Shown here: positions 1-64,000 of the stretch, one piece after another
Numbering within the stretch: position 1 is the first letter of the stretch
How the letters are laid out: every line of letters begins with the position of its first letter
Assembly (NCBI GenBank): GCA_036322835.1
Contig: AP027304.1
Span: 3,162,001-3,226,000, forward strand
Length of the DNA stretch: 64,000 bases
Reading direction: 5' to 3'
Origin: Tenuifilaceae bacterium CYCD
GTDB lineage: Bacteria > Bacteroidota > Bacteroidia > Bacteroidales > Tenuifilaceae
Made by a program: the position numbers and the translations under genes
The notes under the pieces: model-generated
Database searches by the model: none
The model's input: the letters and a program-made list of their open reading frames with translations, nothing else
Told to the model about the DNA's origin: nothing

Positions 1-610
1 ATTCATAATTTTCTAGAAAAAACTTACGTATGCTTTCACCACTTTTCGTAAATAAGTACCTATTTGATGTAATTACACCGAGCAATCCTCCTTTTTTAAG
101 CACATTAGTCATTGCAATTAAAAAAGGGTAATATAAATCTACTCGTCCTTTTAAATTAAATCGTTTTGCTATTTTTTGTGCTTTCTCTGCACCAAGTAAT
201 TGAGTTCTGACATATGGTGGATTTGCTATAACTATATCAGCATATTCTGTCTCAACTTTTGTACTAAATAAATTTACAGGTTCTTCACAAACACCTTCTG
301 TTTCAAGGAAGTCTTTGTGTTGAAGGTCGACAGAATAATTAGTAACCCTACTTAGATTCGTTTTAGCGGAAATTATATAATCTATATTTGTGTCAAAACC
401 TTTAAGCTTAATAGATACATTATTTGTTTTAGTTTCGACTATTTTGGCAAGAGCTGTCAATAATTCTCCTTCGCCACAAGCGGGGTCGAGAATAGTATAA
501 GAAGTTGTTGGTTCATTGTTGAGCTCAATAAATATTTTACTAGCTAAGTAATCAGCTAATTCTGTTGGAGTAAATGTAGCACCTGAATTCTTTATAGTAA
601 CTTCTTTCAT
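1..610 (-). CDS. N6-adenine DNA methyltransferase, N-terminal part (runs off left edge)
   Basis: Open from an ATG at 608-610 on the minus strand to base 1 without a stop, about 203 codons. The translation shows the SAM-binding motif DPACGEGELL near residue 46 and the catalytic NPPYV motif near residue 122, the order found in N6-adenine methylases of Eco57I/HsdM type. Such proteins methylate adenine within a restriction-modification or orphan system. The C-terminal part, where target recognition or a fused nuclease would lie, is outside the window, so the subtype cannot be set. The start fits the alignment to motif I and is followed upstream by a non-coding gap. No restriction gene is visible in the window. 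Function as an adenine methylase is confident; its biological system is unknown. Confidence 0.88.
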   Translation of the reverse strand, partial: MKEVTIKNSGATFTPTELADYLASKIFIELNNEPTTSYTILDPACGEGELLTALAKIVETKTNNVSIKLKGFDTNIDYIISAKTNLSRVTNYSVDLQHKDFLETEGVCEEPVNLFSTKVETEYADIVIANPPYVRTQLLGAEKAQKIAKRFNLKGRVDLYYPFLIAMTNVLKKGGLLGVITSNRYLFTKSGESIRKFFLENYE

Positions 611-1170
611 CTAAACTCTTTTTGCAAAGATATAAAATATTATTCCAAAAAGGAATATTATTAAACAAAAATGAAAACCAAAAATAAAGTATTTCAGAAA
701 ACCTTGAATATTTTTAAAATGCTTTGAGATTTTGTAAGTTAGAACCCAACGCACCCCTCCCTTCGCTGTCAGGCACATTTGCAGTTCGCGCATGCCCCCC
801 TCAATCCCAAAACTGCAAAAGAGCCTTTCAGCCCATTCACCGCCCTTCGCTTGCAGTTAATAGTGTTTACCCCCGCTACCGCACGACTCCTGTCGTGTGG
901 TAATCAAGCAAAAAAGGTTAAATTTGCCGTATGAGCCGATCGTAGAGAGCCCAACGAGATTAGCCCTCTGCGGTAGCGAAGATAAAGGGTAAGTAGTTAA
1001 AAAACTTTGGTTTGTTGAGATGTAGAGATAGAATTGCCACACGACGGGAGTCGTGCGGCAGCGAGGGGTAGGGAGGTAAGTAAGTTAACGATAATGCAGC
1101 ACGACATTGAAACGCAAAATTGAACGTTTAAACAAAATATAAACTGCCTGAAAGGATAATATTAAAAGAA
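611..1170. other. 560-bp non-coding gap with inverted and direct repeats
   Basis: No convincing gene is present; the two short minus-strand frames here lack recognisable content. The stretch holds a short hairpin (TATTCC/GGAATA at 641-657) upstream of the methylase start, a 9-bp inverted pair TTTGCAGTT/AACTGCAAA (about 779-819), and a long inverted pair at 871-903 and 1034-1066. G+C is locally higher than in the neighbouring coding DNA. It probably represents repeat or insertion debris at the junction between the methylase and the VOC/GNAT pair. Confidence 0.6.
871..1066. repeat. Inverted-repeat-bounded element of about 196 bp
   Basis: Arms at 871-903 and 1034-1066 are reverse complements with about 3 differences in 33 bases. 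Each arm is itself a hairpin, CACGAC-4 nt-GTCGTG. A word like GCGGTAGCGAAG...GGGTAAGTA (about 970-994) recurs as GCGGCAGCGAGG...GAGGTAAGTA (about 1056-1082). The structure resembles a small non-autonomous repeat (MITE-like) or a nested palindromic repeat; no transposase gene or target duplication was recognised. Confidence 0.55.
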
Positions 1171-1572
1171 ATGATGAAATTTAGCAATGTAAGACTGTTA
1201 GTTAAAGACTACGAGAAGTGTTTCAAGTTTTACACCGAAAAGCTTGGGTTTGAAGCGGCTTGGAATTTAGACGGCTGTTATGCAAGTTTTAAAGTAGCCG
1301 AAGGTATTGAAGGATTGGCAATATTCGTATCCGACCTTATGGCTCCGGCTATCGGCAATACAGACAAAAGTCAGCCGACCAATTGCCGAGAAAAAATGAT
1401 GGTGTCGTTTGAAGTTGAAAATGTTGATGAAACTTACAATGCGCTTTTGGCAAAAAACGTTACCTTCATTAATCAGCCAACCGATATGCTCAGCTGGGGT
1501 ATGCGAGTAGTTCATTTGCGCGACCCCGAAGAAAATTTGATAGAATTATTTACACCGTTGAAAACAGAGTAA
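1171..1572 (+). CDS. VOC-fold (glyoxalase/bleomycin-resistance family) protein
   Basis: 133 aa. It has the vicinal-oxygen-chelate pattern of two beta-alpha-beta-beta-beta units: an N-terminal segment with [18 protein letters not shown], a middle strand pair, and a C-terminal [15 protein letters not shown] containing the usual metal-binding Glu position. Family members include glyoxalase I, fosfomycin/bleomycin resistance proteins and many of unknown substrate; nothing here fixes the substrate. Two adjacent ATG codons (1171 and 1174) are both possible starts. It is followed after 41 nt by a GNAT gene on the same strand. This pairing, after a repeat-rich gap, looks like accessory DNA. Confidence 0.82.
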
Positions 1573-1613
1573 TAAAATCAGTTGCAAATCAGGAGAGCCG
1601 CGAGAACGATACA

Positions 1614-2063
1614 ATGAAAATAGATAAAATTATCGAAAACAAGAAACAATTCCTGGACCTGTTACTGTTGGCAGACGAACAGGAAAATATGATTGACAGG
1701 TATTTGACTAACGGAGATTTGTTTGCTCTATATGATGATGACTTAAAAAGTGTTTGCGTTGTGTCACCAATTGACAGCGAAACCTGCGAATTAAAAAACA
1801 TAGCAACATACGAAAAGTATCAAGGCAAAGGATACGGAAAAGCATTGATAAACTTTATTGTTGATTTCTACAGAAACAACTACAAAACAATGCTTGTTGG
1901 GACCGGTGAAACACCATCAATTTTGGCGTTTTATGAAAGTTTAGGGTTTAAACAATCATATCGAGTAAAGAATTTTTTTACAGACAATTATGACCACCCA
2001 ATGTTCGATGGCAACATACAGCTTGTTGATATGATTTATCTTAAAAAGGATTTATTGGAATAG
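1614..2063 (+). CDS. GNAT-family N-acetyltransferase
   Basis: 149 aa. The acetyl-CoA-binding motif A is clear: [17 protein letters not shown] around residues 60-77, with the Q/RxxGxG/A core QGKGYG. Motif B follows as FYESLGFKQ near residue 105. Members transfer an acetyl group from acetyl-CoA to an amine; the acceptor cannot be told from sequence. It lies 41 nt after the VOC gene and may share its transcript. The ATG at 1614 is preceded by a purine-rich stretch (GGAGAGCCGCGAGAACGA). Length is normal for a single-domain GNAT. Confidence 0.85.
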
Positions 2064-2146
2064 CAGGAATGTATTACACAACTAATGCGGGTAGGCTATC
2101 CGTACTTCGCTTCTTTTAACTTGCAGAATCGTTTGTTTGGTATGAA

Positions 2147-2177
2147 GAAAAATGGCACGCCTGAGAAATGCGTGCCA
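2147..2177 (-). terminator. Rho-independent terminator after the FISUMP gene
   Basis: On the minus strand an 8-bp perfect stem TGGCACGC/GCGTGCCA (2153-2160 with 2170-2177), 9-nt loop, is followed by a T run at 2148-2152. It lies 27 nt beyond the stop of the minus-strand gene ending at 2205 and also faces the end of the plus-strand GNAT gene. Confidence 0.8.
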
Positions 2178-2204
2178 GCAAAAAAGGTTAGAAATACATT
2201 GCCT

Positions 2205-2819
2205 TTAGTTGGAATTTTTTATACAGCGTACATATCGTCCGGAATACTCCGAAGCATGCTTGTATGCAGCAATAGTTCCATCATCATAGAAAATCCATTC
2301 CCCTCCCGGAAAATCAACCCAAAAGTAAATATGCTCTCCAATGCTTGTAAAACAACATTTAGAGCCACTTTCGCCTCCGGGTAGCATGTTGAATCCAAAT
2401 TCGTTAGTGCCGTTTAATCCTTTTGGCCAGCCTTCGGTGGAGCGTAACCTAAAGGATATTGCAGGCTTATTTTTTCGACTACCCCAATCGGCTTGCTGTG
2501 CCTCGTTAATGCCAATAAACAGTTCAAGGGTTTTCCAATCGGCTTCAGTTGGCAGATGCCATCCATCGGGACAACCCTTTTGCGCCGTTTTAAAGTTGTA
2601 GAGATAACCATACTTTTTAGCGTTCTTCTTGTTATTGTCGTATGCCCAACAACCATCGTCGGTTTTGTAAGCAAGATTCTCGGCAAACCATTCCTGTTCG
2701 CCAATTTTTACGGTTTTATACTCTTTGTTATCACGGGGATCAATAAAAGTTCCCATTTCTTGCGAAAATCCTATACTTGCTAAAGTCATCAAAAGGATGA
2801 AAATTGATATTTTTCTCAT
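2205..2819 (-). CDS. Exported FISUMP-domain (Fibrobacter major paralogous domain) protein
   Basis: 204 aa with a signal peptide (MRKISIFILLMTLASIGFSQ). The mature part has the features of the Fibrobacter succinogenes major paralogous domain: DPRDNKEYKTVKIGEQEWF, ENLAY, then KYGYLYNFKTA, CPDGWHLPTEADW and a C-terminal GRYVRCIKN. These domains are C-type-lectin-like modules of surface proteins in Bacteroidota and Fibrobacterota; their ligand is unknown. Three Cys residues could form disulfides after export. It follows a beta-barrel-like gene by 20 nt, so the two probably form an operon ended by the terminator at 2147-2177. Confidence 0.85.
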   Translation of the reverse strand: MRKISIFILLMTLASIGFSQEMGTFIDPRDNKEYKTVKIGEQEWFAENLAYKTDDGCWAYDNNKKNAKKYGYLYNFKTAQKGCPDGWHLPTEADWKTLELFIGINEAQQADWGSRKNKPAISFRLRSTEGWPKGLNGTNEFGFNMLPGGESGSKCCFTSIGEHIYFWVDFPGGEWIFYDDGTIAAYKHASEYSGRYVRCIKNSN

Positions 2820-2839
2820 GACATTTTAATTTAAATCTA

Positions 2840-3847
2840 TTAATTGATAATTATACTTAGAAACCACATGTTCTTATCGGGCTGGTTGCCAAATGAGCTT
2901 TGCATGATATACTTGTTCTGGTACGAGAAGACTATTTTATACCGATCAACCTTGAAGTCTAACCCAGCTCTCCAACCAAACCCTTCGGTTTTATGATAGT
3001 TGAAGCCCAGTACATACCAGAATGCCGATTCAATTTGGATGTAGGAGTTATCGTTGTTTTTTATTTGCTCCTTAAACGTTTGGCCTGAGGTTTCATCTAC
3101 GCTAAACGATTTACCAACTCTAATTTTAGCATAGTACCCATCACTATTACCGCCCATAGGATCCTTAAAGATGTATCGGAAATCGTAACCTCCATCGTAG
3201 TCGTAACCGTAAGGTGCTTTTACCCTATCGGCATAAACATCGTTTTTAATTTTCAGGTAGCGGAAACCAAACTTTAAACCTGCACGAGCCAGCGACTTAA
3301 AATCGGGAGAGGGGAGGACGTTTCCTGAAAGGAAAAATTTCTTGAAGGGATAATCGAAGTATAGAAATGGACTAATAGAGTAACCTCCATCCTTTTCCCA
3401 GTATGTGGTATCGGGCATTTCAATAAACTTTGGGTTATAGCCATAACGGAACATTCCTCCAGCGTATACTTTAATTTGTTTTGTGTAAAGGCTGAAGCCA
3501 AGGGAAACTAAATGACCAACCATATCCGATTCAGGAAAACCATTTACTGGTCGTTTGTAGAGCATATAGCCATAGTTCCAGTTAAACCGTTTTTTCCACT
3601 TTTGCTCGGCAATCACAGCAAAACCTCCATATTTTTTCTGGAGCATGTAGCCTTCAATTCCTGTTTTATTCCGTTGTCCGTATTTATCGGCAAGATCGGT
3701 GGTTCCCTCATCGGCAGGTGGAGCATCAACAATTACCTTACGGAAAAAACGATCAAAGTAAACATCGTTTATATAAAGTTCGTTCTGCGCTTTAGACATG
3801 GTTGCAAACCAGACTAAAGGTATAATTGTTAGTAGTATCTTTTTCAT
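2840..3847 (-). CDS. Exported hypothetical protein, probably outer-membrane beta-barrel
   Basis: 335 aa. Signal peptide MKKILLTIIPLVWFATMSKA followed by Q. The mature sequence alternates aromatic/hydrophobic and polar residues in strands (FNWNYGYMLYKR, YAGGMFRYGY, AGLKFGFRYL, AGLDFKVDRYKIVFSYQNKY) and ends in a hydrophobic strand, MWFLSIIIN, as outer-membrane barrels do. No enzyme motif is seen. It is 20 nt upstream of the FISUMP gene. I do not recognise the family; a type IX-like C-terminal domain is not evident. Confidence 0.65.
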   Translation of the reverse strand: MKKILLTIIPLVWFATMSKAQNELYINDVYFDRFFRKVIVDAPPADEGTTDLADKYGQRNKTGIEGYMLQKKYGGFAVIAEQKWKKRFNWNYGYMLYKRPVNGFPESDMVGHLVSLGFSLYTKQIKVYAGGMFRYGYNPKFIEMPDTTYWEKDGGYSISPFLYFDYPFKKFFLSGNVLPSPDFKSLARAGLKFGFRYLKIKNDVYADRVKAPYGYDYDGGYDFRYIFKDPMGGNSDGYYAKIRVGKSFSVDETSGQTFKEQIKNNDNSYIQIESAFWYVLGFNYHKTEGFGWRAGLDFKVDRYKIVFSYQNKYIMQSSFGNQPDKNMWFLSIIIN

Positions 3848-3867
3848 AATTATACAATATTGATTAT

Positions 3868-3900
3868 AACGCTGTCAGGGTTTTGAACCCCGACAGCGTT
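3868..3900. repeat. Intergenic palindromic repeat (CGCTGTCrGGGTT type)
   Basis: AACGCTGTCAGGGTT and AACCCCGACAGCGTT form a 15-bp stem with one mismatch around a 3-nt loop. It lies between two minus-strand exported-protein genes. Dispersed palindromes of this sort are common in Bacteroidota gaps. There is no T run, so termination is uncertain. Confidence 0.75.
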
Positions 3901-3917
3901 AATTGGATTCGAAATAA

Positions 3918-5588
3918 TTATTCTCCCAGAGCAACTTTAGCCAGCCAGATATTCTTGTTGTCCTCATCGCTGCCAACAAATACAAGTTCCTTGTCATGAA
4001 CAATAATTGGAACAACAGGATGTAAAAAGTAGTCGTCTTTCTGCTCCTTACTGGTTTTTAAGCCGTAGGTTGTAAATTCGCTAAGAGTCTTTGCGGTTGG
4101 ATCGATGGTGGCCAAACGAACGTAGTTATATTTTCGGCCCGATTCCTTATTAACTTTTTTGGGTTCTATAATCAACCATGTAATAGTTTTACCGCCGGGG
4201 TTATCGTACAGTTGAACTTCGCCGGCTTCGGGCGATTCGTTTTTCACGGTGTAATGGGTTATGAGGTTTCCTTTAGAGTCGAAGTGGAGGAACATATAGT
4301 CGAGATTCTTTCCGCGGTACTGGTACTGTCCAACAAGTATGATGTCTCCATTATCCCTGATGCGTAATTGTGTGTTTTGAACATCGAAAACCTCGCCATC
4401 GAATCCTTTCTTCTGCGATTCGGGTTTAACCATTTTTGCGGTATAATCGGCCGCGGGAGTTGCTGTGATAAAATCCATCTTTCCATTGGTAATTTTCATA
4501 ATTACCATTTGATCCTTTTTGTCCTTTAGGTCGAAATAGTATTTCTGAAGGTTTTCGTTTGAACCAGAACCTGCTAGGTATAGCGATTCGTCCTTAAATT
4601 CGAAAAATGTAGGAGTCCAAGCTATAACTGGGCAAACAAAATCTATGCTATCGATTGTTTTTCCGTCTACGCCAAAACGCATATAGGTGTACTCGTTGGC
4701 CTTATAAAGGATTGACTGGTCGAAACCCAGCTGCGAAACCCTGTTCTTGGGAGCAAAAAGAACACCCATAGACCCATCGGGGTACTGTAATTTCTGAACG
4801 ATTCCTTTTGGCCCTCTGAATGAAAAGGAGCGTTCGCTTACCAAGTTCAAACCGTTCTTTACGCTATATGTTTTAATGGTGTATTCCTGATCATCAACAA
4901 TTTTGGTTCCTTTCGTTTTTTGAACTTTCGGCTGAACCGATCCCATAATTGTTAAGTAGTTCTGGGGGGCAAGGGTTTTAAAAGTTCCCTGCTCCCAGCT
5001 CCAGAATCCAACCTTTTTAAAGTCGTTAGGCTCATCGGCAATGGCAAACTGAGTGGCAATTCTACGATCGTCCGATTTTACCTTCACCTCGCTCCCCGTG
5101 CTGTAGGATAACTCCCATAGGTAATCGCCAACAGCATCGCTCCATTTTTCCTTGGCGATTAAAGTACCTTGTTCTATCTTTGTGTTGAGAAGTCCACCTC
5201 CAGCAATTACTTTGTAAGAAGATGATTTAACCTCTCTTGTTTTGCGGTTTGGATCGTACTTGGTCTTCGAACTGGTGCTGGCAATTGTCTTTATTGCAAT
5301 AGCAATCGATTCCTCCTCGGTAAATTCCTCCGATTTTTGGCTTGCTAAATTTAGGTTTGAGTCAAAGATATATGTATCCACAATGGTTTTGCCTTTGCCT
5401 TTAGGAGTTATAAATTGGGCTTGATACGCACTACCATCGTCATTGTAGCCAAAAGTCCACTGCTTTGCTTTCAGCGATGTTTTTACTAGCGGAGTAACTG
5501 TACTTGTTACAAGTTTTTGAGATATTGCAGATTTTCCAAGCAATACAAGTGCAATAATGCTTAAGAATGATATTGTAAGACGTTTCAT
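3918..5588 (-). CDS. Exported hypothetical protein, 556 aa
   Basis: The signal peptide is MKRLTISFLSIIALVLLG...AISQ. The rest is rich in short beta-strands with aspartate-containing turns (DPNRKTREV, GSDEDNKNIWLAK at the C-terminus), suggesting a propeller-like or all-beta fold, but WD40 or Kelch signatures are not clear. There are no catalytic motifs and no membrane segments beyond the signal. It probably acts in the periplasm or at the surface. It stands alone: 70 nt before the next minus-strand gene, with a palindrome in that gap, and a terminator from another transcript upstream. Function unknown. Confidence 0.7.
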   Translation of the reverse strand: MKRLTISFLSIIALVLLGKSAISQKLVTSTVTPLVKTSLKAKQWTFGYNDDGSAYQAQFITPKGKGKTIVDTYIFDSNLNLASQKSEEFTEEESIAIAIKTIASTSSKTKYDPNRKTREVKSSSYKVIAGGGLLNTKIEQGTLIAKEKWSDAVGDYLWELSYSTGSEVKVKSDDRRIATQFAIADEPNDFKKVGFWSWEQGTFKTLAPQNYLTIMGSVQPKVQKTKGTKIVDDQEYTIKTYSVKNGLNLVSERSFSFRGPKGIVQKLQYPDGSMGVLFAPKNRVSQLGFDQSILYKANEYTYMRFGVDGKTIDSIDFVCPVIAWTPTFFEFKDESLYLAGSGSNENLQKYYFDLKDKKDQMVIMKITNGKMDFITATPAADYTAKMVKPESQKKGFDGEVFDVQNTQLRIRDNGDIILVGQYQYRGKNLDYMFLHFDSKGNLITHYTVKNESPEAGEVQLYDNPGGKTITWLIIEPKKVNKESGRKYNYVRLATIDPTAKTLSEFTTYGLKTSKEQKDDYFLHPVVPIIVHDKELVFVGSDEDNKNIWLAKVALGE

Positions 5589-5649
5589 ATGTTTATGTAT
5601 TAATGGTTAAAGAATGATTGATAATGAATTTGCGTTTTGTTGATTAATG

Positions 5650-5691
5650 AAAAAAGAGGATGCCCTACAAGGGTTTCTGTAAGACACCCTC
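5650..5691 (-). terminator. Strong Rho-independent terminator
   Basis: On the minus strand, bases 5691-5678 pair with 5669-5656 in a continuous 14-bp stem with three G-T wobbles. The loop is 8 nt, followed directly by six T (5655-5650). It starts 6 nt after the stop of the small frame 5697-5891, so it ends either that gene's transcript or the kinase/regulator transcript further upstream. Confidence 0.85.
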
Positions 5692-5696
5692 GCACA

Positions 5697-5891
5697 TTAA
5701 TCAAAACTACTGTTGCCATCGGCAACAGATAGCGTTTTTAATGAGTATAAAGGAGCCCAATTGACCAATTTGCTACTGGCATGGTCAATGTAAAACATGG
5801 CACATCCGTGTTTAATTGCTGCTGTGGCTTGCAGCATGGGTGGATCTCCTGTTTGGAGCATCGCGCCCGCGAGCGAAATTTGATAGTTCAT
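5697..5891 (-). CDS. Possible small protein, 64 aa
   Basis: ATG to TAA frame of 64 codons with one Cys and a hydrophobic, Ala/Met-rich first half. I do not recognise a family. Two things favour a real gene: a strong intrinsic terminator begins 6 nt past its stop codon, and a perfect 10-bp hairpin lies immediately before its ATG. Against it: no clear ribosome site, and the region could simply be the 3' tail of the response-regulator transcript (which ends at 6005). It has no obvious signal peptide. A leader peptide, small regulator or peptide precursor are all possible. Confidence 0.4.
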   Translation of the reverse strand: MNYQISLAGAMLQTGDPPMLQATAAIKHGCAMFYIDHASSKLVNWAPLYSLKTLSVADGNSSFD

Positions 5892-5892
5892 A

Positions 5893-5924
5893 TTAGCTGG
5901 TATTTTGATTAATGTACCAGCTAA
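5893..5924. repeat. Perfect 10-bp inverted repeat ahead of the small frame
   Basis: TTAGCTGGTA (5893-5902) and TACCAGCTAA (5915-5924), 12-nt loop. The hairpin sits 1 nt before the ATG of the 64-aa frame, where it could mask or expose that start in mRNA, or act as an operator. No T run follows, so it is not a standard terminator. Confidence 0.6.
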
Positions 5925-6004
5925 ATTAGAGGATACGCACTGCGGAATAAATAGAGATTAGTACCGAAAATGCATCGGTATTAATACGGATACATGATGT
6001 GTTG

Positions 6005-6652
6005 TTATAAATTAACCAGATTGTTGCGGAGCGCGAATTTTATAAGGCTGATAATGGTTTTGCACTTGGTCTTTTCGTAGATATGTTGCCGATGGGTATC
6101 AACAGTACGTTTACTGATAAACAACTTCTCAGCAATCTGCTCGCTCGATAGTTCTTCGCATATAAGCTGAAGTATTTCCAGTTCCCGCTCGGTTAGGTTG
6201 TGTGTTTCCTCCTCGGTTCGCTTATCTTTTTTAACCTTTATCATTAAATTGGTAAGCACCTCGCGGCTGTAGAAAGTACCATCATCGGCTATGCTTGTAA
6301 GGGCTGCCACAAGTTCCTTTTTACCAGTATTCTTAAGGATAAAGCCCTCGGCTTCGCTCATAAGAATTTCGTTGGCCACATCCTGATCGTTGTACATAGT
6401 TAGCACCAGTATCTTGATTTGCGGGTACTCCTTTTTCACAGTTCGGGTCAATTCTGTTCCGCTCATGCCGGGCATACTTATGTCGGTAATCATAATATCG
6501 ATGGGAGTATTTTTAATCTTCTCCAATGCTATACTACCATCAAGCGCTTCGTCCACAATTTTAAATCTCTTTTCGTTGCGCAGCAACGCTTTTATCCCAT
6601 CAATAAACATTTGATGGTCGTCAACTAAAAACAGCCTTACGGGTTCATTCAT
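6005..6652 (-). CDS. LuxR/NarL-type response regulator
   Basis: 215 aa. Receiver domain at residues 1-125 with the acidic pair D11-D12, the phospho-acceptor D57 in MITDISMPG, and the KNTGKKEL region carrying the conserved Lys. A LuxR-type helix-turn-helix spans about 148-210 (LTERELEILQLI, SSEQIAEKLFISKRTVDTH). It binds DNA as a phosphorylated dimer. The gene overlaps the upstream sensor kinase by 8 nt, so the two are translationally coupled and form a pair. Because the kinase in turn follows a caspase gene by only 6 nt, the regulator is likely made with that protease and may control the locus or an envelope response. Confidence 0.95.
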   Translation of the reverse strand: MNEPVRLFLVDDHQMFIDGIKALLRNEKRFKIVDEALDGSIALEKIKNTPIDIMITDISMPGMSGTELTRTVKKEYPQIKILVLTMYNDQDVANEILMSEAEGFILKNTGKKELVAALTSIADDGTFYSREVLTNLMIKVKKDKRTEEETHNLTERELEILQLICEELSSEQIAEKLFISKRTVDTHRQHIYEKTKCKTIISLIKFALRNNLVNL

Positions 6653-8444
6653 GTTTTAGAGGTATTTCAATGTTAATGGTAGTGCCTGATTGCTTGCCGG
6701 GAACAATTTGGCTATTGCCATTTAATATGGATATTCGGTTAAAAATATTGTTCCAGCCTATCCCGGTTGTTTCATTGAGTTTTGATAAATCAAAACTTTT
6801 GCCATCGTTTATGATATTTAAACTGATACTCTCATCATCATTGATTAACGAAATATTAATGAATGAAGCATCGGCATGCTTAAGTATATTGTTGATAATT
6901 TCCTGTATTATCCGGTAAACTGAATGCTCTATATTATTGGCAAACCGACCTGAAAGGTTTATGTTGGTCGTTATTTGTACTTTACCGGTTTGGTTGATTT
7001 GTCGGGCAATTTCTTCAATAGCTGCTTGTAAACCAAATTTTTCAAGCGAAACAGGCATTAGGTTGTGCGAAATTTGCCTGACTTCAACCACCGACTGATC
7101 AACTAACTGTAAGGCATTATCCAGTAAGAATTTATCCTCAGGAATGATATTCTCCTCTAAACTGGCTAAATTAATGCGTGCGGTGGAAAGTATTTGTCCA
7201 AGGCCATCGTGAAGTTCACGGGCAAAACGGGTTCGTTCTTTTTCCTCAGTTTCAATTAAGGCAATTAAATGTTTATGTTTTTCAAAGGATAATTTTTCCT
7301 GAAGTTTTAACTCTTGCTTGTGTTTGAAACGGGTATAGAACAGTAGAAAACTTAGAATAATTAAAACGGTCAATGTCAATAGCATTAAGAGCTGAATCGA
7401 TCGGTTTTTTAATTTTACGTGCTGTTGTTCTATTTTTTTCTCCTTTTCAACCGTTTCGAATTTAATTTGCAGATTAGCAATGGTTTTATTGGTCTCGATA
7501 TTTATTAAGCTATCCTGTAATTGCTTGTGTTTTTTGTAATGTTTAAGGGCTAATTGGGGTTGGTGCTCATGTTCGAAGCATTCCGAAAGTTTTAGATTCA
7601 TATCACTTTTTAAATAGAGATAATTCAGCGAATCGGCTTTTTGTAATGCAGTTAAAAAAAAGGAAATGGCTTTTTTATAATTTTTAGTATACTGATAAAA
7701 ATCGCCGTACTGACTATAGCATTCAGCCAATCCCATCTGATCATTTATTTCAAGTCGGATCTGCCGTGCAGAATCGAGGAATAGAAGTGCAGAATCGAAT
7801 TTATTCGAAAGCATGTATGAGATTGAAATGTTGTTTAAAGTATACGGTAGGCCATGTTTGTTGTTTAGTTGCTGTTTTAATTTGAGTGCTTTTTTATAAT
7901 AGGAAACCGAACTATCGAGCTGGTTACTCATTTCGAAAAGCACCCCATAATTATCATATATTTTTGCTAGTTGCTCTTTGTTTCCTGTAGTTATTAAAAT
8001 CTCAACACCATGCTGCATTAGCCTAAAGGCTTTTTGCAAATCGAAGCGTTTTGTACGATATCCTATTTCACCGTACATTTTCCCTAATTTCTCAGGGATG
8101 TTAAGATGATCATAAATATTTAATGCCCTGAATCCGGTCTCAAAACTTTTATCATATCTACCGCTCATATAGTAAGCCAGGCTTAGCTGCTCAAGTATTT
8201 GAGCAAGTTCTATGCTATTTTGCTCGCTTTCAATAAGATTCACCTGTTTTTCCAGTAATGGAATAAACCTATCGGTGTTTTCAACTAAATCTTCATATTT
8301 TATGTTAATCAAAAAGTTAACTTGTTCATTTGAAGTTAAGTTATTGAAAACTGTTGCAACCGAATCAATATTATTTGCCAGAACAACAAAATGGTAGCAG
8401 AGAAATAATCCCAGCAATAAAAATCTTTTTCTAAATAAAGACAT
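6645..8444 (-). CDS. TPR-containing sensor histidine kinase (HisKA_3 type)
   Basis: 599 aa. An N-terminal signal/anchor (residues 5-23) is followed by an exported region of TPR helices (about 75-320; for example QLSLAYYMSGRYDKSFE and YDNYGVLFEMSNQLDSSVSY). A membrane helix lies at about 350-371. The cytoplasmic part has the HisKA_3 phospho-acceptor H412 in FARELHDGLGQ, then a GHKL ATPase domain with N-box IIQEIINNILKHA and G-box TGIGWNNI. The TPR region probably senses a periplasmic protein or peptide. The start lies 6 nt after the stop of the WD40-caspase gene, and the 3' end overlaps the response regulator, so protease, sensor and regulator are probably one transcript. Confidence 0.95.
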   Translation of the reverse strand: MSLFRKRFLLLGLFLCYHFVVLANNIDSVATVFNNLTSNEQVNFLINIKYEDLVENTDRFIPLLEKQVNLIESEQNSIELAQILEQLSLAYYMSGRYDKSFETGFRALNIYDHLNIPEKLGKMYGEIGYRTKRFDLQKAFRLMQHGVEILITTGNKEQLAKIYDNYGVLFEMSNQLDSSVSYYKKALKLKQQLNNKHGLPYTLNNISISYMLSNKFDSALLFLDSARQIRLEINDQMGLAECYSQYGDFYQYTKNYKKAISFFLTALQKADSLNYLYLKSDMNLKLSECFEHEHQPQLALKHYKKHKQLQDSLINIETNKTIANLQIKFETVEKEKKIEQQHVKLKNRSIQLLMLLTLTVLIILSFLLFYTRFKHKQELKLQEKLSFEKHKHLIALIETEEKERTRFARELHDGLGQILSTARINLASLEENIIPEDKFLLDNALQLVDQSVVEVRQISHNLMPVSLEKFGLQAAIEEIARQINQTGKVQITTNINLSGRFANNIEHSVYRIIQEIINNILKHADASFINISLINDDESISLNIINDGKSFDLSKLNETTGIGWNNIFNRISILNGNSQIVPGKQSGTTINIEIPLKHE

Positions 8445-8450
8445 CTGTAA

Positions 8451-11400
8451 CTATTTTACTGTAAACCCAAACTTCTGATAAATATTATCTCTATCAACCG
8501 TTGGGTGCTGCAAATCTCCACTGGCTTTTGCTACCTGCTCGCTTACGTATTGGCGGAGCTCATCGGTTGAGACAGTTCCGTTATTATCCTTATCCGCTTC
8601 TGTTGTGGTAAGGGCTTTTATAATGTACTCGGTGAAAAGCCCGTTTTCAATGTCGCTGCGCTCATAGCTAAGTTCACCACCCTTGGAACTGGAGAATACA
8701 ATGGCTCCGCTTCGGCGGACAAGGTCGTTGTAGATGTAGCGGTCCTTCTGGTAAAGGTAGCTTCGCTTGGTTGTTGGTTGTTGGTTGTTCGCTGATTGGG
8801 AAGAGGTGGTTTTGAAGCCGCGGGAGGCGATTCCCAAACCTTTCAGGTTTTCAAAACCTGAAAGGTTTTCATAGGTTTCATCATCAATCTCGCCCGACTC
8901 GCAGGCATCCATCAGGAATAGCTTGTTACGCGGTGGAATTCCCTGAAGCAAATCCTCTATAGTTTCAAAGTCCGCCGCTGTGGCTTTAAGGTTGTTCACA
9001 TCGGCATTACTGGTTAAATAATAGTAGGTTGCCTCAGCATCCTTATCGTGCATACCATGGCCAGCGATGAAGAGAATGAAAGTATCATCTGGTTTGGCAT
9101 TTTTCACGAAATCCTTTGATGCTTTGATTGCTTCGGGGGTTACCTGCTCATTCGTGAGAGTTTTGGTGTAGACATTTTCGAAGCCTTTGCCTTTGAGATT
9201 TTGAATGGTTTTCTCCAGGTCAAGAGCATCCTTGTGGGCATATGCTAGGTTATATGACGTATTTTGATACTTTGATACACCAAAAGCCAAGAAATATATA
9301 TCTTTTTTTACAGGTTCACTGTTTATTAGCTTTATTTGATCCCTATAACTTTCAACGCCTAAATTGTTGGTACAAGAAATCTCAACTTTATTTATCCCAG
9401 ATGATAAAACAACTGATTCTGAACCTTTATTCAAATTACCTTTTATAGATTTACCATAAATACCCCAAATTGGTACGTCATTGATAAATATTGAATATGA
9501 CTTTAACTCATGTTTTGGATCAGAAACAGAAAAACTGATATCAGCGCTAACTCCTGTTTGCTTTATATCTGTTATTTTAGCAACCGGTACTTCAAGTTCT
9601 GTGAACGACCAATTATTATTCACCCCAAGTTTTCGAATACGCTTTTCATATTGCTTTTCATATTGTTTGACAATTTGAGCATCGTATGATGGTAGTTTTT
9701 TCATAATAAGGTCTGGGCGATTTGTGTTTGTTGCAAATTGGTCGATTCCCCACAGATTCATGCCTTGAACCATATTAACTATATTTGTAGCATTTATTGA
9801 ACCATCCCAGTAGCCATCAGAATTGTACACTAGCCAGGTTCCAATTTCACTGTTATAATAAAATGCAGTCCATGAGCCATCATCAATATTCCATAATCTA
9901 GCAGTACCATCAGAATCCGTTGATAAAACATATTTATCGTTATAGGCAAAATTTGCTGATGAAAAAAAGCCAGCATTGCCTTCTAATACTTTAATTGTTT
10001 GATTGGTGGCTAAATCCCAAATTCTAATTTTAGAATCGTTCAATAATGAGAGAGCTAAAGTCCCTTTAGAATTTATTGATAATAAGCCAACCCATGGTGA
10101 GCCTTCTAATGGCTTTTCCTTATTTTTATCGCCAACCCTCTCTACATATGTATCAGAGGAATGTTCAAAGTTTATTGTTGTTTTAGTCGTTGAAATATAA
10201 AACTTTTGGGGCCTATGTGTGGGCATCAGTATATAATCTTCCTCCTTGAATTTTGTTTTACCCTCAGGCTCTCCTTTCCCTAAATAATCGAAACTAAAAT
10301 TATCATACCCTTTTTTGGAAATTAACCATTTTTTATCAGGCGTTATCGCATAGTAATCCCATTCATCACCCTTGTACAGGTTATTTAGTTCAATTGGGCG
10401 GCATTGTCTTAAATCCCAGAATATTAATTGTCTTGATCCATTAACCATAAAAAAAGTATCTGTTGTTGGAATAAAGTAAGCGTTAGAAACGCTACTTATT
10501 TTTCCTGTAAAATACTGGATTGGCTCAGCGGTATTAATATCCCAAAGGGTTGGTATTTTATCACTACTTCCTATCAGTACGTTTTTACTGTCGGGGGACA
10601 AGGCTATTTCGCATTCAAATTTCTCTTGTTTTATCTTCTTTACTAATTCTTTAGAATCTACATTCCATAGGTAAATATTGGAATTATTACCTGATCCAAC
10701 TCCGGCAATCAATAGTTTGTCATCATTGGAAAAAGCAAGTCGGAATGCTGAAGAGTTCTTTAGGGGATAATTATATATTTCCTTTTTAGTTTGTACTTCC
10801 CATATCCGCATTGCATCATCTTTACCTGCTGAAGCTACAAATTTCCCATTATGCGATAGCGAAACACAATAGACTAAGCCGGAATGAACAAGTGTTGCAA
10901 TGTTTTTCTGCTTTTCAATATCCCACAGCTTAATATCGTTATTCCAACGAGCACATGTAGCCATTGTTTTGCCATCCTGCGAAATACTGATATCAAGTAT
11001 TCCGTTTAAAGACTGACCCTCATTATGCATTTTCTTCATTGTAAACAATACTTGCCCTGTAGCAATGTCGAAACGCTGCACCACATTGCAATTTGCCGAA
11101 CCCGCTAAAAAAGTTTTACCGTCTGGGAAAATTTTAATTGCAGATATTCCATGCTCTTTACCTTTCTCAAAACTATCAAATGTTTTTATCACTTTACCTG
11201 TTGATAAGTCATACATTATCATTTGCTTATCACGAGATCCAGTAATTACATATTTTCCATCGGGGGTAATATCCATGGCAGTTACCCATGATTTATGCCC
11301 AACAAATGAACGTAATAGTTTACCACTAGCTATATCCCACAATTTTACGGTTTGATCGTTAGAAGCGGTTAAAACATACTTCCCTTCTGGAAGAAATGCG

Positions 11401-11540
11401 ACTCTTTCAATTCCACCAATATGGCCAATCTGAATGTTTAAATCGGGTTTTAAATTAGAGTTTAACTGGGCTTTAACATGGTTTATTGGTATCATATAAA
11501 CCACAACAAATAAAAACAAAAAAGTAACTTTAGTTTTCAT
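8451..11540 (-). CDS. Exported WD40-propeller/caspase-domain (C14) protease, copy 1
   Basis: 1029 aa. Signal peptide at 1-24 (ending HVKA). Degenerate WD40 repeats follow to about residue 590 (FLPEGKYVLTASNDQTVKLWD and others), then a linker with NSDGYWDGS and IDQFATNTNRPD shared by all three paralogues, and an Ig-like segment. The C14 domain begins near 755. The catalytic dyad is intact: H828 in FIAGHG and C880 in LMDACESGE. The Asp two residues before the Cys is the metacaspase-type pattern linked to Arg/Lys specificity (inference). An EF-hand-like loop, DKDNNGTVSTDE, occupies 983-994 in the p10 part. The p20-p10 linker is encoded by a palindrome and heptad repeats. It is 6 nt upstream of a sensor kinase gene. 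Confidence 0.93.
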   Translation of the reverse strand: MKTKVTFLFLFVVVYMIPINHVKAQLNSNLKPDLNIQIGHIGGIERVAFLPEGKYVLTASNDQTVKLWDIASGKLLRSFVGHKSWVTAMDITPDGKYVITGSRDKQMIMYDLSTGKVIKTFDSFEKGKEHGISAIKIFPDGKTFLAGSANCNVVQRFDIATGQVLFTMKKMHNEGQSLNGILDISISQDGKTMATCARWNNDIKLWDIEKQKNIATLVHSGLVYCVSLSHNGKFVASAGKDDAMRIWEVQTKKEIYNYPLKNSSAFRLAFSNDDKLLIAGVGSGNNSNIYLWNVDSKELVKKIKQEKFECEIALSPDSKNVLIGSSDKIPTLWDINTAEPIQYFTGKISSVSNAYFIPTTDTFFMVNGSRQLIFWDLRQCRPIELNNLYKGDEWDYYAITPDKKWLISKKGYDNFSFDYLGKGEPEGKTKFKEEDYILMPTHRPQKFYISTTKTTINFEHSSDTYVERVGDKNKEKPLEGSPWVGLLSINSKGTLALSLLNDSKIRIWDLATNQTIKVLEGNAGFFSSANFAYNDKYVLSTDSDGTARLWNIDDGSWTAFYYNSEIGTWLVYNSDGYWDGSINATNIVNMVQGMNLWGIDQFATNTNRPDLIMKKLPSYDAQIVKQYEKQYEKRIRKLGVNNNWSFTELEVPVAKITDIKQTGVSADISFSVSDPKHELKSYSIFINDVPIWGIYGKSIKGNLNKGSESVVLSSGINKVEISCTNNLGVESYRDQIKLINSEPVKKDIYFLAFGVSKYQNTSYNLAYAHKDALDLEKTIQNLKGKGFENVYTKTLTNEQVTPEAIKASKDFVKNAKPDDTFILFIAGHGMHDKDAEATYYYLTSNADVNNLKATAADFETIEDLLQGIPPRNKLFLMDACESGEIDDETYENLSGFENLKGLGIASRGFKTTSSQSANNQQPTTKRSYLYQKDRYIYNDLVRRSGAIVFSSSKGGELSYERSDIENGLFTEYIIKALTTTEADKDNNGTVSTDELRQYVSEQVAKASGDLQHPTVDRDNIYQKFGFTVK
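8768..8795. repeat. Four heptad repeats inside caspase copy 1
   Basis: Plus-strand units TGGTTGT, TGGTTGT, TGGTTGT, TCGCTGA. They encode the Ser/Asn/Gln/Thr-rich part of the linker between the p20 and p10 parts. Four heptads also occur at the matching place in the other two caspase genes. Confidence 0.8.
8836..8868. repeat. Perfect palindrome inside caspase copy 1
   Basis: A perfect 16-bp inverted repeat (AAACCTTTCAGGTTTT and its complement) around a single C at 8852. It is read in frame as ENLSGFENLKGL in the caspase linker. The same palindrome is in copy 3 at 22805-22837 but absent from copy 2. Confidence 0.9.
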
Positions 11541-11608
11541 AATAAAACGAATTGTACTAAAAATGTATTTAAATTATTGTCTCAACTTTATTATAACTTC
11601 AATCAAAT

Positions 11609-14600
11609 TCATTTTACTCCAAACCCAAACTTTTGGTAAATATTATCCCTATCCACAGTGGGGTGCTGCAAGTCACCGCTAGCCTTAGCCACCTGTGCAC
11701 TCACGTACTCGCGGAGCTCATCGGTTGAAACGATTCCATTTCCATCTTTGTCAGCTTCGGTTGTTGTAAGGGCTTTCATAATGTATTCAGTGAAGAGTCC
11801 GTTCTCAATATCGCTACGTTCGTAGCTTAACTCACCACCCTTTGAAGACGAGAACACGATTGCGCCGCTTCGACGGACAAGATCGTTGTAGATGTAGCGA
11901 TCTTTCTGGTATAAGTAGCATCGCTTCGTTGACGGTTGAGAGTTGACGGTTGATGGGGAAGAGGTGGTTTTGAAGCCACGGGAAGCAATGCCAACGCCTG
12001 TTGCAGTAGCTATCATCTGCCCTTGATCCTCCTCGTCAATCTCCCCCGATTCGCAGGCATCCATAAGGAAGAGCTTATTGCGGGGAGGAATCCCTTGTAA
12101 CAAGTCTTCGATAGTCTCAAAATCGGCTGCGGTGCCTTTTAGGTTGTTAATATCGGCATTGCTGGTAAGATAGAAGTATGTAGCATCCTTATCGTTATCG
12201 TGCGTTCCGTGACCTGCAATAAATAGAACAAAAGTGTCATCGGGTTTAGCATCTTTCAAAAAGTCTTTGGTTCCCTTAATCGTTTCGGGTGTAACATCTT
12301 CGTTTAGGTAAGTTTTCGAATAAACATTAGCATAATGTCCACTGGTTTTCATTTTCTCAAAAACATCAGATAAATCCTTGGCATCTTTATCGGCATACTG
12401 CAGGTTTAATTCTGCGTTTTTGTACTTCGATACGCCAAAACCTATGTAGTAAAGATTTGGCTTAACGGGAGAGGCGGGTTGATAACTAGCGGAAGTAAGT
12501 GCTCTGAATGACTCGGCTCCGTATTCGTTCATTGCAGAAACTTCTATCTTATTATCACCAGAAATAAGTTCAATGGTTTCAGTAAGAGCCAGTGATCTTA
12601 AATCAATGTTTGCAGTTCCAGAAAGATCTTTCCCATAAGTTCCAAATATTGGAACATCATTAACAAATATATTGTAACGGGTTACCTTTGCAGTTTTACT
12701 CGTTATGGTAAAATCGACATTTACATTCTTGCCCGATTGAACTGTTTTTGTAATCTTTGTTTCTGGAGTTTCGTAGTCTTTCGAAAGTTTATCCTCTGTA
12801 AGGTTTAGTTTTTTTAATCGTTTAAGGTATTGATTGTAATAATGTTTTATTAATTCAGGATCTACTTTTGTAATTTTTCCCAATATTTTATCGGGACGGT
12901 TGTTCTTTATAGCAAACTGATCGATATTCCATACCTCCATTCCATGAACCATTGCAACAAGGTCGCCTCCATTTGGAGAGGCATCCCAGAAGTTTTCGTT
13001 ATTGAATACAAGCCATTTAGTATCTTGATTGTTAGAGTTGGCAATTGAAGTATAGATTATTTCGCCGCTTGCCACATCCCAAAACTTGAGAGAATTATCA
13101 GCAGAGCCTGAAAGGATCGTTTTCCCATCGGGTGAAAAACAAACAGAATAAACACAGTTTGTATGTCCTGTAAACGTTCTCATAGAAGTCTTCGCTGAAA
13201 TATCCCAAAGTTTAATACTGTTATCCGAACTTCCTGAAAGAGCATACTTACCATCGGGTGAAAAACAAACGGAATTAATTAAGTCAGAATGCTCTGAAAA
13301 AGACCTTAATTCTTTTCCACTGGAAACATCCCAAAGTCTCATTGCATAATCATATCTTTTAGATGCTGAAGATCCAGCCTCAAAACCTCCTGAAAGAGCA
13401 TACTTACCATCTGGTGAAAAACATACAGTCCAGAACCTTGCGTGAGGAATCTTTGAAAAGGTTCTGACTTCTTCACCTGTGGATATATCCCAAAGGATAA
13501 TATTACTTTCACCTGTTAATACATATTTCCCATCAGGAGAAAATACTACGGAGTTTATACCATTACTATAACCTGAAAACGTTCTGATCTCTTTACCTGC
13601 GGAAAGGTCCCATAATTTTATTGTTTTATCCTCGCTTCCTGAAATAGCCATCCTCCCGTCAGGAGAAAATGCTACGGAATTAACTATTCCGGAATGTCCA
13701 GAAAAAGTTTTAATCTCATTTCCTGTGGCAATATCCCAAAGTTTTAAATTGCCATCAATGCTTCCTGAAAGAGCATAGTTGCCATCGGGAGAAAAGCAGA
13801 TAGATTTAACCCATTTTGAATGCCCTTGAAAAGTTTTAACTACTTTACCTGACGAAACCTCTAGTAAATTAAAAGAGTTACCAATCCCTGAAAGAGCATA
13901 TTTACCATCGGGAGAAAAACAAGCAGAAACAACAGCCATAGAGTTCTCTGAAAATATTTTAGCATCCTTTCCTGATGTAATATTCCAATATTTTAGAGTG
14001 TTATCACCACTTGATAGAGCATATTTACCATCAGGTGAAAAACACACAGATGAAGCAAATCTGGAATACCCAGGAAAAGACATGACCTCTTTTCCAGATG
14101 AGATATTCCAAAGTATTACTTTCTTATCTTCACTTCCCGAAAGAGCGTATTTACCATCCGGGGATAAACTAACTGTATTTATTTCATCTGAATTCACTGA
14201 AAATGTTTTAACCTTTTTTCCTTTTACAACATCCCAAAGTTTTAACGTTTTATCTCGACTCCCTGAAAGGGCATATTTCCCATCAGAAGAAAAACAAACA
14301 GAGGATACAGCACCTTCATGCCCTGTAAAAGTTTTTATCGATATTCCTGTTGCAATATTCCAAAGTATTATGGTTTTATCTTCACTTCCCGAAAGAGCAT
14401 ATTTACCATCGGGGGAAAAACAGACCGAATTAACATAATCGGTATGCCCAGACAAGTATTTGAATACCTCTCCAGTTGAAACATTCCAAAGTTGTATTTT
14501 GCTATCAAAGCCTCCCGACAGAGCATATTCTCCATTTGGGGAAAAGCTGACTGTATAAACGGATTTATTGATTCCAGAAAAAACTCTGATTTTTTCCCCG

Positions 14601-14917
14601 GTTAGTATATCCCAAAGTATTATGGTTTTATCAGAACTTCCGGATAGAGCATATTTCCCATCAGGGGAGAAGCACACACAATTAACAATATCCGAATGCC
14701 CAAGGAAAGTTCTAACCACTTTCCCTGTTGCCATATCCCAAAGTTTTAACGTTTTATCCTGACTCCCCGAAAGAGCATATTTCCCATCAGGGGATAAACA
14801 TGCTGCGTTAATATTTTGAGAATGACCTGCGTTTACGGTTAATACTGGTTGTTGAGCAAATGTAGTTGCCGAACTAAACAGTATGAAAATCAAATATACG
14901 TTAATGAATCTTCGCAT
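11609..14917 (-). CDS. Exported 14-repeat WD40/caspase-domain (C14) protease, copy 2
   Basis: 1102 aa. Signal peptide MRRFINVYLIFILFSSATTFA. Fourteen consecutive, very regular WD40 repeats (SPDGKYALSGSxDKTIxLWD) fill about residues 25-620, enough for two seven-bladed propellers. The shared linker (IDQFAIKNNRPD) and an Ig-like region follow. The C14 domain carries H903 in FIAGHG and C955 in LMDACESGE. An EF-hand-like loop, DKDGNGIVSTDE, spans 1056-1067. The p20-p10 linker (EEDQGQMIATATGVG) lacks the palindrome seen in copies 1 and 3. The gene ends 68 nt before copy 1. The propellers probably bind a partner and hold or gate the protease; substrate unknown. Alignment to metacaspases supports basic P1 specificity only as inference. 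Confidence 0.95.
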   Translation of the reverse strand: MRRFINVYLIFILFSSATTFAQQPVLTVNAGHSQNINAACLSPDGKYALSGSQDKTLKLWDMATGKVVRTFLGHSDIVNCVCFSPDGKYALSGSSDKTIILWDILTGEKIRVFSGINKSVYTVSFSPNGEYALSGGFDSKIQLWNVSTGEVFKYLSGHTDYVNSVCFSPDGKYALSGSEDKTIILWNIATGISIKTFTGHEGAVSSVCFSSDGKYALSGSRDKTLKLWDVVKGKKVKTFSVNSDEINTVSLSPDGKYALSGSEDKKVILWNISSGKEVMSFPGYSRFASSVCFSPDGKYALSSGDNTLKYWNITSGKDAKIFSENSMAVVSACFSPDGKYALSGIGNSFNLLEVSSGKVVKTFQGHSKWVKSICFSPDGNYALSGSIDGNLKLWDIATGNEIKTFSGHSGIVNSVAFSPDGRMAISGSEDKTIKLWDLSAGKEIRTFSGYSNGINSVVFSPDGKYVLTGESNIILWDISTGEEVRTFSKIPHARFWTVCFSPDGKYALSGGFEAGSSASKRYDYAMRLWDVSSGKELRSFSEHSDLINSVCFSPDGKYALSGSSDNSIKLWDISAKTSMRTFTGHTNCVYSVCFSPDGKTILSGSADNSLKFWDVASGEIIYTSIANSNNQDTKWLVFNNENFWDASPNGGDLVAMVHGMEVWNIDQFAIKNNRPDKILGKITKVDPELIKHYYNQYLKRLKKLNLTEDKLSKDYETPETKITKTVQSGKNVNVDFTITSKTAKVTRYNIFVNDVPIFGTYGKDLSGTANIDLRSLALTETIELISGDNKIEVSAMNEYGAESFRALTSASYQPASPVKPNLYYIGFGVSKYKNAELNLQYADKDAKDLSDVFEKMKTSGHYANVYSKTYLNEDVTPETIKGTKDFLKDAKPDDTFVLFIAGHGTHDNDKDATYFYLTSNADINNLKGTAADFETIEDLLQGIPPRNKLFLMDACESGEIDEEDQGQMIATATGVGIASRGFKTTSSPSTVNSQPSTKRCYLYQKDRYIYNDLVRRSGAIVFSSSKGGELSYERSDIENGLFTEYIMKALTTTEADKDGNGIVSTDELREYVSAQVAKASGDLQHPTVDRDNIYQKFGFGVK
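11926..11953. repeat. Four heptad repeats inside caspase copy 2
   Basis: Plus-strand units TCGTTGA, CGGTTGA, GAGTTGA, CGGTTGA, in the same linker position as the heptads in copies 1 and 3 but with a different unit sequence. They encode the Ser/Thr/Asn-rich linker before TKRCYLYQK. Confidence 0.8.
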
Positions 14918-15122
14918 AATAGTCTACTTCTTTTGTTAATGGTAAAATTTTCAGTTCAGAAACGAGTAGGTCTTTCGGAGTTCTATTATATTTAAATTTA
15001 TAACTTAAAATGAATAGAACTATTAAACAACCCCTAAGTCCCGAAGGTATTGACATAAATCAGATAAACCAAAATAAAAGAGTTTGATAATTCCAACCAT
15101 TTTAATAGCCAATAAGTATATT
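14918..15122. other. Gap upstream of caspase copy 2
   Basis: AT-rich non-coding stretch between the start of caspase copy 2 and the caspase-tail remnant. It probably carries the promoter of copy 2. I see no convincing promoter hexamers, hairpin or small gene in it. Confidence 0.4.
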
Positions 15123-15188
15123 CTATTTAATTACTCCAAACCCAAACTTCTGGTAGATATTATCCCTGTCCACCGCGGGGTGCTGCAA
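15123..15188 (-). pseudogene. Remnant of a caspase gene 3' end (21 codons plus stop)
   Basis: Minus-strand translation gives LQHPAVDRDNIYQKFGFG, then VIK and a stop. It matches the extreme C-terminus of the three caspases (LQHPTVDRDNIYQKFGF...) with one substitution and one added residue. The match begins 5 nt after the stop codon of the CHAT gene and there is no upstream caspase sequence. It is therefore the leftover tail of a further caspase paralogue whose body was lost or replaced by the CHAT gene. It cannot be translated on its own. Confidence 0.9.
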
Positions 15189-15193
15189 ACATT

Positions 15194-18100
15194 CTACATC
15201 CCATAGTACACAAACGGAGCCCAGTAGAATGGCTGGTTGTATTGCCCCTTAATAAAAGTTCGTTTCACCTGATTGATGGCCTTTGAAATGGGCATCTTCT
15301 CAACAAACACCAAGCGGTAAAACTCCTTCTGGAATTCCATGGTCGATTGGTCGGATACTTTCCATAGCGAAACGGCAATGGAGTTTGCTCCTGCCAGTAG
15401 AAACGATTGGGTAAGCCCAACAACTCCTTCACCTCCATAAATTTTACCTAGCCCTGTTTCACATGCGGATAGGTTCACGAAGTCGGCGTTCAGGTTTAGC
15501 TTTGCAATCTCAGAGGCTCTGAGGTAACCATCGTCATTTGGCAAACCCTGTGAAAGCACTAAAGCGGATAGGTCTTGATATTCAGGGATTACAATACCAT
15601 GCGTAGCAAAGTGAAGTATCTTATATCCCTTTAGCTGACCATTAGCCGACATCCCCTTTACGCTTTGCTCGTTTACATCCTTGCCTTTTATGCAAACCGA
15701 ATTTGGAACAAGACCAGATATGGCATCAAGTTCAGCGAGAGTACCCGATAGATTTTCCCATGCAATACCTAAAGCATCGTAATACCTCTTCATGCTCACA
15801 CCGTCCTTGGAGTCAGTCTCAACGCCCTTCATCATCTCATTAAACTGTTCCTGTGATTGGGTTTGCTGGGTTTGAGCATTGGGTACATCATAAACAGCAT
15901 TTCCGAAAGCCAATAATGGTTTACGATTATCTGAATACTTTCGATTAGCCAGCTCATTCCCGACAGAGAGCGAGGGAAGGTATCGGATATCATACTTCTC
16001 AACCAGATAACGTCCATCGGGCATAATAAAAGCCTCGTAGGGAAGGAACGCTAGTAAATCGTTGGGAATAATGACAAGCTCTTTTTTACCTACCAGTTTA
16101 TCCTCAACCGGAAGAATTAGTAACTCATAGAATTTTTTGCCAAGAAAATCGATTGTTTCTTTTTCTGCTGGAGTTTTTATAGGTTTTGAAAGTAACGAGC
16201 GGTAATTGTTCGCTATTTTTTCAATCTCTCTTTTGGTTCTATCCCAATTTTCTTGTTGGGGCTGGTTTACTGCCAATTCAGTGTTAGGTGGGTTCTGTAT
16301 CCGTTTAAACGCTCGAAGCTTTTCAAACGAGCTTATATCGGAGATGCTGTACCGATCCTTTACCGATTTAACCCATATATCATCGTTTACTCCAATTCCA
16401 TCAATCGAATTGGCATCGGTTAAAATGGTTGTTAGCTTATTCCCGATATTCCCAAAACATAGTATGGCCTGTTCCTGAGGAATGTTTTTTTGCCATTGGG
16501 TTGGGTCAACAAATAGATTACTGTTTTTCCCTGCTTTACTGGCAATCCTTTCAAGAAGCAACCGAGCCGTCGATTTTTCGATAGAGTTAAATGCCCCTTG
16601 GTAGTCCTGCATTGATAGCTGGCATCGGATTATGTTCTGGTAATTTACGTATTGTCCAGACCAATAATTTAACTTCAGGTCATCTGGAACAAGAGCTCTT
16701 TCCTTCTCCCTACGGTCAATTATGCTTAAATAAAAAGGAATTGCCTGGGTATAATCATCGTTTAAATCGTAAGTAAGGCCTATCCATTTCTCAAAATTGT
16801 CGATATAAACATCATCATTAATATCCTTTGCTATTGAATAACCTTCTTTTAAGAAATCGAGTGATTTTTGCCTGCTTTGAGAAACTTCAGCCCTTCCCAA
16901 AGAGAAAAGAGCGACCATTTTCTTTTTCGGATTATTAATTTCATTGGCTAGATTTAACGCTTGTTGAGCCCAGCTAATCGATTCAGCATATTTTCCAATC
17001 CACATATAGCAAACTCCTAATTTCCCATAACAATCCACAAGCTTTTCCTTATCATCTAACTCCTTATAAATCGGGATTATTCGAAGTACATAATCTATTG
17101 CATTTTGGTTCTGTTGTATTTCAGCGTAGCAACAGGCAATATTCCATTGCACAAGCGCAGCATAACTTTTATAATCCAACTCTTCATAAATTTTTTGCGC
17201 TTTTTTATAATATTCTATGGCTTTAATGGTATTACTCAAGTCTGCATATATTGTACCTAAATGAGTTGCAATTAATGCTTTTGTAAAAGGATCATCGTTT
17301 AGTGCATCGGCCTGATTATAGTAATCGATTGCTTTAGCAAATTCTTTTAACTTTTGATAATTACTACCTATTTGAGCAATCAGCTCCGCCTGTACATTTT
17401 TTGAAAGCTTACCGGTGAGATTCTTTAAGTCTTTTTGCAACTGATCAATGGCAAAACTTGATTTGCCCATGTTTTCATATATTATTGAGAGATATTTTGC
17501 AATTTGCCCTTTTTGATCTGGTTGATCCGAAACGATAGCCGCCTGATTATAATACTCAATTGCTTTAGCATTATCTTTCAAACCAACATCATATATAGCA
17601 GCTAGCTTTATAAGCAAATCGGCTTCCTGCGTTTTGGATATTTTACCAGTGAGTTTTTTTAACGCTTTTTGCAAATACTCAATAGCTGCGCTTGGATTGC
17701 TCATATTTTGATATGCTTCAGCAATTTGCTGAGCAACAAAAACATTTTGATCGGGCAGGTCGGTTGCAACATCAGCCTGACTGTAATAATCAATTGCTTT
17801 GCTCGAATTATCGAGAAAATAAAAATAAATATTTCCTAGCTGAGCGAGTATGTTGAATTTCTGATTTGGCCCGCGTTTACTATCAGGATACGCTAATGCT
17901 TGATTACAGTATTCAATGGAAATGGAAGGATCTTTTCCTGCCCTAATGCCACTACTGATTAAAGACAGTAGAGTTCCCCTTACATAGTATGAATCATCAA
18001 GTTTTTGGCTATAAGGAAGTGCCTTTTCAAAGCATAAGAATGCGTTAGCGTGGTCCTTCTTTAAAGAATAAATATTACCTTTTACAGACCATTCATAGTA

Positions 18101-18403
18101 TAGTGCATGGGAATTACCCGAAGATTCAGCCATCTCGGTAATTTTATCAACGAACTTCTCCGCTTCATCTAGTTGACCTAAATTCATCAAGCAAAAAGCA
18201 ATCTGTCCATTTGCCGATGCGATAAGCCCTTTATCATTCTCCTTCTCCGCTATTGCAATAGCCTGCTTTGCAAGTTCAATACAATATTTGTTATCGCTTG
18301 AATCTTCAGCTTTTATAAGCAGTTCAAGCGCTGTTTGGGCTGAAAGGTTGAAAGTAAAAGTAATTACGAAAAGCAGAATCGGGATAATCCTTAAATACTT
18401 CAT
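15194..18403 (-). CDS. Exported TPR-CHAT protease
   Basis: 1069 aa. Signal peptide MKYLRIIPILLFVITFTFNLSA. About a dozen TPR units cover residues 25-600 (KAIEYYNQA, KAIDYYNQADA, NLGQLDEAEKF). The CHAT domain (caspase-like, HetF-associated with TPRs) occupies about 740-1069, with dyad residues H935 in ILHFATHG and C981 in LSACETGLG, then GVVGLTQSFLLAGANSIAVS. CHAT proteins are cysteine proteases of the caspase clan; the best-known one partners the type III-E CRISPR effector. There is no CRISPR machinery here and this copy has a signal peptide, so it should work in the envelope. It lies between caspase copy 2 and the MORN gene, all on one strand. Substrate unknown. Confidence 0.95.
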   Translation of the reverse strand: MKYLRIIPILLFVITFTFNLSAQTALELLIKAEDSSDNKYCIELAKQAIAIAEKENDKGLIASANGQIAFCLMNLGQLDEAEKFVDKITEMAESSGNSHALYYEWSVKGNIYSLKKDHANAFLCFEKALPYSQKLDDSYYVRGTLLSLISSGIRAGKDPSISIEYCNQALAYPDSKRGPNQKFNILAQLGNIYFYFLDNSSKAIDYYSQADVATDLPDQNVFVAQQIAEAYQNMSNPSAAIEYLQKALKKLTGKISKTQEADLLIKLAAIYDVGLKDNAKAIEYYNQAAIVSDQPDQKGQIAKYLSIIYENMGKSSFAIDQLQKDLKNLTGKLSKNVQAELIAQIGSNYQKLKEFAKAIDYYNQADALNDDPFTKALIATHLGTIYADLSNTIKAIEYYKKAQKIYEELDYKSYAALVQWNIACCYAEIQQNQNAIDYVLRIIPIYKELDDKEKLVDCYGKLGVCYMWIGKYAESISWAQQALNLANEINNPKKKMVALFSLGRAEVSQSRQKSLDFLKEGYSIAKDINDDVYIDNFEKWIGLTYDLNDDYTQAIPFYLSIIDRREKERALVPDDLKLNYWSGQYVNYQNIIRCQLSMQDYQGAFNSIEKSTARLLLERIASKAGKNSNLFVDPTQWQKNIPQEQAILCFGNIGNKLTTILTDANSIDGIGVNDDIWVKSVKDRYSISDISSFEKLRAFKRIQNPPNTELAVNQPQQENWDRTKREIEKIANNYRSLLSKPIKTPAEKETIDFLGKKFYELLILPVEDKLVGKKELVIIPNDLLAFLPYEAFIMPDGRYLVEKYDIRYLPSLSVGNELANRKYSDNRKPLLAFGNAVYDVPNAQTQQTQSQEQFNEMMKGVETDSKDGVSMKRYYDALGIAWENLSGTLAELDAISGLVPNSVCIKGKDVNEQSVKGMSANGQLKGYKILHFATHGIVIPEYQDLSALVLSQGLPNDDGYLRASEIAKLNLNADFVNLSACETGLGKIYGGEGVVGLTQSFLLAGANSIAVSLWKVSDQSTMEFQKEFYRLVFVEKMPISKAINQVKRTFIKGQYNQPFYWAPFVYYGM

Positions 18404-18427
18404 ATTGGTTTGGTTTATTATTTAAAA

Positions 18428-18535
18428 AGTGCCTAGAGTATTTGGAGTGCCTAGAGTGCCTATAGTACTTTAGGCACTCGAAGTACTTTAGTTCACTTCA
18501 AACTTCTTAAATACTCAAGGCACTTATAACTTCTT
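18428..18535. repeat. Degenerate tandem nonamer array, 12 units
   Basis: Twelve 9-nt units without slippage, among them AGTGCCTAG, AGTATTTGG, AGTGCCTAG, AGTGCCTAT, AGTACTTTA and GGCACTCGA. The array fills the gap between the MORN stop codon and the CHAT start. A related array lies at 19567-19641 and a fragment near 25808; all three share the word CTTTAGGCACT. It may form hairpins through AGTACT and GTGCC/GGCAC words. Confidence 0.8.
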
Positions 18536-18538
18536 TAT

Positions 18539-19495
18539 TTATTCAGAAACAAAATCTCCGCGGTAGAACTTCCCAGTTTTGGTTGTTCCATCGGGGTAGG
18601 TCATGGTTCCTTTGCCAGTTGCCCATTCTTCGGCGGTATCCGAAACACCCACCCATTTTCGCCCATCGCGGAATAGAATAGTTTCATCCTTGGGCTGTCC
18701 ATTTTCGTAAACTCCCTCACGGTATAGGTATCCAGATCTTTTGGGTGCTTTAATAAGCATTTTACCATTCATCTTACTATCCTTGAATGTACCATAAATT
18801 ACCTCCCCGTTAGGTTTGAAAATAACGGTATTCCCGTTGTATTGACCATTAATATCTATAGAATCGTACTTAACAACCCCAAACTTACTTTCAAACACAA
18901 CCCCCTTTACCAAGCGGTTATCGCTGAAATCCCCTTCAATCCGGCTGCCATCAGTTTTCTGGTAAATGCCTTTCCCATTTGAGCAATCGCCCAATAAACA
19001 CCCAGTCTGACGTGTGATGGTAGTTTTCTGATCGTTCTTGTATAATACCGTTTGTACATCGTCAAACTGGTATCTCGTAAATTCTCCATCCTGAGCGGTG
19101 TTTTTAAAAGTTCCAACTTCGATTAGGTTGTTTGCATAGTAGTTGATGTTGCCGTACCCGTTGGGCTGATTGTTCTCGAAGTAACCGGTATATATAATAT
19201 TATCGCCAGCCATGTGAATTTGGCCCAATCCCTCTATAATCCCATTCTTGAAGTTGCCGATGTACTCTGTTTTACCATCCGCATCAATAAGATAGCCAAA
19301 TCCATAGAAACAGTCGCCAGCAAGGCAACCAGAAAGGGTCGTTCCAAGGGTTTTAACTGGTTTAGCAAACATAGAGATGGCACTTGCATCGATCTCTGGC
19401 TTTGGTACTGTTAGAACGACGGGTGATATAGGTTCTTGTGCATTTAAACTTATTGTTAAACCTAAAGCAATGAGAATTAAATATTGTTTTTTCAT
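18539..19495 (-). CDS. Exported MORN-repeat protein
   Basis: 318 aa with a signal peptide (MKKQYLILIALGLTISLNA). MORN-type repeats with YxGxFxxGxxxGxG spacing run from about 55 to 318 (TEYIGNFKNGIIEGLGQI, YTGYFENNQPNGYGNI, TKTGKFYRGDFVSE). Two copies of a Cys-containing variant, GCLAGDCFYGFG (C57 and C62) and GCLLGDCSNGKG, suggest disulfides after export. MORN repeats mediate protein or lipid contacts. It is closely related to the C-terminal third of the next upstream gene. Position between the CHAT and caspase genes suggests a partner or substrate of those proteases (inference). Confidence 0.9.
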   Translation of the reverse strand: MKKQYLILIALGLTISLNAQEPISPVVLTVPKPEIDASAISMFAKPVKTLGTTLSGCLAGDCFYGFGYLIDADGKTEYIGNFKNGIIEGLGQIHMAGDNIIYTGYFENNQPNGYGNINYYANNLIEVGTFKNTAQDGEFTRYQFDDVQTVLYKNDQKTTITRQTGCLLGDCSNGKGIYQKTDGSRIEGDFSDNRLVKGVVFESKFGVVKYDSIDINGQYNGNTVIFKPNGEVIYGTFKDSKMNGKMLIKAPKRSGYLYREGVYENGQPKDETILFRDGRKWVGVSDTAEEWATGKGTMTYPDGTTKTGKFYRGDFVSE

Positions 19496-19566
19496 TTTTT
19501 AAGAATTAGTTAGATTGCTATTAACTATGATGTTACGTTGTATTTATTTACATTCAAGAATAATTG

Positions 19567-19641
19567 GAGTGACTTGAGTGTCTAAGTACTTCGAGTACTT
19601 AAAGTACTTTAGGCACTTATAACTTTAGGGCACTTTAAGTA
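19567..19641. repeat. Second tandem nonamer array
   Basis: About eight 9-nt units, including AGTACTTCG, AGTACTTAA, AGTACTTTA, GGCACTTAT and AACTTTAGG. It lies between the stop of the propeller-MORN gene and the start of the MORN gene, matching the placement of the array at 18428-18535. Confidence 0.75.
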
Positions 19642-19642
19642 C

Positions 19643-22279
19643 TTATTCAGAAACAAACTCTCCATCCTTAAACTTCCCAGTTTTGGTTGTTCCATCGGTG
19701 TAGGTCATGGTTCCGATACCGGTAACCCAAGGCGACCAAATCGAGTCAGGATCCTGTTTACCGACCCAAATACGACCATCGCGATAATGAACGGTGGCAT
19801 CAGTGGCTTTGCCATTAACGTACATGGCCTCAACATACAGTATTTCTTTGCCAATGCCCATTTTAGAGAGCATTTTCCCGTTTGGTTTACCATCCTTATA
19901 AATACAATGTTGTGCTTCGCCATTTTGAAAAAAAATATCCACATTCCCCTGAAATTGGTCAAGAGAGTCCTTTTTTTCGAACAGTTGAACCTGACCGTTT
20001 TCCCAGAACTGAACCCCGCTAACCTTTTTCCCGTTTACAAAAGACCCATCTATTCGAGAACCGTTCTCGTTTTGAACTATCCCCTTGCCATTCGTGCAAT
20101 CGCCAGATATGCATCCTGTTTGTCGTCCAGAACTGAGTTTGACCTCATCCTTCCATTTTGCAACTACTGTTGTAGTTGGGTAGTGAGTGGTAAAATCTCC
20201 ATCCTTCATCGTATTTGTATAAGTTCCGATTTCAGTAATTTTCTTTGCATAGAATAATGTACATCCATAGCCATTGGGCATATCATTGGCAAAGTATCCA
20301 TTGTACAAAACGTTGTCTGCTGCAAGATGTATTTGTCCTAAACCCTCCCTAACACCATTCTTGAAGTAGCCGATGTATTCTGTTTTACCATCCGGTTCAA
20401 TAAGGTAGCCAAACCCATAAAAACAGTCACCGGCAACGCAACCTGTAAGTGTAGATTCAACGGCCTTAGGTTTTTCTACTTTTATACGCTGTTTCACAAT
20501 TTTATTACCGGTTACATGTAAATTCTGCAAAAGACCAGCAGAACTGCTCTTTAATGCAGTCAACTCGTAGGGTCGTCCATCGTTGGCTATTTGAACATCG
20601 GTGTTAATCACCGGCGAATATCCATCATTAATGAAAACCGATATTTTCCCATTTTCTGTTGCTTCCACGGTCATGCTTTTATACTCCCATGTTTTGAAAG
20701 TAATATGTTCAATCAAGTTTTTTGAAACCAGAACAGTCTCCTTATCCTTTTCTAAATGGAGAAGTTGAACCCAACCATCCTGATATGCACGGACTACATA
20801 GCTTTCGTAACGACCCTTGGAATCGTTTGGAATTTTTCTAATCCAGAAGTTAAGCGATACGTAATCGCTCTTGCGGGTTGATACATCTGCAATAAAGAAC
20901 TCTAGATTAGCCTTAAACGACAAACTATACATGGTAATAAAGCTACCAATAGAAGAAGCCGTGATATCAGATTTCTCAACTCCCGAAATATTCCAAACCG
21001 TTGTACCGCCATCTCCGCGATCAAAATCGATATCAAACTTATCAGCATAGGAGTCAGTATATTCGGCAACTTTCAAGCCACTAAGCACGCTGAGGTCGAT
21101 CTTTTGCTTTGATTCTGTTGTAATGGTTGTTGAAATAGGTTGCTGATTACTCGATATTTCATTTGGATTTGAAGTTGACACTACGTTATCTTGTTTTGGC
21201 GGTTCGTAAGTATATGTGTCCTCAACTGTTTTCGAATTATCAAAATCGAATAGTTTTCCTGTTTTAAGGGAATGCATTTGGAGCGGTTTGTTCTTATAGG
21301 CTACTACAATTTTTTGCTTATCGCTTGATGCGAATAAGTAATCATCATAATTTTTGTTAGGTACAGTGTAAACTATATCCGTAACGGTAGTCGCTATATT
21401 ATTAACAGAAACACCACTACAGCTAAACATCACCATTTTATCACCTTCCGGGGTTAAAAACTGGTCATAACCTGAGTTTAAAGAAGTTGGGGTTACAGAA
21501 CCTGCTGATGCATCGTAAATGAACCCTTCGAATACTATTTCCTTCATTGAACTAAAATCACCACCAACATATACTTTGTTACAATTATCGGATGCGCTAA
21601 GTTTTGCCCTGAAAATTTTAGGGCTGAAAGGAAATTGTGTTTTGTTTATAAGGTTCATTTTACTGTCGTAATCGTAAATCCAGTAATCGTAAAGCTGCTT
21701 CTTTTCGTTCATCTCTAATTTGTTCAGAATCAATACCCCGTTATCGGGTTTGATCGCTATCCCACAAATTTGAATATGCGGATCGTTACCCTTGGAATTT
21801 TTACAATATGGTTTTGTATAAAAACTATTCAATTTATTTCCAGCACTATCTGCACAATAAACCTCATGGCCAACATCATATGCCATCATCAGGGTTCGGC
21901 TGTCGGGAGAAAAGCCTAAATACGACGCATCAAAATCAATCATTTTTATCGTCTTCCCTTTAGCATCCAACAAATAGGTTTTGTAATTATCCATACAAGC
22001 AGCTATTCGCTTACCATCGGGTGAAATCGCTAATCTAGAAACCTTACTTTTTGCATTGTTGTAACCTACGGCATCAGTAGCTGTTGAAAGAATAAGTTTA
22101 CCCTCCCCATTCCAAACTTGAATGGTACCATCCTCATAACCAGATACCATTTTTTGGTCGTTTGGGGTAAATGCCATACAGGTTACTTGACATTGGCCTT
22201 GCTGGGCGTTCTCTGTTTGAGCAAAAACGCCGTAGGTTATGATTAAACATAGAATTAGCGATAAACTTTGTTTTTTCAT
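19643..22279 (-). CDS. Exported propeller/beta-sandwich/MORN chimera
   Basis: 878 aa. The signal peptide ends GVFA. Residues 25-370 contain WD40-like blades (FTPNDQKMVSGYEDGTIQVW, ISPDGKRIAACMDNYKTYLLD). A low-complexity Thr/Ser stretch at about 375-395 leads to a concanavalin-like beta-sandwich (about 395-605; DGWVQLLHLEK, KSMTVEATENGKISVFIND). From about 610 it carries MORN repeats almost identical in layout to the neighbouring 318-aa protein, again with two GCxxGDC motifs. No catalytic residues are seen. It joins the sensor type of the caspases to the MORN part of its neighbour, so it could act as an adaptor or decoy substrate (inference). Confidence 0.88.
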   Translation of the reverse strand: MKKQSLSLILCLIITYGVFAQTENAQQGQCQVTCMAFTPNDQKMVSGYEDGTIQVWNGEGKLILSTATDAVGYNNAKSKVSRLAISPDGKRIAACMDNYKTYLLDAKGKTIKMIDFDASYLGFSPDSRTLMMAYDVGHEVYCADSAGNKLNSFYTKPYCKNSKGNDPHIQICGIAIKPDNGVLILNKLEMNEKKQLYDYWIYDYDSKMNLINKTQFPFSPKIFRAKLSASDNCNKVYVGGDFSSMKEIVFEGFIYDASAGSVTPTSLNSGYDQFLTPEGDKMVMFSCSGVSVNNIATTVTDIVYTVPNKNYDDYLFASSDKQKIVVAYKNKPLQMHSLKTGKLFDFDNSKTVEDTYTYEPPKQDNVVSTSNPNEISSNQQPISTTITTESKQKIDLSVLSGLKVAEYTDSYADKFDIDFDRGDGGTTVWNISGVEKSDITASSIGSFITMYSLSFKANLEFFIADVSTRKSDYVSLNFWIRKIPNDSKGRYESYVVRAYQDGWVQLLHLEKDKETVLVSKNLIEHITFKTWEYKSMTVEATENGKISVFINDGYSPVINTDVQIANDGRPYELTALKSSSAGLLQNLHVTGNKIVKQRIKVEKPKAVESTLTGCVAGDCFYGFGYLIEPDGKTEYIGYFKNGVREGLGQIHLAADNVLYNGYFANDMPNGYGCTLFYAKKITEIGTYTNTMKDGDFTTHYPTTTVVAKWKDEVKLSSGRQTGCISGDCTNGKGIVQNENGSRIDGSFVNGKKVSGVQFWENGQVQLFEKKDSLDQFQGNVDIFFQNGEAQHCIYKDGKPNGKMLSKMGIGKEILYVEAMYVNGKATDATVHYRDGRIWVGKQDPDSIWSPWVTGIGTMTYTDGTTKTGKFKDGEFVSE

Positions 22280-22368
22280 AGGGTCAGATATTTATATTTT
22301 AATTCGAATTGTGTAAGTTAATTGTTTGTATTTATAATTCTGATAAATAGTATACTTATTCTGTATGT

Positions 22369-22424
22369 GGCAAGCGGTAAGCGACAAGTTCTTTCTTGTC
22401 TCTTGTCGTTTATTACTTTTCACT
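22369..22424. repeat. Heptad tandem array at the 3' end of caspase copy 3
   Basis: Eight 7-nt units (GGCAAGC, GGTAAGC, GACAAGT, TCTTTCT, TGTCTCT, TGTCGTT, TATTACT, TTTCACT). The two halves are roughly complementary, giving a hairpin around CGACAAG/CTTGTCG. The last units overlap the stop codon of the caspase gene. It may help end transcription. Confidence 0.65.
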
Positions 22425-25400
22425 TAATACCAAACCCAAACTTCTGGTATATGTTATCCCTATCCACCGTAGGGTGCTGCAAATCGCCGCTTGCTTTGGC
22501 TACCTGTGCACTCACGTACTCGCGTAGCTCATCGGTTGAGACGATTCCGTTTCCATCTTTGTCTGCTTCGGTTGTTGTTAGGGCTTTCATGATGTACTCG
22601 GTGAAGAGGCCATTCTCAATATCGCTGCGCTCGTAGCTTAGCTCGCCACCCTTGGAGCTGGAGAATACGATGGCTCCGGAGCGACGGACAAGGTCGTTGT
22701 AGATGTAGCGATCCTTCTGGTAAAGGTAGTTTCGCTTGGTTGTTCGTTGTTCATTGTTCGTTGATTGGGAAGAGGTGGTTTTGAAGCCGCGGGAAGCGAT
22801 TCCCAAACCTTTCAGGTTTTGAAAACCTGAAAGGTTTTCAAAGGTTTCTTCATCAATCTCGCCCGACTCGCAGGCATCCATTAGGAATAGCTTGTTGCGG
22901 GGAGGAATACCCTGTAGCAAATCCTCAATAGTTTCGAAGTTAGCCGCGGTACCTTTTAAGTCCTTTAAATCGGTATTGTAAGTTAAGTAGTAGTAAGTGG
23001 CCTCGGGGTCTGAATCGTGCATACCGTGCCCAGCAATAAATAGAATAAAGGTATCGTCAGGCTTGGCACTCTTCACAAAATCCTTTGAAGCCTTTATTGC
23101 ATCGGGTGTTACCTGCTCGTTGGTAAGGACTTTGGTGTAAACATTGGTAAAACCTTTTCCCTTGTAGTTTTCAATTACCTTCGATAAGTCTAATGCATCT
23201 TTATCGGCATACTGTAGGTTGAGTTTAGGGTTATTGTATTTTGATACTCCAAAAGCCAACAGGTACAAGCTTCCTTTTGCCTGCCCCTTATAATTGGTGT
23301 ATAGCATTGCTCTATACGATTCCACCCCCTTTTCGTTTACACAAGATGCCTCAATTTTGTTTGACCCATTCGAAAGAGGAACTGTTTCGCTTACCGTCAC
23401 GCTTTTTCCATTAATGTTTTTGCCATTTACTCCATAAACAGGAATATCGTTAACGTAAATGTGATACTTGGTTAAACTATATTTAGAATCCTTAAAAGTG
23501 ATATTAAGGCTGATATTGTTGCTGTTGATGGTTGAACTTGCAATTTCTGCTTCAGGAAAGTTCAATTCGGAAATAGTATCTTTTTCATTCAGATTTATTT
23601 TTTTCAACCTCTTTAAATACTGTTTATGGTAATGCTCAATAAGCTGATTGTCGGTACAGCCAAGCCGTTTAATAATAATATCGGGTCGATTCTTTTGAAC
23701 AGCAAACTGGTCTATTCCATACCCTTTGCAATCGTTTACCATAGTTACAAGTTGTCCCCCTAGATTCGAAGATTCAAAGTAGCCGTCGGGAGTGAAACAG
23801 AGCCAATCTTTACCTGCATTCATGATTTTGCAGATCAAATTAGTTCCCAGTTGATCATACACTTCCAGGAAGGGAGCGTTTTGCACCAGGCTTACTTTGG
23901 GCTGATTCTTCAAAAACTCATCATACTTAATGCTTGTATTACTTTCCAATGCCTTTCCATTTTTTACATTCCAGTAGTGTTTTATGCCAGTTGATTCTAA
24001 GCCAACCAAAACCTTTGAATCGTCGGAGAAAAATAGTTTAAGCCGGTTCAATCCTATTGTACTCAAATTGGTTTCAAAAATTTTAGCGCCAGTATTATAG
24101 TCGAAAACATGGATGATATTGTCGGTATCGAAAACGACAAAGTGCTTTTTATCGGGACTCGAAGCCATCTCCTTAATGTATTTATACTGACCTAAATTGG
24201 CGGTATAAAGCCTTTTGCCTGTTCCATACTCAAACACCTCTATTTTGCTATTCCATGTCGACATGTTAATTGTAGGAGCAATAATTTTTGTCAGATCAAC
24301 CATTGGGGTGTAACTAAGCCACATGGAATCGCTCAATTTAACTTCAAAAGCCTTGATCCATGTTTTAAAATCATAAAAACTAATACCTTCCGAATTTGAG
24401 AATAGAGGGAGGTACTTGTTATCCTTTGTTACATTACCGAGGGTTATGTTGCTTTCTGCTTTAAAGGTTGATTTAAGTTTGAGTGGCGAAATATCAAAGT
24501 AGAAAACTTTTCCTGTCACATCTTTTACAAAAAAACTTTGCCCATCGTTAGATAAAACAGCCTCGGAGATCGGTTTGTTATCAACTTTAGATTGAGTTAG
24601 CAGAACCTGATGCTGAAGGTTTTGAAAGTCCCAGTAAATAAGCATGGAATCTGTAGGTAGCAGGCTCCTATAACCTCCGGCTTGACAAGCAATCGTTGGG
24701 TAAACATCGGCGCGGATAGATTGCCCAATAACCTTTTCGAGATTGCCCGTTTTTATATTAAATATTTTGGTGTTTTGATTATCGCAAATACAGTAATTTT
24801 TATCTGTAACATATAGCCCCAAATCAATACTATTTGACGAGTATACTAATTTCCGCTCCCCTGAACTCAAATTTAGAGCATAAAGATTATTGTCTTCGAT
24901 GATGAACAAAAATTCATCGTTATCATCAAATACCAGATCTTTTACTAGTCCCTTAAATGCTAATGCGTATTTTTTATTTGACGAGTTTAGATCCGCTATA
25001 AATAAAGTATCCTGGTTGCTTTTGTAGATTCTTTCCATATATGCATAATACCTGCCGGTATTTGATGTAGCTGACGCATTAATGTTATAGCTTTTGTATG
25101 GAATTTTAATTCGACCTTTGACTGATTGATCATTAATGGATTGTATGGTTAAATTGCTGTTCAAATCAAGAAATGAGAGCCACTTGCCATTTCTAGATGT
25201 CTGTATATTACTTGAATTACCGATTTTAAGTAACTTAACTTGTTTGTTGTTTACGATATCATATAAAGGATAGAAATTAAGAATTTCATTACCCTCGAAT
25301 ATTAGATCCTTACCAATTATCGAATCATTAATTACGATGCATCCATTGTTAAGCGTTTTCTCGAGAAGAATATCATTTTTGAGGGCTTTTGTACTTTTTA

Positions 25401-25752
25401 CAGCATTCTGTTTAATATCCCACATATAAACGCTATCGGGTAAGTTATTGAGGAAGAATCTTGTGTACAAAAGTTTTTGGCCATCGTCGGTAAACCCGAC
25501 AATTTTTTTGAAATAGTCTACTTTATTTATTGCTATTTGCTTGTTGGTTGCTAAATCCCAAATCTCAATACCGGTATGCAAATTATAAATTGCAGCTAAC
25601 CTGTTGTTTTTACTTATGCATAAGGAGCTTCCAGCTCCGCCAAAATTAGGGTTAAACCTAAAGTTGGCATTTTGAGAATCAACCGTTGTGGTAAATCCCA
25701 CTAAAACAACTAAAACAACTAAAACATAAAATAATCGAATAAAACTTTTCAT
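22420..25752 (-). CDS. Exported propeller/caspase-domain (C14) protease, copy 3
   Basis: 1110 aa. Signal peptide MKSFIRLFYVLVVLVVLVGF. The sensor part (about 30-690) is a divergent beta-propeller with few clear WD motifs (SPDKKHFVVFDTDNIIHVFD). The shared linker IDQFAVQKNRPDI and an Ig-like region follow. The C14 domain has H909 in FIAGHG and C961 in LMDACESGE. An EF-hand-like loop lies at 1064-1075. Its last 105 residues differ from copy 2 at only about two positions, though the DNA has many silent changes, so the protease end is under strong selection. The p20-p10 linker contains the palindrome and heptads. It is probably the first gene of the caspase/CHAT/MORN run. Confidence 0.93.
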   Translation of the reverse strand: MKSFIRLFYVLVVLVVLVGFTTTVDSQNANFRFNPNFGGAGSSLCISKNNRLAAIYNLHTGIEIWDLATNKQIAINKVDYFKKIVGFTDDGQKLLYTRFFLNNLPDSVYMWDIKQNAVKSTKALKNDILLEKTLNNGCIVINDSIIGKDLIFEGNEILNFYPLYDIVNNKQVKLLKIGNSSNIQTSRNGKWLSFLDLNSNLTIQSINDQSVKGRIKIPYKSYNINASATSNTGRYYAYMERIYKSNQDTLFIADLNSSNKKYALAFKGLVKDLVFDDNDEFLFIIEDNNLYALNLSSGERKLVYSSNSIDLGLYVTDKNYCICDNQNTKIFNIKTGNLEKVIGQSIRADVYPTIACQAGGYRSLLPTDSMLIYWDFQNLQHQVLLTQSKVDNKPISEAVLSNDGQSFFVKDVTGKVFYFDISPLKLKSTFKAESNITLGNVTKDNKYLPLFSNSEGISFYDFKTWIKAFEVKLSDSMWLSYTPMVDLTKIIAPTINMSTWNSKIEVFEYGTGKRLYTANLGQYKYIKEMASSPDKKHFVVFDTDNIIHVFDYNTGAKIFETNLSTIGLNRLKLFFSDDSKVLVGLESTGIKHYWNVKNGKALESNTSIKYDEFLKNQPKVSLVQNAPFLEVYDQLGTNLICKIMNAGKDWLCFTPDGYFESSNLGGQLVTMVNDCKGYGIDQFAVQKNRPDIIIKRLGCTDNQLIEHYHKQYLKRLKKINLNEKDTISELNFPEAEIASSTINSNNISLNITFKDSKYSLTKYHIYVNDIPVYGVNGKNINGKSVTVSETVPLSNGSNKIEASCVNEKGVESYRAMLYTNYKGQAKGSLYLLAFGVSKYNNPKLNLQYADKDALDLSKVIENYKGKGFTNVYTKVLTNEQVTPDAIKASKDFVKSAKPDDTFILFIAGHGMHDSDPEATYYYLTYNTDLKDLKGTAANFETIEDLLQGIPPRNKLFLMDACESGEIDEETFENLSGFQNLKGLGIASRGFKTTSSQSTNNEQRTTKRNYLYQKDRYIYNDLVRRSGAIVFSSSKGGELSYERSDIENGLFTEYIMKALTTTEADKDGNGIVSTDELREYVSAQVAKASGDLQHPTVDRDNIYQKFGFGIK
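22737..22764. repeat. Four heptad repeats inside caspase copy 3
   Basis: Plus-strand units TGGTTGT, TCGTTGT, TCATTGT, TCGTTGA, encoding the Ser/Thr/Asn/Gln-rich linker of the caspase domain at the same place as in copies 1 and 2. Confidence 0.8.
22805..22837. repeat. Perfect palindrome inside caspase copy 3
   Basis: The same 16-bp inverted repeat as at 8836-8868, centred on a single G at 22821 instead of C, read in frame as ENLSGFQNLKGL. The central base change gives the Glu-to-Gln difference between copies. Confidence 0.9.
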
Positions 25753-25843
25753 TTTACATGTCTTTATAAGTTATAAAATATGATCTAAAAACAAAACTAA
25801 ACATCAACTTTAGGCACTGTAAGTTTTTTTACATCATGCTGTT

Positions 25844-25894
25844 TACATGCTAGCGTAATTCATCAGTGGATACAACTCTATTGTTCCCATTTTT
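25844..25894 (-). pseudogene. Decayed fragment of a caspase EF-hand region
   Basis: Minus-strand reading gives KNGNNRVVSTDELR, then a stop, then HV. The intact paralogues have DKDGNGIVSTDELREYV at the EF-hand-like loop. VSTDELR is identical and the loop Gly and Asn are kept, but an in-frame TAG replaces the following codon. The surrounding bases no longer match. It lies between the start of caspase copy 3 and the end of xdhC, and is best read as the eroded end of another caspase copy. The match is short, so chance is not fully excluded. Confidence 0.55.
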
Positions 25895-25936
25895 AAAAGT
25901 ACAAAATAGCGATCGATATGTTTTACTTGTAGCAAA

Positions 25937-26890
25937 CTATTCCTTATGTTTATATTGAACAATCTGTGCAGCAATGCTAACCGCAATTTCAGCAGGAGTC
26001 TGACCACCAATGGTTAGTCCAATAGGAGAGCAAACCCTGTCGACTTGTTCTCTTGTAAATCCCTCTTCAACAAGTCCCTCAAAGATCGTTTTAACTTTAC
26101 TTTTACTGCCAATCATTCCAAGGTACTTTAGGTTTTTGGGTAGGAGCTGGCGAAGGACAATCTCATCGAATTTATGCCCGAAGGTCATTATAGCCGCATA
26201 ACTATTGGGGCCTTCGGCAACCAGATTCCCAACATTGCTGTAATCAACAATGCTTTTGCGATGTGCGTATTTATTGGCTTCGAAAGTCGATAGTTGGGTT
26301 CTATTGTCAAAAACCTCGACACGAAAATCCATCAACCCTAATATTTGCGACAAAGGAACGCTTATATGTCCTGCACCAAAAATGTAAACGGTCTCCTTAA
26401 AGCCTAATAACTCCTTATAGTGCCATTTCTCCAATTCTTTTTTAAATTCGAATGGAATAATAGGTTTATCAGCATCAACATTCTTGAAGTTAAAACCTTC
26501 CTCGGAGATACATAGCATACCGTTATTGCCAATACTAATAGATTCTACAATTCTATTTACAATCTCGATTTCGTTGACGGTAATAGGAACAAAAATGTTT
26601 GTTTGTTCGCCAGAACAGATCATTCCCGATTTATCCTCGGGCGCATCGTGACTGTGAACTTGTCGTTTGGTAAAAGGTTTCTGATGTTGTTTTCTTAGTT
26701 CCTTCCTAGCAAGTTCAACCATTTGGTACTCCATAATACCGCCACCAATGGAACCATTAATGCTACCATCACTCGACACGGCCATTTTGAAACCAACTTT
26801 ACCGGGGCTGCTTCCAATGGTTTCGGAAACAACCAATAAAAACAAACTATTTCCTTCTTCTAGTTTTTCTTGAATAAACTTCCAGATCAT
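25937..26890 (-). CDS. xdhC: XdhC/CoxI-family molybdenum-cofactor maturation protein
   Basis: 317 aa. The N-terminal XdhC/CoxI domain contains ETIGSSPGKVGFKM and INGSIGGGIMEYQMVE. The C-terminal Rossmann domain starts with VYIFGAGHISVPLSQILG near residue 168 and includes IMTFGHKFDE and YLGMIGSKSK. XdhC proteins bind and modify molybdenum cofactor (sulfuration in xanthine dehydrogenase) and insert it into the hydroxylase. It is divergent from ygeY across 277 bp and near the dehydrogenase gene at 36589-39141, its likely client. The fused two-domain form is typical of Bacteroidota and Clostridia. Confidence 0.93.
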   Translation of the reverse strand: MIWKFIQEKLEEGNSLFLLVVSETIGSSPGKVGFKMAVSSDGSINGSIGGGIMEYQMVELARKELRKQHQKPFTKRQVHSHDAPEDKSGMICSGEQTNIFVPITVNEIEIVNRIVESISIGNNGMLCISEEGFNFKNVDADKPIIPFEFKKELEKWHYKELLGFKETVYIFGAGHISVPLSQILGLMDFRVEVFDNRTQLSTFEANKYAHRKSIVDYSNVGNLVAEGPNSYAAIMTFGHKFDEIVLRQLLPKNLKYLGMIGSKSKVKTIFEGLVEEGFTREQVDRVCSPIGLTIGGQTPAEIAVSIAAQIVQYKHKE

Positions 26891-27167
26891 ATTATTTGTA
26901 TTTTATTTAGAAATTAGAGACCAAATTGTTGAAAAACAAATGTACTAAAATATATTATTCCCTAAATTTGAGAAGGAATCTTTTATTACTATAAGAGATT
27001 TTGTCTCCATAAAGCATATTATTTGGTGGTAAAATAGAAAAATATTTTAATAATTTACTCATACATGTATTTTGTCGCTATTTTTATTGTGCGTTTATAT
27101 AAAAGTTTGCTACAATATGTTAAAATATGGGAATAACCAATAATTTTGACAAAAAATTTAAAGCATT

Positions 27168-28355
27168 ATGGAAAGCATATACCCCAAAATTAAAGAGTTA
27201 TCCGAGAAATATCGCGATTACACAGCGAATAATCTATCGAAATTGGTTAAAATAAAATCAATTAGCACACAAGAAAAGGATGTGCAGTTGGAATTAAAAC
27301 GCCAGATGGAAGAAGCCGGATTCGATGAGGTGAAAATTGATGGACTAGGGAATGTTATTGGTCGTATTGGCAATGGCAAGCGCATTCTTGCTATCGATGG
27401 CCACATGGATACCGTTGATTTTGGTAATATGGCTAACTGGGAATTTAATCCACTTAGCGGTGAAATTAAGGATGGTTTTGTTCATGGCCGTGGTACTGTT
27501 GACCAGGAGGGAGGCCCTGCTGCAGCTGTTACTGCTGGCAAAATTCTTAAGGAATTAGGATTCGATCGTGATTTAACTATATACGTTGTAGGTAGCGTTA
27601 TGGAAGAGGATTGCGATGGTTTGTGCTGGAAGTATATAATTGAGGAGGATAAAATAGTTCCTGATTTTGTGATTAGCACCGAGCCAACAAACCTTAATAT
27701 TTATCGTGGCCACAGAGGTCGTATGGAAATGCATGTTCACTTTAATGGGGTTTCATCGCATGGATCGGCTCCAGAACGTGGTAAAAATGCTATTTATATG
27801 GCATCGAGAGTTGCTCTCGAAATTGAGAAACTGAATGATCGCCTAGCTTACGATGAATTTTTAGGTAAGGGTACTGTTACTATTTCCGAGATTGTAAGCG
27901 GAAGCCCTTCGCTTTGTGCGGTTGCCGACTATGCTCGCATTCACCTCGATCGTCGCTTAACATGGGGCGAAACCAAGGAAAGCGCGGTTAAAGAGGTTGA
28001 AGAGTTAATAAAGGGGATGAATGCTAAGGTTGAGGTGCTTAATTACTCCGAAACTGCCTATACCGGGTTAACCTATGGGATGGAAAAGTACTACCCAACA
28101 TGGAAAATGGAGGAGAGCCATCCTGTTGTAACCTCTGGAGTTAAAGCGTTCGAGGGCTTGTATGCTAAAAAGCCAAAGGTTGATAAATGGACATTCTCAA
28201 CTAATGGTATTATGACTTGTGGAACATATAAAATTCCAACTATCGGTTTCGGTCCAGGCAACGAGGTATTGGCTCATGCTCCAAACGAGAAAGTTCCTGT
28301 GGAGGATTTGGTTATTGCATCGGCATTTTATGCAGCCTACGCGTACACTATGTAA
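27168..28355 (+). CDS. ygeY: YgeY-family M20 hydrolase linked to selenium/purine metabolism
   Basis: 395 aa. An M20 metallohydrolase with H79 and D81 in DGHMDTVD, the bridging Asp in GRGTVDQEGG near residue 116, and the catalytic Glu pair in VMEEDCDG. The dimerisation domain contains GRMEMHVHFNGVSSHGSAPE. Full-length similarity by eye is to YgeY, which is encoded beside YgeW, SsnA, HydA and selenium-dependent molybdenum hydroxylases in many genomes and takes part in uric-acid breakdown in gut anaerobes. It precedes ygeW by 96 nt on the same strand, with a heptad repeat in the gap. The exact substrate is not established from sequence. Confidence 0.95.
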   Translation: MESIYPKIKELSEKYRDYTANNLSKLVKIKSISTQEKDVQLELKRQMEEAGFDEVKIDGLGNVIGRIGNGKRILAIDGHMDTVDFGNMANWEFNPLSGEIKDGFVHGRGTVDQEGGPAAAVTAGKILKELGFDRDLTIYVVGSVMEEDCDGLCWKYIIEEDKIVPDFVISTEPTNLNIYRGHRGRMEMHVHFNGVSSHGSAPERGKNAIYMASRVALEIEKLNDRLAYDEFLGKGTVTISEIVSGSPSLCAVADYARIHLDRRLTWGETKESAVKEVEELIKGMNAKVEVLNYSETAYTGLTYGMEKYYPTWKMEESHPVVTSGVKAFEGLYAKKPKVDKWTFSTNGIMTCGTYKIPTIGFGPGNEVLAHAPNEKVPVEDLVIASAFYAAYAYTM

Positions 28356-28358
28356 TTA

Positions 28359-28442
28359 AGCGTTAAATGTTAAGGTTAAAGAAAACTGTAAATCCAGATT
28401 TTTCTTTTAACTTCAAACTTTTCACTTTTAAACTTTATAACC
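28359..28442. repeat. Heptad tandem array between ygeY and ygeW
   Basis: Degenerate 7-nt units: AGCGTTA, AATGTTA and AGGTTAA on the left, then TAACTTC, AAACTTT, TCACTTT and TAAACTT on the right. The two halves are roughly complementary and can fold as a long AT-rich hairpin. It sits between two genes that are probably co-transcribed, so it may act in mRNA processing rather than termination. Confidence 0.6.
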
Positions 28443-28451
28443 TAAGAATAT

Positions 28452-29639
28452 ATGGACTTATTGAAAAGAATAGAAGCATTAGAGAAAATTGACTCTAAGT
28501 TACATGACAAGGATTTCCTATTAACCTGGGAGAAGAGTGATGCGGATTTAAAGATGGTTCTTGAAATGGCATTTATCCTAAAGGAAATGCGTAAGCAGAA
28601 TATCTCGCCTCGCGTATTCGATACAGGATTGGCTATTTCTAACTTTAGGGATAATTCAACCCGTACACGTTTTTCGTTTGCATCAGCCTCTAACCTTTTA
28701 GGCTTGGCTGTACAGGATTTAGACGAGGAAAAATCGCAAATTTCGCATGGCGAAACCGTTCGCGAAACTGCCAACATGATTTCGTTCCTATCGGATTTTA
28801 TAGGTATTCGTGACGATATGTTCCTTGGCGAGGGTAATAAGTACATGCGTCAGGTTGGCGCTGCCCTTGATGATGGATTTGCTAAAGGCGTGCTTCCGGT
28901 TCGTCCACGTATCGTTAACTTACAGTGCGATCAGGATCATCCAACACAAGCCATGGCCGATTTGGCACACCTTATCAACGAATATGGTTCTGTAGAAGCA
29001 CTTAAGGGAAAGAAAATCGTAATGAGTTGGGCGTACTCGCCAAGTTACGGAAAGCCACTCTCTGTTCCTCAGGGAATTATTGCTTTAATGACTCGTTTTG
29101 GAATGAACGTAGAGCTTGCATACCCCGAAGGCTATGATTTAATTCCAGAGATTGTTGATATTGCCCGTAACAATGCTAAGCAGAGTGGAGGTTCTCTGAA
29201 TGTAAGCCATTCAATGGCCGATGCCATGAAGGATGCCGATATTGTTTATCCTAAGAGCTGGGCTCCCTACCACATTATGCAGCAACGCACTAAACTGCTA
29301 ATGGGCGGTGATAAGGCCGGTTTAAAGGATCTTGAGCAGGTATGCTTGGCCAACAATGCTAAGTATAAAAATTGGGAGTATAACGAGCAAATGCGTAAGT
29401 TAACTAAGAATGCCGATGCTCTTTATATGCATTGTTTACCTGCCGATATTTCTGGGGAATCTTGCGTTCAAGGAGAAGTTAGTGCAGAAACTTTCGAGCG
29501 CTATCGTATTAAAACTTACCTTGAGGCAGGGTACAAACCATATATTATAGCAGCCATGATGCTTACCAGCCGTTTCGAAAATCCTGCTAAACTAATGAAA
29601 TCAATTTATAGCAATAACTCCAAGAGAGTTTTATATTAG
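28452..29639 (+). CDS. ygeW: YgeW-type knotted carbamoyltransferase
   Basis: 395 aa. An aspartate/ornithine-carbamoyltransferase-like enzyme. The carbamoyl-phosphate-binding STRTR motif is at 69-73 (DNSTRTRFSF), followed by DQDHPTQAMADL, the knot-region sequence VMSWAYSPSYGKPLS and the HCLPAD motif near residue 325. YgeW proteins form a distinct carbamoyltransferase group found with ygeY, ssnA and hydantoinase genes; the physiological acceptor is not settled. It ends 22 nt before a strong terminator, so the ygeY-ygeW unit ends here. Confidence 0.95.
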   Translation: MDLLKRIEALEKIDSKLHDKDFLLTWEKSDADLKMVLEMAFILKEMRKQNISPRVFDTGLAISNFRDNSTRTRFSFASASNLLGLAVQDLDEEKSQISHGETVRETANMISFLSDFIGIRDDMFLGEGNKYMRQVGAALDDGFAKGVLPVRPRIVNLQCDQDHPTQAMADLAHLINEYGSVEALKGKKIVMSWAYSPSYGKPLSVPQGIIALMTRFGMNVELAYPEGYDLIPEIVDIARNNAKQSGGSLNVSHSMADAMKDADIVYPKSWAPYHIMQQRTKLLMGGDKAGLKDLEQVCLANNAKYKNWEYNEQMRKLTKNADALYMHCLPADISGESCVQGEVSAETFERYRIKTYLEAGYKPYIIAAMMLTSRFENPAKLMKSIYSNNSKRVLY

Positions 29640-29661
29640 TCGGGCTATAGGTATGAAAAAA

Positions 29662-29692
29662 CCCTCAAGATAACTTGAGGGCTTTTATTTTT
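29662..29692 (+). terminator. Rho-independent terminator after ygeW
   Basis: Perfect 8-bp stem CCCTCAAG/CTTGAGGG (29662-29669 with 29674-29681), 4-nt loop, followed by CTTTTATTTTT. It closes the ygeY-ygeW transcript; it also faces the end of the converging minus-strand gene. Confidence 0.9.
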
Positions 29693-29706
29693 AATTTGTC
29701 TACATA

Positions 29707-30216
29707 TCAGAAAATATATGTAATTCCAAATTTTCCTCCACCAAGATTTCCGAATGGATCGGCCGATAGTTCCAAATTAATTCCAAAGTTGTCTTTAAAG
29801 AAGTAGCGACCCCCAACATGAGCATCAAGACCTAATCCGGATGTTCCTGAACCAGGATAATGAGCGGGTGAACTCCAAATGTAAAAACCTAGATTTAAAC
29901 CGGCATAAACATCAAAATTACTTGGAATCTTAAGCAATGAGTTAAAATGATAGTTTCCATTTCCATAGAATCCAAAAATTTTACTCGTATAATCAGTTCC
30001 AGCCCAAGATTCGTGATAGTAGCGAAATGATCCTTCAAAGCCCACTGTAATGTCTTTAAACACTCCAAAATCCATTCCAGCATAAATAGGAATTCCCCAT
30101 CCTGATAAACCGACACCAGCATTTAGTTGTTTTTCACCTTTTGATAAGGGTGCTTGAGCAAACGTTGATGAGATGGATAAAAATGCTAATGCAATTACTA
30201 CTATAATTTTCTTCAT
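29707..30216 (-). CDS. Small exported beta-barrel-like protein
   Basis: 169 aa with a signal peptide (MKKIIVVIALAFLSISSTFA). The mature part is a run of amphipathic strands rich in Gly and aromatics (NAGVGLSGWGIPIYAGMDFG, DVYAGLNLGFYIW, NLGGGKFGITYIF) ending with an aromatic residue. This is the pattern of small outer-membrane barrels of OmpA-barrel/OprF size. No motif tells its role. It stands between the ygeW terminator and the dihydropyrimidinase gene; a link to purine use is not shown. Confidence 0.75.
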   Translation of the reverse strand: MKKIIVVIALAFLSISSTFAQAPLSKGEKQLNAGVGLSGWGIPIYAGMDFGVFKDITVGFEGSFRYYHESWAGTDYTSKIFGFYGNGNYHFNSLLKIPSNFDVYAGLNLGFYIWSSPAHYPGSGTSGLGLDAHVGGRYFFKDNFGINLELSADPFGNLGGGKFGITYIF

Positions 30217-30280
30217 AATGATTTTAATTATGTTAAACGTTGCAATATTACAAAATTTGTTCCCTTTTGTTCAAATAAAA

Positions 30281-31717
30281 CTATACTCTACCGCAATTAT
30301 TGGCCGAAATATCGTTATTTGTTGATTTCTTATAGTACTGGTTTGTATTCTTCAAAGCATTTCTCTTTAATAACTTACCAAAAGGAATATTATTATTGAG
30401 CACTGCATTTTTTATGGCAATATTACCATTTGCAATAACCCACTTTGCTTCACCCTTGGTTGTAGTTCCTTCAAATATGTTCATATCGGCCAAGGAGTGA
30501 TGTGTTTTTGTAGATATTGTTGATTCTGCATTGGGATTCCAAACCACTATATCGGCATCGGAGCCAATGGCAATCTCGCCTTTCTGAGGATATAGCCCAA
30601 ATATTTTAGATGGCTGAGTAGCAAATAAATCTACCATTTTATTCATGCTAAATTTGCCATATAAAACACCGTAAGTGTAAAGTAACGCTAATCTGTGTTC
30701 AATACCTCCCGCACCGTTGGGTGATTTTCTGAAGTCATTTCTTCCTACGGCCTTTTGCGCGAATGAAAATGGACAGTGATCGGTTCCAATAGTTTGAATT
30801 ACATTATTGTCTATGCCTTCCCATAGCTGAGCAATATCTTTCTTGGATCTTAGCGGAGGGCTTAATACGAACTTTGCAGTTTGTTCAAAATCACCATAGT
30901 AATTGGATTCGTCGAGTAAAAGGTAATGAGGGCAAGTTTCAGCATAAACTGTTTGACCACTACGTTGCGCCTGCTGAATATGCTTTAACGATTCGCCTGC
31001 CGAAACATGTACAATATATAGTGGACAATTTGCTTGATCGGCTAAACTTATGGCTCTTTTCACTGCACTTACCTCAAGTTTGGAGGGTCGCGATAGCATG
31101 TGGTATTGCGGTGATGTTAAGTTCTGGTTAACGTAAAAATCGCGGAATGAATTTACCTCATCACCCAATTCGCAATGTGCAGTAACTAAGCCACCATTCT
31201 CCGAGGCAACCTTCATAACCCTATAAATAGCATCATCGGCAAGACCAACGGTTTCCTTGTAGGCCATATATATTTTGAAGGAAGAAAAGCCATTCTCGAT
31301 GCACTGTAGTATTTCCTTTTCCGATGTATCGTGCCAATCTACGGGGCTAACATGAAACGAATAATCAATAAAACTATTTTTGGCTTCATCTATCCTTTGA
31401 AGTAAAGCATCGTATATGGATTGTCTTCTGGTTGGTGTAACAAAATCAATAAGCGTAGTTGTGCCGCCATAAAGAGCAGAAATGCTGCCGCTTTTAAAAT
31501 CATCAGAGGTATATCCTGCAGGAGTTGGAAGGTACAAATGAACATGAGGATCCACTCCGCCAGGCATAACAAACATGCCATCAGCATCAATTACATCATC
31601 TGCATTATCCTGAATGCCAGAACCAATTTGAGCAATTTTACCACTATCGATTAGTATATCGGCTTTAATTGTTTGGGCCGATGTTACTATGGTTCCGTTT
31701 TTAATTAGAATACTCAT
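30281..31717 (-). CDS. hydA: Dihydropyrimidinase/hydantoinase (cyclic amidohydrolase)
   Basis: 478 aa. Amidohydrolase-fold D-hydantoinase/dihydropyrimidinase. Metal ligands H58 and H60 lie in GVDPHVHLY, the lysine to be carbamylated is K148 in SSFKIYMAYKET, and further ligands are in TAHCELG and IVHVSAGES, with the catalytic Asp in IGTDHCPFS. These enzymes open cyclic diamides such as dihydrouracil, hydantoin or ring products of purine catabolism. With ygeW, ygeY and ssnA nearby a purine-derived substrate is likely. Its start is 10 nt after the stop of the YgjV-like gene, so the two share a transcript. The C-terminal 20 residues are Asn/Lys-rich and longer than usual. Confidence 0.93.
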   Translation of the reverse strand: MSILIKNGTIVTSAQTIKADILIDSGKIAQIGSGIQDNADDVIDADGMFVMPGGVDPHVHLYLPTPAGYTSDDFKSGSISALYGGTTTLIDFVTPTRRQSIYDALLQRIDEAKNSFIDYSFHVSPVDWHDTSEKEILQCIENGFSSFKIYMAYKETVGLADDAIYRVMKVASENGGLVTAHCELGDEVNSFRDFYVNQNLTSPQYHMLSRPSKLEVSAVKRAISLADQANCPLYIVHVSAGESLKHIQQAQRSGQTVYAETCPHYLLLDESNYYGDFEQTAKFVLSPPLRSKKDIAQLWEGIDNNVIQTIGTDHCPFSFAQKAVGRNDFRKSPNGAGGIEHRLALLYTYGVLYGKFSMNKMVDLFATQPSKIFGLYPQKGEIAIGSDADIVVWNPNAESTISTKTHHSLADMNIFEGTTTKGEAKWVIANGNIAIKNAVLNNNIPFGKLLKRNALKNTNQYYKKSTNNDISANNCGRV

Positions 31718-31727
31718 TTCGAGATAT

Positions 31728-32354
31728 TTAATGCTCCAATATTTTGATATATTTACCGTTGGGCAACTCTGTAAATCCTAATTTCACCAAATATGCATCG
31801 TATTTTTTGCTAGCACCTGTTGCTACTATTTTGGTGTACCCATTCTCGGCAAACTTTTTACTTAACCAATAGTAAACGAATTTACCATTCTTAAAATCGC
31901 GATATTCCGGTAGTACATAATCAATTTCAACCTCAAGGCTTTTTGAATCGGTTGTACGAGCCACAAATAAGCCGGCTACGGCCATATTTCTAAGTACTAA
32001 ATAGGTTGTGGTCTCAGAATCTGGTTTGTATTCAAATCCTGGGAAAAATTTCTGCAAATCATTATGATGAAACTCAATAAATCTTAATAAATATCTGTTA
32101 TCGGGTCGTACCCACAGGACTTCAAAAACATCTTTTTTCGAGTATATAAGAAATAGGTAGTAGGCATCAACCGCTACAATGATTCCATTAAGAATTCCTA
32201 CTGGTATAGAGTTGATTAGAAACCCATAAATTGAAAAAAGTAATGCACCTACTAAGTTTACCCATCTGAATTTAACAATTGAACTTATTGCCATTGAAAT
32301 TGCAATAATTACAGAGGCCGAATAGCCTATCCATTCAAGTACTTGCTGACTCAT
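31728..32354 (-). CDS. YgjV-like membrane protein with a GNAT-like C-terminal domain
   Basis: 208 aa. Three to four membrane helices in residues 8-75 (IGYSASVIIAISMAISSIV, WVNLVGALLFSIYGFLI, ILNGIIVAVDAYYLFLI) match the YgjV inner-membrane family. Residues 80-208 form a soluble part with VAGLFVARTTDS, VEIDYVLPEYRD and FAENGYTKIVATG...YLVKLGF, which resembles an acetyltransferase fold though the acetyl-CoA loop is not canonical. It is 10 nt upstream of hydA. A role in uptake or modification of a metabolite used by HydA is possible but unproven. Confidence 0.75.
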   Translation of the reverse strand: MSQQVLEWIGYSASVIIAISMAISSIVKFRWVNLVGALLFSIYGFLINSIPVGILNGIIVAVDAYYLFLIYSKKDVFEVLWVRPDNRYLLRFIEFHHNDLQKFFPGFEYKPDSETTTYLVLRNMAVAGLFVARTTDSKSLEVEIDYVLPEYRDFKNGKFVYYWLSKKFAENGYTKIVATGASKKYDAYLVKLGFTELPNGKYIKILEH

Positions 32355-32464
32355 ATTTTCTCACATTTTTTTATTCAATGCAAAGGTACTTATTTAGTTG
32401 ATTGGTGATAGGGTGTTGTTGATTGAAAAAATGTAAAAACTGTTAAGAATGTTCAGGTTTCACA

Positions 32465-32515
32465 AAAATAAAAACTCTTCTAAATGATGCGAGAAACATC
32501 TATTCAGAAGAGTTT
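32465..32515 (-). terminator. Terminator after the CoA-disulfide-reductase-like gene
   Basis: Perfect 10-bp stem AAACTCTTCT/AGAAGAGTTT (32472-32481 with 32506-32515), with a small inner GATG/CATC stem. On the minus strand it is followed by TTATTTTTGTG. It starts 24 nt past the stop of the gene ending at 32539. Confidence 0.8.
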
Positions 32516-32538
32516 AAATGTGACTCGTTATTTATTGA

Positions 32539-35013
32539 TTAAGCAAACAGATTCAGGTTTGCGCTTTCGGTACGCTCAAGGTATGTGGCAACACCTCCAA
32601 CCTGAACGCCATCAATCAATTCCTCAGCTTTTACACCCATAACATCCATCGACATTTGGCATGCAACCAGTTCAACACCATTGTCAATAGCTGTTTGTAT
32701 CATACTTTCAAGAGAGTCAACATTTCTGTTTTTTAATACTTTTCGCATCATTTTACTGCCAATGCCGCCCATGTTCATTTTCGATAATCCTAACTTTTGG
32801 CTCGATGCCGGCAGCATCATGTTAAATAATTTACCCCAGATGTCTTTCCTGACACTAGGCTTTTGCAATCTTTTAATTACATTTAATCCCCAGAAGGTGA
32901 AAAATATAGTCACCTTTTTCCCCGAAGCTATGGCTCCATTAGCAATAACAAATGTTGCGAGTGCCTTATCCAAATCATCGCTGAAACATATCAATGTTGC
33001 ATTGTTTCCTTTTAGAGTTGGCGTTTGAACTGCTGCTTGTTGACCTTTGCGTATTACAGCTGTAATCTCTGCTCCATTCTGGTTTAGTTCTACCAATTCG
33101 TTTCCGGTAACATTTGCCCAGGCTTTAACATCCTTGTAAAATCCTGCATCGGTTGCGGTAATACGTATTGCATCGCCCGAGGATATTTGGTCGATTGTCT
33201 GCTTAAGTTTCAGTACAGGACCTGGACATTGTAGTCCACAGGCATTTACAGCCTTTATTTTACCTTCGTCTATTGGTTTTACGGTTGGCTTGTTCTTATT
33301 GCCCTGATAAATGTGATCGTCATTACCGATATAATCGTTGGCGAAAATATCCTCATTACTTTGTTTCTGAATTGCTGTTTCATAGGTTTTTAGTCCTCCT
33401 GAAAGATTGTAAACTTCACTAAATCCATTTTGCATCAAAATTCGGCAGGCAACGTGTGCTCTTAATCCAACACCGCAAAAAGCCACAATCTTTTTATCTC
33501 TAGGTATTTCATCTAGGTGAAGTCTTAACTCATCTAAAGGAATATTAACCGATTTTTCGATAGATCCTAACTGATATTCATCTCTTGTACGAATATCTAT
33601 TATGTACAGGTCATTTGCAGCATAGTTAGCCAACGTTCTCCATGAAATTGGTTTAGTAATTCCTTCAAGAATATTCTCAGCAACCATACCTGCTATATTT
33701 ACTGGATCTTTAGCAGAAGAGTAGGGCGGGGCATAGGCATGCTCAATTTCTCCCAAATCGTATACAGTGGCTCCTTTACGAATTGCTTCGGCAAAAAGAT
33801 CTATTCGTTTGTCAACACCATCAAATCCTACTATCTGAGCACCTAATAGCCGTCCATTATCTGGTGAAAATGATATTTTGATTGACATAGGCAGCGCTCC
33901 AGGATAATAACCTGCATGCGAAGAAGAGTGTGTAATTGAGTTGATATGAGGTATATCTAATTTTTTAAGAAGTTTACCAGAAACGCCTGTTGATGCTACT
34001 GTTATGTCGAATACTTTGGCTATTGCAGTATTTATGGCTCCGTTATATTTCTTCTTGTTGTTGAATACTAGATTATCGGCCAGAATTCGTCCCTGCTTAT
34101 TGGCAGGACCTGCCAAGTAGGTTATCATTCGGGTGCCCGTTATCGGATTTGGAAATTCAATGGCATCGCCAAGAGCATATATGTTGTTATCAGAAGTTTG
34201 TAGGAACTCATTTACTACAATACCGCCAGTTTCGCCTATTTGCAAACCAGCCTCTTTGGCTAAATGACTATCGGGTTTCACCCCAATTGAAAGTACAACA
34301 AGATCGGTTTCTATTGTTTTGGAAGAACTTAAGTTAACGGCTATTCTCCCATTCGATTTGGCAAATGAAGCAACGGCGGATTTTAAGTAAAACTCGACGT
34401 TTTTTGTTTTTAGATGCTGGTGAACCAAGGCGGCCATAGAGTAATCCAATGGAGTCATCACCTGTTCGGCCATTTCAATAATGGTAACATTAACACCACA
34501 TTGATTAAGATTTTCGGCCATTTCGAGACCAATGAATCCAGCACCGACTACTACAGCATGGCGAGGATGGTTCTCATCTACAAATTTCTTAATTCTGTCG
34601 GTATCAGGAACGCTTCGAAGTGTAAATATTCCTTCCTGGTTAATGCCCGGAAGTGGTGGTCTTACAGGTTCTGCGCCAGGAGAAAGAATCAATTTATCAT
34701 ATGTTTCATCATAGGTTTCTCCTGTACGTAGATTTTTAACCGTTATCTTCTTTTCAGACTTATTAATCGATATAACCTCATTGAGGTTTCTAACCTCTAG
34801 ATTAAATCGTTTCCCAAACGATTCGGGTGTTTGTACAAATAGGTTTTCTCTTTCTGTAATGGTGCCTCCAATGTAATAGGGCAAACCACAATTGGCGTAT
34901 GAAATATACTCACCTCTTTCAAAAAGTATTATTTCGCATGCTTCATCCAAACGTCTAAGTCGGGCAGCTGTTGTTGCACCTCCTGCAACTCCTCCAACAA
35001 TTAAATATTTCAT
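32539..35013 (-). CDS. CoA-disulfide-reductase-like flavoprotein fused to rhodanese, TusA and DsrE domains
   Basis: 824 aa. Residues 1-450 are a pyridine-nucleotide-disulfide oxidoreductase of CoA-disulfide-reductase type: FAD motif GGVAGGATTA at 7-16, single redox Cys C42 in SYANCGLPYYIGG, and NAD motif VVGAGFIGLEMAE. A rhodanese domain follows (about 460-555, Cys in VAFCGVGLRAH). Next is a TusA/SirA domain (about 588-660, NACGLQCPGPVLKLKQ) and a DsrE-like domain (about 665-824, VACQMSMDVMGV). Together they can reduce polysulfide or persulfide and pass sulfur between thiols. Next to a Mo-hydroxylase cluster it could supply sulfur or selenium for cofactor or redox use (inference). It has its own terminator. 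Confidence 0.93.
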   Translation of the reverse strand: MKYLIVGGVAGGATTAARLRRLDEACEIILFERGEYISYANCGLPYYIGGTITERENLFVQTPESFGKRFNLEVRNLNEVISINKSEKKITVKNLRTGETYDETYDKLILSPGAEPVRPPLPGINQEGIFTLRSVPDTDRIKKFVDENHPRHAVVVGAGFIGLEMAENLNQCGVNVTIIEMAEQVMTPLDYSMAALVHQHLKTKNVEFYLKSAVASFAKSNGRIAVNLSSSKTIETDLVVLSIGVKPDSHLAKEAGLQIGETGGIVVNEFLQTSDNNIYALGDAIEFPNPITGTRMITYLAGPANKQGRILADNLVFNNKKKYNGAINTAIAKVFDITVASTGVSGKLLKKLDIPHINSITHSSSHAGYYPGALPMSIKISFSPDNGRLLGAQIVGFDGVDKRIDLFAEAIRKGATVYDLGEIEHAYAPPYSSAKDPVNIAGMVAENILEGITKPISWRTLANYAANDLYIIDIRTRDEYQLGSIEKSVNIPLDELRLHLDEIPRDKKIVAFCGVGLRAHVACRILMQNGFSEVYNLSGGLKTYETAIQKQSNEDIFANDYIGNDDHIYQGNKNKPTVKPIDEGKIKAVNACGLQCPGPVLKLKQTIDQISSGDAIRITATDAGFYKDVKAWANVTGNELVELNQNGAEITAVIRKGQQAAVQTPTLKGNNATLICFSDDLDKALATFVIANGAIASGKKVTIFFTFWGLNVIKRLQKPSVRKDIWGKLFNMMLPASSQKLGLSKMNMGGIGSKMMRKVLKNRNVDSLESMIQTAIDNGVELVACQMSMDVMGVKAEELIDGVQVGGVATYLERTESANLNLFA

Positions 35014-35164
35014 TGTTTTAGTGTTTATGTTATTTGTTAATTAGTTAACAATGCTCATTTGAAAATGTTTGCTTGTGTTATATAAATATGTGCAAATATA
35101 TATATGTAGTTTTGATTTATATATGTTGTTTGTCAGTGTTTTTTATGTTATTTAATATATTTAA

Positions 35165-35194
35165 TAAAAAAAGCCAGACTAAAAAAGTCTGGCT
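35165..35194 (-). terminator. Rho-independent terminator after ssnA
   Basis: Perfect 9-bp stem AGCCAGACT/AGTCTGGCT (35172-35180 with 35186-35194), 5-nt loop. On the minus strand a run of seven T follows. It lies 27 nt after the ssnA stop codon. Confidence 0.9.
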
Positions 35195-35220
35195 CATCCA
35201 ATGTATGTTGTAATATAAGT

Positions 35221-36483
35221 TTATTTAGCCATGCATTCCCAAAGATACTTTGCTAGTTTTTTTGATTCGTTTAGGATGATTTCTTCATCAACCGTGATTA
35301 ATTTTTTGTCTTTGACAATAACCTTTCCATTTGAGATAACATCGCGGATATGTGTAGAGTTTATTCCAAAGAATAGATGTCCCAAAAAGTTACTTGATGT
35401 TACCGGAGTAGGAGAGCTGTAATCGAGAACCACAAGGTTTGCTTCATTATCGCCTTTAAAACCATTTACAGACAAATATTGGTGAGCATTACGCAGTCGT
35501 GCATATGCTTGTGCTGGGCTCATCGGGTCGAAGTTTTGGCCAACAAAATACGACGATTTTGCGCTTTGGAGCATATCGCTATGCATTCCATCGGTACCAA
35601 ACATTATGTTTTGCCCAAGTCCTTCGCCGCTGAAATAACCAACATTATTGTTAAGGTTACTATCGGTGTTTTCAACAACCCAGCAGGGCGATTTGCTTAT
35701 CAAATTCCTTTCGGCATCCGATAAATGCAAGCAGTGTACAAGTATCGATTTCGATGAATTTAGCATGCCAAAGCTATTCAACCGTTCAACTACGGATGTA
35801 TTATAGTTTTCCAGACAGTGCTCCTGATCGTAAGTATCCTCAGCAACATGAATGTGAACACCAGACTTGTGCTTCTGCATTAAGGTTGATGCCTTTTTTA
35901 GCGTTTCATCGCTTAGCGTAAACGAAGCGTGAAGACCAACTAATCCTTGATTCTTTGAAAGGTACGAATCGGTTTCTTCCAAACCCTCTATGGCGATCTT
36001 TTCACCATCCCGATCGCTGATCTCGTAGCAAAGCAGATGGCTAACACCTACAGTTTCGAATGCTTTTGCTAGAGTTCCCAATGATCCTTTAATTGCGTAC
36101 GGTGACGCATGGTGATCGATGGCGAATGTAGCACCCGATTTAGCACAGGCCATTGCAGTGACAAGGGCGCTATACTCATTCATTTCGCTGGTTAGGCATT
36201 TATCTAAAGTCCACCATACGTATTTTAAAATTTCGTAGAAATTTGCAGGAGATTTCTTTGGAGCACCCATTCCTCGTGACAATGCTGAGTATGCGTGATG
36301 ATGACCTACAACAAACGATTTTGTTACAATCTTTCCTGTACAGTCGATGGTTTCGAATTTTTTTTGAGGAATATTGCTGTCTTCCACAAATTGAACCTTA
36401 CCATTTTCGACTATAATATTAGTATTCTTTATTTCTAAAGTTTGCCAGTCAACGTATATTGCGTTTTTAAGTAAAATGCTCAT
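35221..36483 (-). CDS. ssnA: SsnA-type aminohydrolase
   Basis: 420 aa. A member of the amidohydrolase superfamily close to cytosine/guanine deaminases. Metal-binding His residues appear in VVGHHHAYSALSRG near residue 60, later ligands in GLHASF and VHIHVAEDTYD, and the catalytic Asp in MFGTDGMHSD. SsnA is the putative aminohydrolase repeatedly found with YgeW, YgeY and selenium-dependent molybdenum hydroxylases. Deamination of a purine or ring-opened product is the usual proposal. It lies 105 nt downstream of the dehydrogenase gene with a palindromic repeat between, and is followed by a clear terminator. Confidence 0.94.
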   Translation of the reverse strand: MSILLKNAIYVDWQTLEIKNTNIIVENGKVQFVEDSNIPQKKFETIDCTGKIVTKSFVVGHHHAYSALSRGMGAPKKSPANFYEILKYVWWTLDKCLTSEMNEYSALVTAMACAKSGATFAIDHHASPYAIKGSLGTLAKAFETVGVSHLLCYEISDRDGEKIAIEGLEETDSYLSKNQGLVGLHASFTLSDETLKKASTLMQKHKSGVHIHVAEDTYDQEHCLENYNTSVVERLNSFGMLNSSKSILVHCLHLSDAERNLISKSPCWVVENTDSNLNNNVGYFSGEGLGQNIMFGTDGMHSDMLQSAKSSYFVGQNFDPMSPAQAYARLRNAHQYLSVNGFKGDNEANLVVLDYSSPTPVTSSNFLGHLFFGINSTHIRDVISNGKVIVKDKKLITVDEEIILNESKKLAKYLWECMAK

Positions 36484-36535
36484 TCTGTTAGTGTTTGGTT
36501 TAATGTGATTTATTTGATGATAACGGGTTGAGTTT

Positions 36536-36582
36536 TGTCATCCCGAATGTTTTTTAATCTCTCACTTTCTTTCGAGATGACA
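36536..36582. repeat. Intergenic palindromic repeat (TGTCATCyCGAA type)
   Basis: TGTCATCCCGAA (36536-36547) and TTCGAGATGACA (36571-36582) are complementary in 11 of 12 positions around a 23-nt loop containing CTCTCACTTTC. It belongs to a dispersed type of palindrome common in Bacteroidota gaps. It lies between xanthine dehydrogenase and ssnA, where it could weaken read-through. Confidence 0.7.
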
Positions 36583-36588
36583 CAACTA

Positions 36589-39141
36589 TCAACCTTTTCT
36601 CTTCATAGGTAATTTGGTACGCTTAATTCCATCATATGCAAAGAAAGCATTAGCAATGGCGGCGGCGGTTGGAACAAGTCCTATCTCCCCAATACCTTTT
36701 GCACCATAAGGTCCAATAGGATCGGGTTCTTCAATGCCAATTATTTCCATTTCGGGAGTTTCATTAGCACGTAAAATTCCGATATCCTTGAACTTATAGC
36801 TAACTGGATAGCCATCCTTCATTGGTAAATCCTCGGTTAAGGCATATCCCATACCCATGTGCAGAGCACCCTCAATTTGCCCCTCGAAGAGCATCTGATT
36901 CATTATTTTACCAGCATCGTGTGCTGCTATGATTTTTTTAATTTCACCATTGTCGTCGAGAATTACAACCTGAGTTGCATATCCATATGCAAAGTGAATA
37001 ATTGGGTCTTCGGTATCGGCGCCGGGTTTACAGGTCCAATCGCAAACAAATTTTCCACGGTAACTTCGTCCAACAAGCTGTGATATTGACGATCCTTCCA
37101 AGTCCTTCTTAATTGAGATAGCCGCGTTGATAATTGCATTGGCAACCAACGCAGTTGCGCGCGAAGAGGTTGTCATTCCGGTAGGGATCCCGGCTTCGGT
37201 ATTCACTATAATATCAATTATTTCGGGATTGATACCTGTTTCCTGATGCAAAGTTTGAATGGCCATAGTATGTACGCCTTGTCCCATCTCGGTCCATCCG
37301 TGGTGAATTTCTACCTTTTTATCAGAGATAATTTTGATGATTACATCGCTATCGTCAACCATTCCGTTACCAACACCCGTATTCTTTAGACCAGTAGCAA
37401 TTCCCGCATACTTAGCCCTATTGAATTGATCCTTAACGGCAAGCATCGTTTTCTTTAGCCCAACACCACGCAGAACTTGACCCGTTGCTGTTTTAGAGCC
37501 ATCCTCAAGTGCATTATCGAAACGAATTTGCCAACGATCAAACCCTGCTCGTTTACAGATATCATCTATACAGCTTTCAATGGCAAATACAGCCTGAGGA
37601 ACGCCAAAACCACGCATTGCTCCGCATGGAATATTGTTGGTGTAAACAGTTTTTGCTGAAACATCAACCGCAGGAACTGTGTAACCACCTGTGGCATGTC
37701 CCACAACACGTTCCATTACCTTAGTGCCAACAGAAGCGTAAGCACCAGTATCACCAATTGCCTCAAGTTTAACGGCAGTGAATTTACCTTTTGCATCGCA
37801 GGCAAGGCTCATTTTCATCCAAACAGGGTGGCGTTTAGGATGCATCCTAATCGATTCATCCCTGTTGAGATGAAGTTTTACTGGCATCTGGATTAAGAAT
37901 GCATATAGCGATACATGTCCTTGCACGGTCAAATCCTCTTTACCGCCAAATCCTCCTCCATTTTGGACTAACGTTACCTTAACCTTTTCTTCAGGAAAAT
38001 CTAGAAACTTTGCAATCTGCTTACGATCAACATAAACACCCTGACTTTGGCTGTATAAACGGATTCCATCATTTTCAGGTATTGCAATGGCTGTTTCTGT
38101 TTCAAGGAAAGCATGCTCAATGCGCTGAGTTTCGTATATGTCGCTCGATGTCCATGCTGCTTCGGCAAATGCCTTATCAACATCGCCAAAACGAATGGCA
38201 CAGGTTTCTAAAACATTTGATTTTCCCTCGTGAACGCAAGGACTATTAGGCTTAGCCGCCTCATGCATATCGGTTACAGGCTGTAAAACCGTGTATTCGA
38301 CCTTAACAAGTTCCACGGCTTTACGAGCAATTTCCTCGGTTGTGGCAACAACTCCAGCAATAACATCACCTATATAACGAGTTGTTTCGCCAATGTTAAT
38401 CATCAATGGCCAATCCTGAAAAATTGTTCCACTATAATGATTTCCAGGTATGTCTTTAGCAGTAATTACTTTTACAACACCATCAACTTTAAGTGCTTCT
38501 GAAAAATCAATGCTGAGAATCTTGGCTTTAGGATAATCAGAAAACTTTAAAGCGCCGTGTAGCATTCCGTCGATATGCATATCATCCACAAAATCTCGTT
38601 CGCCAAGCGCTGTTTCTACTGCCTGATATTTTGGATATCTGTCTCCAATATTTGCTGTTGCTTTGCTTTCTTCAGGATTACCTCCCTGTAATTCCTTAAA
38701 GGATGCATCAATGGCATCGATTATCTTGACATAACCTGTGCATCTGCATAGGTTTGGGCTTATTGCCCTGATAATATCGTTACGGGTAGGAGTAGGGTTG
38801 GTATTGAAAAGCCCTTTTGCGCGCATTATCATGCCTGGTGAGCAGAAACCACATTGAACAGCACCTTTTTGCGCAAAGTTTTTCCCAAGAACAGATTTGA
38901 ACTCAGAAGATAACCCTTCTAGAGTATTAATTACAGCCCCTTCCATGTCTTTCATTTTTACACGACAGGCCATTTTTATTTTGCCATCGATCTCAACAGA
39001 ACATGCACCACAAACCCCTTGTCCAGAGCATCCATCCTTTGCAGCAGTAAGAAATTTCTCTTTACGTAGGTATTCCAGAAGATTCTTTTCTGAATTTCCA
39101 GAATAAGTGGTTTTAATAGAGTTAAGTGTAAATGATATCAT
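36589..39141 (-). CDS. xdh: Fused [2Fe-2S]/molybdopterin xanthine dehydrogenase, selenium-dependent type
   Basis: 850 aa. Residues 1-75 form a plant-type ferredoxin domain with C38, C44, C47 and C59. Residues 76-155 bind the second [2Fe-2S] cluster (C97, C100 in QCGFCSPG; C132, C134 in LCRCTG). The molybdopterin domains follow from about 170, with QNGGGFGGKED, CGAMRGFGVPQ and the catalytic Glu in GIGEIGLVP near residue 826. There is no FAD domain, so electrons must pass to a separate flavoprotein not in this window. Size and layout match the selenium-dependent xanthine dehydrogenase group; a labile Se ligand itself cannot be read from sequence. It starts 3 nt after a PLP-enzyme gene, so the two are co-translated. 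Confidence 0.94.
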   Translation of the reverse strand: MISFTLNSIKTTYSGNSEKNLLEYLRKEKFLTAAKDGCSGQGVCGACSVEIDGKIKMACRVKMKDMEGAVINTLEGLSSEFKSVLGKNFAQKGAVQCGFCSPGMIMRAKGLFNTNPTPTRNDIIRAISPNLCRCTGYVKIIDAIDASFKELQGGNPEESKATANIGDRYPKYQAVETALGERDFVDDMHIDGMLHGALKFSDYPKAKILSIDFSEALKVDGVVKVITAKDIPGNHYSGTIFQDWPLMINIGETTRYIGDVIAGVVATTEEIARKAVELVKVEYTVLQPVTDMHEAAKPNSPCVHEGKSNVLETCAIRFGDVDKAFAEAAWTSSDIYETQRIEHAFLETETAIAIPENDGIRLYSQSQGVYVDRKQIAKFLDFPEEKVKVTLVQNGGGFGGKEDLTVQGHVSLYAFLIQMPVKLHLNRDESIRMHPKRHPVWMKMSLACDAKGKFTAVKLEAIGDTGAYASVGTKVMERVVGHATGGYTVPAVDVSAKTVYTNNIPCGAMRGFGVPQAVFAIESCIDDICKRAGFDRWQIRFDNALEDGSKTATGQVLRGVGLKKTMLAVKDQFNRAKYAGIATGLKNTGVGNGMVDDSDVIIKIISDKKVEIHHGWTEMGQGVHTMAIQTLHQETGINPEIIDIIVNTEAGIPTGMTTSSRATALVANAIINAAISIKKDLEGSSISQLVGRSYRGKFVCDWTCKPGADTEDPIIHFAYGYATQVVILDDNGEIKKIIAAHDAGKIMNQMLFEGQIEGALHMGMGYALTEDLPMKDGYPVSYKFKDIGILRANETPEMEIIGIEEPDPIGPYGAKGIGEIGLVPTAAAIANAFFAYDGIKRTKLPMKRKG

Positions 39142-39144
39142 GAC

Positions 39145-40377
39145 TTAAAGTATTTTCTTAAGGTTATCAATTGTTGGTGCTACAGCATTCGGTATTTTAA
39201 TTAACGACGAAACCGATTTTAGGTCTTTCAATCCACTACCGGTTAACAATACAATGCACGAAGCATTATGCTTAATTAAGCCTTTGCTGCTATATGCTAA
39301 CATTCCTGCAAATGCAGTTGCAGCAGCCGGCTCTGCAAAAATACCAGTATTCCTGGAAAGAATTGCCGATGCATTTACAATTTCATCATCGCTAACCACA
39401 ATCGATTCGCCTGCATACTTTTGGATAAGCTGTTTTGCCATAAAAAAGTTACGGGGAATATCAACCGAAATGGAATCGGCAATGGTGTTACTTGGCTTGA
39501 TCCTAAAATCATTTCGGCTAAGATTATCTACCAAATTACTACTTCCCATTGATTGAACTGCAACAATAGTTGGCATTTTCTCTATTAATCCAAGCATTAA
39601 AAGATCCTCAAAGCCTTTGTAGACCCCCGATATGATAACGCCATCGCCAACTGGTACAAATATTTTGTCGGGAAGTTTTCCGTTAGTTTGCTCAAATAAC
39701 TCAAACGAAACCGTTTTTTTCCCTTCAATTGTCAATGGATTAAAGGCTGTGTTGCGGTTATACCAACCAAACTCTTTTGTGGCTTCAATGCTTAGGTCAA
39801 AAGCATTATCGTAAGTTCCGTCAACAGGAACTATTTTGGCTCCATACATCACTATTTGTGTGAGTTTTGCCAGCGGAGCAGCCTTTGGAACCATTATAAT
39901 GGCCTTTTGCCCTTGCGATGCGCAAATGCCCGCCAACGACGATCCTGCATTCCCTGTTGATGCTGCAACTATGGTATCGATTCCCTTTTCCTTTGCATAG
40001 GCAGAAACTATAGCTGATGCTCTATCCTTAAACGAAAACGTTGGATTCTGAGAATCGTCCTTTAAGAAAAGATTAAAAGACAGTATTTTACCATCTAAAT
40101 AGTTGAAATTGTACAAAGGAGTTTGTCCAACTCGTAATGGGGGTAAACTATCTAACGAATTAATTGGCAATAGTTCAATATACTTTGAACTAGCCAATGA
40201 ATTAGCATTAACTTTTTTGCCTAATGATTTATAGTCGTATATAGTTTTAAGCACTCCTTTAGAAGGAAGATTTGGCTGATTTGTTGCATTGCATGCAGGG
40301 CAAAGGTATAGTTCCGATGAACTTTCGAACTGCTTTCCGCAATCGCAACATTCGTATATAAACTTTGAATTACTCAT
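39145..40377 (-). CDS. Threonine-synthase-like PLP enzyme with an N-terminal zinc ribbon
   Basis: 410 aa. Starts with a Cys4 ribbon (YECCDCGKQF...LYLCPACN), as in one threonine synthase class. The fold-type II PLP core has its Schiff-base Lys in PTFSFKDRAS near residue 118, the Asn/Gly phosphate loop AASTGNAGSSLAG and VPVGDGVIISG. I placed the start at ATG 40375-40377; an upstream TTG would add seven residues. It ends 3 nt before the xanthine dehydrogenase gene. Threonine synthase proper is a biosynthetic enzyme, so this location suggests instead a catabolic lyase, perhaps acting on a diamino acid from purine breakdown (inference). Confidence 0.85.
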   Translation of the reverse strand: MSNSKFIYECCDCGKQFESSSELYLCPACNATNQPNLPSKGVLKTIYDYKSLGKKVNANSLASSKYIELLPINSLDSLPPLRVGQTPLYNFNYLDGKILSFNLFLKDDSQNPTFSFKDRASAIVSAYAKEKGIDTIVAASTGNAGSSLAGICASQGQKAIIMVPKAAPLAKLTQIVMYGAKIVPVDGTYDNAFDLSIEATKEFGWYNRNTAFNPLTIEGKKTVSFELFEQTNGKLPDKIFVPVGDGVIISGVYKGFEDLLMLGLIEKMPTIVAVQSMGSSNLVDNLSRNDFRIKPSNTIADSISVDIPRNFFMAKQLIQKYAGESIVVSDDEIVNASAILSRNTGIFAEPAAATAFAGMLAYSSKGLIKHNASCIVLLTGSGLKDLKSVSSLIKIPNAVAPTIDNLKKIL

Positions 40378-40436
40378 TTGATAAAATAGTAGATACAAGT
40401 TACAAATTAATTTTGAAGCAACTAGTTGATATAAAG

Positions 40437-40488
40437 CAGAAACACGGGTGCTAGAGGTTTGTCGTTTGCTCTGCTTTCCGTGTTTCTG
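40437..40488. repeat. 11-bp inverted repeat between the two PLP-enzyme genes
   Basis: CAGAAACACGG (40437-40447) and CCGTGTTTCTG (40478-40488) pair perfectly. The word AAAGCAGA/TCTGCTTT also occurs as an overlapping inverted pair, so two alternative foldings exist. It lies past the stop of the gene ending at 40523. Without a T run it is a weak terminator or an attenuator-like element. Confidence 0.55.
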
Positions 40489-40522
40489 AGAATCAATCCC
40501 TTAAAAAATATTAACTCTTATG

Positions 40523-42004
40523 TTACAAACCTTTTAATAGACCTGTTCTTTCGTTAAATTCCGCAATAAGTTCGTCCCAGCGTTGGATTTGATGAAATTG
40601 TCTATCCCATAATGCTCTATCGTTCCACAATGCGTTCAAATCACTAATTTCCTTTTCTTGCTGCTCAACCCATGTGAAATATTTTAGGTTGTGAAGCGCT
40701 TTGCGATCGTAATATGTCAACTCTTTCATCCAGTCTGCAGCTGTGCCCATCAAGCATTTTTCCAAATCCTTTATGGCTTGGTTTGAAGTATAACTGCCCC
40801 TTTCAGCATTGAGTTCCTCTAGACGAGATTGATACATATTTGCGGAGTCGGTAGCGATTGTAATAATTACATCATCCGAAGTCATTTCGAAGTACTTTGC
40901 GGTCTTAATGGCCGAAAGCGTATTACCAATACCAGAAATACCCATGAAATGCAAATCGTTGATAGTTTTATCGCTAATGCCAATTGACTTTAGGTATTTT
41001 TGTCCTTCTGGTTCATTGAACAATCTAAAGATTCTCATGCAATCTTCATCATCAATCGCTGTAACAACATCGGTATTCTTAGTGTTATGAATCCAAGGAA
41101 CGTGTTTATCACCAATGCCTTCAATTCTGTGACCGCCGAATCCATTGCGAAGTAAGGTTGGGCATTGAAGTGCTTCCGATGCCACAACTTTGATGTGAGG
41201 AGCGATTGTTCTGAGGTAATCGCCAGCAGCAATGGTACCTGCCGATCCTGTTGCCGAAACGTAGGCTGCCAAGTGGTTATTATTACCGCCTAATGAACGA
41301 AATACTTCCTCAATGGCTTTTCCTGTGATATTGTAGTGCCATGCGGCATTACCAAATTCATCAAATTGGTTAAAAATAACATAATCGGGTTGCGTACGAC
41401 GGATTTCCCAACATTTGTCGTAGATCTCCTTTACGTTCGATTCGCAACCAGGAGTGGCAATAACTTCTGATCCAATATAATCGCGTAACCAAGTGAAACG
41501 CTCCCTGCTCATCTCCTCAGGAAGAATTGCTACAGACTCAGTTCCCATTAACTTAGAGTCAAATGCACCACCACGGCAATAATTTCCTGTTGATGGCCAA
41601 ACAGCTTTCTGCATAGTTGGATCAAACCCACCGGTAATAATTCTGGGAGCTAAGCAACCATAAGCTGCACCAACCTTATGGGCTCCTGTTGGAAACCATT
41701 TACCTAAAAGAAGAACTATACGAGCATCAACTCCTGTAATTTCCTTTGGAAGTTCAATGTAATTTACATTCCCATAAAGTCCGCCCTTTTCTTTAGGTTC
41801 ATTTTTCCATGTAATACGGAAAAGATTTAAAGGATTTATATCCCAAAGACCTATGTTTTTAAGTTGATCTTTTATTTTATCGGGAATTAAATCCGGATTT
41901 TGTTGTTGCTTAAAAGTAGGAAGGATAATTCCACGTTCTTTAAAACGTTTTACAGCGTTATCAAGAGCTTTTTGATTAGTTACCTTATTAATAATATCAA
42001 TCAT
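40523..42004 (-). CDS. Fold-type II PLP-dependent enzyme, cysteine-synthase-like
   Basis: 493 aa from ATG 42002-42004; an upstream TTG would add 19 residues with no family support. Core motifs are GKWFPTGAHKVGAAYG (probable Schiff-base Lys), WPSTGNYCRGGAF, SATGSAGTIAAGDYL (phosphate loop) and ITIATDSANMYQSR. It is longer than ordinary cysteine synthase (about 310 aa), with an added C-terminal helical part. It belongs to an uncharacterised PLP group of anaerobes that I know only as pyridoxal-phosphate-dependent enzyme. The gene is divergent from an Lrp/AsnC regulator, which likely controls it. A beta-elimination reaction on an amino acid is plausible; the substrate is unknown. Confidence 0.85.
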   Translation of the reverse strand: MIDIINKVTNQKALDNAVKRFKERGIILPTFKQQQNPDLIPDKIKDQLKNIGLWDINPLNLFRITWKNEPKEKGGLYGNVNYIELPKEITGVDARIVLLLGKWFPTGAHKVGAAYGCLAPRIITGGFDPTMQKAVWPSTGNYCRGGAFDSKLMGTESVAILPEEMSRERFTWLRDYIGSEVIATPGCESNVKEIYDKCWEIRRTQPDYVIFNQFDEFGNAAWHYNITGKAIEEVFRSLGGNNNHLAAYVSATGSAGTIAAGDYLRTIAPHIKVVASEALQCPTLLRNGFGGHRIEGIGDKHVPWIHNTKNTDVVTAIDDEDCMRIFRLFNEPEGQKYLKSIGISDKTINDLHFMGISGIGNTLSAIKTAKYFEMTSDDVIITIATDSANMYQSRLEELNAERGSYTSNQAIKDLEKCLMGTAADWMKELTYYDRKALHNLKYFTWVEQQEKEISDLNALWNDRALWDRQFHQIQRWDELIAEFNERTGLLKGL

Positions 42005-42303
42005 ATTTGGGTGAATTAATTTTTCGATAAAATTACAATTAGTATATGTAATTTCTATCAATTTATCAAAAATAAGAAATTTATAATGGATATTATTGTT
42101 AATAGAGAAAAATTACATACATTTGTTGCAAGAAAAAAATACAATTCAGGAAAAAAAGATGGGAGTATTTGCGAATACTCGTTTATACGAAGATAACAAC
42201 TATTCTGAAAAGTATTTTATTCATTGGCAATAATTCCCATATTTTAAACAAATACTAGAAAATTATTTTTGCATTATAAGGTTTAACAATAAATATTTGT
42301 ACA
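42005..42303. promoter_or_regulatory. Divergent control region between a PLP enzyme and the Lrp gene
   Basis: About 299 bp, strongly AT-rich, between two divergent starts. Several A/T runs and the word AATATTTG just before the Lrp start resemble the Bacteroidota -7 element loosely. Lrp-type proteins usually bind such divergent regions and repress their own gene. I could not define an operator with confidence. Confidence 0.4.
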
Positions 42304-42765
42304 ATGAAGAATATAGATGAAATTGATAGGAAACTTCTTAATATCTTACAGGACAATAGTAGAATTACTATTAGAGAACTATCAGAGAGATTGCACCTTT
42401 CCACAACTCCAATTCATGAAAGAATAAAGAAACTCGAGAAGAACGGATTTATCAAGCATTACGTTACGTTGCTTGACCCCAAAATGCTTGGGAAAAAACT
42501 AACTGTTTTTGTGTCAGTGTCGCTTATGAATCATACAAAGGAAACCGTTGATGAGTTTGAGCGAGAGATGAAAAAGATGCCTGAAGTTATGGAATGCTAT
42601 TATGTGTCGGGCAACTGGGATTTCTTACTAAAAATCCAATGTAATGACATGGAAGATTACCATAATTTTGTGATTCATAGGTTCTCCGTAATTAAAAATA
42701 TCACTCAGTTTAACAGTTCTTTTGTGATGTCGGAGACTAAGATTACCCACAAATTTGAGTTGTAA
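42304..42765 (+). CDS. Lrp/AsnC-family transcription regulator
   Basis: 153 aa. The AsnC-type helix-turn-helix at residues 5-50 (IDRKLLNILQDNSRITIRELSERLHLSTTPIHERIKKLE) is textbook. The RAM ligand-binding domain fills 65-150 (VSVSLMNHTKET, ECYYVSGNWDFLLKIQ). These regulators form octamers and sense amino acids. It is divergent from the PLP enzyme gene at 40523-42004, so control of amino-acid catabolism there is likely. It converges with truA, separated by a long hairpin. Confidence 0.95.
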   Translation: MKNIDEIDRKLLNILQDNSRITIRELSERLHLSTTPIHERIKKLEKNGFIKHYVTLLDPKMLGKKLTVFVSVSLMNHTKETVDEFEREMKKMPEVMECYYVSGNWDFLLKIQCNDMEDYHNFVIHRFSVIKNITQFNSSFVMSETKITHKFEL

Positions 42766-42776
42766 TTATATTATAG

Positions 42777-42827
42777 TATGGTGTGAGGAAAATTATGTTG
42801 GGTATTTTTAATTTTCTTTACACCATA
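42777..42827. terminator. Long hairpin between convergent lrp and truA
   Basis: TATGGTGTGAGGAAAATTA (42777-42795) pairs with TAATTTTCTTTACACCATA (42809-42827) in 19 bp with two G-T wobbles, 13-nt loop. It lies where the lrp and truA transcripts meet and overlaps the truA stop. There are no long T runs after either arm, so it may act as a two-way stop or 3'-end stabiliser. Confidence 0.6.
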
Positions 42828-43594
42828 AATATATCTTCAGGATACTCTATTTCTACTAAATAAAGTCCTTCTGCGGGAGCAGAGGTACCTGCAAGACTTC
42901 TATCTTTAGCCTCAATAATACTCGAAAAATCTTCGGCCGATATTTTTCCTCTACCAACATCAACCAAGGTTCCAACAGTTGCTCTTACCATATTACGGAG
43001 AAATCTATTGGCTTTGATGTTGAAGAAGAGTTGATCGTCCTTTTGAATCCATTCCGCCTTAAATATTGTACAGATATTTGTTTTATTATCGGAGCCAACT
43101 TTGCTGAAACTGGTAAAATCGGAATAGTTAAAAAGCATTTGTGAAGCAAGTTGCATCTTTTCCACGTCAAGGTTTGCCGCATACATCCATGCTAACCCAT
43201 TCATGAATGGGTTTTTAGTGCGACAAATAATGTACTCGTATCCCCTAAGTGTCGCATCGAAACGGGCATTTACGGTTGGCTTAACTTCTATAATTTTTGA
43301 AACCGAGATATCTACTGGTAGAATTCTATTTAAACTATGGATTAACTGCTTGTTTTCTGCTAAATCGGAATGCAACGAATCAAAATGTGCTACATAGTAA
43401 AGAGCATGAACACCTGTATCAGTTCTACCTGCTCCAATAGTATTAGTTTCTTCCTTTAGCAGTGTCGATAATGCTTTATTAAGGAGGCCTTGCACGCTCT
43501 TGGCATTGGCTTGTATTTGCCAACCATGATAGTTTGTTCCAAGGTAGGAAATATATATGAAATACCTATGTGTCAAATCAGTAAGTTTTGTCAA
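42818..43594 (-). CDS. truA: tRNA pseudouridine(38-40) synthase
   Basis: 258 aa. The catalytic Asp is D59 in GAGRTDTGVHAL, with further TruA motifs YLGTNYHGWQIQ near the start, RFDATLRGYEYI, and NRFLRNMVRATVGTLVDVGRG near residue 207. It makes pseudouridine at positions 38-40 of tRNA anticodon arms. The length is normal. It is a housekeeping gene standing alone between the lrp hairpin and the moxR operon. Confidence 0.97.
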   Translation of the reverse strand: MTKLTDLTHRYFIYISYLGTNYHGWQIQANAKSVQGLLNKALSTLLKEETNTIGAGRTDTGVHALYYVAHFDSLHSDLAENKQLIHSLNRILPVDISVSKIIEVKPTVNARFDATLRGYEYIICRTKNPFMNGLAWMYAANLDVEKMQLASQMLFNYSDFTSFSKVGSDNKTNICTIFKAEWIQKDDQLFFNIKANRFLRNMVRATVGTLVDVGRGKISAEDFSSIIEAKDRSLAGTSAPAEGLYLVEIEYPEDIFMV

Positions 43595-43835
43595 TTTTAT
43601 TGCAAGTTAAATACCAATTCTTAAATGGCAAAACTTGTTTTTATTTGTTCGTTCAAATATCTATAAATCAGTCAATGAAAGAATGTTTTTAGTGTTTCTT
43701 TAACCTCGTTTATCAGACAAACCGTAGTGTTTTAACTTTTTTTAACACCGCTCGCATGTTTAAATTATGATATTTGCGTTCGGCCGATTTACGCCAAATC
43801 GTAGTTTTAATAAGCATTTAAAAAAATAGCTGAAT
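43595..43835. promoter_or_regulatory. Divergent region between truA and the Bat operon
   Basis: 241 bp of AT-rich DNA that should hold the promoter of the moxR-bat operon. The stretch TATGATATTTG at about 43767-43777 loosely resembles the Bacteroidota -7 element (TAnnTTTG); a matching -33 box is not clear. No other structure is evident. Confidence 0.3.
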
Positions 43836-44837
43836 ATGAGCGAAACTAGTACATTAAACATCAAGGAATTAAACGAAAGAATTAGGCTTGAGAGTTCTTT
43901 CGTGGATATTATTAACCTTGAAATGAACAAGGTTATTGTTGGACAGAAACATCTAGTTGAATCCTTGCTTGTTGGATTGCTTGCCGATGGACATATCCTT
44001 TTAGAAGGTGTTCCTGGTTTGGCAAAAACTTTGGCAATCAATACACTATCAAACATCATTGATGTTAAGTTCAACCGAATTCAGTTCACCCCCGATCTTT
44101 TACCTGCCGACCTTATTGGTACATTGGTTTACAGTCCAAAAAACGAGCAGTTCAACGTGAAGAAAGGGCCTATTTTTGCTAACTTCATCCTTGCCGATGA
44201 AATTAACCGCGCCCCTGCAAAAGTACAAAGTGCACTACTTGAAGCTATGCAGGAACGTCAAATAACCATTGGCGAAGAAACCTATAAACTAGGCGAACCA
44301 TTCCTTGTGCTTGCTACGCAAAACCCAATAGAGCAGGAGGGAACCTACCCTCTTCCTGAAGCGCAGGTTGACCGTTTTATGTTAAAGGTAAAAATTACCT
44401 ATCCAAAGGTGGAAGAGGAGCGCATGATTATGCGCGAAAACCTCTCGCTATCATTTCCAAAACCAGAGAAGGTTCTTAAACCATCCGATATTATTAACGC
44501 CCGTAAGGTTGTACGCGAAGTTTACATGGATGAAAAAATTGAAAAGTATATCCTCGATATAGTTTTTGCAACTCGATTCCCTGCGCAGTACAATCTACAG
44601 AAGTTTGAGTCGATGATTAATTACGGGGCATCGCCTCGTGCATCAATCAGTTTAGCGCTTGCTTCAAAAGCATACGCTTTTATCAAACGTAGGGGCTATG
44701 TAATACCTGAGGACGTTCGTTCGGTTTGTCACGATGTGCTTCGTCATCGTATTGGTTTAACCTATGAGGCGGAAGCCGAAAATATCTCAACCGAGGACAT
44801 TATTACAGAAATTTTAAATACCGTAGAGGTACCATAG
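43836..44837 (+). CDS. moxR: MoxR-family AAA+ ATPase
   Basis: 333 aa. Walker A GVPGLAKT at 58-65, Walker B FILADEINRAP, and the sensor region LVLATQNPIEQEGTYPLPEAQVDRF are all present. MoxR ATPases act as chaperones for VWA-domain proteins. It leads the Bat (aerotolerance) operon, as in Bacteroides. The VWA proteins BatA and BatB and the DUF58 protein downstream are its likely clients. The next gene starts 1 nt after its stop. Confidence 0.95.
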   Translation: MSETSTLNIKELNERIRLESSFVDIINLEMNKVIVGQKHLVESLLVGLLADGHILLEGVPGLAKTLAINTLSNIIDVKFNRIQFTPDLLPADLIGTLVYSPKNEQFNVKKGPIFANFILADEINRAPAKVQSALLEAMQERQITIGEETYKLGEPFLVLATQNPIEQEGTYPLPEAQVDRFMLKVKITYPKVEEERMIMRENLSLSFPKPEKVLKPSDIINARKVVREVYMDEKIEKYILDIVFATRFPAQYNLQKFESMINYGASPRASISLALASKAYAFIKRRGYVIPEDVRSVCHDVLRHRIGLTYEAEAENISTEDIITEILNTVEVP

Positions 44838-44838
44838 C

Positions 44839-45264
44839 ATGGCTAGGAGTTTCAGGTATATTATCCTGATTATACCATTCTGGATAATTCAATTGTCTAC
44901 TTACGGGCAGAATTATATAGGTATACATAAGGATGATATAAAAAAACTGACTTCGAAAGAATATAAGGGTTTTATCTTCGAAAAGGAGGTGAAGAATGGT
45001 GACAGAAGTTTTATAAAGTTTGTGAACGTTATTGATGAGCAAACGCTTCTGTTCATGCTTAACCAAGAGGGAATTTGCACCTCTGTCTCTAGAATGTACA
45101 ATACATGGCTTTACGACCAGGTTGTTAAGGAACTAAAGGAGAACTATAAGAAAGTCGGTTCTGATACATGGACTGAGGTGAAGGATGGAAAGGAGTACGA
45201 GATAAAACTTAAACATGGTGAATGGTTTATTACGGTAACCACCCGACCAATAACTAAAAAATAG
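44839..45264 (+). CDS. Small exported protein inserted in the Bat operon
   Basis: 141 aa with an N-terminal signal or anchor (RSFRYIILIIPFWIIQLSTYG then Q). The mature 118 residues contain EYKGFIFEKEVKNGDR, MLNQEGICTSVSRMYNTW and KHGEWFITVTTRP; one Cys. I do not recognise a family. The start is 1 nt after the moxR stop and the DUF58 gene begins 7 nt after its own stop, so it is fully embedded in the operon. In the usual layout moxR is followed directly by the DUF58 gene. Confidence 0.8.
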   Translation: MARSFRYIILIIPFWIIQLSTYGQNYIGIHKDDIKKLTSKEYKGFIFEKEVKNGDRSFIKFVNVIDEQTLLFMLNQEGICTSVSRMYNTWLYDQVVKELKENYKKVGSDTWTEVKDGKEYEIKLKHGEWFITVTTRPITKK

Positions 45265-45271
45265 TTAAGTT

Positions 45272-46156
45272 GTGGAAACATCGGATCTTTTAAAACGAGT
45301 TCGAAAAATCGAAATAAAAACGCGAGGCCTATCGCGGCATATTTTTGCAGGTCAATACCACAGCGCCTTTAAGGGTAGAGGTATGGCTTTTAGCGAGGTG
45401 CGCGAGTACCGCTATGGCGACGATATAAGAAGCATCGATTGGAACGTTACGGCGCGTTTTAACCAGCCCTACATCAAGGTTTTTGAGGAGGAACGCGAAC
45501 TAACCGTAATGCTTTTAATTGATGTTAGTGGTTCCGAACATTTTGGCACATCCCTGCAATACAAAAATCAACTTGTAACAGAAATTGCTGCAGTGCTAGC
45601 TTTTTCGGCAATTCAGAATAACGATAAAATAGGTGTAATCCTTTTCAGCGATAAAATCGAAAAGTTTATTCCTCCACAAAAAGGTCGTAAGCATATCCTT
45701 CGAATTATAAGCGATATGCTTAATTATAAGCCTCAAAGTAAGGAAACCAATATTGCCGAAGCATTAAAATATCTCACTAATGCAATTAAAAAACGCTGTA
45801 CAGCTTTTGTTATAAGCGATTTTATTGACATGGATAATAACACTCAGCCACGTTTTGCCGATGCGTTAAGCATTGCAAACAATAAGCACGATGTGGTAGG
45901 AATAAGGGTTTTTGATAAACGCGAAACAGAACTCCCATCGGTTGGCCTTGTAAAATTCAAGGATGCGGAAAGTGGATTCTACTCTTGGATTGACACATCC
46001 GATTCATTGGTTCGCAATAACTATTCAAAATGGTGGTTGCAAGCTTCTGATAGTCTAAAAACCGCTTTCACTAGATCGAAGGTTGACTGGACCTCGATTA
46101 GCACTGATGAGGATTACGTAAAACCATTAATTCTCCTTTTTAAACGTAGAGCGTAA
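45272..46156 (+). CDS. DUF58 (VWA-like) protein of the Bat operon
   Basis: 294 aa, probably starting at GTG 45272. The DUF58 signature GRGMAFSEVREYRYGDDIRSIDWNV is at about 32-55 (split here: GRGMAFSEVREY, YGDDIRSIDWN). It is followed by a VWA-like region beginning VMLLIDVSGSEHFG near residue 81, with partial MIDAS DVSGS. DUF58 proteins are the usual partners of MoxR ATPases. No signal peptide, so it is cytoplasmic. The stop overlaps the next start by 1 nt (TAATG). Confidence 0.94.
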   Translation: METSDLLKRVRKIEIKTRGLSRHIFAGQYHSAFKGRGMAFSEVREYRYGDDIRSIDWNVTARFNQPYIKVFEEERELTVMLLIDVSGSEHFGTSLQYKNQLVTEIAAVLAFSAIQNNDKIGVILFSDKIEKFIPPQKGRKHILRIISDMLNYKPQSKETNIAEALKYLTNAIKKRCTAFVISDFIDMDNNTQPRFADALSIANNKHDVVGIRVFDKRETELPSVGLVKFKDAESGFYSWIDTSDSLVRNNYSKWWLQASDSLKTAFTRSKVDWTSISTDEDYVKPLILLFKRRA

Positions 46157-47169
46157 TGGGAAATAAATTTAAACTGACAATACTAATAATGCTGGGTGCT
46201 TTATCCAATGCTTTTTCGCAGTCCAGCAGCATTGCGTCAATTAAGGCTAAAATAGATAAGGATACCATTCTAATTGGCGATCAAATATTCTATACTATAA
46301 CTGTTAATGGACAAAAAGGGGTTAAGTTCCAGTTTCCGGCTGTAACAGATTCGTTGGGTAATGGTATTGATTTGGTTGGAAAACCCTCTATTGATTCAGT
46401 AATAACCGATAGAGATGTAACCATTACATTGCGATATTTAGTAACAGCTTTCGATAGCGGGGAACATGCAATGCCGGTTTTACCCATTGTGGCCTCTCTG
46501 AATGGAAATGCTGACAGCCTTTTTGCCACAAGTAGTTCGTTGTTTGTAAAAACACTTCCTAAGGATCCCAATCAGAAAGATATTTTTGATATTAAACCTC
46601 CAATTCGAGAACCTATCGTTTTCTCGGAGGTTGCACCGTGGGCAGGATCGGGTTTAGTGCTTGTTGCCTTAATTGTTTTGTTGATTATGTATTTGAAGAA
46701 ACGCAAACAAAATAAACCTTTTCTAAATCTATTTAAACCAGCTGATCCCCCTCATGTTGTAGCACTTCGTGAGTTGCAACAAATCAGAGACGATAAGCTT
46801 TGGACTTCCGATAATCAAAAATATTACTACACAAAACTTGTTGACATTCTGAGGATTTACCTTGAGGGACGGTTCGGAATTAATGCACCAGAACAAACAA
46901 CTTCGGAGATCTTAAGCGAGGTTAATAAGATTAATTACTCATTCAATGGTTTAAAGGATCAATTACAGGATTTACTATTTACTGCTGATTTGGTGAAATT
47001 CGCAAAGCATATTCCTCAAATTTATGAAAATGAACAAAGTTTAAATTTTGCGTTTGACTTTGTGGATAAAACAAAGCCAGAGGAAGAAGTTAAAACGGAA
47101 TCGTCCGCTAATGATGCTGAACAAAATATTGTGCAGGAAACTATTGACGAACAAAAAAAGTTGAATTAA
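46156..47169 (+). CDS. Membrane protein of the Bat operon, BatD/DUF4381-like
   Basis: 337 aa. Signal peptide MGNKFKLTILIMLGALSNAFS. The exported part (to about 160) resembles the N-terminal domain of BatD-type proteins (AKIDKDTILIGDQIFYTITV). One membrane helix lies at about 169-190 (GSGLVLVALIVLLIMYL), then a cytoplasmic tail with ALRELQQIRDDKLW and YYYTKLVDILRIYLEGRFG. The tail ends in an acidic/Gln-rich stretch. It overlaps the DUF58 gene by 1 nt and precedes batA by 1 nt. It is probably a scaffold for the VWA complex. Confidence 0.88.
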   Translation: MGNKFKLTILIMLGALSNAFSQSSSIASIKAKIDKDTILIGDQIFYTITVNGQKGVKFQFPAVTDSLGNGIDLVGKPSIDSVITDRDVTITLRYLVTAFDSGEHAMPVLPIVASLNGNADSLFATSSSLFVKTLPKDPNQKDIFDIKPPIREPIVFSEVAPWAGSGLVLVALIVLLIMYLKKRKQNKPFLNLFKPADPPHVVALRELQQIRDDKLWTSDNQKYYYTKLVDILRIYLEGRFGINAPEQTTSEILSEVNKINYSFNGLKDQLQDLLFTADLVKFAKHIPQIYENEQSLNFAFDFVDKTKPEEEVKTESSANDAEQNIVQETIDEQKKLN

Positions 47170-47170
47170 C

Positions 47171-48163
47171 ATGTCGGGACTAGTTTTTGCAAATCCAAAG
47201 TTATTATACTTGTTACTGTTAGTTCCCCTGATGGTTGCATGGTACATTTTCCGTCAAAAGGACACTAAGGCAAGTCTTAGAATATCTACACTAAAAGGTT
47301 TTAGCAACACCAAACCTACCATTCGTGTTCTCCTTAGGCATATACCTTTTGTATTTAGGGTTATTGCTGTTATTTTGATTATAGTTGCATTAGCCCGTCC
47401 TCAATCAACCAATATACAAAAGAATGTTTCGGCTGAGGGTATTGATATAGTGGTATCACTAGACGTTTCGGGAAGTATGTTGGCTCGCGATTTTAAGCCC
47501 GATAGGCTTGAGGCCGCAAAGGATCTAGGTATTAAGTTCGTTAGCGGTCGCGAAACTGATAGGATGGGCTTAGTAATTTTTGCAGGTGAAAGTTTTACGC
47601 TTTGTCCATTAACTACAGACCATGTTGCCCTAATAAACATGTTTAAGGATATAAGCATGGGAGTTCTTGAGGATGGTACGGCAATAGGATCCGGACTAGC
47701 CACTGCAATTAGCCGTTTAAAGGATAGCGATGCAAAAAGTAAGGTTGTAATCCTTTTAACTGATGGGGTAAATAACCGAGGCGAAATAGCACCACTAACC
47801 GCCGCCGAAATTGCAAAAAGTTTTGGAATCAGAGTTTACACCATTGGCGTGGGAACGTACGGAACAGCACCATATCCGGTTCAAACTCCATTTGGAACTC
47901 AATTCCGCGACATGAAAGTTGAGATTGACGAAGACTTACTTACCAAAATTGCAAACACGACAGGAGGGGAATACTTTAGGGCTGTCAATAATAAAGCATT
48001 GGAGGAAGTTTACAATAAAATTGACTTGTTAGAAAAGTCAAAAATTGATGTGACAGAGTATAGTAAAAGAGAAGAGCACTATAGATTGTATGCTTTAGTG
48101 GCATTTATTCTTATTGCGATTGAAGTCATTCTTCGCCGCACATTTTTACGTAGTCTGCAATAA
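47171..48163 (+). CDS. batA: BatA, VWA-domain membrane protein
   Basis: 330 aa. Two N-terminal membrane helices (residues 8-24 and 56-77), a periplasmic VWA domain at about 90-290 with an intact MIDAS motif DVSGSMLAR and IILLTDGVNN-like strand VVILLTDGVNNRGE, and a C-terminal membrane helix at about 308-326. VWA domains bind partners through a divalent cation. In Bacteroides the bat genes support aerotolerance. It lies 26 nt before batB. Confidence 0.96.
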   Translation: MSGLVFANPKLLYLLLLVPLMVAWYIFRQKDTKASLRISTLKGFSNTKPTIRVLLRHIPFVFRVIAVILIIVALARPQSTNIQKNVSAEGIDIVVSLDVSGSMLARDFKPDRLEAAKDLGIKFVSGRETDRMGLVIFAGESFTLCPLTTDHVALINMFKDISMGVLEDGTAIGSGLATAISRLKDSDAKSKVVILLTDGVNNRGEIAPLTAAEIAKSFGIRVYTIGVGTYGTAPYPVQTPFGTQFRDMKVEIDEDLLTKIANTTGGEYFRAVNNKALEEVYNKIDLLEKSKIDVTEYSKREEHYRLYALVAFILIAIEVILRRTFLRSLQ

Positions 48164-48189
48164 ATTGATTTGATAAACAGAAATGGCTT

Positions 48190-49230
48190 ATGTTTAGATT
48201 TTCAAATCCTGAATATTTATATCTACTTCTAGTTATTCCATTAATACTAGGACTATATTGGTATTCTGTTCGGTTACAAAAGAACAACATTAAACTTTTC
48301 GGAAATTTCGAATCTGTTCTTGGACTAATCCCGGGGATCTCATTCAAACGTGGATGGATAAAGATTATAGTTGTTTCCATTGCATTCCTTTTTTTGATTT
48401 TAGGGATTGCAGGCCCTCAGTTTGGGGCAAAACTTACGGATGTAAAGCGTAAAGGAATAGAGTTGATTATTGCTCTGGATGTTTCTAACAGTATGCTTGC
48501 TGAGGATATTCAACCCAATAGGATAGAACGGGCCAAGCAGTCAATATCACAATTGGTAGATAGATTATCGAACGATAGAATTGGGCTAATAGTTTTTTCT
48601 GGTGATGCGTATGTACAACTTCCCGTCACAAACGATTATGCTTCAGCCAAGATGTTTCTTTCATCAATAAATCCCAATATGGTTCCAAAACCTGGAACTG
48701 CCATTGGAAGTGCCATTGATTTGGCCGCAAGTTCTTTCAATCCTCAATCCAAAACCAGCAAAGTGATTGTGATAATTTCGGACGGAGAAAATCACGAGGA
48801 TGACCCAGTTGACGCAGCCAAAAAAGCGGCTGAAAATGGCATAGTTATTCATACTATAGGAATAGGCTCCCCTGATGGTGCTCCAATTCCTGTAGATGCC
48901 AATCATAACTATTTAAAGGATGAGAATGGAAATGTGGTAGTTACAAAGTTGGACGAAGAGACACTGTCGAAAATTGCTGTTATTGGCAACGGAAAGTATG
49001 TAAGAGCTACTAATACACAACTCGGTTTACTGCCTTTATTCGAAAACATTAACAAGATGCAGCGATCGGAGATCAAGGATAAAGTATACTCCGAGTACAA
49101 TGAGCAATACCAATATTTAATAGCAATCGCACTATTCCTTATACTAGTTGAATTCGTAACTCTTGAACGAAAAAATAAATGGGTTGCAAATCTAAACCTA
49201 TTCGGAGACAAGAAAGGGGGTGAACTATGA
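48190..49230 (+). CDS. batB: BatB, VWA-domain membrane protein
   Basis: 346 aa. Same layout as BatA: N-terminal membrane helices at about 8-24 and 58-77, and a VWA domain with MIDAS variant ALDVSNSMLAED and VIVIISDGENHEDD. A C-terminal helix lies at about 303-320. The Gly of the usual DxSGS is Asn here (DVSNS), common in BatB. The stop overlaps the batC start by 4 nt (ATGA), so the two are coupled. Probably forms a complex with BatA. Confidence 0.96.
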   Translation: MFRFSNPEYLYLLLVIPLILGLYWYSVRLQKNNIKLFGNFESVLGLIPGISFKRGWIKIIVVSIAFLFLILGIAGPQFGAKLTDVKRKGIELIIALDVSNSMLAEDIQPNRIERAKQSISQLVDRLSNDRIGLIVFSGDAYVQLPVTNDYASAKMFLSSINPNMVPKPGTAIGSAIDLAASSFNPQSKTSKVIVIISDGENHEDDPVDAAKKAAENGIVIHTIGIGSPDGAPIPVDANHNYLKDENGNVVVTKLDEETLSKIAVIGNGKYVRATNTQLGLLPLFENINKMQRSEIKDKVYSEYNEQYQYLIAIALFLILVEFVTLERKNKWVANLNLFGDKKGGEL

Positions 49231-49976
49231 GAAGATCTATTTTTTTATGTACAGTATTCTCTTTAATCGCTATATCTTCTTTTGCCCAGAACGAACGCAA
49301 AGCAATTCGTAAAGGAAATAAGGCCTTTGAGGACAATGACTACATTGAGTCGGAAGTGCAATACCGTAAAGCATTGGAATCGAACATGCATTCATTTAAA
49401 GGTAAATTCAACCTTTCCGATGCACTCTACAAGCAGGAAAAATATGATGAATCACTTAAAACTTCCGAGGAAATAAATCAATCGGGTTTATCGAATGCTC
49501 AAAAAGCAATGATATTCCATAACAAGGGAAATGCATTGTATAAACAGCAAAAATATCAGGAAAGTATCAATGCGTATAAGAATGCATTAAAACTCAATCC
49601 TAACGATAACGAAACAAAGTATAACTTATCGGAAGCGAAACGAATGCTAAAGCAACAACAGCAGCAACAAAATAAAGATAAACAGAATAAGGATAATAAA
49701 GATAACAAGGACAATAAAGACAATAAGGATCAAAACAAAGATCAGGATAAAGACAAAAACAAGGACGATAATAAAGACAAGCAGGATCAGAACAAAGATC
49801 AAAATAAGGATCAAAAGGATAAAAATCAGCAGCAACAGGATCAGCAACCTAAAATATCAAAGGAGGATGCAGAGCGAATGCTTCAGGCTATCCAGAATAA
49901 CGAGAAAGATATTCAGGATAGAATGAAACAAGAAAAAGCAAAAGCCGCAAAAGTTCGTGTTATTAAGAATTGGTAA
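49227..49976 (+). CDS. batC: BatC, TPR protein with a Lys/Asp/Asn/Gln low-complexity tail
   Basis: 249 aa. Signal peptide (residues 1-20, ending SSFA). TPR units at about 25-145 (GNALYKQQKYQESINAYKNA). From about 146 to 208 the chain is a near-pure K/D/N/Q stretch (repeats of NKDN and DQNKD) that is read from a matching short DNA repeat. The end, SKEDAERMLQAIQNNEKDIQDRM, is the conserved BatC C-terminal helix. Length of the charged tract is likely variable between strains. Confidence 0.94.
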   Translation: MRRSIFLCTVFSLIAISSFAQNERKAIRKGNKAFEDNDYIESEVQYRKALESNMHSFKGKFNLSDALYKQEKYDESLKTSEEINQSGLSNAQKAMIFHNKGNALYKQQKYQESINAYKNALKLNPNDNETKYNLSEAKRMLKQQQQQQNKDKQNKDNKDNKDNKDNKDQNKDQDKDKNKDDNKDKQDQNKDQNKDQKDKNQQQQDQQPKISKEDAERMLQAIQNNEKDIQDRMKQEKAKAAKVRVIKNW

Positions 49977-49990
49977 GTAAGTAGAATGTT

Positions 49991-51820
49991 ATGATACGGA
50001 AATTACTCATAATTGCTCTTGTTCTAATTTCGAGCATCACAAATGCTCAAAATGTAACAATAGAAGCGTATGCACCAACGGTGGTTGAACTAGGTGAACA
50101 ATTCAGGTTAACCTATACCTTGAATTCACGACCCTCCGCATTTAACCCTCCTTCAATTACAAACTTCGACGTTGTTGCAGGCCCAAGCACATCGAGTAGC
50201 ACAAGCATAGAGATGATCAATGGGAAAGTTACCCAAAATCAATCCTACACTTACACCTATATATTAGAAGCCACAAAAGAAGGTAAATACAGCATAGATC
50301 CAGCCGAAGCCACAATAGGTAGCGAAAAGGTTAAATCCAATGCACTTACCATTGAGGTTTTAAAGTCATCAGGTAACAGCAAGAGCAACCAGCAGGATTC
50401 TCAACAACGTCAATCCGCTACTACTTCCGATAATTTGCCGAATGATGACCTTTTTGTTGCTGTTGATGTCAATAAAAAAGCAGCATACGTTGGTGAGCCA
50501 ATTGAGGCCACTATTAAAATTTACACAAGAGTAGGCATTGCAGGATTTGAAGATGCAAAGTTCCCAACATTCGATGGTTTTTGGAGTCAGCAAATAGAGA
50601 CCGATCCTAATATCCAGTTTCAAAGAACCAATATTAATGGTAAAATATATAACATGGGAGTAATTCGGAAGTATTTACTTTTCCCACAAAAAAAAGATAG
50701 ACTCGAAATCCCCCCATTCGAACTTGTTGTTGTATATCAAGGAAGATCAACACGCTCACAGTCAATTTTTGATGAATTTTTTGGAGGAGTTGAGAATTAC
50801 AGAAAACGGCTACTAAGCAAACCCATATCAATAAACATAAAGGAACTTCCTGCTGATGCTCCAGAATCCTTTATAGGTGCTGTTGGAACCTATAAACTTG
50901 ATGCAAGCCTCGATAAGTCTAAACTCAAAACAAATGAGGCTGTAACTGTAAGAGTTAAAGTTTGCGGAAGCGGAAATATTAAACTTATAGGAACTCCAAA
51001 AGTTGAATTTCCAACTGGATTTGAACTTTTTGACCCTAAGGTTAACGATAACGTAAACACAACCACTAGCAATACATCAGGTACAAAAACATATGAGTTT
51101 ATAGCAATTCCTCGTTCTGCAGGAAACTTTGAAATTCCCGCTGTTGAATTCACATACTTCGATCTAAGCAAAAATGCATACGTGACACTTCATACCAAAT
51201 CAATGCCACTTGAGGTGATTGCTGATTCCTCTTCAACAGGAGTAATGATAACGGGTTACAGCAAGGAAGATGTAAAATTTATTGGAAAAGATATTCGATT
51301 TATCAAAACTAGTCATTCCAAACTAAAACCAATGAATGCATTTATGGTGAGTTCTGGAACCTATATTTTTGTTTATATTTTGCTGGTAATTGTTTTTCTG
51401 ATTTTCTGGTATTTATATAGTAAACATAGAGAACAGATGTCGGACTTGAGTATCGTAAGAACTAAAAAGGCCAATAAGATTGCTCTAAAACGTTTGAAGG
51501 ATGCTAGTACGATGCTAAATCAGGATAATAGTGAGAAATTTTATGAAGAAATTCATAAAGCACTTTGGGGATATACTTCCGACAAACTCAATATTCCTGT
51601 AGCAAATCTCACTTCTGATAGAGTGAAAGAGGAATTAATCAAAAAAAAGATAGAAAGTGCTAATATAGATGAATTTATAAGAATTATCGATATTTGCGAA
51701 TACGCCAGATTCGCACCAAATAAAGAACATTCGCAGATGAATGCCTTATATCAGAGCACATACGATCTTATTTCTAAGTTCGAACAGTCGTTAGGAAAAG
51801 TTAAGTCTAATCTTTGGTAA
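49991..51820 (+). CDS. batD: BatD, large membrane-anchored protein
   Basis: 609 aa. Signal peptide (1-19), then tandem beta domains typical of BatD: VVELGEQFRLTYTLNSRPS near residue 33, KAAYVGEPIEATIKIYTR near 160, and KLKTNEAVTVRVKVCGSGN near 310. A membrane helix lies at about 455-475 (GTYIFVYILLVIVFLIFWYLY) and a cytoplasmic helical tail follows. The protein has the size and layout usual for Bacteroidota BatD. It begins 14 nt after batC and ends 12 nt before batE. Confidence 0.95.
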   Translation: MIRKLLIIALVLISSITNAQNVTIEAYAPTVVELGEQFRLTYTLNSRPSAFNPPSITNFDVVAGPSTSSSTSIEMINGKVTQNQSYTYTYILEATKEGKYSIDPAEATIGSEKVKSNALTIEVLKSSGNSKSNQQDSQQRQSATTSDNLPNDDLFVAVDVNKKAAYVGEPIEATIKIYTRVGIAGFEDAKFPTFDGFWSQQIETDPNIQFQRTNINGKIYNMGVIRKYLLFPQKKDRLEIPPFELVVVYQGRSTRSQSIFDEFFGGVENYRKRLLSKPISINIKELPADAPESFIGAVGTYKLDASLDKSKLKTNEAVTVRVKVCGSGNIKLIGTPKVEFPTGFELFDPKVNDNVNTTTSNTSGTKTYEFIAIPRSAGNFEIPAVEFTYFDLSKNAYVTLHTKSMPLEVIADSSSTGVMITGYSKEDVKFIGKDIRFIKTSHSKLKPMNAFMVSSGTYIFVYILLVIVFLIFWYLYSKHREQMSDLSIVRTKKANKIALKRLKDASTMLNQDNSEKFYEEIHKALWGYTSDKLNIPVANLTSDRVKEELIKKKIESANIDEFIRIIDICEYARFAPNKEHSQMNALYQSTYDLISKFEQSLGKVKSNLW

Positions 51821-51832
51821 AATATATCAACC

Positions 51833-52594
51833 ATGATTAAAAGTATTGCATTAACATTTACACTGATTGGGGCTACACTAAGTTCAATACTAGCACAAAC
51901 TCCTTCAATGTTGATAGAAAAGGCCGATAAACTTTATACTGAGGGAAAATACCAGGAGGCCATAAGTAACTATGAAGCAATTATTGGACAAGGCTTACAA
52001 AATGCTGAATTATACTACAATTTGGGGAATGCGTATTTTAAAACTAAAAATATTCCCGCAGCCATTCTGAACTACGAAAAGGCATATTCGCTAAATCCTG
52101 AAGATGAAGATATCCGCTTTAACCTTGATTTAGCGCGTACATATACATTAGATAAAATTGAGGCTGTTCCAGATTTTTTCTTAGTTTCTTTTATTAGGAA
52201 TATCCGAAATTGGTTTGGTACAAATACATGGGCATATATTGCCATTATCTCGTTTGCGTTAATTCTTGCATTAGTTTTGTTTTTCTGGTTCTCTAGTAGT
52301 TTCGAAATTCGTCGTTATGCGTTCTCTGTTTCGATATTATTGGCATTGATATTTGTCGTATCACTTTCATTTAGCATCAGTCAAAAAAATCAGATCGCAA
52401 AGCATAATCAAGCCATTATTTTTGCTCCGGTAGTATCAGCAAAAAGTTCACCCGACGATTCGGGAAAAGATTTGTTTATTCTCCATGCGGGTACAAAAGT
52501 GGAAATTGGCCGTATTGTGGGAGATTGGTGCGAGGTTAAAATTGCCGATGGTAATAAGGGCTGGATACAAAAAGTATCATTTCAAAAAATATAA
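51833..52594 (+). CDS. batE: BatE, TPR and SH3-like membrane protein
   Basis: 253 aa. Signal peptide (1-21, ending ILA), two to three TPR units at about 25-105 (LYTEGKYQEAISNYEAII, YYNLGNAYFKTKNIPAAI), then two membrane helices at about 137-160 and 166-186. A C-terminal SH3-like domain (about 200-253) contains AGTKVEIGRIVGDWCEVKIADGN and GWIQ. It is the last bat gene, followed 5 nt later by a strong terminator. Confidence 0.95.
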   Translation: MIKSIALTFTLIGATLSSILAQTPSMLIEKADKLYTEGKYQEAISNYEAIIGQGLQNAELYYNLGNAYFKTKNIPAAILNYEKAYSLNPEDEDIRFNLDLARTYTLDKIEAVPDFFLVSFIRNIRNWFGTNTWAYIAIISFALILALVLFFWFSSSFEIRRYAFSVSILLALIFVVSLSFSISQKNQIAKHNQAIIFAPVVSAKSSPDDSGKDLFILHAGTKVEIGRIVGDWCEVKIADGNKGWIQKVSFQKI

Positions 52595-52598
52595 ATTC

Positions 52599-52628
52599 AA
52601 GGTCTCGTTTCAATCGAGACCTTTTTTG
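52599..52628 (+). terminator. Rho-independent terminator of the Bat operon
   Basis: Perfect 9-bp stem AAGGTCTCG/CGAGACCTT with a 7-nt loop, followed by a T run. It starts 5 nt after the batE stop. Confidence 0.92.
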
Positions 52629-52682
52629 TTAAACAAAATATGGTTTATCCTGTTACTATGATATAATTTAAATCATATAGCT

Positions 52683-53222
52683 ATGAAATACTTAACAATT
52701 GCTCTAGCGTTAACACTTTCATTCAGTGCTTTTTCACAGGTTAAAACCTTCTACGATTATACAGTAAAGGATATTGATGGAAACGACTATAAACTATCTC
52801 AACTCAAAGGGAAAAAAGTAATGGTTGTGAATGTAGCCTCAAAGTGTGGTTTTACCCCACAGTACGAGGATCTGCAGGCTCTGTATGAGAAGTATAGGGA
52901 TCGTAACTTTGTTATAATTGGGTTCCCGGCTAATAATTTTCTTAAGCAAGAACCAGGAACCAATGCTCAAATCAAGGAGTTTTGCACCTCGAAGTTTGGC
53001 GTGACCTTTCCCATGATGGAGAAAATATCGGTGAAAGGATCGGATATGCATCCTCTATACATTTGGTTAACAAAAAAATCGGAAAACGGTGTTATAGATA
53101 GTGATGTAAAATGGAACTTTCAGAAGTACTTGATTGATGAGAATGGAAAATTAGTAGATTTTATAGCTCCTCGCGAGAAACCAAATTCCGAAAAAGTCAT
53201 TAAGTGGATTGAAGGGAAATAA
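52683..53222 (+). CDS. Exported glutathione-peroxidase-family thiol peroxidase
   Basis: 179 aa with a signal peptide (MKYLTIALALTLSFSAFSQ). The thioredoxin-fold core has the peroxidatic Cys C55 in VASKCGFTPQYEDL (Cys, not Sec), the GFPANNF motif, and the Trp/Asn pair in DVKWNFQKYL. Cys-type bacterial enzymes usually reduce peroxides with thioredoxin-like donors. Export suggests defence against peroxide in the periplasm. It follows the Bat operon terminator and is a separate gene; the shared oxidative-stress theme with Bat may be functional. Confidence 0.94.
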   Translation: MKYLTIALALTLSFSAFSQVKTFYDYTVKDIDGNDYKLSQLKGKKVMVVNVASKCGFTPQYEDLQALYEKYRDRNFVIIGFPANNFLKQEPGTNAQIKEFCTSKFGVTFPMMEKISVKGSDMHPLYIWLTKKSENGVIDSDVKWNFQKYLIDENGKLVDFIAPREKPNSEKVIKWIEGK

Positions 53223-53227
53223 ATGAT

Positions 53228-53303
53228 TAGATCACAAATGACACAGGTTTTACAGATTGTCACAAATATAAATCTGTTTAATTTGTGTCATCTGTGTTCT
53301 ATT
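53228..53303. repeat. Imperfect palindromic/tandem repeat (TGTGTCATCTGTG type)
   Basis: Left arm ATCACAAATGACACAG (about 53231-53246) and right arm TTTGTGTCATCTGTG (about 53282-53296) are largely complementary, with TTACAGATT/AAATCTGTT as an inner stem. It fills the gap between convergent genes. Related words are common in Bacteroidota gaps; it could act as a two-way terminator. Confidence 0.55.
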
Positions 53304-53307
53304 AGTC

Positions 53308-54804
53308 TTACTTCTTCAGCCTATCCTTTTCGCCATTATACTTACCATTTGCTAATTCTACGGTCATCAGGAATCCTAATTGGGCAACTTTTTCTACTAA
53401 TTCGCTATTTATTGTTTCTGCCTTATCCAAATTTTGATGCAAATACCTATAACCATTAGTTGTATTAAAATACAATGTGGGTATTCCTGCGCTGTAGAAT
53501 GCTTCAGCATCGGCCCCTCCTCCTCCAAAAGATTTTTTGGAAAGTAACTTTGTATATTTTTTATCGAAACGTTTTGCCTTTGTCCATAATTTTGGATAAC
53601 TCAACCTACCTCCAATAGAAATGCTATCGCCTTGACCAACGCAATCAAAATTCATCATTGCAACAACTTTGGATAAATCAACGGGCGAGTTCGCTACAAA
53701 GTATTTAGATCCTTTCAATCCCGATTCTTCCGATGAAAAGGCAACAATAAGTATTGATCGTTTAGGTTTTACTTCAGATTTTTTTATTGCTTCCGCAATA
53801 GCAATCAGAGTTGCCACACCAGAGGCATTATCGTTGGCTCCTGGGAAAAATAAACTTTCAGTTTGGTAGCCCACGTGATCCAAGTGTGCCCCAATTATCA
53901 CATATTCGTCCTTTAATTTTGGATCAACCCCTTCGATATAACCAACCACGTTGGCAGTAGGTTTCTCTGCAATATAATCAGTTTTGACATTAATCATCAA
54001 ACTTCTTCCGGTATAAATCGACTGAGGCGTTCTGCTGTCAACTATTAAATAGTACAGTTCATCGGGCTTATGAGGTAACCCTAAAAACAACGAATCAGAC
54101 ACGTTCAATCCAACCTGTAACATAGGAAAATCGGATAAGTGAGGTGTGTTGCCACAAGCAATACTCCCGTATATCATGGTTTTAGGAAATATTTGGGGGT
54201 CAGCAATAAAAATGATTGCGCTAGCGCCAAGTTGTTGGGCTATTCTGGCTTTTGCTCTAGGGGATATATCGCCCCAACTTCCATTTTTAGAAACCCAGGG
54301 TGGTGCCGATTTGTAAACCATAACAATTTTATCTTTAACATCAACGTTGCTATAATCGCTGTATTCATCTGTTCTCATCCCAAAACCAGCAAAAACTACT
54401 TCGGCTTTAACTGTGCCCGAACCAGTAAAGCCTCTACAAATAAAATCCTGTCCAAGGTTGAAACGATGGAATGACCTTTTATCAGCACTCAATAGCAGCA
54501 ATTGTGCCTCGTTAATTATGTTAACTTCATCGTTGAAGTAATGCAGCATACTCTGTTGACCAATCGGTTTGAGTCCTGCATTTTTTATGCGGGTACCAAA
54601 ATACCGAGCAGCCTGATCGTATTCTGCAGTTCCGGGTAAGCGTCCTTTAAAACGACTCGACGATAAGTAGCCAATAGTCTGTATTATATCCTCAGAGTTA
54701 ATTGAGTTTAAACCAACCTCAATTGGTTCTTGAGAATATAGAATGAATGGATTTGAACATATAAGAAATATGGCTGATACAGCAATTCTCTTTGAAATTT
54801 TCAT
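53308..54804 (-). CDS. Exported M28-family zinc aminopeptidase with PA domain
   Basis: 498 aa. The signal peptide region is residues 1-24. A protease-associated (PA) insert lies at about 120-230 (AEVVFAGFGMRTDEYSDYSNVDVKDKIVMV is its start, in parts AEVVFAGFGMR and VDVKDKIVMVYKS). The M28 core has zinc ligands in IIGAHLDHVGY, NDNASGVATLIA and FSSEESGLKGS, and a final ligand in the YLHQNLDKAETI region. It removes N-terminal residues from peptides outside the cytoplasm. It converges with the peroxidase gene. Confidence 0.93.
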   Translation of the reverse strand: MKISKRIAVSAIFLICSNPFILYSQEPIEVGLNSINSEDIIQTIGYLSSSRFKGRLPGTAEYDQAARYFGTRIKNAGLKPIGQQSMLHYFNDEVNIINEAQLLLLSADKRSFHRFNLGQDFICRGFTGSGTVKAEVVFAGFGMRTDEYSDYSNVDVKDKIVMVYKSAPPWVSKNGSWGDISPRAKARIAQQLGASAIIFIADPQIFPKTMIYGSIACGNTPHLSDFPMLQVGLNVSDSLFLGLPHKPDELYYLIVDSRTPQSIYTGRSLMINVKTDYIAEKPTANVVGYIEGVDPKLKDEYVIIGAHLDHVGYQTESLFFPGANDNASGVATLIAIAEAIKKSEVKPKRSILIVAFSSEESGLKGSKYFVANSPVDLSKVVAMMNFDCVGQGDSISIGGRLSYPKLWTKAKRFDKKYTKLLSKKSFGGGGADAEAFYSAGIPTLYFNTTNGYRYLHQNLDKAETINSELVEKVAQLGFLMTVELANGKYNGEKDRLKK

Positions 54805-54888
54805 AAATCGTAAATTATACGCTAAAAATAGAAATTCTAATTGTAATGCTTAGTTAAACAAAGTATTTTTGTAAAAACGATATATTCT

Positions 54889-55476
54889 ATGGCCAATATT
54901 ATCAATAATCCTGAGTTATACTCCTACGTGGTTCTTCCTATACTCATATTTTTTGCACGAATTTGTGATGTAACAATAGGAACTCTCAGAATCATTTTTG
55001 TATCGAAAGGGCAGAAGAATATTGCCCCATTCCTTGGATTCTTCGAGGTATTTATATGGATTGTTGCTATCAGCCAAATTATGAAAGGCGCAAGTAATAT
55101 TTATTGCTACTTAGGATATGCTGGTGGTTTTGCAACCGGAAATTATGTTGGTATGCTAGTAGAAGAACGATTGGCTGTAGGAAACCTCTTGGTGCGTGTT
55201 ATAACATCAAAACAAGGGTCAGCACTGGTAAAGCTCCTTGCCTCAAAGGGATTCGGTGCAACCTCGTTTAGCGCCGAGGGTTCAATGGGAAATGTTAATA
55301 TTGTATACTCCGTGGTGAATAGAAAGAACATGGGAGAGATTCAAAAAATATTAAATGAGTTCGATCCCAAACTGTTTTATACCCTTGAAGATATCAGAAA
55401 GGTAAATGCAGGTATTTTCCCCGTAAAAATGGAGTCCTCGTTACCACCAATGATGCGATGGCGAAAGGGAAAATAG
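54889..55476 (+). CDS. DUF5698/DUF2179 (UPF0316) membrane protein
   Basis: 195 aa. Three N-terminal membrane helices (about 13-33, 47-66 and 70-92) with the family signature RICDVTIGTLRIIFVSKGQK, then a soluble DUF2179 domain (about 100-180; SAEGSMGNVNIVYSVVNRKNMGEI). DUF2179 resembles nucleotide- or ligand-binding PII-like folds. Its role is unknown. It is divergent from the M28 gene and converges with the PAS gene 6 nt away. Confidence 0.92.
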   Translation: MANIINNPELYSYVVLPILIFFARICDVTIGTLRIIFVSKGQKNIAPFLGFFEVFIWIVAISQIMKGASNIYCYLGYAGGFATGNYVGMLVEERLAVGNLLVRVITSKQGSALVKLLASKGFGATSFSAEGSMGNVNIVYSVVNRKNMGEIQKILNEFDPKLFYTLEDIRKVNAGIFPVKMESSLPPMMRWRKGK

Positions 55477-55482
55477 ATACGA

Positions 55483-55824
55483 CTATCTTACGTAGTGAGG
55501 CATTTCCGCAGGTAATTCTATGGAAAACTCAACCATGCCTGCAACAATACCATCCTGAAGCCAAGGCGTTTGATAAATGAGTTTCTTAATACCATTTTTA
55601 TCAATAGTATAGGTATTTGACTCATTATTACTCATTAAACGGTGAATTATATCTACGGATCGTTGGCCGTGGCAGTCAAATAAACTTTTTCCGATTAAAT
55701 CATTACCACCCCATTTCTCAAAGGTTCGTTGCGATTTCTCGTTCATATAAAGTATTATACCATCTCTATTGCAAACAGTAATTGCACAATTTAACCCTTT
55801 AGCCCAATCTGGAACGTTATTCAT
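55483..55824 (-). CDS. Single PAS-domain protein
   Basis: 113 aa, almost all one PAS fold: AITVCNRDGIILYMNEKSQRTF near residue 15, DLIGKSLFDCHG near 41, NTYTIDKNGIKKLIYQTPW near 71, and VEFSIELP at the end. There is no output domain, so it probably senses a small ligand or heme-like group and acts on a partner protein. It is cytoplasmic. The gene converges with the DUF5698 gene and is divergent from the PLP gene. Confidence 0.9.
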   Translation of the reverse strand: MNNVPDWAKGLNCAITVCNRDGIILYMNEKSQRTFEKWGGNDLIGKSLFDCHGQRSVDIIHRLMSNNESNTYTIDKNGIKKLIYQTPWLQDGIVAGMVEFSIELPAEMPHYVR

Positions 55825-55961
55825 AGTTTTATTTTTTACAAATCTAATAATACCTAATGTCTATTTATTCGTATTTACTAAAATTTTCCATTTTCCAAGC
55901 AGTGTCAATTTAGCAAGGTCTATTTTTCATATATTGCAAAGTCTCAAAACCAAGTTGCAAA

Positions 55962-57134
55962 ATGAAAGCAAAAATAGTAAAATCATCACGTACACCCATT
56001 TATCGTGATGCCGGATTTTTTTTGGGTGATATTCCAACCATGAAAAAAGCGTTTAGTGACGAAGTATCACATCCTCTAGACCCAGAACTTTACATTTATT
56101 CTAGATATAGAAATCCAACCGTTGTTGCTGCAGAGGAGTATTACTGCGAGATTGAGGGCTGTAGTTGGTCATTACTTTCACAATCAGGAATGGCGGCTAT
56201 AGATATCGCGTTATCAGTATTTCAGAAAAAAAATCAACCCAACAAATGGGCTTTTTTTACCGAGATTTATGGCGGTACAAACTCATTTATTGATAAAGTA
56301 TTAGTTGCACGAAGGGAAATAGAGGCTTTACGGTTTGCCCCTGATGGAAATTCATATTCCATGGAGGTGTTTGAGGATTTCATGATGAAAAATAAGCCGC
56401 AGGTTGTTTTTTTTGAAATCATATCTAATCCAATGCTTTTGGTTGCCGATGCTATTGAAATAACTAGAATTGCAAAAAAGCATGGTGCTGCTGTTGTTGT
56501 AGACAATACGTTTGCAACTCCATACCTATTTAAGCCGCTTGATTTTGGTGCCGATTTGGTTATCCATAGCGCTACCAAATACCTTGCTGGACACGGGAAT
56601 TTATCTGCAGGTATTGTATCGGGAAATGATATGAAACTGGCGGCAGAGGCCATTGAGTACCGTAAGTGGGTAGGACATATGATTTCTCCGGACGAAGCAT
56701 ATAGGCTTCACGATATGCTTAAATCATTCGAAATTAGGATTAAGCAGCACTTTGACAATGCCTTTACCGTTGCAAATTTTTTAAATGATCATCCTAAAAT
56801 TGAATCGGTATGTTATCCTGGCTTGAGTGTCCATCCAACACATTCAATATCGAAAAAACTATTTGGCGATAAGGGTTTTGGAGGTATAGTTACTTTTGAT
56901 ATTAAAGGAGATAATTTTGCTGAAAAACAAAAGAAGTGTAACAATTTTATTAATGCTGTTAGTGAAAAAATTACACTTATACCCACTCTTGGTGATGCCG
57001 ATACTATTTTAATGCCCGTAGAACCAGTATGGGGTGATAGATATCCATTCCCAGGTATGGTAAGGCTTTCCATTGGGATAGAAAATAGTTACAAAATAAT
57101 TGATGCTTTGAGTAAGGGATTAGATTCAATTTGA
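55962..57134 (+). CDS. Trans-sulfuration-family PLP enzyme (cystathionine/methionine lyase type)
   Basis: 390 aa. Cys/Met-metabolism PLP family: SQSGMAAIDIAL near residue 73, VVVDNTFATPYLFKPLDFGAD (Asp ligand to the pyridine N near 181), Schiff-base K206 in HSATKYLAGHGN, and VRLSIGIEN near the C-terminus. It could be cystathionine gamma-synthase, gamma/beta-lyase or methionine gamma-lyase; sequence reading alone does not decide. It stands alone before the V-ATPase operon. The gap before it has two TTGCAAA words but no riboswitch that I can see. Confidence 0.9.
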   Translation: MKAKIVKSSRTPIYRDAGFFLGDIPTMKKAFSDEVSHPLDPELYIYSRYRNPTVVAAEEYYCEIEGCSWSLLSQSGMAAIDIALSVFQKKNQPNKWAFFTEIYGGTNSFIDKVLVARREIEALRFAPDGNSYSMEVFEDFMMKNKPQVVFFEIISNPMLLVADAIEITRIAKKHGAAVVVDNTFATPYLFKPLDFGADLVIHSATKYLAGHGNLSAGIVSGNDMKLAAEAIEYRKWVGHMISPDEAYRLHDMLKSFEIRIKQHFDNAFTVANFLNDHPKIESVCYPGLSVHPTHSISKKLFGDKGFGGIVTFDIKGDNFAEKQKKCNNFINAVSEKITLIPTLGDADTILMPVEPVWGDRYPFPGMVRLSIGIENSYKIIDALSKGLDSI

Positions 57135-57404
57135 TTTTTGTTATTTTTGTAACATTAATTTTATGTTAATTTTTATCATTTGTTATAATAATAGCAAACA
57201 TATAAATTATTGACATTTATTATTTTAAATAACAAATGGAAAAAAGTTAGTAATGGTATGGCAATAAATATTAACAAAAGTCATAAATTTATATTTTGCC
57301 AAAAAATATATTTGCCTTTCAAGTGAAAATCTTTTTTACAGAAAAATAAATAGTTAAGTAATTAATAAATAATACACTAATTAATATTGTTTGGAGGAAT
57401 TACC
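57135..57404. promoter_or_regulatory. Upstream region of the V-ATPase operon
   Basis: 270 bp of very AT-rich DNA. A weak hairpin TAACAT/ATGTTA followed by T's (about 57150-57173) may end the previous gene. TATATTTG at 57307-57314 matches the Bacteroidota -7 consensus TAnnTTTG, though no clear -33 TTTG lies at the right distance. A strong ribosome site GGAGG (57393-57397) precedes the subunit E ATG. Confidence 0.4.
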
Positions 57405-58022
57405 ATGCAGAATAAACTTCAAGAGCTAACCGACAAAATCTACCGCGAAGGTCTTGAAAAAGGGCAGGAGGAGGCCAACCAAATTATTGGTAAAGCTAAA
57501 GAAGATGCATCAAAAATATTGAGTGATGCAAAATCTCAAGCAGAACAAATAATTGCCGCAGCCCACAAGGAAGCCAACGATTACAGGAAAAATGTGGAAA
57601 CCGAAATCAACCTATCGGCAAAGCAGGTTATGGGTGGATTGAAACAGGAAATCACATCGTTGATTGAGGCTAAACTATTTGAAGCACCAACAATTGATGC
57701 TTTAAAAGATGCCGATTTCGTTAAAAAGATAATTGAAACAACAGTTAACAACTGGGATCCAAATTCTCCAGAAAAAGTATCGCTAAAGGTACTTGTTCCT
57801 GCTGAAATGGAAAAATCCATCAACGACCACTTCATCAATAAAACTCATGCTAAACTAAATGCGAGCGTTGAGTTTGCTGCTGATAAGGCTATCAAGTATG
57901 GTTTCAAAATCGGTCCAAAGGACGGTAGTTACATTATTAGTTTCACCGAATCCGATTTTGAATCGCTTTTCAAAGACTACATGCGTCCAAAGATTGTAAC
58001 ATTGCTTTTTGGAGGAAAGTAG
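57405..58022 (+). CDS. atpE (ntpE-like): V-type ATPase subunit E
   Basis: 205 aa from ATG 57405, chosen over an upstream TTG because GGAGG lies 7 nt before it. The first 90 residues form a long Ala/Glu/Lys coiled coil (EEANQIIGKAKEDASKILSD), the peripheral-stalk helix, and the C-terminal globular part has VLVPAEMEKSIN and DGSYIISFTESDFESLF. Subunit E is one half of the stalk that holds the catalytic head still. It is the first gene of the operon; the next begins 1 nt after its stop. Confidence 0.92.
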   Translation: MQNKLQELTDKIYREGLEKGQEEANQIIGKAKEDASKILSDAKSQAEQIIAAAHKEANDYRKNVETEINLSAKQVMGGLKQEITSLIEAKLFEAPTIDALKDADFVKKIIETTVNNWDPNSPEKVSLKVLVPAEMEKSINDHFINKTHAKLNASVEFAADKAIKYGFKIGPKDGSYIISFTESDFESLFKDYMRPKIVTLLFGGK

Positions 58023-58023
58023 C

Positions 58024-58896
58024 ATGATGCGCAACTACTATTATTTGGTAGCCAGTCTTCCTGAACTTTTAATGGATCAGGAACGAAAGGATTTTAGCGT
58101 AAATGCACTCAAAGCCGAAGTTAAGGATAACATCCATCCTCAAGATTTTCAACTAGTAGAATTTCTACATCTACCCTACGATAACGACAACTTCCTAAAC
58201 CAGATCTTATCACGTGGTTTCGAATTCAACGATTTAGGAGGTATTGATAAATCAGTATTCGATGAAATTGACGAAAACATTGCTCAACTTCCTGAATACA
58301 TGCAGGATTTTTACTATCAGTATACTGGTGAGCAACGAAATCCAGAGGAAGATATCGAAAATGTAGAGGAAGAAGAGAAGGATTATAATGCCATTGTAAA
58401 ACATCCTGAAACAATATTTCAGGAGAAGTTTTTTGATTTGGCCGTAAATCATAAAAACCAGTTCTTACGTCAGTGGTTTGTCTTTATCAGGGACTTCAAT
58501 AATGTTCTTGCAGCAGTCAATTGCCGTCGTTTAGGTGCTGATCCAGCAAAGCATCTTGTTGGGAACTATCCTTTAATTGAGGCTTTAACAAAGAGCCATG
58601 CTTCGGATTTTGGTTTGAAGAAAGAGATAGAATACGTTGATAAAATTATTCAGATATCTGAAGTTCAGGATGTTTTTGAGCGTGAGCGAAGATTAGATTT
58701 ATTGAAGTGGGATATGGCTACCGAACTTACTACATGGGACTACTTCAATATCAACTTTATACTGGCTTTTTTCATTAAGGCAAGTATTATTAATCGTTGG
58801 TTAAAGTTGGATGCTAAAATAGGTGAGGGTTTGTTCAAACACCTATTTGAGGATTTAAAGGCAACCTATAATGTTGCCAACAACTTGCAATCATAA
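58024..58896 (+). CDS. DUF2764 protein of the V-ATPase operon
   Basis: 290 aa from ATG 58024 (ribosome site GGAGGAA at 58011-58017); an upstream in-frame codon was rejected. It starts with NYYYLVASLPELLMD and is mostly helical and acidic. The family DUF2764 is known mainly from V-ATPase operons of Bacteroidota and related phyla, between genes for E and A. In archaeal-type operons this place is held by subunit C, and the N-terminal YYYLVASLP and overall helical make-up recall that subunit, so it probably fills that role (inference). Confidence 0.9.
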   Translation: MMRNYYYLVASLPELLMDQERKDFSVNALKAEVKDNIHPQDFQLVEFLHLPYDNDNFLNQILSRGFEFNDLGGIDKSVFDEIDENIAQLPEYMQDFYYQYTGEQRNPEEDIENVEEEEKDYNAIVKHPETIFQEKFFDLAVNHKNQFLRQWFVFIRDFNNVLAAVNCRRLGADPAKHLVGNYPLIEALTKSHASDFGLKKEIEYVDKIIQISEVQDVFERERRLDLLKWDMATELTTWDYFNINFILAFFIKASIINRWLKLDAKIGEGLFKHLFEDLKATYNVANNLQS

Positions 58897-58935
58897 TGGT
58901 TTTTAAATTAAAACAAGTAAAATAATAGGATACGA

Positions 58936-60693
58936 ATGAAAACTAAAGGTAAAGTAACCGGTATTATTGCCAACCTTGTGATTGTAGAGGTTGATGGCCC
59001 GGTTGCCCAGAATGAGATATGCTATATCAACCTTTCTGGAGTAAACCTAATGGCCGAGGTTATTAAAGTCATTGGTAAATTCGCTTACGTACAGGTTTTT
59101 GAGAGTACCCGTGGTCTGAGAGTAGGAAACCCTGTTGAATTTCAAGGGCACATGCTCGAAGTAACACTTGGGCCCGGACTGCTTTCGAAAAACTATGATG
59201 GTTTACAGCATGACTTGGCCAAAATGAATGGTATATTTCTACAACGTGGCGATTATACCGATGCTTTGGATATTGATTCAACCTGGGAATTTACTCCAAT
59301 TGTTACACCCGGAACTCAAGTAACAGCTGCTGATTGGCTTGGAGAAGTTCCTGAAAATTGGGTAAACCATAAAATCATGGTTCCATTCACTTTAACAGAT
59401 AAATACACTGTTAAGTCAATTGTTTCGAAAGGAACATATAAACTTACCGATACTATAGCAGTATTAACAAATGCTAAAGGGGAGGATGTAAATGTAACCA
59501 TGATGCAGAAGTGGCCTGTAAAAAGGGCAATCACTGCGTATAGGGAAAAACCCCGTCCTTTCAAAATTATGGAGACCGGCGTTAGGGTTATCGATACGCT
59601 TAATCCAATTGCAGAGGGAGGTACTGGCTTTATTCCTGGACCTTTTGGATGCGGGAAAACCGTACTTCAGCATGCTCTTGCAAAACAAGCGGAAGCCGAC
59701 ATGATTATTATGGCAGCATGTGGAGAGCGTGCAAACGAGGTGGTTGAGATTTTTGCTGAGTTTCCTCATCTTGAGGATCCAAGAACTGGACGTAAGTTAA
59801 TGGAACGTACAACCATTATCTGTAACACATCAAATATGCCAGTTGCTGCACGTGAAGCATCAGTTTATACGGCGATGACCATTGGTGAGTACTACCGATC
59901 GATGGGGTTGAAAGTGCTTCTTTTGGCTGACTCTACATCACGTTGGGCTCAAGCACTTCGTGAAATGAGTAACCGTCTGGAAGAGTTACCTGGTCCTGAT
60001 GCATTCCCAATGGACTTACCCGCAATTATTGCAAACTTCTATGCTCGTGCGGGAATGGTTTACCTTAATAACGGAAGTACAGGCTCAGTAACTTTCATTG
60101 GTACTGTATCTCCTGCTGGTGGTAACCTAAAAGAACCCGTAACAGAATCGACAAAGAAAGCTGCTCGTTGTTTCTACGCTCTATCTCAGCAACGTGCCGA
60201 TAGCAAACGCTATCCTGCAATCGACTCAATGGACAGCTACTCTAAGTATTTGGAATATCCTGAAATTCAAGAATATCTAAATAAAAATATAAGCCCTAAC
60301 TGGGTTAATCTTGTACTTAAGTCAAAAAACATTGTACAAAGAGGAAAAGAGGCTTACGAACAAATAAACATTCTTGGAGATGATGGAGTTCCTCTAGATT
60401 ATCATGATAGATTCTGGAAGGCTGAAATCATCGACTTTGTGATTTTGCAGCAGGATGCTTTTGATAAAATCGATTCAAATACTCCATTACAACGCCAACG
60501 ATATATGCTTGAGAAAGTTATGGAGATTGCAGATATGAACTTTAAATTCGATGGTTTTGAACAATGTTCATTATACTACAAGCGCATAATTAATGCACTT
60601 AAACAAATGAACTATTCATCATTCCAAAGTGAAGAGTTCTATAATTACGAGAAAGAACTACACACAATCCTTAACGAAAGGAGAGCTGCATAA
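58936..60693 (+). CDS. atpA (ntpA-like): V-type ATPase catalytic subunit A
   Basis: 585 aa. P-loop GPFGCGKT at 235-242, the A-subunit-specific non-homologous region at about 110-190, and SRWAQALREMSNRLEELPG. It hydrolyses or makes ATP together with subunit B. Full length for the family. A stop overlaps the subunit B start by 1 nt (TAATG). In anaerobic Bacteroidota these enzymes may pump H+ or Na+; the ion is set by subunit K, which is outside the window. Confidence 0.97.
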   Translation: MKTKGKVTGIIANLVIVEVDGPVAQNEICYINLSGVNLMAEVIKVIGKFAYVQVFESTRGLRVGNPVEFQGHMLEVTLGPGLLSKNYDGLQHDLAKMNGIFLQRGDYTDALDIDSTWEFTPIVTPGTQVTAADWLGEVPENWVNHKIMVPFTLTDKYTVKSIVSKGTYKLTDTIAVLTNAKGEDVNVTMMQKWPVKRAITAYREKPRPFKIMETGVRVIDTLNPIAEGGTGFIPGPFGCGKTVLQHALAKQAEADMIIMAACGERANEVVEIFAEFPHLEDPRTGRKLMERTTIICNTSNMPVAAREASVYTAMTIGEYYRSMGLKVLLLADSTSRWAQALREMSNRLEELPGPDAFPMDLPAIIANFYARAGMVYLNNGSTGSVTFIGTVSPAGGNLKEPVTESTKKAARCFYALSQQRADSKRYPAIDSMDSYSKYLEYPEIQEYLNKNISPNWVNLVLKSKNIVQRGKEAYEQINILGDDGVPLDYHDRFWKAEIIDFVILQQDAFDKIDSNTPLQRQRYMLEKVMEIADMNFKFDGFEQCSLYYKRIINALKQMNYSSFQSEEFYNYEKELHTILNERRAA

Positions 60694-62012
60694 TGGAGAC
60701 AAAAGCATTTCAAAGAATATACACCCAATTAATGGGTATTACCAAGGCAACAGTTACTCTTAAAGCACAAGGTATTGCTAACGAGGAACTCGCAATGGTT
60801 CATGGTCGCTTAGCTCAGGTCGTTAAAATATTCGGCGATATGGTTACCCTTCAGGTTTTCAGTGGAACTGAGGGTATTCCAACAAACGCAGAGGTTGTAT
60901 TCTATGGCGAACCCCCAAAGTTAAAAGTAGGCGATGATTTGGCTGGTCGTTTCTTCGATGCATACGGTCGTCCTCTTTTTGGTGCTACTGAAATAGATGG
61001 TGAGCCACGTGAAATTGGCGGACCTTCGGTAAATCCTCTAAAACGTGAGCAACCATCGGAACTTATTGCCACTGGTATAGCAGGTATCGACCTTAATAAT
61101 ACACTGGTTACTGGTCAGAAAATTCCTTTCTTTGCCGACCCAGATCAACCGTTCAACCAAGTTATGGCAATGGTTGCGTTACGTGCTCAGGCCGATAAGA
61201 TTATTCTTGGTGGTATGGGACTTTCCAACGACGACTTCCTGTTTTTCAAGAACGTGTTTGAGAATGCAGGAGCGTTGGATCGTATTATTAGTTTCGTGAA
61301 CACTACCGAGCAGCCTCCAGTTGAGCGTTTGCTTGTTCCCGATATGGCCTTAACCGCTGCTGAATACTTTGCAGTTCAGAAAAATGAAAAGGTACTTGTT
61401 CTTCTTACTGATATGACCCTTTATGCTGATGCATTGAGTATTGTATCGAATCGTATGGACCAAATTCCTTCTAAGGATTCAATGCCTGGTTCACTATACT
61501 CTGATTTGGCTAAAATTTACGAAAAAGCCGTTCAGTTCCCTGATGGTGGTTCAATTACCATTATTGCTGTGACAACCTTATCGGGTGGTGATATTACCCA
61601 CGCTATTCCAGATAATACTGGTTATATCACAGAAGGTCAGTTATTCTTACGTACCGATAGCGATACAGGAAAGGTTATTGTTGACCCATTCCGAAGCCTA
61701 TCGCGTTTGAAACAGCTTGTAATTGGTAAGAAGACCCGTGAGGACCATCCACAGGTTATGAATGCTGCGGTTCGTCTTTACGCCGATGCTGCTAACGCAA
61801 AAACCAAACTTGAGAACGGTTTCGACTTGACAGAGTACGATGAGCGTGCACTTAAGTTTGCTCACGACTATTCATTAAAACTGCTGGCAATTGACATCAA
61901 CATTGAGGTTGATACCATGCTCGATACAGCATGGCAACTGTTTGCCAAGTATTTCTCAAAAACCGAGGTTGCAATTAAGAATGAGTTAGTTCAAAAGTAC
62001 TGGCCTAACTAG
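60693..62012 (+). CDS. atpB (ntpB-like): V-type ATPase regulatory subunit B
   Basis: 439 aa. Typical B features: FDAYGRPLFGATEIDGEP, ATGIAGIDLNNTLVTGQKIPFF, and the SIVSNRMDQIPSKDSMPGSLYSDLAKIYE region (in parts VSNRMDQIPSKDSMPG and SLYSDLAKIYE). It lacks a true Walker A (FFADPDQPFNQ here), as expected for the non-catalytic subunit. It pairs with A in the hexameric head. Slightly shorter than the archaeal B subunit (about 460). Confidence 0.96.
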   Translation: METKAFQRIYTQLMGITKATVTLKAQGIANEELAMVHGRLAQVVKIFGDMVTLQVFSGTEGIPTNAEVVFYGEPPKLKVGDDLAGRFFDAYGRPLFGATEIDGEPREIGGPSVNPLKREQPSELIATGIAGIDLNNTLVTGQKIPFFADPDQPFNQVMAMVALRAQADKIILGGMGLSNDDFLFFKNVFENAGALDRIISFVNTTEQPPVERLLVPDMALTAAEYFAVQKNEKVLVLLTDMTLYADALSIVSNRMDQIPSKDSMPGSLYSDLAKIYEKAVQFPDGGSITIIAVTTLSGGDITHAIPDNTGYITEGQLFLRTDSDTGKVIVDPFRSLSRLKQLVIGKKTREDHPQVMNAAVRLYADAANAKTKLENGFDLTEYDERALKFAHDYSLKLLAIDINIEVDTMLDTAWQLFAKYFSKTEVAIKNELVQKYWPN

Positions 62013-62038
62013 TTCTTAACCAATAAAAACTGATAAAA

Positions 62039-62641
62039 ATGGCAATTAAGTTTCAGTTCAATAAAACCTCACTTAACGACCTGAATAAGCAGCTCAAGGT
62101 ACGCCTTCGTGCTTTGCCCACTCTGAAAAATAAGGAGTCCGCATTGCGCATGGAGGTTAAACGAGCAAAGAATAGGGTTCAAGAACTAGATGATGCACTA
62201 ACCTCAAAAATCAAAAGTTATGAGTATATGGTTAGTTTATGGGGAGAATTCGAACGCAATCTAGTTATTATTGAAGACGTTGAGTTGAGTAGAATCAAAA
62301 TTGCTGGGGTTAAAATACCTATTCTAAAAGAGGTTCGGTTTAAGGTTAAAGAGTATAGCATTTTTTCACGTCCATTCTGGTATACTGAGGGGGTGAAAAT
62401 CTTGCAAGAGATGGCTTCGATAGGCATTGAACGTGATTTCTACTATGAGAAAATGCGATTGCTCGATTATGCCCGAAAAAAAACTACCCAAAAGGTAAAC
62501 CTCTACGAAAAGGTTCAAATTCCAGGCTATGATAACGCTATTCGTAAGATTAAACGATTCCTTGAAGATGAGGAAAATCTTTCGAAATCGGCTATGAAAA
62601 TCGTGAAAAAACGTTACGAAAACGCGGAGGTTGAGTCATGA
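62039..62641 (+). CDS. atpD (ntpD-like): V-type ATPase central-stalk subunit D
   Basis: 200 aa. Two long amphipathic helices (residues 8-75 and 125-195) with NKTSLNDLNKQLKVRLRALPTLKNKE as an N-terminal start (in parts NKTSLNDLNKQLKV and LRALPTLKNKE), the layout of the rotating shaft subunit D. The last three codons overlap the subunit I start (TCATGA). Confidence 0.95.
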   Translation: MAIKFQFNKTSLNDLNKQLKVRLRALPTLKNKESALRMEVKRAKNRVQELDDALTSKIKSYEYMVSLWGEFERNLVIIEDVELSRIKIAGVKIPILKEVRFKVKEYSIFSRPFWYTEGVKILQEMASIGIERDFYYEKMRLLDYARKKTTQKVNLYEKVQIPGYDNAIRKIKRFLEDEENLSKSAMKIVKKRYENAEVES

Positions 62642-64000
62642 TTGTACCAATGATCAAATATTCATTTCTTGTGTACCACAAGCAATACGAAGAATTTCTG
62701 GATGAAATCAGGAACATTGGCGTGGTGCACATAATTGAGAAACCATTTGAGGAAACCCAAACGCTAAAAGCCAACAAAAGCCTTCTTAACGAGTATTCGA
62801 GCACGATTAGTTTGCTGAAGAAACGACTCAAAAATCAAAACTCTGTAACAGAGTCTGCAGATACAGATGATTTGAGTTATGACGGATTTGCATTGCTCGA
62901 TCAATTCAAAAACTATCAGCAAAGGCTCGAGTACAATAACCAAAAGTTAACCGCATTAAAAAAAGAACTAAATGCAGTAGAACCTTGGGGCGATTACGAT
63001 TTACACAGGATAGAGTCCTTATCAAGGAATAATCTAAGTTTTAGATTCTTTGTTGCTTCAAAGCAGAAATTTAAGTCCGAATGGGAGAATCAATATCCAA
63101 TAGAGGTTATTAGCGAAACAGGTACGTCTGTTTACTTTGTTTTGGTTCAGGCCAATAAGGAAAACTATGAGATTGAAGCCGATGAGATTAAAATTCCTAA
63201 AGTTTCTCTTGCGCAACTAAAGAGTGAATACGATTTCTTCATTAACGATAATATTAAGGTTAATAAGGGACTGGATGATCTTGCTTCTCAGATAAATGTA
63301 TTCGAAAAGGCAAAAAATGATCTTTTCGGAGATATTTCCTACGAAAGAGTTAAACTTAGTACCCAAAAGGAAGCCGATGAGCGAGTAATGTTGCTTGAAG
63401 GATGGATTCCTGAAGAAAATTCTACGTCAGTTTCTGATTATTGCGACAAAATAAGAGTACTGTACATATCAAGTAAGCCGGAAGAGTCGGATAAAGTTCC
63501 TATATTGCTGAAGAATAACAAGTTTGCAAAGTTATTTGAACCGATCGGCAAACTTTACTCTTTACCAACTTACGCCGAAATTGACCTTACAGCGTTTTTG
63601 GCACCCTTCTTTATGATTTTCTTTGGCTTCTGCCTTGGCGATGCTGGTTACGGCTTAACCATTCTTGCATTGGTAACATACTATAAAATGTTTAAGGCTA
63701 AAGCAGAAATCAAACCTATATTAACATTAGTTCAGTATTTAGGTGCTGCAACCATTTTAATGGGTTTAGTTTCAGGAACAGTGTTCGGAGTCAATTTACT
63801 TGATACAGGGTACTTACTCAATAATGAATCATTAAAGTTCCTTGCTAGTAGCAATGTACCTCAGGATATTATTTCCAAGATATCGGGCATTGTTGGCCAA
63901 CATTATGCTACAAGAGACCAATACTTTGCAGCAATAACTGGTGCTATTGGAGCCGATGACTTAAATGAGTATAGATCGGAATTTATGCGAAGTGCATTCT
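62638..64000 (+). CDS. atpI (ntpI-like): V-type ATPase subunit I, partial (runs off right edge)
   Basis: At least 454 codons open to the edge, starting at ATG 62638 inside the end of the subunit D gene. The N-terminal cytoplasmic half has long helical stretches (residues 30-110 and about 205-300) and two alpha/beta lobes. From about residue 315 the membrane part begins with DLTAFLAPFFMIFFGFCLGDAGYG, including the family mark FGFCLGDAGYG, followed by further helices (AATILMGLVSGTVFG). Subunit I links the stalk to the ion channel. The C-terminal helices with the key Arg and the next gene (subunit K) are outside the window. Confidence 0.94.
   Translation, partial: MIVPMIKYSFLVYHKQYEEFLDEIRNIGVVHIIEKPFEETQTLKANKSLLNEYSSTISLLKKRLKNQNSVTESADTDDLSYDGFALLDQFKNYQQRLEYNNQKLTALKKELNAVEPWGDYDLHRIESLSRNNLSFRFFVASKQKFKSEWENQYPIEVISETGTSVYFVLVQANKENYEIEADEIKIPKVSLAQLKSEYDFFINDNIKVNKGLDDLASQINVFEKAKNDLFGDISYERVKLSTQKEADERVMLLEGWIPEENSTSVSDYCDKIRVLYISSKPEESDKVPILLKNNKFAKLFEPIGKLYSLPTYAEIDLTAFLAPFFMIFFGFCLGDAGYGLTILALVTYYKMFKAKAEIKPILTLVQYLGAATILMGLVSGTVFGVNLLDTGYLLNNESLKFLASSNVPQDIISKISGIVGQHYATRDQYFAAITGAIGADDLNEYRSEFMRSAF

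What the first reader, a model, noticed from the sequence alone, without database searches (positions are those of the whole stretch)
6005..25752. Exported caspase/CHAT/MORN protease locus with its own two-component system
Seen: eight co-directional genes. Three are beta-propeller-caspase proteases with intact His/Cys dyads, one a TPR-CHAT protease with intact dyad, one a MORN protein, one a propeller-MORN chimera, plus a TPR sensor kinase and LuxR regulator. All six non-TCS products have signal peptides. Known: caspase, metacaspase and CHAT proteins share a clan, and bacterial examples work in defence or stress, mostly inside the cell. Inference: this is an envelope protease cascade in which propeller and TPR parts sense a partner and MORN proteins are adaptors or substrates. 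I know of no described system with this set.
Basis: partly seen in the sequence, partly recalled or inferred. Interest (0 to 1): 0.82.

Follow-up and report, generated by a model that had tools for sequence, protein, structure and literature searches.

The report
Exported caspase-like protease gene cluster
A Bacteroidales genome carries a species-specific cluster of exported caspase-fold proteases that share one cutting domain but have different sensing domains, drawn from a widespread and barely studied kit of caspase-like enzymes that are sent out of the cytoplasm.

Summary
The genes, dyads and signal peptides are as described. (1) "Its own two-component system" is not supported: in another genus of the family, kinase, regulator (75% identical) and the three downstream genes stand together without any protease gene. 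(2) The eight-gene set is not conserved: neither congener nor any family member searched has this C14 subfamily, and one family member has the MORN type. (3) The parts do associate elsewhere: the GCxxGDC MORN type is fused to an exported caspase domain in 13 loci of the order, 9 of them beside an exported papain-like gene; a propeller-MORN gene adjoins a propeller-TPR-CHAT gene in one relative; exported CHAT genes lie near 5 of 76 relatives of these caspases. (4) All 21 C14 proteins of this genome carry export signals. The window paralogues share a strongly constrained catalytic half with unalignable propellers, and nest in a mostly non-Bacteroidota clade. The linker holds an Arg invariant in 32 of 32 relatives; S1 acidic residues and an EF-hand-like loop are conserved; the model matches MALT1. 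Best reading: exported zymogens with one basic-residue specificity and varied inputs. Substrate and purpose are unknown.

The parts
8451..11540 (-). C14a: signal peptide, WD40 propeller(s), Ig-like domain, caspase-fold domain (His828, Cys880, linker Arg907, EF-hand-like loop 983-994)
11609..14917 (-). C14b: signal peptide, long WD40 array of 42-aa repeats, Ig-like domain, caspase fold (His903, Cys955, Arg980); no palindrome in linker
22420..25752 (-). C14c: signal peptide, diverged propeller, Ig-like domain, caspase fold (His909, Cys961, Arg988)
15194..18403 (-). Exported TPR-CHAT protease (His935, Cys981); nearest relative found is a propeller-TPR-CHAT protein in G011, 56% over 691 aa
18539..19495 (-). 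Exported MORN protein with two GCxxGDC (Cys-x4-Cys) motifs
19643..22279 (-). Exported propeller - unassigned middle domain - MORN protein; MORN part 52% identical to its neighbour
   Evidence: middle-domain model too poor to use
15131..15188 (-). Remnant of the 3' end of another C14 gene, just downstream of CHAT: trace of a lost array member
   Evidence: (91% to the C14b 3' end)
6645..8444 (-). TPR sensor histidine kinase (HisKA_3), 6 bp downstream of C14a; neighbour rather than part of the protease module
6005..6652 (-). LuxR/NarL-type response regulator, 75% identical in G012, where no protease genes are adjacent
2205..5588 (-). Three exported genes (204, 335, 556 aa) that form a conserved block with the kinase and regulator in G012 (74%, 81%, 72%)
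8836..8868 (.). Perfect 33-bp palindrome, in frame, in the p20-p10 linker of C14a
22805..22837 (.). Same palindrome in the linker of C14c

Best explanation
The cluster is a locally assembled part of an extracytoplasmic caspase-clan protease kit. Each C14 protein is exported as a zymogen. Its N-terminal propeller is the input, binding a partner or ligand in the periplasm or at the surface. Binding, with calcium at the EF-hand-like loop, allows dimerisation and cleavage of the disordered p20-p10 linker after its invariant Arg. The active enzyme, with an acidic S1 pocket, then cuts partner proteins after Arg or Lys. The three paralogues keep one catalytic half and vary the propeller, so one specificity serves several inputs. 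The TPR-CHAT protease and the MORN proteins come from the same kit, as co-working protease and scaffold; the Cys-x4-Cys motifs would suit a disulfide in an oxidising compartment. The two-component system is a neighbour with a life of its own. Shown: gene content, dyads, export signals, export signals on all 21 C14 proteins of the genome, constraint pattern, invariant residues, predicted fold, recurrent associations. Inferred: the final compartment, propeller as sensor, calcium dependence, auto-cleavage at the Arg, P1 specificity, joint action with CHAT and MORN.
For: All 21 C14 proteins of the genome have N-terminal signal or lipobox sequences, with WD40, ankyrin, TPR, WG-like, Glucodextran_B and FGE modules. 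Over 32 relatives from several phyla His828, Cys880, Asp771, Asp878 and linker Arg907 are invariant (32/32), and loop residues Asp983 and Glu994 are in 30/32. The linker is disordered in the model (pLDDT under 50 for residues 314-330 and 342-356 of the modelled part); best PDB match MALT1 (E 1e-10; caspase domain 3v4o TMt 0.74). Last 103 residues of C14a/b/c: dN 0.03-0.06 with dS 1.1-2.5; propellers 19-30% identical. MORN-C14 fusions: 17 proteins in 13 loci, 9 of them with a co-directional exported Peptidase_C1 gene. G251 has CHAT, MORN-C14 and C1 in a row. G011 has propeller-MORN then propeller-TPR-CHAT. Exported CHAT near C14 in 5 of 76 loci.
Against: No expression, activity, localisation or substrate data. 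The exact gene set is unique to this genome among those searched. CHAT enrichment near C14 depends on the background: P 6e-5 at the mean density of 60 relatives, but 0.19 at the density of the most CHAT-rich one. No MORN (A1) gene lies in the flanks of the 76 C14 loci. The EF-hand hit is below the Pfam cut-off (15.9 against 25.4 bits, C14c). The invariant Arg could be structural rather than a cleavage site.
Confidence: 0.45

Rival explanations
1. The cluster is a recombination-prone array without joint function: C14 genes duplicated, one was lost, and CHAT and MORN genes happen to sit among them; each exported protein acts alone.
For: C14 remnant at 15131-15188 and inverted and direct repeats between genes; a conversion-like tract between C14a and C14c (dS 0.06 over 46 codons, against 1.25 in the adjacent C-terminal part and a saturated estimate in the p20 part); the set is absent in congeners; two or more C14 genes in 11 of 76 loci.
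Against: MORN-C14 fusions, the MORN-CHAT pair in G011 and the CHAT, MORN-C14, C1 row in G251 tie the same parts together elsewhere.
Confidence: 0.28
2. One reading: an envelope protease cascade switched by its own TPR kinase and LuxR regulator, with the MORN proteins as adaptors or substrates.
For: The kinase starts 6 bp after C14a on the same strand; all genes co-directional.
Against: Kinase, regulator and three downstream genes are conserved as a block without any protease gene in G012; the closest kinase relative in G011 lies beside other genes.
Confidence: 0.12
3. Secreted nutritional proteases that degrade external protein.
For: Export; co-directional papain-like genes beside MORN-C14 fusions; extracellular protein degradation has been suggested for metacaspases of aquatic Betaproteobacteria (PMC4933709).
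Against: A caspase-type acidic S1 and a zymogen-like linker suggest limited proteolysis; large, fast-diverging propellers are not needed for bulk digestion.
Confidence: 0.1
4. Anti-phage or other conflict system of the caspase/CHAT type.
For: Caspase and CHAT effectors with variable sensors are known in conflict systems (PMC8195603, PMC10907252); patchy, cross-phylum distribution.
Against: All products exported; PADLOC matches weak (caspase 23-27 bits; HEAT-ARM and TPR models matched through repeats); no NTPase or adaptor domain found among the eight genes.
Confidence: 0.05

Closest known systems
Prokaryotic metacaspases/orthocaspases with WD40, TPR, FGE or MORN domains (Asplund-Samuelsson 2012, PMC3501461; aquatic survey 2016, PMC4933709)
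   Same: C14 domain with protein-interaction repeats; large repertoires (28 in Haliscomenobacter); multi-metacaspase operons; MORN-metacaspase listed as an architecture
   Different: Those surveys left localisation largely open; here all 21 C14 proteins carry export signals, and CHAT, standalone MORN and (elsewhere) papain-like partners are added
MALT1 paracaspase
   Same: Best structural match of the predicted Ig-caspase region; S1-type Asp pair (my alignment by eye)
   Different: About 15% identity; an Ig-like domain before the caspase domain; exported; propeller instead of death domain
TPR-CHAT proteases: Csx29 of Craspase (PMC9729208) and HetF of Anabaena (PMC8406250)
   Same: CHAT domain with TPR repeats; HetF is an envelope-associated CHAT protein at the septum
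   Different: Here a signal peptide and no Cas7-11 seen beside it; in HetF the CHAT domain is N-terminal (aa 1-555 used as CHAT antigen)
caspase, EACC1-associated type (NCBIfam NF047832)
   Same: Partial profile match over the p20 part
   Different: 68-73 bits against a cut-off of 140

Membership tests
Peptidase family C14 (caspase fold) | Pfam C14 match over cut-off and His/Cys dyad | tested here: met
Peptidase family C14 (caspase fold) | Caspase fold | tested here: met
   AF2 model pLDDT 79.7; MALT1 and caspases top the PDB search; prediction only
Peptidase family C14 (caspase fold) | Proteolytic activity after basic residues | not testable with these tools
   S1-type Asp pair invariant; no assay
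CHAT proteases | CHAT domain with intact dyad | tested here: met
Craspase (type III-E) TPR-CHAT | Adjacent Cas7-11/gRAMP gene, cytoplasmic complex | tested here: not met
   No such gene among the eight or the flanking genes run through Pfam; CHAT has a signal peptide. No dedicated CRISPR-array search was made
NF047832 caspase, EACC1-associated | Score over curated cut-off 140 | tested here: not met
   67.9-73.4 bits
Known anti-phage systems in PADLOC | Strong matches to system proteins | tested here: not met
MORN-metacaspase architecture | MORN and C14 in one protein | tested here: not met
   Separate genes here; fused in 13 loci of the order
Conserved eight-gene system | Co-occurrence in close relatives | tested here: not met

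The most novel reading that the evidence does not exclude
An undescribed extracytoplasmic signalling network built on two caspase-clan proteases (C14 and CHAT), with MORN, DUF4384/LPP20-like and papain-like partners. It would be spread across phyla and act as an envelope counterpart of caspase signalling, with paralogues that swap the sensor and keep the blade.
Probability: 0.25. Interest if true: 0.82.

Novelty: new variant of a known kind. Interest (0 to 1): 0.52.

Why it matters
Bacterial caspase relatives are discussed mostly as cytoplasmic death or defence enzymes. A genome whose whole set of 21 carries export signals, together with recurring CHAT, MORN, DUF4384 and papain-like partners, would point to a separate envelope role. 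It gives precise tests: one invariant linker Arg, one calcium-type loop, and paralogues that share a catalytic half but differ in propeller.

Tried and rejected
Dedicated two-component system: rejected on synteny in G012. Conserved eight-gene set: rejected (the XdhC-side flank in congener G002 has no C14 gene). Recent duplication as the reason for near-identical catalytic halves: rejected, because synonymous sites are saturated or near it except in a 46-codon linker tract between C14a and C14c. Palindrome as a genome-wide dispersed element: found only in C14a, C14c and C14d in the 381 kb of this genome held. Middle domain of propeller-MORN: single-sequence fold unusable; no convincing relative among the ORFs held from this genome. 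Bacteroidota -7 promoter motif: one match, 47 nt before C14c, but about that many are expected by chance in that much AT-rich DNA. Terminator scan failed for a range limit and was not repeated. No RNA family or tRNA in the window.

Full report
OBSERVATION. The eight minus-strand genes at 6005-25752 are as described. C14a, C14b and C14c have WD40-type propellers, an Ig-like stretch and a caspase domain; the CHAT protein has TPRs; the MORN domains of the two MORN proteins are 52% identical and carry two Cys-x4-Cys motifs each. Dyads are intact. All six non-TCS products begin with a typical Bacteroidota signal peptide ending before Gln. The script used for export signals is crude: 256 of 573 background ORFs also score, so the claim rests mainly on the sequences themselves and on consistency (21 of 21 C14 proteins in the genome; 70 of 78 complete named relatives, most of the rest having a visible signal).

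THE TWO-COMPONENT SYSTEM. In G012 (same family, other genus, 63% complete) the kinase (38%), regulator (75%) and the next three genes (72%, 81%, 74%) form the same block, but the gene before the kinase is divergent and is no protease (it looks like a tRNA-modification enzyme by eye). The regulator therefore belongs with the downstream genes. A later link to the protease genes, 6 bp upstream of the kinase, is possible but has no support beyond position.

CONSERVATION OF THE SET. The C14 subfamily was not found at E 1e-50 in either congener or elsewhere in the family; of 60 genomes four had it, counting the window's own. The MORN type was found in one family member, G011. The order appears to be Bacteroidales: contigs of same-order genomes G043, G058 and G033 reappear as Bacteroidetes/Bacteroidales records of identical length. 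Around the XdhC gene in congener G002 there is no C14 gene. Several of these genomes are drafts, so single absences are weak.

LINKS AMONG THE PARTS. In G011 a propeller-MORN gene is followed directly by a propeller-TPR-CHAT gene whose last 691 residues are 56% identical to the window's CHAT. Across the order the MORN type occurs as exported MORN-C14 fusions: 17 proteins in 13 loci, of which 9 have a co-directional exported Peptidase_C1 gene nearby, DUF4384-bearing in both members tested with Pfam. In G251 an exported CHAT gene, a MORN-C14 gene and a C1 gene follow one another. Of 76 named loci of the C14 family, 5 have CHAT genes in the flanks; in L077 and L122 these are co-directional at 52 and 88 bp. 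Expected from the mean density of 60 relatives: 0.39, P 6e-5; at the richest genome's density P 0.19. A further recurrent partner is an exported protein of about 510 aa with DUF4384: beside C14 genes in five named loci, beside CHAT in G011, and beside the CHAT/C14d locus of this genome at 3096961-3098508.

PARALOGUES. A fourth member, C14d, lies about 60 kb away with an FGE-like C-terminal extension (by eye). In the last 103 residues C14a, b and c differ at dN 0.03-0.06 while dS is 1.1-2.5; propellers are 19-30% identical. The pattern is strong purifying selection on the catalytic half with free divergence of the input half. One tract of 46 codons around the linker is nearly identical between C14a and C14c (dS 0.06), which looks like gene conversion, and it holds a perfect 33-bp palindrome. 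A C14 tail fragment after the CHAT gene shows loss of a further member.

ORIGIN. In a tree of 43 catalytic regions, 13 of 16 named Bacteroidota members fall in one deep clade (100/100). The window paralogues nest in the other, with Spirochaetota, Delongbacteria, Elusimicrobiota and Myxococcota, next to Bacteroidetes bacterium GWF2_35_48. Transfer between phyla followed by expansion is the simplest reading; MAG binning error is a caveat for the named records.

MECHANISM. Over 32 relatives the dyad, the Asp two before the Cys, the Asp matching the MALT1 S1 residue (my alignment by eye) and Arg907 are invariant; most neighbours of Arg907 are variable and the linker is disordered in the model. An EF-hand-like loop keeps its first Asp and last Glu in 30 of 32, although Pfam's EF-hand match is below cut-off. 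MALT1 is the best structural match. A published review says caspases and type II metacaspases are cut in the p20-p10 linker, and describes p10-less orthocaspases as calcium-independent (PMC5756287); the loop here would make this family an exception if it binds calcium. Inference: Arg907 is an activation site and the loop a calcium switch.

KNOWN OR NEW. WD40, TPR, FGE and MORN fusions of metacaspases and multi-metacaspase operons are published (PMC3501461; PMC4933709). HetF shows an envelope-associated CHAT protein (PMC8406250). I found no description, in the held library, of exported C14 with CHAT, MORN, DUF4384 or papain-like neighbours. New variant of a known kind.

Noticed in passing
window 8836-8868 and 22805-22837; L010 11320-11352: Perfect 33-bp palindrome, in frame, in the p20-p10 linker of C14a, C14c and C14d, absent from C14b; followed by heptamer-like repeats. 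Not found elsewhere in the 381 kb of this genome held.
   Followed up: partly
window 15131-15188: Fragment of a C14 3' end right after the CHAT gene: trace of a lost array member.
   Followed up: partly
window 18437-18487 and 19584-19625: AGTACTT/AGTGCCT-type direct and inverted repeats in the gaps on both sides of the MORN gene.
   Followed up: no
L179, L182, L183, L186, L187, L189, L190, L191, L193: Exported MORN-C14 fusion near an exported co-directional papain-like (Peptidase_C1) gene, with DUF4384 in the two checked.
   Followed up: partly
L068, L091, L104, L105, L137, L063 4179-5708, own genome 3096961-3098508: Exported protein of about 510 aa with DUF4384 (LPP20/FlgO-like hints) recurs beside C14 or CHAT genes across phyla.
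   Followed up: partly
L113, L119, L120, L126, L127, L129: A set of small exported genes (about 150, 220, 240 and 350 aa; one weakly beta-barrel-like, two with lipoprotein-like starts) precedes the C14 gene, the last within a few bases; candidate partners or substrates.
   Followed up: no
own genome 3108181-3112329 (L010 10182-14330) and 2798031-2800166: C14d carries an FGE-sulfatase-like stretch after the caspase domain (by eye); another C14 protein (2798031) has C14 first and FGE last by Pfam.
   Followed up: no
window 43836-51820: MoxR-DUF58-VWA-BatA-BatD operon (Bat aerotolerance type); its MoxR also matches, less strongly, the model of MoxR-vWA-propeller ternary systems.
   Followed up: no
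own genome, 21 places: All 21 C14 proteins of this genome start with signal peptides or lipoboxes; input modules include WD40, ankyrin, TPR, WG-like repeats and Glucodextran_B.
   Followed up: yes

Follow-up and report, generated by a model that had tools for sequence, protein, structure and literature searches.

In Porphyromonas gingivalis the sensor kinase FimS, which carries periplasmic TPRs, activates FimR; passages of PMC11053733 describe this and suggest a polypeptide as its ligand. According to passages of PMC3501461, a single genome can carry many prokaryotic metacaspases (Haliscomenobacter hydrossis has 28), and operons that combine them with domains for signalling, sensing and regulation are already known from there (23 of 217 operons); 'histidine kinase' and 'two-component' are absent as words from the main text of that paper. 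A literature search, judged by title and start of abstract, brought up no paper that we recognised as dealing with a caspase paired with a FimS-like kinase or with a SpoIIE protein. The roles of bacterial caspases beyond cyanobacteria and defence are largely open, and finding a sensor joined to one would offer a testable output.

The window analysed here, a stretch of 64,000 nucleotides from Tenuifilaceae bacterium CYCD (G000:C1:3162001-3226000, within a 3.92-Mb genome), brings a caspase gene next to a sensor kinase and its response regulator. Its features are given below in window positions, with G011 and G012 denoting two other genomes of the family.

2205-2819, minus strand: Fib_succ_major-domain protein (Pfam); its positional counterpart in G012 appears to encode the same protein
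2840-3847, minus strand: 335-aa protein, family unassigned, syntenic in G012
3918-5588, minus strand: 556-aa exported protein, family unassigned, syntenic in G012 (74% identical)
5656-5691, minus strand: terminator-like hairpin with a T run, after the regulator
6005-6652, minus strand: response regulator, 215 aa, receiver and LuxR/GerE DNA-binding domain (ORF; Pfam Response_reg, GerE)
6645-8444, minus strand: sensor kinase, whole ORF, 599 aa (Pfam TPR_12, HisKA_3, HATPase_c)
6645-7244, minus strand: catalytic half of the kinase, residues ~401-599 (HisKA_3 and HATPase_c), nearest to G012 (Pfam, trees)
7245-8444, minus strand: sensor half of the kinase, from residue 1 to ~400, with leader, TPRs and membrane segment (352 onward); closest to G011
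8445-8450, minus strand: caspase-kinase join, 6 nt (TTACAG) between the caspase stop TAG and the kinase ATG
8451-11540, minus strand: caspase copy 1, 1029 aa, with leader, WD40 repeats and C-terminal Peptidase_C14 with the His/Cys dyad
11609-14917, minus strand: caspase copy 2 (WD40 from Pfam, C14 from the genome search)
15194-18403, minus strand: TPR-CHAT protein (Pfam)
18539-19495, minus strand: MORN-repeat protein
19643-22279, minus strand: WD40 and MORN protein
22420-25752, minus strand: caspase copy 3 (genome search)

The geometry claimed by the sequence-only reading was confirmed: caspase copy 1 ends 6 nt before the ATG of the kinase, as seen in the ORF coordinates and the junction letters, and the kinase overlaps the regulator by 8 nt, as follows from the ORF coordinates of the two genes. 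By itself the tightness of the caspase-kinase gap is not unusual in the window, where gaps of 20 nt or less were counted in 14 of 35 co-directional neighbour pairs of a gene list hand-picked from the ORF calls. Three WD40-caspases, the TPR-CHAT protein and two MORN proteins lie 5' of the kinase and in the same direction.

Peptidase_C14 scores 70.9 bits in caspase copy 1 (Pfam cut-off 21.4), which places the protein among the C14 caspase homologues, and the His of AGHG and the Cys of DACESG, presumably the catalytic residues, are invariant in all six sequences compared (copies 1 to 3 of the window plus the three closest relatives from other genomes). No match for the caspase domain was found among solved structures at E<=0.1. 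The kinase has the parts of a FimS-like TPR histidine kinase, namely an N-terminal TPR half, a membrane segment, HisKA_3 and HATPase_c; hydropathy gives a single strong membrane segment, which starts at residue 352 and separates the TPR half from the H-box. Its structure matches are the catalytic parts of VraS and DesK and TPRs of the G-protein-signaling-modulator type. The NCBIfam FimS model (NF053520) aligns to residues 7-549 of 599 with 64.6 bits, far under the curated cut-off of 600 bits, and identity as a FimS equivalog was rejected. On these alignments FimS of P. gingivalis is the nearest characterised relative of the putative kinase; the kinase, scanned against genome contigs, turned up a single weak relative, in Niastella soli (25%). 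The regulator shows Response_reg followed by GerE (Pfam), the order of the NarL/FixJ type. Hydrophobic leaders are seen at the start of caspase copy 1 and at the N-terminus of the kinase. Such leader sequences argue for export of the caspase, and the leaders on both proteins and the single membrane segment make plausible the topology that the earlier proposal assumed, a TPR-type periplasmic sensor made with an exported protease.

That proposal had also raised the question of whether the caspase-kinase join is conserved in related genomes, and the comparison, at one genome per species, gave a negative answer. Kinase and regulator belong to a syntenic block that continues with the 556-aa, 335-aa and Fib_succ_major proteins, and the same five genes stand in the same order in G012:C31, where the regulator is 75% identical to that of the window over residues 1-212. 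No caspase lies upstream of the G012:C31 kinase; a divergent gene, which we take to be MnmA, stands there instead, and the mnmA of the source genome is located elsewhere. The block from kinase to Fib_succ_major is present in only two of the 27 family genomes (G012 is 63% complete), so that gain of the caspase here and its loss or replacement in G012 are indistinguishable.

The C-terminal part of the caspase gave 45 matches in 32 of the 344 genomes of the order. All 41 matches outside the source genome were fetched, in 40 loci, with those in G347 and G194 ending at a contig edge. A kinase was the next co-directional gene for 0/39 of the out-of-genome caspases with a visible downstream side, and the next gene for none of the 20 other caspases of the source genome. 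The identity of each next gene was judged from BLAST against the window kinase and regulator and, from the source-genome scan onward, one HisKA kinase, a procedure that could miss very divergent signalling proteins and did miss the propeller-SpoIIE sensor described below until Pfam was run; the Pfam run covered 10 next genes, seven from out-of-genome loci and three from the source genome. At C1:3289081 the gene after the caspase is an alcohol dehydrogenase, and a PAS-HisKA-receiver protein follows it. Among 71 kinase or regulator loci fetched with their flanks, C14 was confined to two, the one in the window and that of G164, whose related kinase-regulator pair is convergent with a related caspase 145 nt away; of the 40 loci with a homologous kinase, three (G192:C79, G292:C183 and G154:C160) start at a contig edge, where the upstream gene is invisible. 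At G016:C35 and G005:C16 a caspase stands beside a related kinase, but divergently and among other genes. With kinase-free caspases elsewhere and a caspase-free block in G012, the join fails conservation at one genome per species, and a caspase-sensor operon kept across related genomes was not found at this locus. The functional coupling of kinase and caspase is left unsupported, the lack of conservation at species level being the very outcome that the sequence-only reading had named as speaking against it. The window comparison argues against a settled unit and illustrates that a gap of 6 nt can easily mislead.

Across the 27 family genomes, the distances between all HisKA_3 and C14 matches revealed no clear association when set against LytS-type kinases as a control. 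Within 3 kb of a C14 match lay 2 of 68 HisKA_3 matches vs 0.7 expected (control, 2 of 140 vs 1.4), and within 12.5 kb 8 of 68 vs 3.1 (control, 8 of 140 vs 5.8), the expectation being a naive one that ignores contig ends and relatedness and the matches not being independent. A systematic kinase-caspase neighbourhood was not accepted; the control also lies slightly over expectation.

Inspection of the kinase along its length revealed that its identity to the homologues G011:C157 and G012:C31 switches sides near residue 400 (396-401). Left of the best split the window sequence equals G011 at 160 sites and G012 at 91, and right of it at 63 and 116 sites, respectively, a split score reached by none of 2000 shuffles. 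The G012 kinase is 21% identical to that of the window in the sensor half and 59% in the catalytic half, and the G011 kinase 40% and 34%; G011:C157 is the only one of the 40 homologues that is closer in the sensor half. In the tree of the catalytic half the window groups with G012 (100/100) and grouping with G011 is rejected (p-AU 0.003). In that of the sensor half, where G012 falls among long branches, the window groups with G011 (100/99) and grouping with G012 is rejected (p-AU 0.001). The split and the two trees show a kinase of mosaic build, in which the TPR domain and membrane segment have been exchanged and the catalytic core, regulator and following genes kept. The exchange is relative to the G012 counterpart, and either genome may be the changed one. 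The G011:C157 kinase adjoins non-caspase genes, presumably respiratory-complex subunits, and no caspase is seen on its 9-kb contig; this type of sensor therefore does not need a caspase neighbour. The mosaic kinase offers a clear natural case of a sensor swapped with the catalytic half, regulator and downstream genes left in place.

The reading that we consider quite probable is that of a resident FimS/FimR-like two-component system which has a lineage-specific caspase array upstream and a TPR sensor differing from that of G012. The array, made up of WD40-caspases and the TPR-CHAT protein, stands directly upstream of the resident kinase-regulator pair. Peptidase_C14 matches number 21 in the source genome, 9 and 10 in two congeneric genomes and 0-13 in other family members. 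At E<=1e-60, relatives of copy 1 occur in one of the 27 family genomes, the source genome itself, with four copies; the nearest ones elsewhere belong to other families of the order (54-56% identical). Base composition gives no sign of foreign origin for the array. The C-terminal parts of the three window caspases share 64-70% protein identity, and beyond the stop codon the copies are no longer homologous. Among these parts dN is 0.24-0.29 vs a dS of about 1.5 or more (0.24 and 1.49 for copies 1 and 3); with dN far under dS, the C-terminal parts have been kept by selection. Reading these proteins as anti-phage defence caspases was rejected, as the PADLOC-DB caspase model gives only 23.2 bits for copy 1 and 26.8 bits for copy 3; the remaining PADLOC-DB matches, over six proteins, were mostly repeat matches, and the leaders point to export.

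Elsewhere in the genome, a caspase of 615 aa (C1:383878-385725) ends 6 nt before a sensor of 1071 aa (C1:380656-383871) with a Reg_prop propeller, Y_Y_Y and a SpoIIE phosphatase domain (Pfam) and a single membrane segment, whose hydropathy peak starts at residue 761. Eight other family loci were fetched, and in all eight the counterpart is 72-86% identical to this caspase, in a set chosen by the same C14 profile span (3-224) and an open frame of 619-674 aa, a choice that favours orthologues. The same propeller-SpoIIE sensor lies downstream in the seven other loci where that side is visible (58-82% identical in the propeller part), the G011 junction being unreadable because its contig stops 18 nt past the caspase stop. 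The junction is the same in all eight readable family genomes, the source included, which span four genera: a GTG stands exactly 6 nt past the caspase stop in 8/8, and in G016 and G005 an ATG lies one codon before it. The motifs SGHG and DACFSG are invariant in the nine caspases of this pair. A divergent gene of 375-395 aa precedes the caspase in eight of the nine loci, with an AraC-type HTH in the copy of the source genome, the one run against Pfam. On this comparison the caspase and its putative propeller-SpoIIE sensor are a conserved caspase-sensor pair and a more promising candidate unit than that of the window. With its junction fixed in four genera, the pair makes the protease-to-sensor question directly testable.

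A wider reading would have the exported caspases of the family repeatedly wired to membrane sensors on the same transcript, with the SpoIIE pair as an old case and the window join as a newer, independent one in which the resident FimS-like system gained a new TPR half under the caspase array and a periplasmic caspase would report to gene expression. We regard this as unlikely. A narrower one takes exported caspase 1 and the co-transcribed kinase as a dedicated protease-receptor pair, the TPR half of the kinase sensing the protease or its cleavage products. The geometry of the join and the predicted topology fit it, as do the intact dyad and the purifying selection on the caspase domain among the copies; the sensor half is unlike that of the caspase-free G012 locus, and another caspase of the same genome is stably joined to a membrane sensor. 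TPR sensors have also been proposed to bind polypeptides, in passages on FimS (PMC11053733). However, the join occurs in no other genome examined and the nearest relative of the sensor half lacks a caspase on its contig, and we hold a dedicated pair to be improbable.

A 15-pair stem followed by TTTTTT at 5691-5656, 3' of the regulator, is a strong terminator-like site, and no such site was seen in the join, nor in the 68 nt that separate caspase copies 2 and 1; a terminator in the join, which would have counted against the earlier claim of one transcript, was looked for at 8445-8450 and not seen. With the join and the gap free of terminators and a strong one after the regulator, a single transcript ending at ~5656 is the simplest reading. 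Caspase, kinase and regulator are thus likely, from their spacing and the terminator-free join, to share one transcript, and this part of the claim stands as a prediction. A separate promoter would not fit into the 6 nt, so that kinase and regulator would be transcribed with the caspase or from a promoter within the caspase gene. TAnnTTTG, which we take to be the Bacteroidota-type promoter motif, was searched for in the 300 nt before each of the eight genes of the run and occurs there a single time in all, as TAGTTTTG, 47 nt 5' of the start of caspase copy 3. An improbable alternative is that kinase and regulator are served by a promoter of their own within the caspase gene, the nearness being meaningless and the transcripts mostly separate. 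It can draw on weak sigma-70-like matches, several of which lie on the minus strand near the 3' end of the caspase, in a region whose count is not above shuffles (55 vs 50.1, sd 8.2), but it faces the absence of TAnnTTTG from the 300 nt before the kinase start and a join without terminator.

By likeness to FimS-FimR, the window pair may sense a periplasmic protein or peptide and drive transcription through its regulator. The periplasmic TPR half would bind the protein or peptide, the kinase would autophosphorylate on the HisKA_3 histidine and pass the phosphate to the LuxR-type regulator, and the latter would control genes in trans. Caspase 1 or its products are a possible ligand of the kinase.

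Compared with known systems, the caspases of the window resemble the prokaryotic metacaspases or orthocaspases with WD40 (PMC3501461) in combining C14, WD40 and an N-terminal leader and in their many copies (21 matches here), and differ in that the passages of that paper name no pair of a caspase with a FimS-like kinase. The kinase and regulator share with FimS-FimR of P. gingivalis the periplasmic TPR sensor, the membrane segment, a C-terminal kinase of the same family and a cognate transcriptional regulator, whereas the window pair has a caspase array upstream and no recognised fimbrial genes adjoining it. The propeller-Y_Y_Y-SpoIIE sensor phosphatase is like the window kinase a membrane sensor directly 3' of a caspase, with the same gap of 6 nt; in contrast to the window pair, its output is a phosphatase, not a histidine kinase, and the pair is conserved in the family.

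At a second site of the CYCD genome (locus L170:4657-9726, G000:C1:380656-385725), a gene coding for a 615-aa caspase is followed, after a gap of 6 nt, by a gene for a propeller-Y_Y_Y-SpoIIE membrane sensor phosphatase. The two genes met at the same junction in all eight readable genomes of the family, which span four genera, and the caspase and the sensor constitute a conserved two-gene pair. The pair was located at the following loci:

L170 (CYCD genome), caspase and propeller-SpoIIE sensor
L197, L198, L199, L200, L201, L202 and L203, the same pair

Another propeller-SpoIIE sensor lies 232 nt after a different caspase in genome G001 (L210:4425-10767, contig G001:C203); no such sensor was found at the matching caspases of CYCD and G003.

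The window kinase (6645-8444, minus strand) combines parts from two lineages in one mosaic protein; the switch between them falls at residues 396–401, just N-terminal to the H-box. In genome G164 (L129:6364-12344, contig C4) a related WD40-caspase is convergent with a related kinase-regulator pair, with 145 nt between them, and the start of this caspase is directly adjoined by an ankyrin-repeat gene. In a genome from another family (L165:1-8543, G194:C75), a Fib_succ_major-like gene and a distant relative of the window's 556-aa protein (24% over 284 columns) lie immediately upstream of a WD40-caspase.

CHAT-domain proteins were seen close to WD40-caspases at 8 of the 40 loci fetched from genomes of the order Bacteroidales, as in the window:

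L130, L137, L141, L144, L151, L153, L159 and L161, CHAT-domain protein near a WD40-caspase

Elsewhere in CYCD (L065:14799-19091, G000:C1:3134799-3139091) the gene that comes 30 nt after a WD40-caspase codes for a protein carrying a GldN-like (gliding motility) domain. The whole CYCD genome holds 21 Peptidase_C14 matches, whereas two other members of its genus have 9 and 10; the higher count represents a lineage expansion of caspases.

Follow-up and report, generated by a model that had tools for sequence, protein, structure and literature searches.

The 66 bp that directly follow the TPR-CHAT gene of the window (the whole stretch of DNA analysed, 64,000 nucleotides) are a genuine and well-defined gene scar of a known type. 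They encode the C-terminal end of a WD40-caspase with no caspase body in front of it, and are very likely the stub left by the 3' end of another WD40-caspase gene (caspX), formerly located between CHAT and casp2 and 5'-truncated by deletion or replacement (Table 1). The peptidase array would in that case once have held at least one more caspase.

A caspase tail behind the CHAT stop codon

Read along the minus strand, the array contains casp3, a WD40 + MORN gene, a second MORN gene, TPR-CHAT, the stub, casp2, casp1 and a two-component pair. The CHAT stop codon (15194-15196) is followed by the AATGT joint and then by the stub, which translates from 15188 to 15123 as LQHPAVDRDNIYQKFGFGVIK and a stop codon. 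By blastn, the stub matched the 3' end of casp2 (91% over 58 bp, E 4.7e-18), casp3 (84% over 76 bp, E 2e-16, with a match that extends a few bases past the stop) and casp1 (85% over 59 bp, E 4e-13), and no other caspase homology was detected between the stub and CHAT or in 14918-15122. As a WD40-caspase remnant, the stub has both the C-terminal homology and the loss of the remainder of the gene. It contains no catalytic part, unlike the caspases of the array, which keep the His-Gly and Asp-Ala-Cys dyad motifs in alignment. A sequence-only reading had claimed just this, a caspase C-terminus of 21 codons plus stop, 5 nt past the CHAT stop and lacking the body, and the claim is borne out. It had also proposed that CHAT replaced the front of a caspase or that a deletion joined the two; what stands of this is a body-less paralogue remnant abutting CHAT, by one event or the other.

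Table 1. Features of the array and orphan tails in other genomes (window positions unless a genome or locus is named)
Feature	Position	Strand	Basis or context
casp3, intact WD40-like/caspase gene	22420..25752	minus	
WD40 + MORN-repeat gene, upstream of the other MORN gene	19643..22279	minus	
MORN-repeat gene, one gene set with CHAT	18539..19495	minus	relative beside CHAT in G011
TPR-CHAT gene, intact, 1069 aa	15194..18403	minus	Pfam CHAT, E 1e-59
3' end of CHAT, likely recombination tract	15194..15358	minus	90% DNA identity to G011 CHAT
Joint AATGT, 5 nt, CHAT stop to stub	15189..15193	minus	
Stub, orphan 3' end of lost WD40-caspase paralogue (21 codons + stop)	15123..15188	minus	blastn, codon comparison
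casp2, intact WD40-caspase gene, next downstream of stub	11609..14917	minus	WD40 by Pfam, caspase domain by alignment; closest tail (91%)
casp1, intact WD40-caspase gene	8451..11540	minus	Pfam, alignment
G115 stub, ~28 codons, frameshifted	G115:C140:21354; L081:16297-16450		~10 nt behind DUF4384 gene
G801 stub, ~47 codons	G801:C135:18166; L189:1413-1557		~12 nt behind ankyrin gene
G784 stub, ~55 codons	G784:C336:47024; L159 ~1393-1560	reverse	~180 nt behind cytochrome c552 gene

In favour of a chance match or an assembly error, the stub is a short stretch with a likeness to sequence that is repeated at its own locus. However, the blastn E values range from 1e-13 to 1e-18, and a reversed-pattern control gave zero matches in 393 + 25 genomes. 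The stub also differs from every paralogue and so cannot be a misplaced copy of one. We therefore regard chance or misassembly as extremely improbable.

The frame of the stub differs from that of CHAT, and the first ATG past the CHAT stop, read from the sequence, opens a 10-codon peptide out of the stub frame, suggesting that the stub is probably not translated. The stub also lacks a start codon in any plausible context and is most probably an untranslated relic. Two functional roles were considered and rejected. A translated CHAT-tail fusion is contradicted by the differing frames and by conservation of the CHAT end in G011, a genome of the same family but another genus. A terminator or regulatory role gained no support from a signal scan, which returned one promoter-like site (1.6 expected) and one terminator-like site, the latter on the opposite strand inside CHAT, and placed no promoter or terminator signal inside the stub.

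Divergence of the stub and the event behind the joint

Per 57 positions, the stub differs from casp2 at 5, from casp3 at 8 and from casp1 at 9, and third codon positions account for 4/5, 6/8 and 6/9 of these differences, respectively (P = 0.045, 0.020 and 0.042 under a neutral one-third share, the three tests being non-independent). The sole length change relative to the paralogues is one whole, in-frame codon, which is extra in the stub (GVIK versus GVK or GIK). Differences that lie mostly at third codon positions, together with an in-frame codon, suggest that the stub diverged as part of a coding gene and was broken late. Its distance to each caspase is about the same as the distances among the surviving caspases of this genome, which is a single contig (C1); this argues against a recent copy, and derivation from a surviving caspase was rejected on the same divergence. 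Judged by these comparisons, the stub is the end of a separate, lost caspase paralogue.

In the preferred reading, a full-length caspX would have stood between CHAT and casp2 on their strand, and one illegitimate recombination event would have removed the segment that reached from just past the CHAT stop up to the last 21 codons of caspX, leaving CHAT intact and a stub with neither a convincing start codon nor likely translation. The event could have been a simple deletion within the order CHAT-caspX-casp2-casp1, or the front of caspX could have been replaced on arrival of the MORN-MORN-CHAT set; we slightly prefer deletion. The presumed parent order of the joint does exist, as in an unrelated genome (L099) an intact caspase of the same clade lies 51 bp behind a HEAT-TPR-CHAT gene. 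Counted against the loss of caspX, the ends of the lost segment are unreadable.

The casp3 tail and the stub form direct repeats, 7.3 kb apart, that bracket the MORN-MORN-CHAT set. We therefore considered whether the set entered the array as a cassette that cut the 3' end of a caspase, in which case a target duplication would have given rise to both the casp3 tail and the stub, as in elements that integrate at gene 3' ends. The casp3 match that runs past the stop by a few bases is consistent with this, and G011 has a related MORN-CHAT pair, which indicates that these genes can occur without the array. However, between the two repeats there are 8 differences in 57 positions plus indels, and casp2 has the tail closer to the stub, so that no fresh target duplication is present; no integrase-like gene was recognised between the repeats, where the genes are MORN, MORN and CHAT by Pfam, and the sampled flanks contained no tRNA. 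The near-identical direct repeats and integrase of site-specific integration at a 3' end were thus not found, and a cassette insertion is unlikely. A foreign composition of the CHAT set was likewise rejected, as GC is even throughout the array.

Orphan tails of the same clade in other genomes

A WD40-caspase clade scattered across Bacteroidota, Delongbacteria, Spirochaetes, Elusimicrobia, KSB1 and others has the motif QHPTVDRDNIYQKFGF as its conserved C-terminus. A degenerate tail pattern detected 5 sites in the own genome, with 0 for the reversed pattern, and the genome carries four full tail-bearing copies and one orphan. Across 393 genomes of the order, tail patterns matched at 10 sites, with further matches in genomes already known to carry the clade; the nearest clade members within the order belong to G115 (73%), G043 (69%) and G740. 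A long open frame lay upstream of the tail at 35 of the 39 sites read and was absent at 4, including the CHAT-side stub. Among the intact members, the fourth full WD40-caspase of the own genome (C1:3108181-3112329; L036:10181-14329, minus strand; tail at C1:3108940) has an FGE-sulfatase domain fused right behind its tail (FQHPVVDRDNIYQKFEFGLN), and the Spirochaetales genome Zod_Metabat.749 (G807) contains eight clade caspases, one of which (L118) has its tail out of the body frame.

All four stubs are short, at most about 60 codons of a ~1,100-codon gene, and three of the four begin ~5-12 nt past the stop codon of a same-strand gene upstream. The three other stubs follow ankyrin, DUF4384 and cytochrome c552 genes, indicating that CHAT is not special in this respect, and the searched genomes yielded no further CHAT-tail joint. 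When the caspase domain body was used as the query, no clade member reduced to a tail-less body fragment emerged. The uniform shortness of the stubs and this absence of body fragments are unlike the outcome of uniform random deletion and count against the loss of caspX; yet stubs were searched for by their tail, and a 5' stub consisting of WD40 repeats alone would be unrecognisable, so the asymmetry towards 3' stubs is suggestive only.

The same pattern might be produced by the insertion, behind a stop codon, of a copied caspase 3' end, made for instance by way of an RNA intermediate or as a short duplication. Four stubs that are all short, all keep the caspase 3' region and in three cases start just past a stop codon on the same strand would fit such 5'-truncated copies. 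The own genome, however, has no closely matching source gene, 3'-end finds are partly built into a search that used the tail, and in G784 (98% complete) no intact caspase of the clade was found that could have served as a source. The lack of an intact clade member in G784 favours loss in place over copying, and we consider truncated copying very unlikely.

That three other genomes have stubs behind non-CHAT, non-peptidase genes suggests that the CHAT-side stub reflects general caspase loss. These stubs also weaken the proposal, made from the sequence alone, that the joint ties the CHAT and caspase types into one history of swapping at this locus. The MORN and CHAT genes of G011 have no caspase or tail adjoining them, and in the congener G002, where the whole array is missing, the ancestral state is unreadable. 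As a single CHAT-stub joint was seen, with the remaining stubs behind non-CHAT genes, the stub is weak evidence for such swapping. The caspase family seems to have been lost repeatedly, leaving recognisable scars; the tail motif can be searched for as a sign of gene loss, and short 3' stubs behind stop codons are a testable pattern. The one part beyond the ordinary is the recurrence of these short 3' stubs behind stop codons, which is suggestive. It might reflect a recurrent, 3'-end-anchored removal of clade caspases in Bacteroidota and Spirochaetes that leaves a short tail (at most ~60 codons), usually just behind an upstream stop, and that acted here jointly with an exchange of the CHAT 3' end, a possibility we hold to be quite unlikely. 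If true, gene 3' ends would be recombination anchors that reshuffle peptidase arrays.

As a separate observation, the DUF4384 gene of G115 (Pfam; L081:16452-17999) has homologues near CHAT or caspase genes (L040:13178-14707, L042:3585-5129 and C1:3096961-3098508 of the own genome), four genomes in all.

The stub can be compared with known systems, each as described in excerpts of the cited papers. Truncated pseudogenes and gene remnants are documented in bacteria (PMC2916853, PMC522871). Like them, the stub is a once-coding fragment between intact genes and probably untranslated; unlike those described in these excerpts, it is a 66-bp open frame that abuts the stop codon of another gene. C-terminal displacement in Rhs genes yields arrays of dissociated tips, with the tip variable and the core kept (excerpts of PMC2935791). 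The stub shares with it an orphan C-terminal end behind another gene and a place in a gene array whose related members have conserved ends, but here the retained single piece is the conserved tail and the whole front is lost, and neither a circular intermediate nor repeated displacement was seen at the stub locus; Rhs-like tip displacement thus does not describe it. Prokaryotic caspase homologues (orthocaspases; Pfam Peptidase_C14) with WD40 appear in PMC5756287 and PMC7475262 (in part), and the stub corresponds to the C-terminal end of such a protein. Caspase-like and CHAT peptidases are both named as effector domains of bacterial conflict systems (PMC8195603 and PMC10907252, in part); the likeness of the present locus to these consists in the presence of both peptidase types, and membership is not claimed.

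The locus in relatives and the 3' end of CHAT

The nearest congener with a readable locus, G002, is collinear on both flanks, and C1:3124424-3187936 of the own genome (~63.5 kb, the whole array) corresponds to ~1.8 kb there. This counterpart contains two small genes, with caspase, CHAT and tail all absent. Window positions 1-25936 fall within the ~63.5-kb stretch, which thus forms a large variable region, and no tRNA was detected in the loci scanned from it. No close caspase of the clade was found in another congener, G001, and the other examined genomes of the family contained no further close member. In no genome examined did a full caspase separate this CHAT from casp2, G002 lacking the array.

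The closest relative of CHAT is that of G011 (56% identity), which has a MORN gene as its neighbour. DNA identity between the two genes is 90% over the last 164 bp, up to the stop codon, and ~71% or less upstream, and the last 50 codons are identical in protein. The same codon is used at 33 of 46 comparable positions at the end versus 39 of 108 in the preceding 150 codons (P = 8e-5). A comparable codon step was absent from seven other CHAT genes (for G051, P = 0.04 uncorrected). The pattern is clearest in the last ~130 bp, and the final ~130-160 bp of CHAT, beside the joint, are likely a recombination tract.

Repeats and signs of exchange were also observed elsewhere in the array. On either side of the MORN gene, at 18427-18532 and 19557-19638, lie related repeats that include inverted (palindromic) copies (AAGTACTTTAGGCACT-like). 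The two MORN genes are near-identical in DNA over their last 25 codons (18539-18613 and 19643-19717), with the same codon at 17/19 positions versus 24/53 before (P = 9e-4), pointing to local gene conversion or duplication. Finally, codons ~880-954 of casp1 show few synonymous differences from the matching part of casp3 while the genes are otherwise diverged, which suggests gene conversion.
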